Positions 1-50,366 of a DNA stretch of 50,366 nucleotides are shown piece by piece. The DNA lies in contig JADHYV010000106.1 in assembly GCA_027604705.1 (NCBI GenBank), positions 1 through 50,366 of the forward strand. The letters are read 5' to 3'. Each line of letters opens with the position of its first letter. Positions within the stretch are counted from its first letter, which is position 1. The stretch comes from Allomyces arbusculus (lineage: Eukaryota; Blastocladiomycota; Blastocladiomycetes; Blastocladiales; Blastocladiaceae). The notes beneath the pieces were generated by a model. The model had not been told where the DNA came from, did no database searches, and worked only from the letters and a program-made list of their open reading frames with translations. The translations under genes were made by a program, and so were the position numbers.

Positions 1-264
1 AAACTAAAAACCTAAAAACCTAACCTAACCTAAAAACCTAAAAACCTAAAACCTAACCTAAAAAACCTAAAAACCTAACCTAAAACCTAACCTAAAACCT
101 AACCTAAAACCTAACCTAAACCTAAACCTAAACCTAAACCTAAACCTAACCTAAAAAACCTAAAAACCTAAAACCTAAAAACCTAAAAACCTAAAAAAAC
201 CTAACTAAAAAACCTAACCTAAAACCTAAAAAACCTAAAACCTAAAACCCTAAACCTAACCTAA
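1..264. repeat. Telomere-like repeat array, CCTAA(n) with variable A-run
   Basis: The first ~264 bases are an uninterrupted array of CCTAA, CCTAAA, CCTAAAA and longer-A units, with only one CCCTAA-type unit near the distal end (~247-253). The C-rich strand reads 5'->3' inward from position 1, the orientation expected at a left chromosome end. The G-strand unit would be TT(n)AGG, unlike the usual fungal TTAGGG. The A-run varies between about two and seven, which could be real degeneracy or homopolymer error from long reads. It is followed directly by non-repeat subtelomeric DNA. Confidence 0.85.
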
Positions 265-1256
265 ACAACAAGCAAAACCCGTTTAACGGCCATTACTCGG
301 CCATTTTGAACGTGCGCAAAAATATTTCCACACCATGAATAGTCCTTGAGGAGAGCTATCGATTGATACAATAAGAAGTAAAAACCAATGCTGGGCAGGC
401 CTCTTAACCAGTCAGCAACTGCCAGTCTTGTTGCCACGTCCTGCTGGTGCTTGGTGAGGAACCATTTTAATCGCCACTGGAACTGCCACAGGTTGGCAGT
501 CAAGACTGGCGGCATGGGCAGGGCTGCTGCAGCACAGGCTGGACTTGGCACAGGAGATGTGCATGTGGCAGTGGGTGGTGTGGTTGGCAGTGCTGCAGTG
601 GCCTTGTGCAGAGTTGAGGGAAGCGTTGTAATGCACACAGTTCCCACTGTTGAGGGTGCAGCAGTAGAGTCACTGGTGGTGGGCAGTATGGGTGCAATTG
701 CAATTGCAATTGTGGTGAGCGACATGACCCATGGACAGTGTGTAGATTTGGGTGTGGTGGTGGGCACAGAACCAGCAGGTTTGTCAGTGGTGCCATGACT
801 TGCTGTGGTTGCAGACGCATCAGTGGTGGTTGGTACAGTTGCAGAACTGCGTGCAGTGGTCAATGCAGCATGGTTGACTGTGGCCTGCATGAGCAACAAT
901 GACAATGCCACAACGTGCATCTGGTCCACAGTCATTGCAGCAAGACTCGTGACAACAGCCATACTTGCCCCACCACGGTTCAGTGCACCAAGCAAATTGA
1001 CAGCAGGCAACAGCAGCGCCAAACTGAGCTCGTCATCAGCCACATTGTGCAGTGGCACTGCCATTCCTGCAGTGTCAGGTGCCAAGGAGGATGGTGCAGT
1101 GGTTGGCATTGGCACACTGGCCATCAGCACAGCCCCAGTGGCCAATGGCATGGGCATCGCCAGCGCCTTCTTCATGTGCTTCCACTTTGATGCACCTGGC
1201 AGTGTCCCTGCAGCTGACAGCATACTCAGTGACTCCACACCCCCTTCAGTAGACAC
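261..1256 (-). CDS. Hypothetical long open frame next to the telomere (331 codons)
   Basis: This is the longest frame in the subtelomere, open for 331 codons on the minus strand and ending at the telomere repeat. The predicted product is dominated by Ala, Thr, Ser, Pro and Val, with a Thr-rich middle. A more ordinary C-terminal stretch holds several Trp and basic residues around WQFQWRLKWFLTKHQQ, followed by a short hydrophobic segment. I recognise no domain. The DNA is CA/TG-rich and the complementary strand is also partly open, so the frame may simply reflect biased composition. Its position against the telomere would fit a subtelomeric gene or a decayed repeat. I would not rely on it as a real gene. 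Confidence 0.2.
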   Translation of the reverse strand: MSTEGGVESLSMLSAAGTLPGASKWKHMKKALAMPMPLATGAVLMASVPMPTTAPSSLAPDTAGMAVPLHNVADDELSLALLLPAVNLLGALNRGGASMAVVTSLAAMTVDQMHVVALSLLLMQATVNHAALTTARSSATVPTTTDASATTASHGTTDKPAGSVPTTTPKSTHCPWVMSLTTIAIAIAPILPTTSDSTAAPSTVGTVCITTLPSTLHKATAALPTTPPTATCTSPVPSPACAAAALPMPPVLTANLWQFQWRLKWFLTKHQQDVATRLAVADWLRGLPSIGFYFLLYQSIALLKDYSWCGNIFAHVQNGRVMAVKRVLLVV

Positions 1257-2800
1257 TGACTTCTTGGTCTTGCAAGTGAATTGGTTGCATCAAGGCAGTG
1301 CCATGTCACAGCACCAGACCTGGAATAACACACCAATCAGCCAAACGTCCTAAACCATGACTGCCAGTGGTCAAACATGAAAAACACAAACCTGCACTGA
1401 GCGCCATGGTCCAAGACTGTCACCTGCGCCATATGCGGCCAGTGGTGGCCCATCTCATGCGCCATGACGTGTTGTGTGCAGTGCAGCACACCATCTTGAG
1501 TGCATGGCGACAACAGGGTCACGATCAGCTGAACCTTGATGAAGTTGTGCATGTTGAGCACATGCAAACGTCAAAAAATGGGCTGCGCGTGCAATGGCAT
1601 CGTCATCCTGGAGTGCATGATGGCCAGTCCCAGCCCACACGACCACAGCGCAGCATGCTTGTGCAGTGCAGACGCCGAGGACAGCAGGAGGGACAGCATG
1701 TGGGTGAGACAGAGCCAGGCCACAGTCTACATCCGAAAAACAACACGTTGTTGTGGATCAGTCTAGAGTCACACAGCATGAGCATTGGCCATTGTGGAAT
1801 GCGCAAAGTACAATGTACCTTTGTATTCCCATCACATTGGTGAGCATCATGACAGGCAGGTGAGTATTGGGCGACAAGTCCCAAAATGAGCCCGGCTCCC
1901 ATTGGCGCAAATATCAGCATCAGCAGCCATGTGCATCGTCGCCAGAAAAACAAGGCGCTGTGCATGCAGGGCAACAACACAGGCAAGCAGCACAGGGGGG
2001 GGGGGGGGGGGAAGGAAACGTCATGACCGCACAAGGGGAGGCTGCTGCAACTGCACTCATGAACAGCTCAGCAATCGTGATGAGCACAGATGCAGCAAAC
2101 ACAGGGATGCGACCAATCAAGTGCACATCAGGGGACCCACACCATGACTGTGTGTTCCTGCAATGACCAACTGCTTCAATGTGGAAAGGGGGCGGCGCCA
2201 GCGCGCAAGGACAGCAGGCGGGGTGTGTGAGGGCAAGGGTCTTGAGTCATGCTACTGAGGTGCGGACCACATCCGATTGGTCTTGCAGCTGGTGAGGAGC
2301 ACGCGCGCATCAGCAACAGACAGGTGAGGGCAGACATGGCAGTGTGGTTACACTGGTGGCAGCACATCTCAGATGCTGTGCGTCAGCTCAAAAGTGGTTG
2401 TCGTGGGACTGCTCCTTAGAAAAGAGCGGGCTCAATCGGCTGAGTTGGACCTGTCGCACATTGTCGCCGATATCACAGGCAAGAACGTACATCGACTTGC
2501 TCACGCCACATGGGCGTCAGGCCCTAGAGCGCGCAAATCCGCAACGTCAAAGCGGGCGGCAGCACTGACAGACGCACTGGCCAGTCGCAGCGGTTGCGGC
2601 AGCTGCATCATGGATCCAGCGGCGCTTTTCGTGCTCGGCTCCTGGCCGACGATGGCCATCCACCGCCTCGATGCGGGGACGATGTGGTGCGAGACATCTT
2701 GCGTGACAAACACATGGTTACGGCCGATCACCCTCACCGCACGCTCGACGACACAACCAACAAGTCAATCATGTTGCCCTAGCAGATAATTCGCGATCTC
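265..2800. other. CpG-poor subtelomeric region without recognisable genes
   Basis: This stretch is rich in TG/CA dinucleotides and poor in CG, unlike the genes that follow. Its open frames (for example 1337-1567 and 1603-2034 on the minus strand, 2373-2789 on the plus strand) match nothing I know and several overlap one another. It contains a run of 17 G at 1995-2011. The composition resembles the transposon island at 25-33 kb, so I infer that it is old repeat-derived DNA. I see no terminal repeats that would delimit an element. Confidence 0.5.
1995..2011. repeat. Poly-G run (17 G)
   Basis: Seventeen consecutive G residues sit inside the CpG-poor subtelomere. A similar run of 16 C occurs at 34040-34055 just before a start codon. 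Homopolymers this long are prone to length error. Confidence 0.9.
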
Positions 2801-2825
2801 GACCGACCCGCTCGCTTCCACCACC

Positions 2826-3491
2826 ATGTCGCAACTCACTGCAAGGGCCCTCACGTCGCTGGCGCTGCCCGTCGCCGCCAAGCCGCCGCGCGCCAAGCTT
2901 GCCACCGTCCTGACCCGACTGCCGCTGAACGGTGTTGGCGCCAAGGTCTGTCATCCGTCGCTGCACCACGAACACACGACCGACCAAATGCTGCAAACAC
3001 TTGGCCTGCTCGCATAGTTTGATTCGACGAAGATGGCCGTGGCTGACCCCACGACGGCGGCGACATGACCCTCCACCAGATCCGTCCCGGCAAGTACGCC
3101 GACCGTGGGTACCGCGCCGACTCGTACTTTCAGATCGTGCGTGGCATGCCGCAATCGGTGCGTGCCCACACTGTCCACCCGCCCACGTACCCCAATCCCG
3201 CTCACGCACCCGACGGTGACCATGTAGGGTACGGCGCTCGCCTACGAGTACTGGCGAGGCAAATTGATTGGTAAGCCTGAGCCCGTAACGCTTTACTCGC
3301 GGTCGAGCGAGTTGTGGGAGGTCGTGGAGCGGCCGGAAGCGCCGTCGGTCCGTTTGCCGGGCAAGTTGGTGGCCGAGGCAAAGGCGATCAAGGCGGCTGC
3401 GGCTGCGGCCGCGACGGCGGCGGCGGCGGCGAAGCCGGCGGGCAAGAAGTCGAAGAAGACGGCGCGTGCGGTGCCGGCCAAGAAAGCGTGA
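2826..3491 (+). CDS. Putative mitochondrial small-subunit ribosomal protein (mS34-like), three exons
   Basis: I model exons at 2826-2945, 3080-3136 and 3228-3491, all joined in phase 0, giving 146 residues. Intron 1 ends in CACCAG, and intron 2 has donor GTGCGT and acceptor TGTAG. The N-terminus is basic and Ala/Leu-rich, as in a mitochondrial presequence. It is followed by TRLPLNGVGAK, which resembles the RLPLFGLG segment of mS34. The exon-3 motif AYEYWRGKLIGKPEP resembles the HGKAWG...GK region of the same family. The C-terminus is a poly-Ala then Lys-rich tail (about residues 110-146), common in fungal mitoribosomal proteins. The family assignment rests on short motifs only, so another mitoribosomal protein is possible. 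The gene lies tail-to-tail with the F-BAR gene, about 210 bases away. Confidence 0.45.
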
Positions 3492-3704
3492 GTGCGGTCG
3501 TGCCGTTTTTCGTGTTGTCTCTGTCGATTTCATTCTGTTTTTCCCCATAGCTGGTGCGTTTTTGCCTTCCTCGCACACCTCGTCGATCGAATCCGGCGCA
3601 CGACTGACCCAATGCGAAAACGCAGCAACGTCATTCTATAGTACAAACATACAACGCCTTTCCTCTCCACCCTCGCTTCCCTTTCGCATCCTCGTCCCCA
3701 ACCG

Positions 3705-4477
3705 CTACACGGGCGCCGTGTAGTCCTTTGGAAACTGCCCCACCTGCCCGGTGCGCGTATTCTTCCCCTCCCACCACGCGTCCGAGCCCGTATTCCGGTT
3801 GCGCACGACAATCACGTCCCCCGCGCTCATTGACAACTCGCCCTCGACCGCCGCCGCATACTCAAACTGCGCCACAACCCGGTCCTCCGGGACTGCGGCC
3901 GACCGGGGGCGCACGACCGTCGCGCGCCGACTCGCTGCGCCTGCCGCAGGTCGGGCCAGGGGCGTGTCGGCCGGTGCGGCGGGTGTGGCAAGCACAGCCT
4001 CCCACCCTTGCGTAAAGATGTACGGAAACAGACCCATTGCGCGGGACCGCATGTTCCGCCCGCGCCACCATTCGGCGGGGTCGGAAGTGCCCGCGGTCGG
4101 GGTGCCGCGGTCCAGGACCTCAATTGCGTCGCCTGCCTGGAAGGCCAGTTCACCCGGTTCTTGCGGGGTGTGGTCGAACAGCGCCGTCACGGTGCCGAGC
4201 GATTGCGTGCCGACTGGGCGCGCGGCGGTCGTTGGGGTGCGCGGGAGCGAGTCGCCGGACGTGGTTGCAGGCGCGGTGCGGCGCGGAATGGGAGGGGAAG
4301 TAATGCGTGCAGGCGCCGAGGCCGCAAACTCGGGTTGCGGAGAGGTGATGTAGTTGGATGGGACGAATCCGATGGCGCCGTCGAGCTCGGCCTACAAATA
4401 ACGCGGCGATGGACATAGAATGTGAGCACCGTCCGTCGAGAGCAACGAATTGACCTCAAAAATGAGAGAGAGAGAGA

Positions 4478-4518
<41 letters not shown>

Positions 4519-6502
4519 CCTTGGTCCACCCGTCCTTGTCGGCCTCGAGTACGACGACAGTTTGCCCGGCCTCGATCGTCAACTCGCCTAAGCAATGCGT
4601 CGCTCGCGGTCAGGTTTCCCGCAATACCTCCCATCCGACCGCAAAAACATCCATACCGTCGCCCTGCGCCTGGTACCCATACAACACCTCGGCCTTGCCG
4701 AGTCCCTTTGGCACGGGGGGCACCGGCGGGAGCCCATTCACCTTGGCCAATCGCGGCGACGTCGGGCCACTACCAAGACTGCTCATCGAGCCCGACTTGC
4801 TGAGTGCCGTACTGACGCGGCGCGACGCCGATCCAGCACTAGCACCGCCGGCACTGACGAGTGTCGCATTTTCGAGCGTCTCGGCCGAGATACTCGTCGA
4901 CATGATCTGCACCGACGCGATCGAGCTAATGGAAATGTCGTGCTTTTCGAGCACAGCAATCTGCGCCTCGATTTGCCGCAGTTGCGTGCCGAGCGAGACG
5001 ACAGCCATTTCGAGGTTGAGCTTAGTCTATTCCAAGAAGTGAAAGGAAGGCCAGTCAGTCCAGAGCAAACGACGCACACGAGGAACGATCGCAAACGTAC
5101 ATCGAGCGGGTTCGTCGCATTCCCAAACTCCGGGTTCTTCTCATACACTTTGGCCATCTGCTCGAGGCCGGAAATCTCCTTGTGCGTCTGGTCCAACTCC
5201 TTGGCGACAATCTGCCGCCGCTTCATCAATTCCGCCAATTTCTGCGCGAGCGCGGCCTTGGTCCCGGCCTCCTCCACATCCAACGACTGCCCATCCCACT
5301 TGACTTCATCGTCGCCCAATGGCTCGATCGTGAACAGACTCGCGCCAGGGAACTCGCGGTCGTGGTCCTTGAGGTAGGCGGCGGCCTCGGCATCGCGGTC
5401 AATCTCGTCGGTCGCCGAGGCGACCGTGGCCATGCCCGCGCGCGCCGACTCAAGGTAAGTGACCATGGCGCCGGCATGCTTGCCGAGCGCGCGCGCAAAC
5501 GTCGTGTGAAACGTCCCATCAAGCGTCTTCATGAACGCCGGCAAATCCGTGTCCCAGTACGGCGGCTGCGCGGCATTCGACGCCGCATGCGCAAGGACCA
5601 ACGCGTTGCGCGTATCCAACCGCCGGCGCCGCGTGGCCGACACTTTCGCGGCCAACTTCTCGGTCCTTTCCTCGTCGGTCAAGGACGAGAACGCCTGCTT
5701 GACGGATTTAAGCACGCCCGTCTTGCCCGCCAAATGGTCGGCGTGTTTCTTGACGGCGAGTTCGTGCGCTTTGACGGCCTCCTCGTACTCGCGGCGCGCC
5801 GTATCGAGCGCGATCAAGGCCGAGACGACCGTGTCCTGCGTCCCGCGCCAGTGGTCAGCGTACTTGGTCGTGGCCGTGGCCTTTTCCTTGAGGAAGAGCG
5901 AGAGCGGGTCGATCACGTCCTTGGAAAGGACGTCGGCCATGTCGATCCCGCGGCGCGCGCGCTTTTCGGTTTCGGTCACGAGCAGGGCAAAGGCCTTGGC
6001 CGTGGCTCTATGTCCATGAACAGGCGTCGATCAGCGTCGAGCAGCGCGAAAAGGGAAGCGAGCGCGCGGGCGAGTCGGGAACGCACCGTTGCCGGAACGC
6101 GCCGGCGCTACTCATGTCGCTCGCTGCGTCTGACGACTTGGTGAGCGCCGAGGGACCCTGCGCTACACGTCCGTGCGCGTCGATCACGGTGAGCACGAGG
6201 TCCTTCCACTTCACGTAGCAGATGCGCTAAGTACCCTTGGCCACGACTTTAGCATAACTTTTCGACAACCTCTCCAACCGCTCCCCCGCATCCCGCTCAA
6301 TCTCGAGCGCCTTTTTCGCGAACTCGCGCATCTGGTCCAATAGCGCCGCGTCCTCTTCCGATTTTTCGACTAGGCGCGTCAATTGTGCGGCATACAACTG
6401 CTTGGCCGTTTTCGCGTGCGCGTGCAAAGCGGCGGCGCCGGGCGCGGTCGCGGACCCGACGGCCGAGGCCGTGATGGTGCTGGCAGCGTCGGACATGGAC
6501 AT
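3705..6502 (-). CDS. F-BAR and triple-SH3 protein, BZZ1-like (five exons)
   Basis: The exon model on the minus strand is 6502-6235, 6005-5101, 5026-4657, 4587-4520 and 4391-3705, with compatible phases and a 765-residue product. Residues 1-90 carry an FCH segment (LTRLVEKSEEDAALL, then LERLSKSYAKVV). A long coiled-coil F-BAR region follows (VTETEKRARRG...DVIDPLSLFLKEK) to about residue 390, with a second coiled coil at about 395-440. Three SH3 domains follow, at roughly 498-555 (VLYGYQ...GWTKV...GFVPSNYI), 615-680 (TALFDH...EWWRGRN...GLFPYIF) and 707-765 (VVAQFEY...AWWEGKN...GQFPKDY). Proteins of this type bind curved membrane and recruit WASP/Arp2-3 actin machinery at endocytic sites. Yeast Bzz1 has two SH3 domains, so three is unusual. 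The first intron is long (229 nt) and might hide a small exon. Intron 4 (4392-4519) contains a GA microsatellite. Confidence 0.8.
4463..4514. repeat. (GA)n microsatellite inside an intron
   Basis: About 50 bases of GA repeat with one GTGA interruption lie in the last intron of the F-BAR/SH3 gene (4392-4519). On the coding strand this is a CT-rich tract immediately after the GTGCGC donor. The window ends in the same repeat type. Confidence 0.9.
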
Positions 6503-7597
6503 GGTCGTGGTTGCTGGTGGTGAAGGCCAGAAGACGGCGGACGCGCGACGTGTCGCGTTCGCGAGGAGCCGTGGGGACCAAGACGTGCGTGCGCGCGCAG
6601 TGGGCCCGGGGGACGAGGGCGGCGACGACGGCGCGGTGGCGGCCGGAGGAGAAGCGGCCTGGCCGAGTATCGTGGCGGCGTCGATCGAAGGGAACAGTGG
6701 GAGCCGGGGGTCGTGGGAAGCGCGCCGCGGCGGATCGTGCGGCGGAGCGTGGTGTTGGGGTGACGGTCGGCGGCGCGGCGCGTGGCGAAGGGTTGCAGCG
6801 AGTGTCGTGCGTGCAAAATCGGCCGGTGCGCGTGGTGGTGCAGTGCAGCAGCAGCTCGCGGTCGCCGCGGTCGAGGACGCGGTCGATGCTGGCGATGGCG
6901 CCGAAGAGCGTGGTGGGGCCGCGGCAGCGAAATGCGGTTCTGTGCGGTGGCCACCGAGCGATGCGGTCGGGTGAGCACGCGGGGCAACGCCGATGCCCGT
7001 GGCAGGCCCCCGGTTGGCCTCGTATTTCGTTTTATCGCGCCTCTCCCATCATTTGCTCAGTCGCATCCCGCCCGCTCAACGGCACCAGCGCGCGCGCAAC
7101 CCACCGCAATGATGCGCATGAGGACCGTGCTCAGCGCGGGAGACGCGCGGTCGCGCGGTTGCAGCCAAATATTAGGCTGGAGCACACGCCGTTGTCAACG
7201 ACGGCGACAATGCACCAGTATAAGAGCAACCCGCCCACCCACGATCCGGCCCTCGCTCTCCGCAAACTGTGCTCGACCTGATCCGACCGACCGGCCGACC
7301 GACCGACCCTCTTCTTGCGCGAATCAACCTGATCCTCTCTCTGTCTTGCACTCTCAAGCGCACCCTGCTCATCTTGCTCGACCCAATCCAGCTCCCGCTC
7401 TCATCCAATTGCTCGCTCGCTCGCTCGCCCGCTCGCTTCCGCCCCGATCCTACTGTTCTTCTCGCCCTGATCCTGATCCAGGGTGCCCCCTGACCGGTTC
7501 CATCGCGTCGATTGCACCGACACGAGCGCGACGGCCGTGATCTGCCCTCCGTCCAAACTCCTCGCTCGCCCCCTCTCGAATCCACGATCGAGCCACC
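6503..7597. promoter_or_regulatory. Divergent intergenic region between the F-BAR/SH3 and ATP-grasp genes
   Basis: About 1.1 kb separates two outward-facing genes and presumably holds both promoters. It is very GC-rich near the F-BAR gene. Nearer the ATP-grasp gene it becomes C/T-rich, with short tandem CCGA (~7285-7310) and CTCG-type (~7410-7440) tracts. Overlapping Arg/Pro- or Ala/Gly-rich open frames occur on both strands, but they look like compositional shadows. I see no further gene. Confidence 0.5.
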
Positions 7598-9745
7598 ATG
7601 GCGCCGGTCAACCTTCTGATCCTCGACGACGCCGGCACGCCGACCGTGACGAGCAAGGTCACCTACACGTCGTTTATCACGCCGGGCGTTGACGCAAACC
7701 TGTTCATTATCACATCGCGCGGGGCCCTGTCGGCGGCCGACAAGGCCAAAGCGGTTGCGCACGTGGAACTCGACTGTCCGACGCTCGACGGATCGGTGGA
7801 ATTGATTGCGCGCGCGTGGCACGACCAGTACACGCTGCATGCCGTGTATTGCAAGCAAGAGGACTTGCTGTTGCGCGCCGCACACTTGCGCCGGCTGCTG
7901 GGGATTGCCGATGGGATGCAGCCAGAGAACACGGTACGCTTTGATCTGGCCTGGTCGACGTTTAAACGATGGAGAAACTGATCCCGCCGGTTTCCCCTCT
8001 TCTAGCTCACGTTCCGCGACAAGCACCTCATGAAAGAATTGGCCGTCGCGCACAAGTTCCCGGTGCCCAAGTACCAGCGGCTCGACTCGCCGTCGTGCCT
8101 TTTGGCCTTCATCGACCGCGTCGGCCTGCCGGTCGTCGTGAAACCGACGCTTGGGTCGGCCTCGGCGGGCATCCACGTGCTACGCACCATGACCGACGTA
8201 GCCACCTACTTGCGCACCGAGTACTTCGGCCACCTCGCGTCGGCGTCGGCCGTGGGCCAATTCGATACAGCCGGCCAACTTCTCGCCGAAGCCTACTTGG
8301 CCGACGCGCCCATGTACCACGTCAACGGGTTTGTCGATAACGGCAAGCTGGTCGCCGTCTGGCCGTTCCAGTACCTGCGCACCAACTTGGAGTTTACGCA
8401 CGGCGCGGCCTACGGGAACGTGTCGTTGCCCGAGACCGACGCCATGTACAACTCTGTCGTGACCGCGGCGACACGCGCGCTCGCGTGTTTCACGCTGCCA
8501 CCGCGGTGCGTGTTCCACCTCGAGCTCTTCCACGTCTCGTCAGCCGAGCACAACGACCGAATCGAGCACCCGGTCCACGGCCATGACGCGTACTTTGCGC
8601 TGTGTGAAGTCGCCGCGCGCCGCCCCGGCGGGTCGATTGCTGACCTGATCTCGCGACTTCTTGGCACCCAATTCGCGCCGGTCGAATTCCGGTTTAATGC
8701 GGGCCTCTCCTACACGCTCCCGCACCGTGACGGTCCGGCCCCGCGCGTCGGCGACCTGCTCGTCCCGCTCCGCACGCAGTCTCGGGTCCTCGCAATGCCG
8801 TCGCGCGCCACGTTCCCGCTCTCCCCGAACGTGGCGTACATCCCGCTCGCCCGGCCCGGGCTCGAGTACCGCGGGTTTTCCGTCGGCACGCTGAATACGG
8901 CGGCGCGGTTCGTCGCGACGGACATGGAGTACGACACGATGGTGCGCGATTTGGGGATGGCCGAGACGTGGTTCGTGCGGAACGTCGTCTACACGCCCCT
9001 GCCACCGGACACCACTGGCATGGCCGTGATCAAGGCGCGCAAGCCGCACCCGCTCGTCCGTCGCGCCAACGCGCGTGACGCGCGGGTCTATGTCAAGTCG
9101 CACGCGATCGTCGTGGCGCGTCGCGCGCCTGCGCTGTTGCGAAAGGTGGTTGCGAAAGTGCACGCGCGTGATGCCGAAGGGAAGCAGCTTGTCAAGGCAC
9201 GGACGGTCTCCGCGGGCCACACGCGCAGACCCGTGGCGGCCGCCCTTGCGTCACGGATGGCGTACCGCGCGCACGCCGGGGACAAGGTCGCGTCGCGCGC
9301 GTTGGTCCGGATTGGTGCCGGGCCTGTTTCGGGTACAGTGGCCATGTACGCGCGGAAACCGGCGTTTGCGCTGGCGCGCAAGGCGTGGCGGCGCATGGTG
9401 GTCGCGCACTACGCAGCGCTCAAGACCGGGACCGCTAATAAGCGGGTGCCGCTGATGCTCGAGGCGCCGCCGGTTCCGAAGAACGCGGTGGTGTCTGCGC
9501 ACCCGGCCAAGTCGCGCGCGGCGACGGCGATTGCGATGGTCAAGAAGGTGCAGGCCAAGAACGGGTCCAAGGGGATCGATTGGATGGGCGGGATGCGGTA
9601 TGTCGTGGTCCCGGGGAAAGGGAACGGGATGGCCGCGGCGGCCGGGATCAAGAAGGCGGCGCAGACGAACGCGAAGGCAAAGGGCAAGTGCGCGGATGTG
9701 GGCCCGCAGGCGGACCGTGCGCGCACGGGCAATGCTGGACTATGA
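7598..9745 (+). CDS. ATP-grasp domain enzyme with basic C-terminal extension
   Basis: Exon 1 is 7598-7933 and exon 2 is 8006-9745. A 72-nt phase-0 intron (donor GTACGC, acceptor TCTAG) separates them, giving 691 residues. Residues ~120-320 form an ATP-grasp core. The ATP-binding lysine lies in VVVKPTLGSASAG (~157), the glutamate strand in LLAEAYL, the metal/ATP glutamates in FHLELFHV (~282) and the arginine loop in EVAARRPGGS (~316). ATP-grasp enzymes ligate a carboxylate to an amine or thiol through an acyl-phosphate, and this fold resembles the carboxylate-amine ligases. The substrate cannot be read from sequence. From about residue 470 to the end is a repetitive Ala/Lys/Arg-rich tail without recognisable domain, which is atypical for the family. 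The start codon context (GCCACCATGG) is strong. Confidence 0.75.
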
Positions 9746-10399
9746 GTGAGGGATGTAGCGCCGGCGCCGCGGCGGGATGAGGCGGAGACAGCTGGGCCCA
9801 GCGCGGCGCGGCGCGGCGGCGCATTGTGGTGGACTGGAAGTCGAGACGACTTGCGGAGTTGGACGGCGGAAAGCAGGAGACGAAAATGAAGACGCGGGGG
9901 TGGGGACATGTTGTTTTTGCCTGCCGCAGGCTCGTTGGTTGGCAGGGTCCGCGAGCAGCGTGACCGTGGCAGGAGTCTTCCTCATTTTGGCCGGCCAAGT
10001 CAGCACGGCAGCGGGTCACACCTCATGAGCGAAGCAAGCGAGCGGCGTGGTTCGCTTCCGTTCGCGACCTCGTTGGCAGTCGTCCCACCATCGCCGTGGA
10101 CGACGTCGTCGGCACCGTCGCCCGCGCTGCACCGCGACATCGACCGCGCCGCTAACTCGCCGCACTCGCGCCGTCACGCCCATCTCGCTGAGATTCCCGG
10201 CCGCCCGCGCAGCGATTTCACGCAACTAGCACGCACCAGTTCCCACAACGCACCTGGACCCTACGTCCGCACCCGTTTCGTTCCACGTCAAGTCGCGGCC
10301 CTCGGTTGCCCGTTCAACCCACGCTCCCCGCAACACCCATCCAATCCCTCTGCATCGCGCGATTGCCCGTCGACTCGTCATCCAGCACCAATCACCATC
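9746..10399. other. Intergenic and 5' leader region before the transporter gene
   Basis: No independent gene is visible. The transporter frame stays open upstream to 9908, but that part reads as Ser/Arg/Pro-rich low-complexity sequence. The ATG at 10400 lies in a better context, so I treat this stretch as promoter and 5' untranslated region. Confidence 0.5.
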
Positions 10400-12582
10400 A
10401 TGCCGCGCCGTCCTCCCGGCCCCGCTGCTGCCCGCCCGTCCGCATCGCGCGGCCCGGCGCCCGCGACCCTTTACCAAGACGACGTCGACCCTTACGCCGA
10501 TCACTATGACGACCATCTCGACGACCACAATGACGACGACCATGCGCCGCTGCTCAGCAGGGACCACCACCATTACGTTTACGACACGCGCGCGGCCCCG
10601 TCGGCGCACCCACCACCGCCACCCCAAGGCCACTGGCCGCCGATGAGTAACGGCAGCAGTTTGCAGCTCGACGACGGCGACGACGATGTGGCCGCGCCGA
10701 GGCTTGAGAAATGGGTACCAACAGCTATTCTCCCTCCGACAGGCGACATGTTAGTGCTCGAGCTGACGCGCTGAGTGCCCCGCTTAGCTGCCCGCGCCGC
10801 TTACGGCGTCCAACACGCTCTTCCAAGCCGAGCACCACGCTGCCGACCACGACGACGTGTATCGCGACTTGATGCCGGACCGCGCCCACGACGATGCGTT
10901 GGTTCGTACGGCGACAATTGGCCGCTCATCGCGCATGTCCTCGGAGATGCTGACATGCCGTCCCGGGTAGCCTCCACCCAACGAAGCGCCCGCGCCGCCG
11001 TTTTGGAAACGCAAGTTGTTACCGGGCACGCTCCCTCAGCACGACGCCTTTTGGGCCGTGCTCTACGTCGTGTGCCTCGCCGTCATGGTCGTCATGGGGA
11101 TTGCGCTCCTATTTTCCGCGCCGGTACCACCCCCCACCTCTTTTCCAGACCCCTATTTTCCACGACCTCCCGGAATTGACCTCCCGCTATTTCAATATTC
11201 AGCCATCAAGTCCACCCACCGCCGTCCCGCAATCCGGCCTGCTCCTCGCGATCCGCGACGCCCTCCCCGTGCTCATCTCCGTCTTCCTCATTTCCTGCGT
11301 GCTCGGCGCGCTGTGGATCTTGCTCATGGGCGCGTTCGTGCACGTGATCGTGTGGGCAACCGTGCTCTTCATCCCCGTCTCGTGCGTCGGGTTGACGGCC
11401 TGGTCCCTCGTGCTGCTCCTGGCGCCACCGTCGGGCGCCGCGCCCGTCGATCAAGCGGCATTCCTGATCCTATTGCTGCTCACGACCGTCGTGACCGGTT
11501 CCGTCTTTGCGGTCGTGACCTACCTGCACAAGGACCACATTGACGTGACGATCGCGTTGATCCAACTGGCCACGCACATCCTTCGCGCGAACCCGTCGGT
11601 CTTCGTCCTCTCCCTCGGCCTGCTCGCGGGGTACCTCGCGTTCGTGATTCTCTGGCTCGCTATGGTCGCGCGGTACATATCATGGACCGCCATCCTCGCG
11701 GCACTGCAGTACGTCGGCGACTCCCAGATTGCCGACACGTGGGTCGCCGGCCTGCACTGGGCGCCGACCTTGATTTTCCTCGTGGTCATGCTCATCTGGA
11801 CGACCGCGCTCGTTGCGAACCTGCACAAGATGGCGCTCGCGTCAATGGTGCACCACTGGTACTTTTCGCGCGGGAAAGGGCCGCACGTGGCTGGGTCTGA
11901 GTTGGCGAAACGCGCGCTCAAGCGGACGGCCACCGAGTTGGTGGGTACGGCCGCGTTAGGCGCGCTCGTAACGACGGGGATCCAGGTGGCCAGGGGGTTG
12001 TATCGGCTGTACGATGCGCACGTGCGGGAGCGGTTACCAAGGATGGCAACGCCGGCCGAGGGTGGTGGAGTGCAGCACCCGGTAGTCATGGCAGGGGCCA
12101 CGTGCGTCGCGTGCATTACGCACTGGGTCGCGCCACTCGCGCGGTACTTGGCCCGGCTGGTCGCGGTCGTGAACCACTACACGCTGATTTACGCGGCGAT
12201 CACGGGGCTCGGGTACGCGACGTCCGCCAAGAAGGCGTCGGGCCTGCTCGCGCGGAACGTCTCCACGGCCCTCCTCCGGGACATGTTCGCGCGCATGGTC
12301 CTCCTGCTCGGCAACGCAATTCTCGCCACGATTGTCGGGCTCGGCATCGTGACGGCGGTCCGGGACGACCCGGCCCTCGACGGCGGTGCACGGGCCGGAC
12401 GGGGCGGGACGGCGGCAGTCATGGCGTGCGGGATGTGGATTGCCTGGGGGGTCATGCGCGTCTGGGCCGACGTGTTGACGCACGTGATTGATGCGGCGTT
12501 TTTGTGTTTTGCGATTGATGTGGAGATCCGGGAGTGTCATGTCCCGGAAGCGCACGAGGCGTTTGCCGCGTTTCGGTATTGA
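10400..12582 (+). CDS. Choline-transporter-like protein (SLC44/CTL family, Pns1-type)
   Basis: Exons 10400-10714, 10788-10901, 10971-11123 and 11203-12582 join in phase 0 through introns of 73, 69 and 79 nt, giving 653 residues. The N-terminal ~180 residues are cytosolic, rich in Asp, His and Pro. A first membrane segment follows (FWAVLYVVCLAVMVVMGIAL), then a block of about nine more hydrophobic segments. Family landmarks are visible: HHWYFSRGKGP then a long helix with LGALVTTGIQVARGLY, corresponding to the conserved WYW...GSL region. GYATSAKKASGLLARN corresponds to the FCTSAKDAF...RN motif, and AFLCFAIDVE to the FLCFLED motif near the C-terminus. CTL proteins are plasma- or organelle-membrane carriers linked to choline; the fungal substrate is uncertain. 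An in-frame TAG at 10968-10970 falls at the end of intron 2, so it is spliced out in this model. Confidence 0.82.
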
Positions 12583-13236
12583 CGGGCCCCTAGAGGAGGA
12601 GGGAGGGTGGAGGAGTGGGGCGGTTTGTGTATAGTTTGGTTGGTTGGTTCGGGTTTCGCGTTCACATCGGTTTGGGCACGCGAATGTTTATTTTTCTTTT
12701 TCGGTGGAGTATGCGCGGCAATCCATTCTCTTGCAGAAAGTCGTTTTTGAAGCTCAGGTCGGACGGCATTGCGTTGCTCGTGGGTAATACGGCAGAAGTC
12801 CCTCACAGACATGGCTGTCGCGCCAACTCGCTCGCTCAACAGCACACTTAGAAACCTGGACACATCGATTCACAGCAATCGACTCTCGCTTCCCCACCTG
12901 GATAGTGGTGTCTGGACCGTTTCCTTCCCCAGGCCGAGCTGATCCGATCACCAAAGCTCAAACGGTTCACCCGACATGTTCGCAAGTGTAGAAGCATCAG
13001 ATCAAAAGTTACACCACCAGGGAACTTCGACCAGGAATGGGTGGTCGCGCCGGATATCCTTCACCCCGGCACGAATCCAGTCACTGACCTGGATCATCCA
13101 AACATGTAGGACACATATCTGCTACATACAAGACAAACAGAGGCGGCCTTGGAATGGTATAAATTGAATGCGTTGCCATAAACTCTCACCTCCCCACCCG
13201 ATCTGTCGTCCTGCTTCCAGTCCCTCCAGCCCCACG
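12583..13236. other. Intergenic stretch without recognisable features
   Basis: About 650 bases of mixed composition. The short open frames on both strands look random, and I see no repeat, RNA gene or conserved protein motif. It marks the start of the looser subtelomeric cluster that follows. Confidence 0.5.
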
Positions 13237-13844
13237 TTACACTGCGCGCGCTGCTTTCAAGTCGTCCACCGCGCCCACCATCACGTTTTCATGATCGCCC
13301 TCACCACGATCGATTGTCGAATACATGACATGGCCTGCGCACTTGACCAATGCAGCCGTACAGCTGTTGCTGTGCACCGACACAGTTTTGCCGTCAGGGT
13401 CACTGCCCTTTTCAACCGCAACACTGGCAGTACGACGTGCAGAACGCTCACACAACCACTTGAGCCCCACCAACACGGCGAGCATGGTCACTTCCACGGC
13501 GCACGAGATCTACCCAGCGACGGCGTTCATGAGGGTTAGTTGACCTGTACTTTGATCAAACACGTCAGTTCGGATTAGCCACTGGCGATGGTGTGATGCA
13601 GACCGATGGGAAGAAAGGAATACACGGACTAAGGACCCAACCGTACCGAGAAAGTAGAGCAGCTACCACCAGTAGGATTGGTTGTCGGCTGACCGCGTGC
13701 ACCAGGCGTGGTGGGTTTGGGGGACGAGGAACACCACCGGCGTTGTGTCGACGTGTCAGTCATGATGTTTAGGCTCACAGACCGAGTATCCCGCTGCTCA
13801 CGTAGCCAATATGTCAAGGTGTGGCCAGAGGATGATGAACGCAA
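13237..13844 (-). CDS. Hypothetical small two-exon gene with a membrane-like helix
   Basis: A minus-strand frame at 13844-13629 contains MTDTSTQRRWCSSSPKP followed by a Pro/Gly/Thr-rich stretch and SCSTFS, and then a possible donor GTACGG. A second frame downstream, ending at 13237, begins after GGGTAG at ISCAVEVTMLAVLVGLKWL, a hydrophobic helix. It continues as a soluble tail with two cysteines and ends in DDLKAARAV. Joined, they would encode roughly 130 residues. I recognise no family. The intron would be about 140 nt, longer than most here. This could equally be two unrelated chance frames. Confidence 0.25.
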
Positions 13845-13945
13845 AATAATTCGTCGTCTCCTTCATTGTTCCCAAATGCATGAACAACCTGGAATATGAA
13901 GCGGCCGCAAGCCGCAGCAAAAGACAACCAAATGGACCGTTTCAT

Positions 13946-14575
13946 TCACGACCGTGTTCCATCACAATGTCTCCAAGCATGTGTCCCTGCCGCTGCTCCG
14001 CCCCCCGATGCCCGGCCATCAGCGCCATCGCATCCACGGACAGAGACGCCACGAGCTGCGCGGCGTCGGCGCCCTAATCCGCCAACCCCGGCGCTGACCG
14101 CATGCGCGACGCGCCTGAATCCACCACTCCTGTTACCGACCGCGTGCGCGACGCGTCCACAACCGCATTTCTCCCTCGGTGGCCGCCGCGCGATCCGGAC
14201 GTGCACAAGCGCACTTGACGCCAATCCCTTTGGCGAGCTGCTCATGCTGCGCAGTGGGCCGTTTCTCGTAACGCGCAACGATGCCGACGCCGTGCCGAGG
14301 GTGAACGTGAAGCGCGCGCTGGCGTGCCCCTGACCTGGTTCCGCGGCCCACGGACTTGACCGCGTTTCGTGTGCGCCGCGATGTGATGCGGCATGTGTGT
14401 GGCAAGTGCTCGACCGTGTGAGAATGAAAACGTGTGTGCAGCAACGCGTTGACGCGTTGCACGAGTGGGTGGTTCGGTTGCGCAGTCGTGAGGGGCGGTG
14501 GATGAAAGCGCGTGGAATCTGTAAATTGGATGATGACAAGCCCGGCCGGTGGATGTCGGCAGGTGGAGAGTGATG
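13946..14575 (+). pseudogene. Decayed copy D of the CxxC-W-CC family
   Basis: The frame ending at 14333 contains FGELLMLRSGPFLVTRNDADAV and then VNVKRALACP. This matches the FG-x-LL-x-P-SPFxVTG...VRxAL core of the intact family gene at 15102-16130. After a frame change, the text RHVCGKCSTV appears at about 14385-14415, matching the C-x2-C half of the module. The usual W and CC positions are not readable. The upstream part is Ala/Arg/Pro-rich and does not match the helical N-terminus of other copies. I see at least one frameshift and a stop. It lies on the plus strand, opposite to the intact copy. Confidence 0.5.
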
Positions 14576-14602
14576 TGCGCGGACGCGCGGCAGGGAGTGG
14601 GG

Positions 14603-14977
14603 TCACGACTTGTATATACGTTGGCGGGTCATGAATGTAAATAGGACCGAAGTCGTGGAATTGAAAGGATGGAACAACAACAACACAAGCTGCGGCCGGC
14701 CTGACCATTCATTCTCGATCATCGTCATGCCCGCCACGTTCTCGCTCGGGTCAACGACCACACCACCACCGCACGCGAAGTCGACCGGGATCCCACGCGT
14801 GACGAAGTGGAGGGCAACGAGCAGCCGCGATTGCTCAGTGAACGGCAAAAATAGCATTCGCACGGAATCGGGCTCGAGTCGTGCGGGCAGGGAGGAAGCG
14901 TGGAAACTGACGGGAGCAATTCTCGCTGTGCATCTGTTGCGGCACGCGGTGGAGAGCACGCCTAAACACAGGAGCAA
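14603..14977 (-). CDS. Hypothetical 124-codon open frame
   Basis: This minus-strand frame reads as a plausible globular sequence: alternating hydrophobic stretches (RMLFLPF, LLVALHFVTRG), a Gly/Val stretch VDFACGGGVVVDPSENV, and a C-terminal LVLLLFHPFN segment. I know no family it belongs to. The opposite strand is open over much of the same interval, so coding orientation is uncertain. It sits between copy D and the intact family member A and may be an unrelated subtelomeric gene fragment. Confidence 0.25.
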   Translation of the reverse strand: MLLCLGVLSTACRNRCTARIAPVSFHASSLPARLEPDSVRMLFLPFTEQSRLLVALHFVTRGIPVDFACGGGVVVDPSENVAGMTMIENEWSGRPQLVLLLFHPFNSTTSVLFTFMTRQRIYKS

Positions 14978-15101
14978 TGCGATAGGAAAGGGCCAGGGCC
15001 GCTTGTTGGCCGGGAAGCAACAGGAATGTATCTACCGCACGCGACGAAACCTGCATTCCGGCACGACTCTCCACACGACCGACCGCGCCAATTTTGCAAT
15101 G

Positions 15102-16130
15102 TCACCCTGGTTCTGCGCCGCGGTAACGTAACCCCACCACAAAAATGAGGTCCGTCCTGACCGCGCGCGGTGCAAGTGTTGATCGCCACGAGTCACAGCA
15201 CTGGCGCGCAGCCTTCCACATCCCGCCACACGTGCACCGAATGCCCTTAAACCGGCGCCGGCGCACGCCAATCGACTCCATGAGCGCCGTGTCCCAGGGC
15301 GTGTTGGCGCCACCAATCGAGAGACCGAGTGCCGACCGCACGTCGACCGACCGCACGCCGTCGTCGGCGTCACCCGTGTAGAGGAACGGCGACGTGGGTG
15401 AGAGCAGGAGCGCCCCGAGCCGGTCGCGCGCAAGCGCCGCGAGAATGGTGACGGGAAGTCGCGCAAGTGTGTCGGGTGGAGGTGGCAGCAGCGGCGGCGC
15501 TCGTCGAATCGCAGTTGCACTTGCATCGCGCCGGGGACGGGCAGCAGACGCGCGACTCGGCGAGTCTGCGACGTCGTCGTCGGAACCTGCGTCGTCACAA
15601 TCGTCATGACCGCTGCCGCTTATCGCGCCGTTGCTTCTGCCACGGTTTCGACTTATTGCGCCATCGTGATCGCCGCGGCGAGACGGTCGTGTGGGGGAAC
15701 GCGACGTTACGGCGCTGCTTTCCCTGCGATGCAGACGAGCGCCGTCGCCAGCCAGATTGCGCGCGATGATGGTCGCGACCGTCGTGTCGTCGCAGTCGGG
15801 AAATACGAGCGTAGACTCGGTGCAGAGTGCGGTCGTGTCCGCCTCGAGTGCCAGGAGCGCAGAGACGACTTCGGGGCTGGCCACCGTGGCGGACATGAGG
15901 GCGTCGGCGGCGCGTCGCATCTCGGCCGGACGCGCACTGGGTACGCGCTGCGGCCATATGGGCTCGTGGTCGACGTCGACAAGGTCGCACGCCGGCCGCT
16001 GCGAGAGGGGGAACGAGTGCGTGACCGAGAACTCGGCGTGGTCGCAGGAAGCAACAGAGGCAGGAGGGGTGGACCAGCGGCGGGCTCTTGGGCCGAGCAT
16101 GGCGGCACTGGTAGCTGGTATTGTTGTCAT
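15102..16130 (-). CDS. Intact member (copy A) of an unrecognised CxxC-W-CC protein family
   Basis: This is one uninterrupted frame of 342 residues; an internal Met at about residue 11 (MLGPRARRW) is an alternative start. Residues ~45-130 form a predicted helical part (PAEMRRAADALM...SALLALEADTTAL...TIIARNLAGDG). Residues ~130-230 are an Arg/Ser/Asp-rich low-complexity linker. Residues ~230-340 form the conserved module: LARDRLGALLLSPTSPFLYTG, then VDVRSALGL, WDTALMESIGV, and a cysteine cluster reading CTCGGMWKAARQCC, ending in FVVGLRYRG. The spacing C-x3-W-x5-CC equals that in every readable relative in this window, although the first cysteine pair is CxC rather than CxxC. The cluster could bind zinc, but no function is known to me. 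Copy E starts ~190 bases away, head-to-head. Confidence 0.6.
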   Translation of the reverse strand: MTTIPATSAAMLGPRARRWSTPPASVASCDHAEFSVTHSFPLSQRPACDLVDVDHEPIWPQRVPSARPAEMRRAADALMSATVASPEVVSALLALEADTTALCTESTLVFPDCDDTTVATIIARNLAGDGARLHRRESSAVTSRSPTRPSRRGDHDGAISRNRGRSNGAISGSGHDDCDDAGSDDDVADSPSRASAARPRRDASATAIRRAPPLLPPPPDTLARLPVTILAALARDRLGALLLSPTSPFLYTGDADDGVRSVDVRSALGLSIGGANTPWDTALMESIGVRRRRFKGIRCTCGGMWKAARQCCDSWRSTLAPRAVRTDLIFVVGLRYRGAEPG

Positions 16131-16317
16131 TGCGGTCGTTGCGGGAAGTTGGAAATGACTGGGGTGAATGAGGAGATTTGCTTTGTGTGCACTGGTGTTA
16201 GGACGAGCAGACGGGCGAGCGGGACGACGTTAGGCGCTGCAGTCTCGCATCGTCTCGCAGCTCGAGAGCGCGTGGCAAGCTGGTGCTTCATTGGTGATCT
16301 GCCGCGACCACCGACAT

Positions 16318-16794
16318 GTATGCGAGCGCCTCGGTCCCGGCCAATTCTGGCACCGAAGCGTCGGCTGCACCGCCGGCAGCACGCACGCGCGATGCGCCCG
16401 TCTCGCCCTCGCTCCCATTATGGCCGCCGCGCGACCCGGCCGTCCACGCGCGGCTCGCGTCCGATACCGCGCCAACCGACTGTTCATGCCCCCCGCCGCG
16501 GCGCCATTTATCGTGATGGGTGTCGCAACCGACGCAGTGCTGATGCTCGACATGAAGCGCGCGCTCAAACTGGTACGGACCAGTCACGTCCCGTGGCCCG
16601 AGACCGCTCTGGCCGTGGTTGGCGTGCGTCGCAACGAGACGCGGCACGTGTGCCGGCAGTGCAAGAGCATGTGGCCGACGAGCCGACTGTGTTGCTCGGT
16701 GTTGACGGACGCGCTCGTGTGTGGTCTTGTTGGGGCGGCGCAAGGATGGAGACGAGTGAGGGTGAGGTCCGCGTGGTGGTTGTGGATTCCGTGA
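16318..16794 (+). pseudogene. Decayed copy E of the CxxC-W-CC family
   Basis: A plus-strand frame beginning at 16318 reads LPLWPPRDPAVHARLAS, matching WPPRDAALRKRLA in the second module of the 34-36 kb gene. After a frame change, it continues in the frame ending at 16794 with PFIVMGVATDAV, LDMKRALKL and WPETALAVVGV. It then gives VCRQCKSMWPTSRLCC, which fits C-x2-C-x3-W-x5-CC exactly. A single frame change separates the two halves, so this copy is young or damaged by one indel (or one base error). The helical N-terminal region is absent. It is head-to-head with copy A. Confidence 0.6.
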
Positions 16795-17084
16795 CGGCGA
16801 CAATGGGGTGGGCGTGGTCGGGTGGATAAAATACAGATGCACTTCCGAAATGTGATCGTGGGTTGTTCAGTCGACTGGAGTAGCAGGGGAGGTGCTTTTG
16901 CGCCATGATGTTGCGTTTATCCAAGCAGAAAAACAAGTTGAACGTCGATACTTCTCAACAACAACAAAACAAAAGGCATCTGGCCACCGTTCCTCACACC
17001 TTAACTGCGATTCTGGCCTTATTCGCTCCACAGCCGCAACGCTGCGGTGCCGCCCGCCCACAGGCCTCGTCCGAGTCGTGGGGC

Positions 17085-17500
17085 TCAACGATCCACGCGT
17101 GCATGGCTGCCACGCGTCACAGAACTTGCGCACGAAGTCCTCCATAAGCACCCAAAGGCGCGACATTTGGCTTTCCTGCACCAGTGCACGCTAATCGACA
17201 CGAGCGGCTTGGTTTCCCACGGCGTTTCAAACCAGAGGTCCACCCCAAGCTCCACACGCACGTCGACGATGTGCAAGCGTCGTGCGGGTTGCCCGTGTTT
17301 TAGATAGGGGAGAGCGCGAGAGGAGGAGTATGCCGAACCGGTTGTGCGCGAGCACGGCGATAACGTGAGACGGGAGGTGCACCAGTTCATTGGGTCGGGG
17401 TGGGGAGAGACCGGTGAAATGTGACAGTTTTGATGTTTGCTCGCCCATGCGTGAGCATACCACATTGAACCAGAACACCCACCGCGCAGTTGGGCAAACA
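17085..17500 (-). pseudogene. Decayed copy F of the CxxC-W-CC family
   Basis: On the minus strand, LPSHVIAVLAHNRFGILLLSRSPL (in two pieces here: LPSHVIAVLAHNRFG and ILLLSRSPL) matches LPVTILAALARDRLG / ALLLSPTSPF of copy A. After a frame change, the sequence HIVDVRVELGVDLWFETPWE corresponds to the VDVRSALGL...TPWD part. It ends in a degraded, cysteine-containing tail around CLWRTSC. The strict CxxC-W-CC spacing is no longer readable. At least one frameshift is needed. It is tandem with copy B on the same strand. Confidence 0.5.
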
Positions 17501-17568
17501 ACGTGAGTGTAAATATCGATAGGTGCCCACAGCGGAAATGCACAACGGCTTCGCTCTCACACCATTTT

Positions 17569-18590
17569 CTACACAAAAAACGCGGCTCGCGTTGCAGCTT
17601 CACGCTGACGTGCTGCGGTACCACAATCCCAAGACAAACTTGAGTTCGGTCTTCCCCCAAATCCGACTGCCACGCGTTGCATCATTGGCGCGTGGCTTCT
17701 ACATACTCCCCACACGCATACCGGACCCCTGGAACCGGTGCAAGCGCACACCAAGCGACTCGAGCAGTGCCGTGTCCCCAGGCGTGCATCCCCCTGGGGA
17801 AAGCAGGGCTTCAGGCGCACGTCGGCCGTACGAACGCCGTCATTGGCGTCGCCCGTGCAATGGAACGGCGACGTGGGCGACATGAGCAGCGTGCCGAGCC
17901 GATCGCGCGCGAGCGCCGTGGTTGGGAGCCGCAAGTGAGTTAGGCAAAGGCGGCGGCTCGCGGTGCACGCGGGCCATTGCGCTGTTCGGCAGAAGTGCGG
18001 TGCTGGTGGACGCGTGGCTTGGTGACGCGCCGCCGTGAACATGGTTCGGGAAGTCGTCAGAATTGGCGTCGCCAGTCTCATTGCCGTGCTCACTGTCGTT
18101 CATCGCACTGCTGGCGCCGCAGTCATTGCGGCGGCGAGACGAACGAGCCCGGAAACGTGTCTGGGATCAATGGTCACGCACCTCCTGGGTTTGGTCCGTT
18201 GTGTCAACGCCATGGCAATAATGGTCCCCGCCAGCCTGATCAATTACGAGAGCCTTTACGACAGTCGTGTCATCGTGGTTGAGGAATACGGGCGCGTACT
18301 TGTTGCGCAGCGCGTGCACGTCGGCCTCGAGCAAGAAGACACGTACATGAGCTCGCGCGTTCGGGCTGGTCACGACAACGGTTGTCAACGCGTCAGCGGC
18401 ACTGCACATCTCGGTCGCGCTTGTGGGTGCGGTGTGAATTCATTTGGTCGCTTGGTCGACGACAAGGTCGCGCGCCGGCTGTGGGAGCGACTTGGATTGC
18501 GTGACGAGCGACTTGACGCGGTCGGCCGTGGCGGCGGCCGTGGCGGTGGACGCGCGCGAGCGGGGATTTGGTGCTGAGCATGGCTGCGTC
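17569..18590 (-). pseudogene. Decayed copy B of the CxxC-W-CC family
   Basis: This copy spans the full architecture of copy A on the minus strand but is spread over several frames. Near 18590-18580 the text AAMLSTKSPLARV matches AAMLGPRARRW. At 18409-18167, CSAADALTTVVVTSPNA...LLEADVHALRNKY...DDTTVVKALVIDQAG matches the helical part of A. Near 17870-17800, LARDRLGTLLMSPTSPFHCTG and GDANDGVRTADVR match the module, and WDTALLESLGVRLHRFQG follows. The cysteine cluster has been replaced and a stop interrupts it. It is therefore a clear pseudogene. It is head-to-head with copy C across 18591-18950. Confidence 0.6.
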
Positions 18591-18952
18591 GAAAACGGTT
18601 CGTCGTCGCCGCGAGAGCCGGGAGGAGAGGAGTCGAGCAGGGTGGTTGTGTGCTGTCGCGCCGCACACCAAGCAGCATGGAGTTCCAGGCACGTTTGAGA
18701 ACATGTCCACGAAAGGCATACTTTTGCATCGCTCCCTGCCCCATCCGCCCACATCGCGCCTGCTGTACCTGCACGACCATGACCATTAATTACCACCTCT
18801 CGACAAGGGAGCAGTCTGTGACCGACAAGCGCGACGAGCCCTTGTCGTCCGACCGCCTTGGTTGCCGCCGTGACAGACTACACAGCGCAACCGTGCGCAA
18901 CCCACGATGAGCTTCCACCACGACCAACCCGCCAAACCGACCGCCCACGACA

Positions 18953-19717
18953 ATGATGTGCTCTTCGCCGCCGCCCCGTCGCCGCCCGGCGCCGCACGCC
19001 AATGATACCGCCGCGGCCGAAAACGACACGGCCGGCTGCATGCACTCTCTGCTCGCGCAATCGCAGGTCATTGCACTGCATGTGCTCAATATGGTCGTCG
19101 ACCAGGCCGCGCAATTACTGCACGACGTGACTGCGCAAAAGGCCGAGATGTGCCGCACTGCGCGGGCGCTCATGTCCTCTCACAGCGGCGACACGACTAA
19201 CACCGCTGACGTGCGCGAGATGCTGTACGTGCTCGTCGCGCTCGAGGCTGACGTGCGCGCGTTGCACGACAAGTGTACGGTGTCCTGCCTGACCGCATGA
19301 TCGTCAAGGCCGGGCACGAGCCAGGCGCCATGCGCGGCGCACTAGTTGACGGCGACGGCGAGCCGCGATTCCCACTCGAGCCACGTCCGATCCGACAAAC
19401 CGTGCGAGTCCCGGCGCGCGGTACTCGTGACCGTGCGTGCACGTTGGCGCGCCGTCGTGCTAGCGGCCCTGTTCGCGCCCCCGTCGACGCATCATCAAAA
19501 TGCGCTTATGGTTTCGAAGGCAGCGGCAAGAACGGTGATAGTACCGAGCAATTTACGTACACGGGCGATGCGCTCGGAGTCCTGCTCAAAAGCAAGTCGC
19601 TATCTCTGGGACTATACGCTGCTTGAGTTGGTCAATGTGGTTTGTCGCGACGCCCTGGTTGGGTGCCGATCATGCGGCGCCAACTGGCGGGCCGATCACG
19701 CGTGCTGCGCGGCGTAG
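18953..19717 (+). pseudogene. Decayed copy C of the CxxC-W-CC family
   Basis: The first frame (18953-19300) encodes a helical region: VLNMVVDQAAQLLHDVTAQKAEM, then CRTARALMSS and VALEADVRALHDKC. These align with PAEMRRAADALM and ALEADTTALC of copy A. Further on, QFTYTGDALGV matches SPFLYTGDADDGV. In another frame, LWDYTLLELVNVV is followed by VGCRSCGANWRADHACCAA, which keeps the exact C-x2-C-x3-W-x5-CC spacing. The linker is largely missing or scrambled. At least two frame changes interrupt it. It ends with a stop two residues after CC, lacking the usual VVGLARR-like tail. Confidence 0.55.
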
Positions 19718-20340
19718 GTACCTGTGCATGGCGCGGGGCCGCGCAGGAACAAGTATGCCTTAAGGATTTCTCGTGCGGCTAATCAGCAGGCTGGGGAAGA
19801 CCGTGATGAGATGGTTGAGTGGGGATGCGTTACTGACTGCTCATCGGTCTAGGGAGATTTGCCATGAAGGTGCATGAAATCACAGCATGGGCCTGAGATG
19901 CGCTGGTTGCTAAGCGTGCAAGCGATACTAGAAGATGTGTGATGTCGACCAAAATACAGCAAGCTCTTTTCATACCTATGTTGCAGTTTCTAGCTTGGCA
20001 TGAGCTGACTGCGACTGCCGTATCCCCATCAATCGCAGTATTGCCATCTATTTCTCGAGTGAGCGCTTCTCCTTATCGAATTCGTCTCAAGTGCCATGAA
20101 ACCCGCACAAAAAGGCCCCCATCGGCTTCACCACCCATTACACAACACAAGCAGCTCCAGCTGCCAATCCTTCTGGTTTTACAACTCGTCGCAGAGAAAG
20201 GCGATGCTGACCACTGCACCTAAAAGAACAATACATTGCCAGAACGCTATCGCGGCGAGTAGCAAGTCCTTCAGGTCACACCCAACCAAGCGCATGCAAG
20301 AACTGACGCGCCGTACAGTGAGAAATGCGGCTGTGGTCAT
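19718..20340. other. Intergenic stretch without recognisable features
   Basis: About 600 bases with GC content lower than the neighbouring genes. Only short open frames occur and none has a recognisable motif. It marks a transition from the family cluster into repeat-derived DNA. Confidence 0.5.
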
Positions 20341-20344
20341 GCCA

Positions 20345-20463
20345 TGCCGGCCCGCACAGGGGCCCATTAGCAGTCAAGGTCGCCACCACCGTCTCCCCAG
20401 CCGGAGGCGCCACTGCCGGCCTGTGCAGGGGCCCATTGGCAGTCAAGGTCGCCATCTCCCCAG
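20345..20463. repeat. Imperfect tandem duplication, unit about 69 bases
   Basis: Two copies of a segment containing AGGGGCCCATT[A/G]GCAGTC followed by AAGGTCGCCA lie about 69 bases apart (around 20354-20385 and 20425-20455). Each is followed by a CTCCCCAGC stretch. This is a small local duplication in non-coding or decayed DNA. Confidence 0.6.
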
Positions 20464-21865
20464 CTCGAGACATGGTGGTGGACGTCGAAACGTCGAACAT
20501 GGGAAGGAAAACTCAGAATTCAGCCACTTGGCAAATGATTTGACCATGACTGTACCACGTTTCTGCACATTCAACCACTCCTTGAGCTCCTTGTGGTGAT
20601 TGTCAAAAAACTGGGCGTGAATTGCATGGTCTCCACCACGAGCTTCTGGGACCATCGCACCGGTGTGGAGAAGAGAGTCAAATTGGCGCATGATTTCACG
20701 GTGGCGGACTTGTTGAGCAGCGTCTGTGCAGCAAACCGTCATGCATTCTTTCGGCCCCACGCCCAGTCCTGGCAGAGCGTAGCATACAAGAGGACAGCAT
20801 TGAGCATGCAAATGTCCTTGGCATGGAGGTTGGTCAACGTCTTCTTTGTCGATGGAAGCAGCTCGACAATCTTGCCATGGACGAGATCAAGGTCATCCTT
20901 CTCCCTGCCTGTCAATGCCCCAGATTTTTGGATCCGACCAGTCCCACTGCACCCCTGGCATGGCTGGGAAAAACGACCCCAACCCGGTGCAGAAGAAACA
21001 AGATCTGGCCCCTTGAACACCACAGGAGAGACAGGATCTGGAACAGGCAGCTCCTGAAGAGCTGGAGATGGAGCAGATTGAATCGAAATGGAGCGCCTTT
21101 TGCTCTGCTGATGCAAACATGGGTCGAAGTCATCTGCAGGAGCAGGTCGTTTGCGGACAGAACCGCCAAATGGAGTGACAAATGGGTCAAACACAGCCTT
21201 GATCGCAGCTGAAAGCACACCAGCAAAGTCCGAGATGACTTGCTGCGTTTAGGAAAGGGCGGACAGAGCCGCATGAGCCTGCTCGGGCACAGGATCGCCT
21301 GTGGGAAGGTGATGCACAAGCGCCAGAAGACGAGCCACCACGGAATCACTTGAATTGGCAAAATTGACAGCGAGTATGAAAACGAGCGCACTGAATCAAC
21401 CGATATCGCAGAAAAATGACGACACAGCAGGAGAAGCCAAGCCCGAAGTTGAGCCAATGGACCTGCATCATGAGAAACTGGAATTGGTGCCAAATGATCC
21501 ACCATTTCAGTTGGCCCTGAAGCTTGGGTGGGAACCGCATGAGCATGGTCAGAGCATGATCCAGGCTGCAGCAAGGGTGGAGAAGACCCTGTTTCTGTGG
21601 ACAAAATTAGCTGCGCAGGACTTGGGTCACCAGATTCATGAGTCGTGGAGTTGGAAATGACCACAGAGGGCGATTCCCAAGTGCCCATTCCACTGCGATT
21701 CTGGATTTTCACCCGGTTCTGGACAGCCTGCTTCTTCTTGCTGGCGCGACCCATTTCGTAGAAATTGCAACGACTTGCTGCGATTTGGGGACGGTATCTC
21801 GCACAAAACAGTGATGTCGGCTTCAAAGTGGAAATACAGTGACCCATCTCTGCATCCAACCCCAT
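20443..21865 (-). mobile_element. Decayed frame resembling the N-terminus of a fungal DDE transposase
   Basis: Minus-strand frames read MGRASKKKQAVQNRVKIQNR near 21770, a basic start like those of a fungal DDE transposase group. A Ser/Pro-rich stretch follows. Further on come KTLTNLHAKDICMLNAVLLYAT, then RHREIMRQFDSLLHTGAMVPEA and HHKELKEWLNVQKRGTV with VKSFAKWLNSEF. The last parts resemble the helical region of that group that precedes the catalytic domain (a conserved Trp/Arg-rich helix pair and an IGKYVKAxDIVxYL-like segment). The catalytic domain itself is not visible and frames change at least twice. I base this on remembered pattern similarity only. It could also be a decayed host gene. 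Confidence 0.3.
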
Positions 21866-22220
21866 CGCAACCTCCCCGCCCGGGCCACAATCCGAACCTT
21901 AATCGAAAATCGAACCGATAAGTTTTGTGGAGACCCCTTCATATTCTTTTGCCGAAGTTAGAGCCCCGGGGGTTGGGCTTTGAAAAAGAAATAGGCCGGC
22001 GGAGTTTGTGTGGGAAACGATCGCCGTCACCTGATGTCGGCCTCTGCCTGGCCGAACTGCGACACACGGTTTGATCTGCATGCACCATAGAACATTTGCT
22101 TCAATCACTCTTCACCTGGCTCTCTCTCTCTCTCTTTCAATCACTTACCATCCCTTCTGCTTCCTTTGCAACAACTGAGCACCAAGACACGCACTCGAGC
22201 GCATCGCCCTCCTCATCACC

Positions 22221-23867
22221 ATGTCCACCATGACGACCAGGAAAGTGGCCGCACCTACGACCGCCAAACCCATCCACGACTACACGCCGTACCTGGCCGC
22301 CTATTCTCGCGCGCGCGAGGAATCTGCCATCTCGGCCCTCTCGCCCGTCGCCGAGCTACGCGGCATGATCTCATTTGCCGGCGGCGCGCCCAACCCGGCC
22401 ACATTCGAGATCACCAATCTTGATCTGACGTTCAAGAACGGCACCACGGCCAAGCTAGGCAAAAAAAACGACACAGACGGCACTGCAGTACGGGGCCACG
22501 CCCGGGATGCCCGACTTGCTCGCATTTTTCGAGCAGCTGCAGCTGCGCGTGCACGGCGCGCCCAAGTACGCAAATCCGCACCTCAAGCGACGCATTCTGA
22601 TCGAGAACGGGTCACAGGACCTGCTGTCCAAAGCCATGGCCGCACTCGTCAAGCCGGGCGACAGTGTGCTCGTCGAGGCGCGGTGTTACCCGGGCATGCT
22701 TTCGATTCTGGACCCGATGGTTAAGACAATGAACGTCAAGCTCGTGGCCGTCCCGGTCGACGAGGAGGGGATCAACCCGACGGCGCTCGCCGCGATCTTG
22801 AACGCGTGGCCCGCACGAATGCGGAAACCGCGCGTGCTCTACACTGTCCCGACGGGCCAGAACCCAACGGGCGCGACGGCGCCGTTGGCGCACCGCCGCG
22901 CCGTGTATGCGGTCGCGCAGCGGCACGACTTGCTCGTGCTTGAGGACGACCCGTACATGTACCTGCAGTACACGCTCTCGGACGACGCCTTTGCGGATCA
23001 ACAACAGCAGCAGAAGCAGCCGCACGTCGACGCGCCGTCGCAACCGGCCTCGCACGACGCTGACCTGGCCCTTGGCGCGCGGTTCGCAGCCGCGTTAATC
23101 CCGAGCTACATGTCGCTCGACACGGACGGCCGCGTCCTGCGGTTCGATTCGCTCTCGAAAGTCATCGGCGGCGGGATCCGGATCGGGTACTTCACGGGCC
23201 CGGCACCTATCTACGAGCGGCTCGAATTCGACGCGCAGGCGACCTGCTGCAGCCCACGTCCCTCGCGCAAGTTTTTGTCCTGGCCCTCGTCCGGGACGTC
23301 TGGCAGAATGCGCCGGACTTGTTCCTCGCACACACGGCACGACTCGCCGCGTTTTACCGGTCCCGCCGCGACGCGATGCTCCGGGCCATGTCGGCCGCGC
23401 GGCTCGTCGAGGACGGGCTTGTTGAGATCGCGAATGTGCCAACGGCCGGGATGGTTTTGTGGTTCAAGCTGACGACGGTCAAGGATACGTTGGCGCTCGC
23501 GCGCGGGCTGGCCATGGACCGCAAGGTGTTGCTGCTGCCAGGAGTTCATTGTATGCCAAAAGCGAAACCTGGGGAGCGAGATGCGTACGTGCGTGCGACG
23601 CATGCGTTAGCGACCGAGGAGATGATGGTCGAGGGGATGAAGAGGCTGCGCGAGTGCATTGATCTGGCGATGCGCAACGAGCGGTTGCAGAAGCGCCAGC
23701 AGGAGGAAGAGTATAGTGTGGGCGGCGTGTCGACGCTGGCCATGGTGGTCGCGCGCGGCGCGCAGTCGGCGGTGGAGAAGTTGATGGGAACGTTGTTGTG
23801 CGGATTTGCGGGTTCGAGGGATGCGGACGATGACGAGCTCGTGAAGCCCCTGCTTAAGAAGGCATGA
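22221..23867 (+). CDS. Class I/II aminotransferase, 2-aminoadipate/aromatic (AADAT/ARO8-like), with two frame breaks
   Basis: Start MSTMTTRKVAAPTTAKPIHDY. The family pattern is clear: ELRGMISFAGGAPNPATF, then YGATPGMPDLLAFFEQLQ, ILIENGSQDLLSKAM, VPTGQNPTGAT, EDDPYMYLQY, and the PLP-lysine segment DSLSKVIGGGIRIGYF (lysine codon near 23160). The C-terminal domain reads NVPTAGMVLWFKL and LLLPGVHC. Such enzymes transfer amino groups from aromatic amino acids, kynurenine or 2-aminoadipate to 2-oxoglutarate using PLP. The reading frame changes twice: near an A8 run at ~22461-22468, and around 23237-23245 within CCTGCTGCAG. Conserved residues continue on both sides, so either the assembly has two indels or the gene has recently died. 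A ~60-residue C-terminal extension with a basic and then acidic stretch is extra to the family. Confidence 0.75.
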
Positions 23868-25285
23868 TGAATCGCGCGATACCATATTTGAAAACGGTCA
23901 CGGTTTGAGTAGTGAAAGAAGGTTCAAGAAAGGAAGTCGAGTTGATGGAAGTCAGCGTGAACACTCGTCTAGTCCTTCTCGTCACATTTGACCTCTATCC
24001 AAGCAGCTTGTCGTTAGTACACTCCAGCCACCGTGCTTCGAAACAGCCACAAGCCGCCATCCACAGTCGGCGCACGCGGAAGAACGCAAGGGCGGACCGC
24101 GTACTCACGGACACGGCATGATGTGAGGATGGCCTCATCGCGCGCATCGCCTTCGGTGGTCAGTTTGAGCCGTCGTCGCCGTGTTTCGTCAATCCATTGC
24201 CTACAAATTCCATCGCCTTCAGAATCATCCTCAAAATCGTGCTCCTGATTGCGCCGTGCGGCACCCGTCGACCCCCCACATGCGCGCGTGCGCGCTTCAC
24301 ACCATCATCGTCATTCTGGGGCCGTGGCGGTGGGGGTGTGCTGGTGCGGCGGAATCGACTGCTGCAGCTGCGGGAATGCCGTGCGCGGGTGTCGGCAGCC
24401 GCACAGAGGCGCTGCGGTCCGTGAGCGCGCCGGGCAGGAAGCTCACGTTGGCCACCGCGATCACGCGTCATCGGGTCTGTGTGCCGTAGTCATCGTGATT
24501 CAAAGAACAGGTGGAACCGGACCATACGGTCGAGCACGACAGTGGCCGCCAAGGTGCCGGGCGTGAGCGAGTGAGCGGGGCACACGAAATCGCATGACGG
24601 CCGAGTTAAGGGCGTGGGTCCGGGGACGTGGCGGCGGCCGCGAGTCCGCGCGTGCACACCGTCGCCTGCGGTACCGCACGCGCTCGGTGGCGATGGGAAC
24701 CGCGGCAGTGACACGTCCTCGTGCACCACGTCCACTGCCACCATCACAGCGCGCGCAACGTGGCCAGCTCGCTCGGGCACTGCGTCATACTCGAGTGCAA
24801 CCGCGCGGTCGGACCGGCACTTACACCGACACACAGCGCCTAGTCTTCGACGCAACTGGGTGTAACGCTGCGGCCGCGTCGACGGCGAGCGCATCGGCGC
24901 GCTGGCCGGCGGTACGTGTCGTGGTCGGATGCACGCGAGCGAACGCGCGGTCGAGAACGACGTGGTGCGATCGGAGCATGAACGGCAGGCGTAATCGTTG
25001 ATGATCGGAGTCGATCCGCGGTGGCAGCATCGGCGTGCACCATGGTGCGGAAAGTAGGATGGTGCAGCAAGGGGGTGTAAGGTCTGAGTTGGCGACTGCG
25101 CGCCAGTGACGTGGATGATGTTCTTTGCCTTGCCGATTCAAAGGAAAGGACTCGCCTCGCCTCCACCAACTGACGAACACACACAGACCTCGCACTGTCT
25201 TCAAGCTATCCACCCCTCATACTCCATCATCAGCACCTGGTCGTCCCGCCGCCACCTTGTACTGCCAAGAGTTGCGGTTGCTAAG
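23868..25285. other. Intergenic region with unassigned minus-strand frames
   Basis: No recognisable gene. The most protein-like frame is 24894-24490 on the minus strand (about 134 codons), containing GHVARAVMVAVDVVHEDV and later SCDFVCPAHSLTPGTLAATVVL. The DNA is CpG-rich like host genes, so a small uncharacterised gene is possible, but overlapping frames on both strands prevent a call. CpG content drops sharply near 25285, the left edge of the transposon island. Confidence 0.4.
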
Positions 25286-25713
25286 TGATGTGCAGGAATC
25301 CAATGTGGTTCAGGTGCAGGTTGGAGGAGGAAAATCACTGTCATGCCTGTTGTGGTTACAAATGTCAACATGAGGCACCATCGTTCTGCACAGCAGCTCA
25401 ACCGCGGCCCTGGCGATGTGCATGACCACCTGGCCTGCTCACATACTGCACCCATCCATGCTGTGCATTTACAGTGGGCAGCATGGGACATGGCTGTTGT
25501 CAACTGCCTGATCTGCAATGCAATTGGCTGCCTTGGCCTTGCCAGTCACCAACTTCTTGTGCATCTCCCTGAATATCATGCATCTCAGCATTAATGAGGA
25601 CTGCATCTGTGGCCTGACTGGCTGTGTGGATGTGTGCTTTCTTGGCAATTGACACAGCAGCAGACTTGTGCAGACCAGTGTGCTGCACATAGAGCACATG
25701 TATCACTACTACT

Positions 25714-27010
25714 TTGCATGCAGTTGAGTTGCACAAAAGCATTGGCACTACAATATCGATTTCAAATGTCGTTGAGCACCACAACAAACACCCAGATCTG
25801 TCCTGGGATGCTCTTGCGCACAAGTTTGGGGCATTAATCTCTTGGCCAACACTGTCTGCATATGGTGCTGCAAAGGCAAGGCTGGGCTTGTTGTGTCTCA
25901 TGCCCTGATTGCCTGCCCACAGCAGGCCAAATGTGTCTGTGAACCCATGCTGGGCCTGTGCATTGAAAAAGTGCTTGTGCAATAGGCGCATGAGCTTATT
26001 GATTGGCGTCTTTGCCTGACAGGCGTGATCATCATCATCATCAAGGTGTGCAAGCTGGTGCATGCCCTTGGCTTGCCTGATGGGCAGTTCAAAGGCTCAG
26101 CTGGTTGGCTCAAAGGGTTCCTGAAACAGCATGGACTCAAACCATTTGTCATGCATGGCAAAGGTGGCAAGGTGACACAGCAGATGCTCAAATGCAGCTC
26201 ATGCCAATGCAAACCACCTAATTGTCTTGCTTGACTCAGAGCACGTTTTCAATGCAGACAAAGGGGTGCTGTATTACTGGACCCTTCCCATATGCACGTA
26301 TGCATTTGGGCCCCTCAACAGGGGGGAGATCTGCAAGGATTGCATCATGTTCCTTGTTGCCACAAATGTGACAGGCACATACAAGAGCCTAATGATCATC
26401 AGAAAGCCCAAGACACCCACTGCTGCACAAAGTCCTCCTGGCTGCATCTGATGGGTTGATCTGTGCCATTATGCTCTGTACTGGAGCAATCCTGCAATGG
26501 CATGGATGACCAGCCAATTCTTTGAGGATTGGTTAAAGTGGTTTGATTAGCACTTGATGCACCCAAGCCTGCTCCTGATTGACAATGCGTCCATTCACCA
26601 GCTGGATGAAGAAGCATATCATCACATGAGTTTACGATTTATATGCATCCTGCACCCAAATGTAAAGTTCCAGCACCCAAATGTGATGTTTCACGTCCAG
26701 CCTGCTGACTAAGGGACATAAGCTCCCTCAAGGCAATGCATTGTTCCTTGCTTTTGGAGGACTTTTTGCAGATCATTGAGCAGCCACATCAAGCCAACAC
26801 TGAGTATGTGAAGCATGTCAACCCATTCCTGGCTGAGAAGTTTTTGCTCCTTGATGTCATGGACCTCATGCTCATTGCACTGGACCACCTTTTGCCCATA
26901 TTGATTTGGAACTGTTGGCGCAAGGCTAAGTTCCTGGGAAGTGCATTTATGCCAACTGAACTGCAATGCACTTCAGGGCCAAAATTTGGCCACTTTGAAT
27001 GAAACCATTT
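25714..27010 (+). mobile_element. Decayed pogo/Tigger-type transposase gene 1
   Basis: In order along the plus strand I read the following. A first DNA-binding helix-turn-helix (SNVVEHHNKHPDLSWDALAHK, split as SNVVEHHNKHPDLS and WDALAHK) resembles the CENP-B N-terminal domain. A second follows, GSAGWLKGFLKQHGLK, typical of the Tc5/CENP-B HTH. Then come DDE catalytic-domain landmarks: VFNADKGVLYY with the first Asp, LLLIDNASIHQL with the second, and HVQPAD with the third. A tail WNCWRKAKF matches the family ending NCWxKAGF. Several stops and frame changes interrupt the frame, so it is inactive. The three acidic positions are still readable. It belongs to the Tc1/mariner superfamily and was mobilised by cut-and-paste at TA sites. 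Confidence 0.75.
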
Positions 27011-28460
27011 TGTTGGCCATATCAGTGATTGAGCAGTGCAGTGATCCTGCCATTGCCAAATTTGGCCAACTGGTTGGGTCCCTGCACCACTTCCTGGGCC
27101 ACTGTGGCCAACCTGACATCTTGCTTGATGAAGTCAAGGAAATCGCCCAGCTGTGGCTCAAGCAAGGACACACTGATTCCACCTCATCTGCTTATGAAAA
27201 TGATCCTGACCATATTTTAGCCCACCTCACTGGGGAGGAGTGGGGCTGTGTCTCCAATGCAGTGATTTGTAGTGACCAAGTGCAGCTTGCTGGCTCAACC
27301 CAGACAACAGTGGAGGGCCGTTCACCACCCAGTTTAGAGGTGGATGATGATGAGCACTTTGAAGTGCTGCACAAGGTTGTGGAGGGGGCCAAGGAGCATG
27401 GTCAACAGACTGTTGAGTTTATGGCAAAGAAGGAGATTGGTGCATGGAGTGCCTAACAACTCATGCCAATGTGACATTTATTGATTCACACTATTCAAAT
27501 CTACAAATGAGAGTAAACCCATGCAAGGATATGGTGCACAAGTTGGTGATGGTGAGCAGGTCAGGGGTGCATGTTGGCAACAGCAAGCAGTATGTGTGCA
27601 CCATGAGCAACAAGTGGGGTGTGCTGTGGGGGGCACACAGAAGTATTGGGTAGGTGGAATGGACAATATAGCAGAGGCGAATGGCCCAGCAAGAAAATAC
27701 AGGTTTTTGTGGATGCCTGTGTTGCTGCAAAGCTGGCAGTCACACTACAGCCTGTAGCCAATGGAGGCAGAATGAATTGCCATATTGCATGCCCAAGGAC
27801 AGCACATTGTTCCAAAGAAGCCTACCACACAGTTCTCCAGAAGAAGGTCTGCTGTGTGGTTGGTCTCACTCACTTAACACACAATCCTGTGCATTGAGGT
27901 CAAAGTAGCCTGGCCAAAAGGAAAAGAAGTGAGGCCCAAAATTGTACCTGTCACAAACAAGTGAGCTGTCTTTGTGTACAAAACCAGGGCAAATGGCACA
28001 TGTTGCATCCTTGAAATATGGGTCATATCACACATCCTTGATGGCAAGAGCTCTGAGTGACAGGCAACCAGAATTGTTGGTGGGCAGTTCATTTTCCTCA
28101 GTGAGCAAGCAGGGGGCCAAGGTGACACCAAGGCAGGCCCACTGAGCTTTTGAATTCCCATGATGCTTGCACTGCTGCTCTGCAACCAAGTCAAAATGAC
28201 AAAGGAAAAAAAAGGAAGAGCAAAGTGTGGGGCCCCTGAACACCCAAAAAAGTGACAAAATCCAAGCAAGTGAACAAGGTTTGTAGCAATGTCACCACTG
28301 TGTGGTGGATGGTGTGTGCACAGCGGTTTGCTGACTACTACAGTGGCTTGCAGGGTCAGAAAGAGGCCTGGGGTGGCTGGCAGAGGCATGGGTCAGACAG
28401 GTTGGCCAATTGGAGTTGGATTTGAACCAATGGCTGCCATTCCCACTGAGTGAGTCAGGG
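27011..28460. other. Unassigned CpG-poor stretch between the two transposases
   Basis: The plus-strand frame 26941-27456 stays open for about 170 codons after the transposase tail, with an acidic, Leu-rich sequence (LDEVKEIAQLWLKQGH and LEVDDDEHFEVLHKVVEGAKEH). It may be the C-terminal end of transposase 1. The remaining ~1 kb contains only short broken frames. I could not find terminal inverted repeats that delimit either large element. Confidence 0.4.
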
Positions 28461-28463
28461 CAG

Positions 28464-31116
28464 TCAGTCAGTGTCAGTGCAATTTTTGGTGCACAACCTA
28501 TCACTCATTAAGTCCAAAACTAAACTCTGGTCACCAAGAATGTCCTTGGTGGGAGGCCCTGTGACAGCATGGCCCCAGGTCATGCTTGTCATCTTGTCCA
28601 GTGCCATGCAGACATTCACCATTGTACCCACTGTTGTGTCTGCCATTGTGCCTGCCATTACACTTGGTGTCAATGCTACCATGCTGGTGCAGTCCTTCTT
28701 CCCCTTCAACACCTATCATTGCATCTGCATCCACACCTGTGTCTATCTCAGGGTACCCAACTGGCCAACCCACTTGCCCTACCTCCCCCAGCCTGGCCTG
28801 AAGTGCAGCAAGGTACTTCTCATTCCTGGGATCAAGCAGGGTGAGCACCTCAGGCCAGTCCTGGTTGCATCAGAGGAATGCCTCACTCACTGCTGCAGCC
28901 TTCAAGACCATGATGTTGAGGACCTTCTTGGGGCAGATGCTGGCTTGGAGCATCCCCACCTTGGTGCTTGCAATCCCAACCTTGCCAAACACATCCTTGA
29001 CCTTGGTCTCAATGTCCCTGTTTTTGCATAGGTCTCAGTAGGTTTTTGCAAGCATGTCCATGATGAGTACACACCTATTTGGCAGTGGAATTGTTTTAGC
29101 ACTTGCAGCCACATCCCTGTTGTCCTCCTTGACTGCTGCATCCTTGTTGGTAGCAGTGCCAGCACCACCTGGTACATTCTGCTGGCACGCCCTTTGCATG
29201 GCTGTGCTTTTGTGCCATGTGGTGATCAAGCTGACCACTGTTGCCATTGGGTACCTGCACCATAGCTCACTGAACTGGCTGCCCAAGGCCACAGCATGCT
29301 CAATGTCTCTGAGTATTTTCCATGGCATCTGATGACACCTCCAGATGCTGAGGATTGCCTGGTGTGCCACTTTGACACGATTGGTGTGTTGCTGTTCTTC
29401 TTGCTCCCATATGTTGTCAGCGTCAATGCAATGCTTACAGTATGTGTGCTATCTGAAAATCATCATGAGCAAGTACTCAGTGAACACAGACATGGCCTCC
29501 CATACCTTGAACTGATGGTTGAGGCTCATGTCCACAGGCTGGAGGATATCAGTACACCCTGCTGGGATGAAGCTGACATCCCACCTACATTTGTGTAGGA
29601 CATCTGTGGTCATGTCCATGGTATGGAACTTTGTGTGATTGATGATGATGAGCAGCAACTTGGGACTGACAAGGTTTGCAAACTCCAGCACCAATGTTGT
29701 GTGGATCTATTGTTGCATGACTAACCCCATCTTTTGAAGATTAGTAACCATTCAAGCATTATATTTCAAGGTGTATGTACCTGTCTTATTGTCCTATGGA
29801 TTTGTGGACTGGTACATGTCCACATCATGGTTGGACTGGTATGTGTGCCACTCATCCAGGGTCACATTTGCTGACATGGCCTCCAGAATATAGATGGGTA
29901 TGTTGTTTGCTGTGTGCACAGGCCCTTTGGTCAAGGGCCCATCCCAGGTAGAACCACAACTGGGTGGAGTAGGTGTGCAGTCTCATTGCAGAATGAGGCC
30001 AATGCAGCCATGATTTTGACTGTATGCTTATCAGCACCAGACTGACTTGTCCAATTAGGGATGACCACTGCCCCTCTTGGTGCATATATCACTGATCCAT
30101 ACTTGCTGAATACAAGGCCTGGTTCATCCATGGTCACAATCACCTTGTATGCCTTGTCCATGACCATGTCCAACAGCTCCTTGTAGAACTTGGCAATGTG
30201 TGGTGCCTTGCCCTTGACTGCATTGTGCCTTGTGGTCATGTGGTGCCAATGCATGATCTTGTTGTGGCAGCAAAACTTGTGCCACCATACTTTCAAGCCA
30301 CAAAAATGGGGCATGGCTGGGTTCCTTGCTTTGACATTGGACTTCATGGTGCACCATGGGAACTTTTGTGAGAGCTCAATCAATGAAATACATTTCAGTT
30401 TAAGTTTGAGTACAAGTACATGTACTTTCTTTGTTGTACGCCCTTTCTACACTTGTTCCCAAATCCACTCACACACCACCTCTTCAGCATTCCCCCACAC
30501 AGGGACAGGACCCTTGCCCACCAATCTGGCCTTGGGTCAGGTGCCTTTCCCCTTTGCCATCTTCTCAGCCAATCTGTCATTGGCAAGCCACTTCTCCACC
30601 ATGCTTGCTGAAACACCTGGCACATTTGTTGCCCCAAACACAGCCCAAGTCATGCCATTCCTAGGCACCTCAGGGCCAAGTTCCTTGAAGTAAAGCCACT
30701 TTTTGGCAAGGTCCAGCTTGAACACATTGTTGTGCTGCTGCTGCTCACTTGGTGGCAGCTTGAATCCAATCGTCTTGGTCAGCTTTTTGAGCTCATCCAG
30801 ACTTTCCTCTAGGCCTAGACAAACCCAGGTCTTGACTGGATCTCACATAGGTCCAGGTCAGGTCTGCTGACCCCGACCTGACCCACCTCCTGTTTCAGCC
30901 AGGTCAGGTCCAGGTCTAGCCAGTGCAGGCCAGGTCCAGGTCGGGGTCTGGGCCAGGTCTGGTCTGGGTTCAGGTCGGGTTCAGGTTGGATCTGGGGCAG
31001 GCCTGGTCAGCAGACCTGACCTGGACCTATGTGAGACCTGGTCGAGACCTGGGTTTGTCTAGGTCTACTTTCCTCATGTGGCACACCAAACCTGATGCCA
31101 GTGTTTCCTTTGACAT
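28464..31116 (-). mobile_element. Decayed pogo-type (DDE_1) transposase gene 2, interrupted by a MITE
   Basis: On the minus strand the gene begins MSKETLASGLVCHMRKV at 31116 and resumes beyond an inserted 258-bp element with ESLDELKKLTKTIGF. It continues through a helix-turn-helix segment (TNVPGVSASMVEKWLAND) and DDE landmarks: IVTMDEPGLVFSKYGS (first Asp), LLLIIINHTKFH (an Asn where the second Asp is expected), and FIPAGCTDILQPVDMSLN (third Asp in the LQPxD motif). A further ~300 codons down to ~28464 read DIETKVKDVFGKVG and LLDPRNEKYLAALQARLGEV, probably its C-terminal region. Stops and frame changes make it inactive. It differs from gene 1 in sequence, so the two are separate families within the pogo group. 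Confidence 0.7.
30810..31067. mobile_element. MITE with ~59-bp terminal inverted repeats inserted at TA in transposase 2
   Basis: The left arm begins (after TA at 30810-30811) GGCCTAGACAAACCCAGG and runs to about 30872. The right arm (about 31006-31065) is its reverse complement with only a few differences, and a second TA follows at 31066-31067. Between the arms are repeated CAGGTC-type units. The size, inverted repeats and TA duplication are those of a non-autonomous Tc1/mariner-type element. It lies inside the coding part of transposase 2, so it inserted later than that gene. Confidence 0.85.
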
Positions 31117-31119
31117 GAT

Positions 31120-32628
31120 GATGGGTTGTCAGGGATTCCTTTGCCAGAGGTGGCAGGAGGGGCAGGGTCATTTCCTTCTGATCAGAGTGCCACAGAGTGT
31201 ATTTTCAATTACATGCCTCCACCCAATGAGTCACTCTGACCCCTCAGTTCATCCCCTGGCCCATGTGAGTGCTGATGTGATCACTCAAGCCACTGCACGA
31301 CTCTGCTGCCTGGGCCTAGAATGCCAAGCCACCCTGTTTCTGTTTCTCCTTATCTCAGGGTCACCCATGGTATCAGCCCCAAGTTGGTAGCTCTGGTGTA
31401 CATGGTTCATCACCTCTGTGTGTCCATGTCAACATCATTGGGTCAACTGGGAAAAGCGGATCAAGGTCTAGCTGTCAGCTAGGGAATATGTAGTTTCTTG
31501 TCCCCTGTTGCAGTGTCAGAATATGATGCCCACTGGGAATGCTTGCAACATGGATTGTGAGAAGTCAGGACATTAACAAGAGCATGGAGAACAATCTGTT
31601 AGTGGTTAAGGGTGCTGTTTGTGCTTCAACCTGATTCTAAAAAACAAGAGAACTGTATGACAATATCTCCTGCATTACACAAAAGCAAAACTCAGTTACC
31701 TTTAAAATCTGGATTTATATGCAATTGTTGCTGTGACAAAGGAATAGAATACTTCATTGCCATAGCATGACAACAATTCATGATTGTTGAGGCAGCAAGC
31801 CTTGGGCAGTTCAATAATGTTCCATGTCTAGGCACAAGCAACTTGCTCCAGAATGCAGATGATTGCACAACGGTGCCCATATCTCATGTTGGCAATGTTG
31901 AAGCACAGAGCTGGGATGCAGGAGAGCATCTCCAGGTGTCCCCTAGTGGGCATGTGCTTACTATCAGCCTCAGGTAAGCAACAATGGGTCACACCCCAGC
32001 ACAAAAGACAAAGGCAAATGGCTTGTGTGTACAAGGAAGGTGCTCCTGCGCCTGGAGAATACAACCAGTTGCTATTGGTGTCTTCTTCAGCTAGTCAGCT
32101 CCTCATGAAAGCAACAGCATCTTCAGGTGAGCTGACCATCCTATCTGCAGAACAGCTGCAAAGTCAGCTAAATGCATGCCCTGTCAGACATAGCAAAAAT
32201 GGCATCTCTGCTCATTGTGTGACAATGTACCTCTGCCAGTGCATGTTTACAACATATGTATCATATTAGTGCACCAATATGCAATTCTTTGGGATGACCT
32301 GTTGATACATCAAGATGTAATTACTGCAGCTTGTATGCTTATGTTCTGGCCCAGCCATTTATCTCAGACGCTCTCATTACTGAGCACAATGAATGACTTT
32401 TGAATTGCAAATCTGATGCATTACATCAACTATACACCAACTTGCTCATTGAGTGTCATGACCAGGAACAATTCCAAGTCCACTTGAGCTTTGCAGACAA
32501 CATACAAGGTCCAACATAACAGATTATTGGTATCAGGTCAGATTAATATGAATGATATGAATGTGCATGTTACAATACAAGCAAAGAATTGCAGCTCAAT
32601 GCATCACCAAGAGGAATGACGTGGTTGA
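31120..32628. other. Unassigned CpG-poor repeat-derived stretch
   Basis: Only short open frames occur on either strand, none with a recognised motif. Base usage is that of the surrounding island. It probably consists of decayed, unidentified elements. Confidence 0.4.
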
Positions 32629-33138
32629 TACAGTGGTCTCTGGATAGAGCCCACCTGGATTCACTCACAGCCCAGGTACAGTGATTTGATGGTGGTTTAC
32701 AATGTGGAGTGCTGTGTCAGCACTCTCTGGATAGAGCCTGGTAACATGGGGCCCTCCTTCTCCTGGGTCTGGCAGCTTCTGCTTCTGCTCTGAAGTGTCC
32801 CCAGCTTCCTCAGGTTCCCTGGCGCTGCTCCCCATCCCCATCTGATCTGTCCACTACATCCATCTACAACACAGACCCATTCACAATGCTGGATGCATGC
32901 GCTGTGGGCAGTGCAGTTGGTGGTCAATGGGGAGAAGGAAGAGAAGGATGGGATAAAGGCTGTTGGTTGGCTGTGGAGCATGGCAAGAGGGAGTGGATTT
33001 AAGCTCAGAGTGCTGTTGGAGATGGGCAGGGACAAATCAATGATCATTGATTATCAGAGTCACATGTCTCTCTGTAGAGCCCACTTTTTGTAGAGCATAG
33101 GTGCTGAGGGACCTGGGCTCTATCCAGGGAGTACTGTA
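32629..33138. mobile_element. Short TA-flanked inverted-repeat element (pogo/Tigger-like MITE)
   Basis: The left end reads TA then CAGTGGTCTCTGGATAGAG. The right end is the reverse complement of CAGTACTCCCTGGATAGAG followed by TA. So the element is about 506 bp with ~24-bp inverted ends starting CAGT, typical of pogo/Tigger families, and has a TA target duplication. A further copy of the terminal motif (CACTCTCTGGATAGAGCC) lies inside at ~32720, and a related inverted copy (GTAGAGCCCAC) at ~33074. It may therefore be compound or carry duplicated subterminal repeats. The 32697-33047 minus-strand frame has no recognisable domain. Confidence 0.75.
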
Positions 33139-33460
33139 GACTCAATTGTGTCTGCACCTCTGCACATTGCTGATTCAATTGCACCTCACACTTGTCACAT
33201 TACAATGTCCATATGACACAAGAAGCTGCTCCTGATCAGGCTGGTGCAACAGTGATGCCCTGGGTGGTGTGTATTGGGACAGCACTGCAACCCTGCTCAT
33301 GTGAGCATGACCATGAAAAATTTTTCAAGTCCACTCAAAGTCTTTCAGATGACAAATGAGACCACATGCAAGATATCATTGGTGTCCAGGTCAGCTCAAA
33401 AAGCATCAATGAATACAACTTGGACATGTTTGGGCTGGTTTCACCGTCCACCCAGCAAGG

Positions 33461-34075
33461 ATCAACGTGTCGTCCATGGATGGCCCATGCACATCCCCCA
33501 TTCATTTCCTGCAGTGGAATGTTGGCATGATTTGGCACTTGAACGCCATGTTTGTACGCCACCCAGGCCATACGTTTCTGCCACGCGCACGCGTTTCATC
33601 TTCTTGACCCTAATTAAGCTTCGCAGCCTGTCCCACCTTTTGCGAGCATGGCGCATGGACTTGGGCAACGCTGGAAAATTCCGCCCGTCCTGCCTTCCCC
33701 CTTCCTAGGCTGCTTGGCAATGCAAACGCAGCCCGCTGCCCCTTCGTTCTCGTGGTGTTCGCGTACCCTGTTACACGTCGCCTGCACCGTCGCCAGAGGC
33801 CCGATCGCCACGTGCGCCTTGCTTTGCAACAAGCGAGAAGACGGCGAAACGATGCGCGATGCCGAGTTGGAGAGCCCGTGACTGACCGTTCGTTATTGCC
33901 CACGACGAATTTCTCCTGGAGGAGGTCGTCGCCCACTGCCGCTCTTTTCTGCTGATTCAACAACACAAGAACCAACCGCGCACGCTTCAAGATCAACGCT
34001 CCACGCCCAACGACTCGCCGATTCGACTGCTACACCGGACCCCCCCCCCCCCCCCATCCCACCACCACCACCACC
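33461..34075. promoter_or_regulatory. Upstream region of the two-module family gene
   Basis: CpG content returns to host level here, which marks the right edge of the transposon island. No gene is convincing; both strands are partly open. Immediately before the start codon lie a run of 16 C (34040-34055) and a CCA repeat leading into ACCATGG, a good initiation context. Confidence 0.45.
34040..34055. repeat. Poly-C run (16 C)
   Basis: Sixteen consecutive C residues sit 20 bases before the start codon of the two-module family gene, followed by a CCA repeat. Length may be unreliable in the assembly. Confidence 0.9.
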
Positions 34076-36000
34076 ATGGCCCTTGGCAGATTCTCTAACG
34101 CCACGATGCGCCCGTCGCCGCTCGTCAGGCGCGTAATGGAGATCCTCGCCCCCAAGTTCACGCCCACCCGGCTCTACGCGCGCGCCGACGAGCTCGCCAA
34201 TGCGCGCCCGCGCGCGCACAAGGCCGTCCTGGATGCGGCAAAGGCGGTCGATGCGGCGCGGAACAACTTGCTCGAAATGATGACCGACCTGCTAGCTGGC
34301 GCGCAATTCCTTGCCGCGGAACACGCAGTCGCCATCAACGTCGACCTCGTTGCCGCGATCACAGAGATCATGCGCGAGCAGGACGAACTGAACGCTAAGC
34401 ACACCGATATCATGCGCCCGTTTTACGTCAACGCCGCCGCGATTGTGCAAGCGGTCGAAATTTGGGACGACCTGGGCGAAGATAATGACGATGACGCGCG
34501 TGCCGCTGAGCGCGCACCGCGCGCCGAAGAGCGCGAGCGCCGTGACGGCGCATAGTTGTCGATTGGCGACGACGAGGTCGTGGTCGTGGAACCTGTTCGT
34601 CTCGATCGTACAGGCGCGCTGGGGGCGCCCGACCGTGTCAAAAATTGGGACCACCGTCGCGCGCCGGACGCGCCAGTCGTGCGCGCTGCTGTCGTGGACG
34701 ACAGCGATCAGTTGGTGGCAGCCGCTCGTCAACAGATCCGCGACCGTTTGCAGGTGATCACGTTGAGCGACAGCGACAGCACGAGGCCGAGGACGAGGGC
34801 AAGGGTATGGACGGCGACGTGGAAATGTACGATGTCGCGCATGTGCCCCTCGCCGCGGGCGCCGCCGATCATGCAGCGGCCGTGCGGCCGCAGGCTTCGT
34901 CGCCGGCCGCCGCTCGCGCGCACAAGTTGTCGCTGGCCGCCCGTCCACCGAAAATGATGCGCATGGCTGTGCGCGCGGCCCTCGCAAACGAGGAGTTCGG
35001 TTCCATCGCCTTTGGGCCCGGTTCCCCGTTCGTCGTGACGGGCAGCCGGTGCGGCTATGTTCTGTTACGCGACGTGCGCATGCGCTTCGGCCAATCTACG
35101 ATTGGCTCGATGCATTTGGACCGCGCGCTGCTGCAAACGGTCGGGGTCCACGTCCAGGACAATAAGGACGTCTGCCGTGCGTGCAAGAAGCTCTGGTCCC
35201 CGATCTTTCGGTGCTGCGACAAGTGGGCGCCGCCTGGCGGCGGTGGCGCAGGAGCCAAGAAGAGAACGCTGTTCGTTGGTGTCGCTCGGCGCGACGTGTT
35301 GGTTGATGACGACGACGAGGAGGAGGAGGAGGACGGCGATATCGGCGCGCCGCGCGTGGACGAGGCCATGGTCGCGCCGTCGCCGATTCCTGCGCGCACG
35401 TCGCGGTCGTGCCGATCGGTGTCGCGCAAAGAGAACCAGGAGCGGCGCGACTCGACGGACGATGAGTTACCGTCGCTGTCCGACGACGAGGACGGCGACA
35501 AGAACAGCGCGTTTGAAGGCGACGAGGATGAGGAAGAGCCGTTGGACAGCCGCACGTCATCCCGCGCGTCATGCCGCGCGTCGCGTGCGCTTCCACCACC
35601 GCCCGTGGAGCGCGACCGTGACATGTCCGACGTTAACCCGGCGTGGCCGCCGCGCGACGCAGCGTTGCGCAAGCGGCTCGCGCGCACGCCCCTCGGAAAG
35701 CTTCTCTTGAAGCCCGACTCGCCCTTCGTGGTGACTGGCAGCAACCGCGATGCTGTCGCCGCACCATTCGTGTGCAAGACTTTGAAGATCAATGACAAGG
35801 GCCGCGGGGTCAAGTGGTGGGACGAGGCAATCATGGCGGAAATCGGTCTCTCGAAGAAGTTGCAACAGAAGTGCTGCAAGAAGTGCGAGCAGCTGACGGC
35901 GAGCGAACGTCGATGCTGTGAGGTCTGGGACCAGACGAACGGAAAACCCGCAAAGAGCAGGCGCGTGGCCGTGGTCGGGCTGGCCCGGCGCACGACGTGA
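34076..36000 (+). CDS. Two-module member (copy G) of the CxxC-W-CC family
   Basis: The first frame (34076-34555) encodes a helical N-terminus (VLDAAKAVDAARNNLLEMM, then VDLVAAITEIMREQDELNAK) that aligns loosely with the N-terminus of copy A. The second frame (to 36000) carries two modules separated by a ~110-residue Asp/Glu/Ser-rich linker. Module 1 (~34946-35285) has FGPGSPFVVTG, VRMRFG, DRALLQTVGV and CRACKKLWSPIFRCC. Module 2 (~35641-35995) has WPPRDAALRKRLARTPLGK, KPDSPFVVTGSN, WWDEAIMAEIGL, CKKCEQLTASERRCC and a final VAVVGLARR. Module 2 lacks the W. A 56-nt GT-AG intron (34500-34555) would join the frames without a stop and give 622 residues, but the frame in 34556-34790 that reads most like protein differs. 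The model is therefore tentative. Function unknown; the acidic linker and Cys clusters suggest a nuclear or nucleic-acid role only as a guess. Confidence 0.6.
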
Positions 36001-36399
36001 TTGTGATGATGGTGCGCTTGGACGAGGACGACGAGGTCATTGACGTGTATCAATGGGCCGGTCGAATTGTCAGACGATCATGTTGTACTTTCAAATTGAT
36101 GCGTGTTACTTGCTCCCTTTCTTCCCGATGGCAGTGATGGTGGAGGAAGACCGCGATCTTAATCCAACAAAAGCTGTCAGCCATTGTCGGAGCTCGACGA
36201 CCACAACGCGGCACCAGAATTTCGGTAACCGCGCACGACCACGGCGGGAGGGCATTGTCGCAACGAAATGGCGCAGCCAACACGGTACGTTCGTGTTGGT
36301 CCGACCCGCAATCGACTCCACCGACCAGCGTACCCAACGTGCGCAATCCCATTTCTCAACCGACCGCGGCCCAAGCGGACCCGCACCCGCATGTGCCTC

Positions 36400-37309
36400 T
36401 CATCCACGAAAATACGCATACATCCCCCACATCGCCACCACCGACACGACGACCAGCGCCACAAACACCCAGGTATCCTGGATCCCGCGGCGCTCAATCG
36501 CGCCAATCAAACTGCGCGACAAGCCCAACGTATTCGCCGCGTCAAGCATCCGCCGGTGCGTCCTCTTGAGCACGTGCCGCTGGTCGGCCAAGTCGGCGAG
36601 CGCCGCGCGGCCTGCGGTCAGGAAGTCGTCGAGGTGCGATTCGGTTCGGTGGAGTGCGGCGGATTCGCCGGCGTAGTAGTCGGTAGCCGAGGAAGAGGCG
36701 GCGCCGCCGATGGAGATGGAGATAGTTCCGGGTGCGGTTGGGTTGGTGGAGGTGGGGGCTGTGCGTTGAAAGAGTTCGTTTCGTTCGTCGCCGTGCGTTT
36801 GCTGGTGGAGAGACATGATTGGGGTGAGTTTCGGCACGCGGTTGCAGAGCGAGCGTGCCCGGCCTGGGCCAGCGTACCCTTTGCGCAGCGCGAGTTTGCG
36901 CCCGCGCGTACCGGTCCTTCATGAGCTGAATGTCATCGGCAAATCGTTTCGACCGCCTACAGACCGCGACCGCGATGCCATTGCCGTCAGCACGAGCCCA
37001 GAGCCGCCGTGACCGCGCCTGACCAAACGTACAGCGTGGCCTTTTCGCGCTTGGACAGGTTCGGCTCAGTGCGAGAAAAGTCGACGTAGTCGGCGAGCGA
37101 CCGGTCAAGGTTGGCGAGAAGCGTTTCAATTTGGCCTGCACGTGCGTTCAGGGATCACGGTGGCGTCAATTCAGGCCACCCCGGCGCACCACAGTGTCGG
37201 TTCGGCGTTGCGCACCAGATACTGGTGCCGTCAGGTCCACGTCGGCGCGGTCGAGCAGCTGCGCGAGCGTATCGCTTTGCCGGAGCAGGTTCTGATAAAG
37301 CGAGTTCAT
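36400..37309 (-). CDS. BOS1: Qb-SNARE Bos1/membrin (GOSR2-like), four exons
   Basis: Exons on the minus strand are 37309-37216, 37135-37033, 36956-36878 and 36801-36400, with compatible phases, giving 225 residues (human membrin 212, yeast Bos1 244). Introns are 80, 76 and 76 nt with donors GTGCGC, GTACGT and GTACGC. The start MNSLYQNLLRQSDTLAQLL matches the family N-terminus. The SNARE helix lies at about residues 145-200 (ESHLDDFLTAGRAALADL ... QRHVLKRTHRRMLDAANTLGLSRS). It is followed by IGAIERRGIQDTW and a C-terminal membrane anchor (VFVALVVVSVVAMWGMYAYF). Bos1 acts in ER-to-Golgi vesicle fusion with Sed5, Bet1 and Sec22. It shares a 0.7-kb divergent promoter region with TSR1. Confidence 0.85.
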
Positions 37310-38005
37310 GGCGGCGGCGTGCGGGCAGGTTTGCTCGGCGAGATAGATTCGCGCAGGATCTTGCCGGCTGGCCAATTGATCGTGATGGGGCACAGAACGA
37401 CGTAAAATACGTGTATTTACTGAGGAAAAAGAAGTCGGTCGTCGGTTGTGGTCGTGTTGCTTGACGTCGCTGTCGCTGATCACAGTCGAAAACGGGCCAA
37501 ACTCGGCCCCAGGCGCGCCGTAGAGCGTCGCTTTCGGGTCGCGGGAGGTGAGCGCGGTCAGAGTTCGGTTGCAGCAAGTCGCACGGCGTCGTGGTCGTGT
37601 TCTTGTCGTGCAAATCGTTGAGCATCGAAAGGATTCTGCCAACTCGCCAAGTGTCGACAGTGTGCGGTGGCAACTGAATGGAGCGGTCACGCCTGTCGCC
37701 CCTTTCCCGTTGATGCGAGTGGCAGCAGACTGGCTCACTGCAGACCAGGGGCTCCACAGCGATAGATCACACGACTGCTCGTGACCGGAACGCATCTGCT
37801 CCTGCTCCTTTGCGAGCTGGCCCTTCCGCCAACGCCGTTGCAGTACACGCCCTAGTCAGCGCACCGCGACGACGAAGACCTACAGCGCATCGTCCTCGAC
37901 GTGCCCGAGCTTGCCAACGACCGACTGATCGATCCACCCGTTCGAATTCGTGCTGTTCTCCAAGTGATCACGCCCAAACCCGCCCCCCACCGACCCCTCT
38001 CCACC
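37310..38005. promoter_or_regulatory. Divergent promoter region between BOS1 and TSR1
   Basis: About 700 bases separate the two outward-facing start codons. The open frames here lack recognisable motifs. The part near TSR1 is C-rich (CCCGCCCCCCACC) and leads to CTCCACCATGA at the start codon. Confidence 0.55.
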
Positions 38006-40715
38006 ATGAGCGCGCCGGGACACTCGCACCGGTCGACGCTCAAGCAATCCAACAAGCCCTTCAAGGGCGGCCATGCGTCGAAACGCACCTTGAAGAACAA
38101 GGCCAAGGGTAAAGTCGAGCGTGGTCCTGGCCAGTCGACGCGCGCGTCGGTCAAGGCGCACCCGACGTCCGAGGAGGCGAAAGCCAACCGCCGCAATGCC
38201 GCAAAGCTCGCGCAGCAGAACAAGCGCGCCGAGCATTTGGCCATGACGCGCATGTTCCAGGGCCGGTCTGGGTGCCCGAAAATGGCGGCCGTCGTTCCGC
38301 TCTGCCCTGACGCCGATTTGGATGCGGCGCTCGCGGCGCTGTTTGGGTGCATGGATGTGGAGTATGCGCCGTCGCCGCGGCCGGTCGCCGTGTTGCAGTA
38401 CGTTTGAGCGGCCTGGATATGAGTGGCAGTGCTCGGAATTCACGCAGAAAGTGCCGTCGGTTAGAACGCGGTTCAAGCAACGCATCGAGTTCCTCAAGAC
38501 GCCGCGCGACCTCATCGAGATCCTCGACGCCGTGAAAGTCGCCGACTTTGTCGTCTTTGTCCTGTCGGCCGTCGAGGAAGTCGACAGCTTTGGCGAACTC
38601 GTCCTGACCTCAATCCTCGCGCAGGGCCTGCCGCTCGCCGTGCCCGTGATCCAGCACCTCAATCGCGCTCCGGGCAACGCCAAGTACAAGCTCGACGTGC
38701 GCAAGTCGCTCGCGTCCTACATGTCCTTCTGGTCCCCCGCAACCGAGAAGCTCTATGCGCTCAATGAAGTCAATGAGTGCGTCAATGCAGTGCGGTACAT
38801 GACCGACCATGTCCCGAAACACCTGTCGTGGCGCGACAAGCACCCGTATATGGTCCCGGACCGCGCCGTGCCCGTGCCGCCCGAGTCGGGCGAGGCCGAC
38901 ATGGTGGATCTGCAGGTGACGGGCTTTTTGCGCGGGAATCGGTTCTCGGCGTCGCGGCTCGTGCACGTGCCCGGGATGGGCGATTTCCAGGTTGCCAAGG
39001 TCGTATCGGCGCCGTTGCACGGGGATTCCGACGCGATGGATACGTCCGACGAGGTGCTTGATGTGCCGGACCCAGACGACGCCGATGATTTGGTCTCGGA
39101 GAACGAGCCGGACGATATGATGAACGAGCAGACGTGGCCGACCGACGAGGAGCTGTCAATGGCCGCGCTCGCGAGTAAGAGCAAGAAGACCAAGCGTGTG
39201 CCCAAGGGTACCTCGGCGTACCAGGCCGCGTGGATTGTCGATTCGGATAACGACGACGACGAGTCCGACGCCGAGGACTTGTCGGGCGACGAGGATGAGA
39301 CGCCGCTCGGTGGAGCCAAGGCGGGCTCGTTGGCGCCGCCGGCACTCGATAGGGCCATGGACTGGTCGCACGTCACGGGCCACCGGACGGCCAACGGTTC
39401 AGCACACCACGACGACGACATGGACAGCGGTGCTGCCGGCTCCTCGATCGGGTCCCCGAGGCACATTGACGACGACGACGAGTACGAGGACATTGAGCTC
39501 GACGACCGCGCGTCCGTGTGGGACACGAAAATGGACGCGGCCGAGCAGGCCAAGCAGCTCGCGCAGTACCTCGAGCAGCGGCGGCGCGAGCGCGCCGAGG
39601 CCGCCGACGAGGACCTCGAGTTCCCGGACGAGGTCGAGACGCCGCAGACGGTGCCGGCCAAAGTGCGGTTCCAACGGTACCGCGGCCTGAAATCGTTCCG
39701 CAAGTCGCCGTGGGACCCGTACGAGAACTTGCCTCGCGATTGTGCGCGGCTGTTCCAGTTTGAGAATTTCGGGCGCACCAAGCAGCGCGTGATCAAGGAC
39801 CAGACACGTGATGCGGCGGTGCCCGCGGGCAAGTACGTGACGGTGCATCTCAAGAACGTGCCGCGGCATATTGTCGACGTGTACGATTTGGACCCGCTCG
39901 CGCCCGTGTTTGACCCGACTGTGCCGCGCAAGCGGCTGTTGTGGATCGTCGGCCTGCTCCAGTACGAGCACAAGAAGACGACGGTCAACTTTACCGTGAC
40001 GCGGCGCGACGAGTACACGGCGCCGATCCGGTCCAAGGACCCGGTCGTGATCCAGGCCGGATGGCGGCGGTTCCATGCGGCGCCAATCTACTCGGAGCAC
40101 GCGCGCGACGGCGGCAACCACGTGTTCAAGATGGAGCGCTTTTTGCAGCCCAAGCGGCCGTCGGTCGGGACCATGTACGCGCCGACCACATTCACGGGCC
40201 CGATCCTGATGCTGCAGCCGGGAACTCGTTCGGCCGCGCCGGCACTTATGGCGACGGGCTCGATCCTGTCGGCCGACGCGAACCGGATTGTGGTCAAGCG
40301 GATCGTGCTCACGGGCCACCCGTTCAAGATCCACAAAAAGATTGCCGTGATCCGGTGGATGTTCTTCTCGCCCGAGGACGTCATGTGGTTCAAGCCCGTG
40401 CAGCTCTACACCAAGTTTGGCCGCACGGGGCATATTCGCGAATCGCTCGGCACGCACGGGTACATGAAGTGTATCTTTGACGGGCCCGTAATGCAGCACG
40501 ATACCGTGTGCATGCCGCTGTTTAAGCGCATGTTCCCCAAGCAGTTTGCCGAACTGGTTGCGCCCGCGGCTTGCGCGGTCCCGTTCCCGAGTGCCGTGAA
40601 CAAGGGTCCCGTGCAAGTGCCGGACGCGCTTGCGGGTGAGTGGTGGGGGCCCGTTGCTGGGTCGGGAGCGGCGCAGGCTGGGGATGAGAGCGATGACGAT
40701 GCGATGGAGTTGTAG
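38006..40715 (+). CDS. TSR1: Ribosome biogenesis factor Tsr1 (BMS1/TSR1 family)
   Basis: Exon 1 is 38006-38397 and exon 2 is 38465-40715, joined in phase 2 across a 67-nt intron (donor GTACGTTTGAG, acceptor GGTTAG). The product is 880 residues. The N-terminus SAPGHSHRSTLKQSNKPFKGGHASK (HSHRSTLKQSNKPFKGGHAS in part) matches yeast Tsr1. The degenerate GTPase-like part contains DAVKVADFVVFVLSAVEEVDSFG and ALPLAV-type strands. AARP2CN follows, then a long acidic segment (~residues 330-490). The C-terminal domain has LLWIVGLLQYEHKKTTVNF, PIRSKDPVVIQAGWRRF, PIYSEH and MFFSPEDVMWFKPVQLYTKFG. Tsr1 is a catalytically inactive GTPase-like factor on pre-40S ribosomes. It is slightly longer than yeast (788) because of the acidic insert. 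Confidence 0.92.
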
Positions 40716-41287
40716 GTCGAGTAGACGTTGATGGGAGTGGTGGTGTGGGCTTTTTATCTTCTTTCGTGTTGCTGGTTGGCCACTTTTGTTTTCGATTCCC
40801 GCACCGTCGGGCCCCTAGTTATATATCATTTTCTGCGTGCCCGTTTGGTGATCACGATGAACGCAACGACAAAGGCATTGGCAGCAGGAGGAACAGCACG
40901 TCGTCTCGTCCACAGCAAAGAGCATCACGGAGCTGGTCATACGTTTACCACGAGGCATTCGAAAACGTCTCCCGTCTCAGGCTCTGAAATTAATTGCGCC
41001 TTTGATTGTGCCAACACGAGCACGGAGCAGCGCGTTGCGCTCTGCTCGCTCCTCATCATCGTTGTCGTGGCGACCCCCCTTCTCTCGATCACGGCGTGCA
41101 GGCCGCGCAACTTGCTGCACTCGACTCTCCCCTACTCTTAACCCCGCGTGGCCCTGATCCGCTCTCCGCGCTCTCCGTCCCTGCCCCTGCTCGCTCGGAG
41201 CAGCTTCCCCGACTTGACGACACTCTCCGTGCTCCCCTTGCGACACTCCTTCCCGGTGCTGACGATACCCCTTCGTTCCTACGCACC
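40716..41287. other. Intergenic region between TSR1 and the chitin synthase gene
   Basis: About 570 bases holding the TSR1 3' end and the chitin synthase upstream region. It becomes C/T-rich towards 41280, as in other upstream regions here. I see no additional gene or RNA. Confidence 0.5.
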
Positions 41288-44200
41288 ATGGCCCCCCGCA
41301 CGCCCGCCCCCGGCGGCGGTGGCGGCGCTGCACTGACTCCCACTTCCTCGGGGCACGCGCACGCTCTGCACCCGGTCGATCTCGTGGATGCGTGCACGGC
41401 TGACCCGCCCACGGCGCGCGCGCTCGCCAAGACTTTGCGCGATGTGAGCAAGCAGCTCGGCGAAGTAGCTGTCGGAGCGTCGGTCGCGCTGTTACCGGAC
41501 GGCGCGCGGCGCGCGTTGACGGGCACAGTCGACGTGCAGCAAGTGCTGGCCGCGTCCGGGTCACGCACGGGTAACAGAGTCTCGATTGATCCGGCGCCCG
41601 GCGGCAGCGAAAAGGCCGGGATTGCGGCGGTGGTCGCGACGCGTGCGTGGCTCGCGATGCGCCGCACGCGCCAGGACCAGGTGATCAATTTGCAGCACGT
41701 TTTTCTTCTTTGTCAACGACTACCAGGGTGGATGGATTGTTGATGGTATCTCGCACTTAGTACGACGGGCCTTGGCACGCACGACGCCGTGAAGCGCGCG
41801 ATCCTCGACCAGCTCCTGCGGCACTCGGCGAGTATCTCGACTTCCGCGACGCGCGTGCACACGGACGTCGTCAAGGCCCATATCTTGCTTGACCTGCTCG
41901 GATCCGCGACCAACAGCGCCGGGCGCACGTCGCGCCGGTTCGGTCTATTCACGGAACTGCAGTACGATGCGGCAGGCGCGCTCATGGGCGCCAAGCTGTG
42001 CGAGTACCATCTCGAGTCGACGCGCGTCAGTAATCCGCCGCCGGGCGAGTCCAACTTTCATGCGCTCTACGCGGTGTGTGCCGCGGCGTCCGCAGGGGTC
42101 CCGGAGATCAAGGCACTCAAGCTCTTGCCGGACGCGTCCAAGTACCGGCTGGTCGCGCAGGGCGCGGCAGTCGTGGGTGGGGCCGTGACGGCTACGAGTA
42201 CGTTTGGCGTCCTCTTTTCTGCATCGACTCGAATTCTGACCCTCGGCTTCATCTAGCCTACACGGCCATGACGCGGTGCATGAAGGCTCTCGGCATGAAG
42301 AAGCGGTTCCAAACACACTTCTTTTCGGTCCTCGCTGCACTGCTGCTGCTCGGCAACGTCGACTTCGAGGCTGACGGCAAAAACAAGCAGTCGGCCGCGT
42401 CGATCAAGAACCCCGATATCCTCGCTGCCGCCGCACGGCACCTCGGCGTCTCCACGACCTCGCTTGAGACCGTGCTCACCTGCAAGACGATCGTTCACGG
42501 CGACTCGGCATATACCGACTTCCTGGCGCCCGACCAGGCAGCACACATGCGCGACCAGCTCGTGCACGACCTCTACGCGACGCTTTTCGCATACGTTCTC
42601 GAAACGATCAACCAGCGACTCAACCAAGCCGCGCACCAGGCGTCCATGATCGGGCTCGTCGACATGGGCGGGATCGAGACGGCACCGACCAACGGGATCC
42701 ACCAACTGTGCCGCAACTACGCGGCGGAACGCGTGCACACAATGCAAATGCGCGCGCTCGAGCATCGGCACGCCGAGTGGGCGCGCGAACTCGCGGCCAT
42801 CCCGCAAGTCCTTCCGGCCGACCCGCCCGTCAACGTCATGGACGACGTGCTGTCGGTGATCGAGCAGCAAACCAAGGCCGCGGCCGCGGCCAAGGCCGGT
42901 GCGGCGGCCCCCGCGTCGCCGTCCGCCACGGGCCCGACGGTAATGCCATCCAGTATGGCGCTGCTCGACTACTTGCACGCGAAGTTCGCGACGCGCGCGC
43001 GGTACGCACTTCCCGCGGGCGATTCCGCTGCGGGCTTTGCGATCCGGCACTCATTGCCGACGTCGGCCAAGGACACGACGGTCGTTTACTCGCTGGCCGT
43101 GGCGCTCGCGCACGTCGACGCCCTCGTGAACCCGGAATTCATCAAGCTATTCCGGTCACAGTCGCGCAACCCCGTCGCCGAGAAAATGTTTGGCGAGCAC
43201 TTGGTCGAGACCTACGCGGCGCCCGAGCGCGCGCGGACGATCGTCGCTGGACGGACGGCACTGCGGCGGAACCCGACGCGGCGCGTGGCCAAGCCGAACA
43301 AAGCGGCGCTCGTGGAAGCGAAACCGGCGCCGTCGCCTGTGGCCGAGGCCGACGAGGACGAGGACGACGACGACGCGTCGGTTCCGCTTTCGCGCGTGTC
43401 GAACACGGTGCTCGGGCAGCACCGCGTCGCCATGGATAAGCTGGTCCAGTCGCTCGAAGGGTGCGCGCAGTGGTCGGTCGTGGTGATGCCGCCGGGGGAC
43501 GTGACCGAGGATCTGTGCTCGAGTTTGGACTTACCGGCGATCGTGTCGATGGCACGCGCGACGCCGTTTTGGCAGTTGCAGACGGTCGAAGAAGTGCTCG
43601 CACAGCATCGGCGGCACTTGTTTACGGCGAAGGCGGCCGAGTCGGATCCGGCGGGGCCGCGCGCCGATTCGACATTGCCTAATGGTGCCGCAGCGACGGG
43701 CGGAGCCGACGACGTGCTCGCGGCGCTGGCCGCGCTCGGGATCAATGTGGCGGCCGCGGCGTCGGGCGCGGTCCTGTTCAAGGTGCACGAGTGGCTCGCG
43801 CTCGAGGCGCACGATCTCGCTGTAAATCCGGACCAGTTCACGTTTGCCGATTCGCCGCCGACGGTACGCAAGGTGCTCGACAAGCTCGAGCGGCCCGAAA
43901 AGGACGAGGAGACGGCAAGTATGGCCGAAACGGCCAACACGGACGGCGAGCTCGGCGACGAGCCGCGTGTTGGACCCGCTGGTGCCGGTGCGGCACCCGC
44001 GAATGCGAAACCGACGGCACCGCCCCCACCGCCGCAAGTGAATTTGTCGGGAATCCGGCGCCGGTGGCTGTTCACGACCAAGGTCCTGACGTGGTGGATC
44101 CCGTCGCGGCTGCTCGAGTGGTGGGGCCACATGGAGCGGCCCGACATTCAGCAGGCGTGGCGCGAGAAGGTGGCTCTGTGCATCATTATCGGAGCCCTTT

Positions 44201-47200
44201 CGGCCATCATGCTCTTCTTCATTACCGGATTCGGCGATCTGCTGTGCCCGCAGTCGCACCTGTTTTCGACCAAGCAGCTACTTGCGCTCAACACGGACCC
44301 GAGCACGTCCAAGTCGAACGTGTTTGCACTGCACGGTATCGTCTACGACGCGACGGGGTACTTGCACCCGAACGTGGCCGGCTTCTCACAGCAAAAGTAC
44401 CTGGACCTGCGCGGGTCGGTCGACGCGCAGGCGTTTTTCCCGCAGTGGGATCCGAGCACAGGCGCGGCGCCTGCCGTGTGCAACGCGGGGCGCACGTTTG
44501 ACGTGACGCAAATGGATTCGGCGAAATGCACGACGCGCGCGTTGACGGCCAGCAACTACACGGCCTACTGCCACGACTACATCTCGTTGGCGAACAAGGT
44601 GCTCTACCGGGATCCGAAGCTCGGGTGGGCGCGGTACGGGACCATGGCTTACGCACTGGGCGAGGTTGGGCTTCACGCGAGTTCCGATTCGGCGTGGATC
44701 GTGATTCGGGACAAGGTGTATGACGTGACGGCGCTGCTTGGGCCGAACTCGCCGCTGCCGTCGGTGCAGGTCGACTTGCTCGCGGCCAATGCCGGCAAGG
44801 ACATTACGACGTACGGCGCAACCTACGTTAATGTCGGGTGCCTCGATGCGACCGCCTACATTGGCGTCGTCGACCGGCGTGACCAGACGGTGTGCATGGT
44901 CGGCCAGTACATCTTGTTGGGGGTCACATACATCATGGTCGCGGTCATGGTGATCAAGTTCTTATCGGCGCTGCAGCTCGGTTCCAAGCGGCGGCCCGAG
45001 GACATTGACCGATTTGTGATCATGCAAGTGCCGTGCTACTCCGAGTCGACGGAGTCGTTGAAGAAAACGATCGACTCGCTGTCGCTCACGTCCTACAACG
45101 ACACGCGCAAGTTGCTCTTCATTGTCGCTGATGGCATGGTCAAGGGGTCCGGTAACGACAAGCCCACGCCCGACTTGGTGCTCGATATTCTCGGCGTGCC
45201 CGACGCGGATCGCAATGCGCAGCCGTTCTCGTACCACGCGATTGGCGAAGGGTCCAAGGCGCACAACAAGGGCAAGGTCTACTCGGGTCTCTACCGGATC
45301 CAAGGGCGCGCTGTGCCCTACATGGTCGTGGTCAAGTGTGGCACGGAAAAGGAGACGGCCAAGGCGGGCAACCGCGGCAAGCGCGACTCGCAAATGGTGC
45401 TCATGCGGTTCCTGAACAAGGTGTTCTTCAATGCGCCGATGACCCCGCTCGAGCTCGAAATGTACCGGCACATTCGCAACGTGATCGGGGTGCCACCAGG
45501 CAGCTACGAGTTCTTGCTTTGCGTCGATGCCGATACGGAGGTCGGGCCCGAATGCTTGACGCGGCTCATTTCAGCGTGCATCAACGATTCGAAGATCATG
45601 GGGCTCTGCGGTGAGACCAAGATTGCGAATGAAAAGCAGACGTGGGTGACGATGATCCAGGTCTACGAGTACTACATTTCGCACCACTTGGCCAAGGTAC
45701 GCGTCCTGCTCCATGTTTTCGTAATTCGCGGCCCAAAACTAACGCATTCTACTCGATGCAGGCGTTCGAGTCGCTCTTCGGGTCCGTGACGTGTCTGCCC
45801 GGGTGCTTCTGCATGTACAAGCTCTACTCGACGCGTAATGATAAGCGCACGCCGCTCGTGATCGCGCCGCAAATCATTCAGGACTACTCGGAGCCGAATG
45901 TCGACACGCTGCACAAGAAGAACTTGCTCATGCTCGGCGAGGATCGGTACTTGACGACGCTGCTGCTCAAGCACTTCCCTGAGTACAAGATGAAGTTCAC
46001 GCCCGACTCGTGGTGCCTGACAATCGTGCCGGAAAAGTTTTCGATTCTGTTGTCGCAGCGCCGCCGGTGGATCAACTCGACAATTCACAACTTGTTTGAG
46101 CTGACGACTGTGAGGTGCGCTCGACCCATTCGCTTCTCAGTTGTTTTCTCTGGGCAGATTCTAACCGCTGTCTCGGGGGCAACACCATAGCGACCTGTGC
46201 GGGTGCCTGATCTTCTCTATGCGGTTTGTCGTGCTGCTCGACCTGTTTGCGACGCTCGTTATGCCGGCGAGTGTCGGGTACCTGGCCTACATGCTCTACC
46301 TGGTCGCACAGGACTCGGAGGCGCACAAGCAGGCGCTGATCTTGGTGGGCGTCACGTACGGTCTGCAAGCCGTGATCTTCCTGATCAAGCGCCAGTGGCA
46401 GCACATTGGGTGGATGATCATCCATATCATTGCGATGCCCGTCTTCTACATGTACATTCCGCTCTACTCGGTACGCTTTTCTTTTCTTCCACGGCCGCGC
46501 GCATCGTGGATCGATCTGACGGGCACCAATGATCGTAGTTCTGGCACTTTGACGACTTTTCGTGGGGCGCGACGCGCCGGATCGAGGGCGATTCGGGTAA
46601 GGGCGGGCACGAGGGCGACAACGACCATTTTGACCCGGCAACGATCCCGACGGCCAAGTGGGACGACTACAAGCGTCTCAAGCGCACCGAGGCGTCGCTC
46701 ATGGAAATCGCTAAGTCGGCCGACATCCTGAACGCGCCGCCCACGGCGACGTCGAGTCCGCGCAAAACCGGCAAGATGAATGGCAAGTCGCCGTCATTGG
46801 CGAACCTGCGCAGCGCGGCTTCGACGACGGCCGACGGCGGGGTTGAGCTCGGCCTGTACTCGTCGGCGGCGAACCTGTTGGCGCTGAACAAGAGCATGTC
46901 GATGAGCAACATGTTGACGCCGGCGACGGGCAAGATGGGGTCCATGGTCGGCATGTCGCCGTCGATGAACCAGCTCTTTGCGCCGCCGTCGGCCGCATCG
47001 GCGGCCGTTTCGCGTGTCGGGGTGGCTGTGCCGCCAGGGATGCCGACGGATCACGAGATTTGGGCGGCGGTGCGCGCGATCATGATGGCGCACGACTTGT
47101 CGACACTGACCAAGAAGAAAGTGCGCACCGAGTTGGCGGCGCGGTTCCAGGTGGATTTGGCGAGTCGTCGCGAAGTGATCAATGCGTGTATCGAGGCAGT

Positions 47201-47222
47201 GCTGGCAGAGATGCCATGTTGA
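41288..47222 (+). CDS. Chitin synthase with myosin-like head, cytochrome-b5-like region and DEK_C tail (class V/VII type)
   Basis: Proposed exons are 41288-41694, 41761-42197, 42257-45696, 45762-46114, 46191-46470 and 46539-47222, all in phase, giving 1866 residues. Residues ~100-750 resemble a myosin motor ([44 protein letters not shown]), but the P-loop GESGSGKT is replaced by [10 protein letters not shown] membrane helix (~920) precedes cytochrome-b5-like sequence (~966-1060, [13 protein letters not shown]). Another helix (~1161) precedes the glycosyltransferase domain. Catalytic motifs are [11 protein letters not shown] (~1370), [16 protein letters not shown] (~1487) and [16 protein letters not shown] (~1527). 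Several membrane helices follow, then a DEK_C domain in the last ~55 residues. The enzyme extends chitin from UDP-GlcNAc at the plasma membrane. The first intron fits only with a GC-AG boundary; the other four are GT-AG, 59-76 nt, with CTAAC-like branch sites. Confidence 0.9.
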
Positions 47223-47493
47223 TTGATTGGTGGGAGAAGGGAGAGGACTTGGGACGCAGACGGTGGTGGAGGAGACTTGAGCAAGGGACTTAGCTGATGA
47301 GTAGGGGTCTAGGATAGGGAATTTACTGTTTGCTCCTTTGCTTGGATGGATGTGGTGAACAGCTTCGGCGGAGGGAATGGCGGTCGATCAAAGCAGAAAA
47401 GAGAACTGATCGTTCAACAGGCACGAGCTGTTTGACTCGAATATATACCAAAGGCTGTTTGTTCGAAATTGACTTCCACCTCGAAGTCAGGTT

Positions 47494-47566
47494 GGTCCCA
47501 TAGTGTAGTGGTTTAGCACCCTGGACTTTGAATCCAGTAACCTGAGTTCGAATCTCAGTGGGACCG
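47494..47566 (+). tRNA. tRNA-Gln (anticodon UUG)
   Basis: A 73-base cloverleaf without intron. Acceptor GGTCCCA pairs with TGGGACC, with discriminator G. The anticodon stem CTGGA/TCCAG holds loop CTTTGAA, giving UUG. The T arm CTGAG/CTCAG holds TTCGAAT, which is also the B box. The sequence closely follows eukaryotic tRNA-Gln. It lies 270 bases after the chitin synthase stop. Confidence 0.95.
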
Positions 47567-48871
47567 TTAATGATGTCCTCTCGCAAGTCAAAGAAAAATC
47601 CGTAAACTGATCGTTTTAGGATGCCGTTTTTTCCGCAAATATCCAGTAGTTTCTCGTTTTCAAATCGGGCACACTTTCCGCGGTTGTCGCAAGCGACTGT
47701 GCTTGGGACCCGGAAAATCAATGTCGCAATCCGTGTTCCGCAACCCCGGATCGCGGACTTTCCGGGAGGCAATCCGGGATCCGGGGCTCCCCTCGACGTG
47801 GTCAACGAGGGTGGGATCCCACCGGAGCGATCCGGGAGAATCCCGGATCAGAACACGTGAAAGTCACCCCCACGCGTTCCTGAGCTTCTCTGATCCGCCA
47901 TCCACTTCGCGCGAGTGACTTTGATTTGACGGCGGGATCTTGTCCAATACCCTTGGCTATCAATACAGCCCGCGCAAAATCAAAAATAATTCATGGAAAT
48001 ACCACCAGGACTCGCCGATTCTGTCGCCGCCCGCATGGCGGCCATGCTGTGAGAGGCGATGCAGCAAGTCGTCGACGAAATGGCGAACCAAACCACAACA
48101 GCCGGCCAGTGGGCGGATGCTTCCACGGCCAGTGCTAAACGCGCCGCTGCATCCGACGATAGAACGGCGGACTATTCCGACGCCGGATCGACGACTGCTC
48201 GTCCACGACAGAAAGGTCGTCATGGCACTGTCATTGATGATGCAGTTGAACCGGCAGCGCTTGTGGACGGCCATCCGCGCTGCAAGTGCCTACACTGCGG
48301 CAAAGGCACACTGCGCTGCTATGTTTCCCCGGGCCCTGTTCAAAAGCTCATGTCGTTTTGGGCTCGAATGTGTAGTTGTCGTGCTCAACCATGTGTGGGA
48401 GCACTTGCGCACGTGCAATGAGGCAAAAGCCAAGGGCGCGCACGGCGCATGTCCTCCTCCTCCTGCCCGGGGAGGCCAAGCGGCGCATCCGACTGGCCCG
48501 CCACCAATGGTTGCCGACCTCCATGCGCGCAAGACCAATATGGTGGTGGGGTCGGGTGTCGCCTTGCAGTTCCTCAAGCAGGTCAGGTGTCCCTTGGGTT
48601 GGCTGCAGTCCCAGCAGTTTGAGTCGTGGTTTTTCGTGTTTGTTCCATTCTCTTGTATCCTTTACCAATGTTTTTTATTCTGTTTCACTTGTGGTGGTCG
48701 CAGGAATACAAGATCGCTGCTCTCAAGCTCGACGGTGTGATGGGAGAATCCCGGAGAATCTGGATCGGATTCTCCCGACACAGGGAGTGGGAGTGGGATG
48801 GAGTTTTTGATCACGTGACGGATTTTGGGTATTCCACACGAGTGTAGAACACTGGTCGCAGTCTTATCAAC
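47567..48871. other. Region with an unclassified open frame and GGGAGAATCCCGGA repeats
   Basis: The plus-strand frame 47940-48740 is open for 266 codons, and another overlaps it at 48059-48421. Neither has a recognised domain, although the second contains a CKCLHCGKGTLRC cysteine cluster. A 14-base motif GGGAGAATCCCGGA occurs at 47834-47847 and again at ~48743-48756. At the first site it lies in a palindrome (GATCCGGGA, GAA, TCCCGGATC), and at the second in a GGGAGAATCC/GGATTCTCCC inverted pair. The arrangement could be the ends of a ~1-kb unknown mobile element carrying the frame, but I cannot show terminal repeats convincingly. Confidence 0.35.
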
Positions 48872-48907
48872 GGCAGCTTAGCTCAGCGGTTAAGCATAGT
48901 TGACTTT
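48872..48907 (+). tRNA. tRNA-like 5' half abutting tRNA-Val (fragment)
   Basis: The 36 bases immediately before tRNA-Val read GGCAGCTTAGCTCAGCGG, then TTAAGC. This is a normal tRNA 5' end with an A-box (TAGCTCAGCGG) and D arm, but no anticodon arm, T arm or acceptor partner follows. It looks like a truncated tRNA gene fused to the start of the next one. An A-box without its own B-box should not give a mature tRNA. Confidence 0.5.
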
Positions 48908-48980
48908 GTCATCGTGGTGTAGTGGTTATCACGTGAGTCTCACACACTCAAGGTCCCCAGTTCGATCCTGGGCGATGACA
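48908..48980 (+). tRNA. tRNA-Val (anticodon CAC)
   Basis: A 73-base cloverleaf. Acceptor GTCATCG pairs perfectly with CGATGAC, discriminator A. The D arm GTGTAGTGGTTATCAC is typical of eukaryotic tRNA-Val. The anticodon stem TGAGT/ACTCA holds loop CTCACAC, giving CAC. The T arm CCCAG/CTGGG holds TTCGATC. Confidence 0.95.
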
Positions 48981-49480
48981 TCTAGACGCGACAGAGAGGT
49001 TTGCACATTCAACGTATCGTTTTGTCGATATGCGCCACTCTCGTTGTCTGGCTGGTCGGTCCTTCTTTAACGTGCTTTGGTATTTGCCTATTTGGCAAAC
49101 AAAACGTTGCAAGCGAGCAGCTGGCTGTCGTGGTCGCTGCAAACGAACGCCATTACAGCCCCACTCGATTTGTCGACACACCAATAGCTGCCAACATGCT
49201 CACCCACACAGCATATCCCCCCCCCCTCCCCCCTGCTGCCACCTGGCGCACTCGCCTGTCTGCAACTTCAACATTCGTTCAGGCGAGGGCTTCGTTCAGC
49301 CCCACTAGATTGCAAATTGGTCTTCATGATCTGGTGAGAACAATGGCCATGAATCTCATGGACAAATGAAATTAATGAATAAAATTATCCCGTCCTGATG
49401 CCTTTGACTCCTTTGGCATCGTCGCGCTTGGTCCATGGAAGGCAGAGAGTGCAATGGATGAACCCTCTAAGAGATTGAAC
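48981..49480. other. Intergenic stretch without recognisable features
   Basis: About 500 bases with short open frames on both strands and a C-rich interruption near 49220-49237. I see no gene or RNA. Confidence 0.5.
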
Positions 49481-49489
49481 AGTACTTCC

Positions 49490-49510
49490 CCTGAGTTCGA
49501 ATCTCAGTGG
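49490..49510 (+). tRNA. tRNA-Gln T-arm fragment
   Basis: These 21 bases are identical to the T arm and start of the acceptor of the tRNA-Gln at 47494-47566 (core CTGAGTTCGAATCTCAGTG). The sequence then diverges (GCAG instead of GACC). No matching 5' part precedes it. It is a 3' tRNA remnant, perhaps from a tRNA-derived short element. Confidence 0.7.
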
Positions 49511-49943
49511 CAGTGAAAGTAAACAGTCGGGCGTTGATGATTAGTCGCGACTTGCGTGGGTCTGGCTTGGGTAATGCCACAATACCATTTTTTTGACAGT
49601 GTGAATTCCATTGTGCTTGTCCGCCAAGTGGGTTATGGTTGAGCCTGAAGACACTTGCTTGCAACTCGTGCAACCTTCACCACTTTATCAGTGAATTGAG
49701 GAGACGTGCACCTTTGGCTGCAACAGATGGACTACTGATTGAACATCAATCCACAACCCACGTTTCTTCCACTGATGTCCATGCAATGCAAGAACAAATT
49801 CTTCGAGCCATGCACAAAAAACTGGAACTCAGTGACAGTTGACTGGATCATAACAGAACCGACCGTTCTCCAAATGCACGCTAATTCAATTCACCAAAAA
49901 TGACACGAACCTCCGTGACGACCGTACTGAATCACGACCATGG
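49511..49943. other. Intergenic stretch without recognisable features
   Basis: About 430 bases of lower-GC sequence. The short open frame 49639-49842 (+) has no recognised motif. Confidence 0.45.
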
Positions 49944-50285
49944 TCATGGCGCGTCGCGTTGGAAAATGTCCGTGTCAACAGTGGTACAGCACACGTGCGA
50001 CCCACACTCGTTAGCCTTGCTGCTGGCTGTGTCATTGTTGCACTCGCTGTGAGCTTCTTCATTCTGGACCTCCTCAAGCAGCTCGTCCTCATGGCAGTCG
50101 CCACCGTTGAACTCGGCTTGGTCCTCCATGTCGTGGTCCTCGTCGTCGGCGTCCCCCTCCTCATCATCAGCGGCTTCGTCGGCTTCACACCGATCAGGTA
50201 ATGCTGGTGTCTCCTCCACTTGAACCATGTGTGTTCGCGCGGCCCGCTCGGCGGCCACCGCCGTTTGATACTCAGAGAAGAGTTC

Positions 50286-50290
<5 letters not shown>
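49944..50290 (-). CDS. Partial acidic open frame running towards the (GA)n end
   Basis: On the minus strand the sequence reads VELFSEYQTAVAAERAARTH, then ETPALPDRCEADEAADDEEG and a long Asp/Glu-rich stretch, ending in TTVDTDIFQRDAP. It looks like the last exon of a gene whose earlier part lies beyond the window, with the CT-rich tract as its preceding intron. The F-BAR gene also has such a tract in an intron. No domain is recognisable. The complementary strand gives a hydrophobic frame that is only a mirror of the acidic one. Confidence 0.3.

Positions 50291-50366
<76 letters not shown>
50291..50366. repeat. (GA)n microsatellite at the window end
   Basis: The last 76 bases are pure GA repeat. 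The array continues to the window edge, so its length and what lies beyond are unknown. Confidence 0.95.

Follow-up and report, generated by a model that had tools for sequence, protein, structure and literature searches.

The window analysed here, 50,366 nucleotides long, is contig C106 of the genome assembly of Allomyces arbusculus, a blastocladiomycete water mould; the assembly comprises 25.9 Mb in 197 contigs. It opens with a telomere-like CCTAA repeat (positions about 1–270) and carries several copies of a protein module with a cysteine cluster, which is a real, unnamed domain. The six frames of the window were scanned with hmmsearch using a profile of five module rows, none of them from the window; seven stretches were detected at E<0.002 and one was marginal. 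In the reversed window, the best match of a nine-row profile had an E-value of 1.0. Two of the stretches belong to one gene, copy G. Module 1 (34963–35304, plus strand) reaches 139.7 bits with the nine-row profile and 84.0 bits (E 5e-25) with the five-row profile, and module 2 (35650–35994, plus strand) reaches 104.4 bits (E 2e-31) with the latter. An earlier note on this DNA had placed a single locus at 34–36 kb and overlooked the tandem copy.

The remaining stretches lie between 14 and 20 kb, and the module E-values given here without a profile size were obtained without window rows. An open frame of 342 amino acids in the open-frame list (15102–16130, minus strand) contains one C-terminal module with a CxC variant of the cluster (15117–15452, minus strand; 133.9 bits with nine rows, and 76.2 bits, E 1e-22, without window rows). 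A decayed paralogue of this gene (17609–18568, minus strand; E 5e-17) has three TGA codons and one TAG codon within the match, and the N-terminal half of a module, with no cysteine cluster, lies at 17812–17919 on the same strand (E 1e-7). A partial module at 16483–16743 (plus strand; 96.7 bits with nine rows, and 45.9 bits, E 3e-13, without window rows) retains the cluster and is missing its first part. The plus strand also carries a remnant of the N-terminal half without the cluster (14208–14321, E 2e-4) and one of the C-terminal half with the cluster (19586–19711, E 1e-3). The marginal stretch, a possible remnant, is located at 17106–17318 on the minus strand (E 0.007 with nine rows and 0.036 without window rows). 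The matches of the five-row profile span 34966–35295, 35650–35994, 15117–15446, 16498–16707, 17809–17916, 14211–14321, 19595–19711, and 17100–17312, on the strands given above. The earlier note listed at least seven loci that share the module and spoke of decayed copies. A profile match touches every one of these loci, at 17.1 kb only marginally and insecurely, but the modules at 14.2, 16.5, 17.8, and 19.6 kb are incomplete as described above. The open 342-residue frame shows that decay does not extend to all copies.

The nearest intact relative is GGF31_000659 of A. arbusculus, a protein of 585 amino acids with two modules encoded on contig C107 of the same assembly. Its homologue in A. javanicus, GGF32_005019, is 83% identical over the part used in the search and 82% identical over the full length, and retains all the module cysteines. 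The protein search behind these two proteins used an Asp-rich query and scored the 7995 candidates that shared the most words with it, and may thus have crowded out distant relatives. Module sites elsewhere in the assembly include at least C107 (two in the gene and one remnant), C178 (two genes), C6 (half a module), C22, and C182. The genes on C178 are stop-to-stop frames of 436 and 391 amino acids, both with a module. The C107 and C178 genes share an architecture in which an N-terminal part is followed by an acidic or low-complexity linker and then by one or two modules. The N-terminal part of the C107 gene matches only that of copy G and is predicted, with low confidence, to be helical. The full-length model of P0001 has a pLDDT of 35.9, and only its N-terminal helices reach 50–70. 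The N-terminal part of the C178 genes matches contigs C85 and C98, on which no module was seen, and these searches gave no match between the C107-type and C178-type groups. The earlier description of the array as subtelomeric holds for C106, but elsewhere no telomere-like array was found: both ends of C178 and of C182, the end of C22, and the end of C107, the start of which is masked, lack one.

In copy G, both modules are part of a predicted 397-residue protein, P0003 (34807–36000, plus strand), within the open frame 34546–36000. At 46% identity (E 1e-18), the N-terminal part (34094–34411, plus strand) matches the N-terminus encoded by the C107 gene. Its frame differs from that of the modules, there is an in-frame TAG at 34553–34555, and copy G is, from its reading frames, either broken or spliced. 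Copy G and the C107 gene also have in common an adjacent stretch that holds a SNARE gene (68.6% over 900 columns), which suggests that they belong to one duplicated segment. In a tree of the modules, module 1 of copy G clusters with module 1 of the C107 gene (95/93), and the second modules cluster likewise (91/93); therefore, the doubling within the gene seems to be older than the copying of the segment. The tree contains 12 rows and leaves out the half modules, the 19.6-kb and 17.1-kb stretches, and the C107 remnant; the rows of P0001–P0003 were taken from aligned rows with gap signs, and the C182 branch is long (3.25).

Fourteen cysteine clusters were compared, five from the window, seven from elsewhere in the assembly, and two from A. 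javanicus; the half modules that have no cluster (at 14.2 and 17.8 kb and on C6) were not counted. The C-x2-C pair is present in 13 of them, the exception being the CxC of the 15.1-kb frame, and the CC pair in all 14, so that four cysteines are conserved, as in a zinc-binding Cys4 site. The gap between the two pairs is nine residues in eight clusters, ten in four, seven in the C22 helicase, and eleven in the C182 helicase, which contradicts the exact spacing that the first reading had reported. The tryptophan is found in only six clusters, and the strict motif C-x2-C-x3-W-x5-CC was thus rejected as a definition of the module. Constant cysteine spacing, from which selection on the parent genes had been deduced, is by itself no proof of it, but constraint on the protein is evident from the comparison of the codons of copy G with those of the C107 gene. 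Over 324 codons, the third-position divergence is 0.494, compared with 0.352 at second positions (z 3.66, p 2.5e-4). The corresponding dN and dS estimates are 0.46 and 1.01 by NG86, and 0.50 and 0.93 by LWL85.

The module has no Pfam match above the cut-off, which points to a domain missing from Pfam. The sub-threshold matches to Rpr2, WD40, and DGOK were rejected as the family of the module. Pox_D5 (PF03288) was not listed up to an E-value of 10 for module 2 or for the helicases of contigs C182, C22, and C65, and the sole match to it in a search of the genome itself, at C22:163592, was below the cut-off. The earlier statement that the module cannot be assigned to a known family is correct in terms of Pfam, but the module can be identified with the tail of two predicted D5-like SF3 primase-helicases in the assembly. 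On C22, it does not stand alone but closes an open frame whose core is that of a DUF5906/SF3 helicase (Pfam DUF5906 E 8e-5, below the cut-off; PHROG DNA primase E 1.8e-10), and in the C182 helicase it is likewise C-terminal to such a core (DUF5906 8e-7, above the cut-off). The window copies have no SF3 core, and the module there stands alone. A profile built only from host modules finds the C22 tail at E 2.5e-15 and the C182 tail at E 1e-6 (hmmsearch, 1705 open reading frames). The two helicases align through the core and tail (BLASTP E 3e-21, 24% identity). Helicases with this tail are known from this one assembly only. No relative was found at E≤0.001 for the C182 helicase region among 2737 candidates or for a four-row helicase alignment among 7992 candidates, and a tblastn search of phage records with the C22 helicase gave no match. 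IMG/VR, queried with the three helicases, their alignment, and two further C182 proteins (the ATPase and the capsid candidate), yielded no confirmed relative, which is a weak negative, since each query relied on only two to six short patterns. In Pfam, the C22 tail has a sub-threshold match to DUF7636 (E 0.095), the 13.2 bits of which fall short of that family's cut-off of 27.

Contig C182 is 14.9 kb long, has a GC content of 41–45% across its first 10 kb, and encodes the helicase as an 850-residue open frame truncated at the contig edge. It also encodes an A32-type packaging ATPase, an S74-type fibre, and a match to the rve integrase below the cut-off; rve is given as more typical of Polintons in the available part of PMC7805220. 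A capsid candidate of 441 residues has no family match; the order of the genes and a homologue on C65 are the only grounds for its name. Because the contig is cut within the helicase frame, the lack of terminal repeats is uninformative. No candidate origin repeats were found on C182, where the sole tandem array (45 bp, 2.2 copies) lies within an open frame. Contig C65 encodes a third helicase, related to those of C22 and C182 in its N-terminal part and without a recognisable module, about 7 kb from capsid-candidate and ATPase genes that resemble those of C182. Like the polinton-like viruses of the fungi Spizellomyces punctatus and Allomyces macrogynus, C182 and C65 have an ATPase, a helicase, and a common capsid-candidate gene. 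We tentatively read C182 as part of a polinton-like virus, either integrated or co-sequenced. The available text of PMC7805220 on these fungal viruses makes no mention of host genes with a captured helicase tail.

The structure of module 2 (35650–35994) was predicted by AlphaFold2, and the best model has a pLDDT of 75.8 and a pTM of 0.70. It looks like a winged helix with the cysteines on the wing hairpin, and the cluster is positioned between hairpin strands 75–83 and 109–116, in a low-confidence stretch of the model. The top viral structure match is the D5 primase/helicase of an unrelated giant virus, and none of the structure matches is individually significant. Foldseek found nothing meaningful in the PDB, and a sequence search of the PDB with the module profile gave nothing below E 0.17. 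Support for a winged-helix fold is weak, and the putative binding of a metal by the cluster is compatible with the model. According to the sections of PMC10516667 available, another SF3 helicase has a tail similar to the winged-helix origin-binding domain of phage P4, whereas vaccinia D5 and NrS-1 polymerase reportedly have tails of other folds. Like the origin-binding domain of P4 alpha, the module is a helicase tail and, according to the model, likely of winged-helix type, but no sequence or fold match between them was found, and P4 alpha was compared through the partial description in PMC10516667 only. Vaccinia D5 has a separate C-terminal domain, for which the accessible portion of PMC9611036 gives only a weak winged-helix likeness; this domain is Pox_D5, which the module, also a helicase tail, does not match. 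The module resembles the tails of D5-like SF3 primase-helicases in its position behind the SF3 core of two helicases in this assembly and in its sequence homology to their tails. It differs in carrying C-x2-C...CC on a long hairpin and in its presence in host genes that have no helicase, either as one copy or in tandem.

We consider it the best reading, with a probability of about 0.6, that the module is the tail of a D5-like SF3 helicase, which the host captured from a helicase of a polinton-like virus and then multiplied as a gene family. The module would be a divergent C-terminal tail domain of these primase-helicases, probably a winged helix, the wing of which is the long hairpin with the C-x2-C...CC cluster that probably binds one zinc. 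The tail would have been captured in Allomyces, joined to unrelated N-terminal parts through an acidic or low-complexity linker, doubled within one gene into modules 1 and 2, and then spread and partly lost across the family. The module is a variant of the SF3 primase-helicase tail that persists in a host gene family, unnamed but placeable. The virus-to-host direction is favoured by parsimony. In the opposite scenario, the helicases of polinton-like viruses acquired a fungal DNA-binding domain as their tail; the C65 helicase, which has an N-terminal part akin to that of the other two but no recognisable module, and the host copies, which outnumber the helicase copies known here, would agree with this. 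However, the module is at the same place in the C22 and C182 helicases, which are only 24% identical, and must thus have been present early in that lineage. The top viral structure match, to the D5 primase/helicase of an unrelated giant virus, would suit an old helicase tail, and in the host proteins the module is joined to unrelated N-terminal parts. We regard acquisition by the viruses as quite improbable.

The module copies could instead be bits of an amplified mobile element or of a segmental duplication with no host function, as partial, broken, or marginal stretches make up five of the eight in the window, and the N-terminal part of copy G is out of frame with the modules. We consider this unlikely given the open frames on C107 (585 residues), on C178 (436 and 391 residues, stop to stop), and at 15.1 kb (342 residues), the A. 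javanicus homologue that is 82–83% identical and has every module cysteine, the third-position excess (p 2.5e-4), and the SNARE-gene stretch beside both copy G and the C107 gene. Convergence, in which an unrelated zinc module of host regulators resembles the helicase tail only around the CxxC...CC hairpin, would explain why the cysteine part dominates the C182 match of 57 columns and why the fold matches are individually insignificant. It is very improbable, since the C22 match extends over 103 columns and includes the half before the cysteines, and the C182 tail has an hhalign score of 37.6, compared with at most 25.6 in 300 shuffles that kept its composition.

Capture of a viral helicase tail by the host would make an orphan cysteine motif a testable example of how an early-diverging fungus, the assembly of which holds related viral elements, took over a domain of viral replication. 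The literature on Allomyces viruses, subtelomeres, and genome, on polinton-like viruses, and on helicase tails, searched by these topics rather than by the motif and with few subscription journals covered, yielded nothing on the module. The C-terminal domain of some phage and mobile-element helicases recognises origin DNA. By analogy, the module would bind double-stranded DNA in a sequence-specific manner, and the Allomyces proteins would do so through one or two zinc-stabilised winged helices. It may be speculated that the host proteins sit on viral origins or pair with the tail of the viral helicase and thus damp viral replication. This use is attractive because of the related viral elements in the same assembly, and if viral origins are indeed what the proteins bind, the helicase tail would have been put to an antiviral use that follows the logic of other captured viral genes. 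It is doubtful that they act as a replication decoy, in which tandem tails on a dimerising stalk block the viral origin or helicase and the copies turn over fast near the chromosome end as the viruses change. The proteins may pair through their N-terminal helices, which we infer to be the site of dimerisation. Work on P4 cited in the available part of PMC10516667 names, in its title, regulation by homo- and heterodimerisation of winged-helix proteins.

Contig C182 of the same assembly is a putative polinton-like virus, which is probably incomplete. The contig is 14.9 kb long, has a low GC content, and encodes an A32-type ATPase, an S74 fibre, and a capsid candidate. In addition, it contains an rve integrase match and a DUF5901 match slightly below the cut-off. 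The helicase frame is truncated by the contig edge. A second polinton-like element, with a helicase, capsid candidate, and ATPase, is located on contig C65 (65806–77076). Its capsid candidate is 50% identical to that of C182, and its ATPase 54%. The C65 helicase lacks a recognisable cysteine-cluster module.

Contig C22, which bears a module-tailed helicase, also contains a D5-like helicase (52105–52455), a sub-threshold Pox_D5 match (163592–163759), and an A32-like ATPase match (315954–316292), the three of which are possible giant-virus insertions.

The module copies of the window are preceded by a choline-transporter-like gene (10954–12582) and interspersed with a class I/II aminotransferase-like frame (22459–23472). 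The GC content is reduced to 0.46–0.55 per kb in positions 20001–22000 and 25001–34000, where none of the four open frames tested matched Pfam at an E-value of 0.01; these stretches are possibly mobile elements. The two-module gene, copy G, is adjoined by a SNARE gene (36400–37268), and this stretch aligns with positions 19305–20177 of contig C107 (68.6% over 900 columns).
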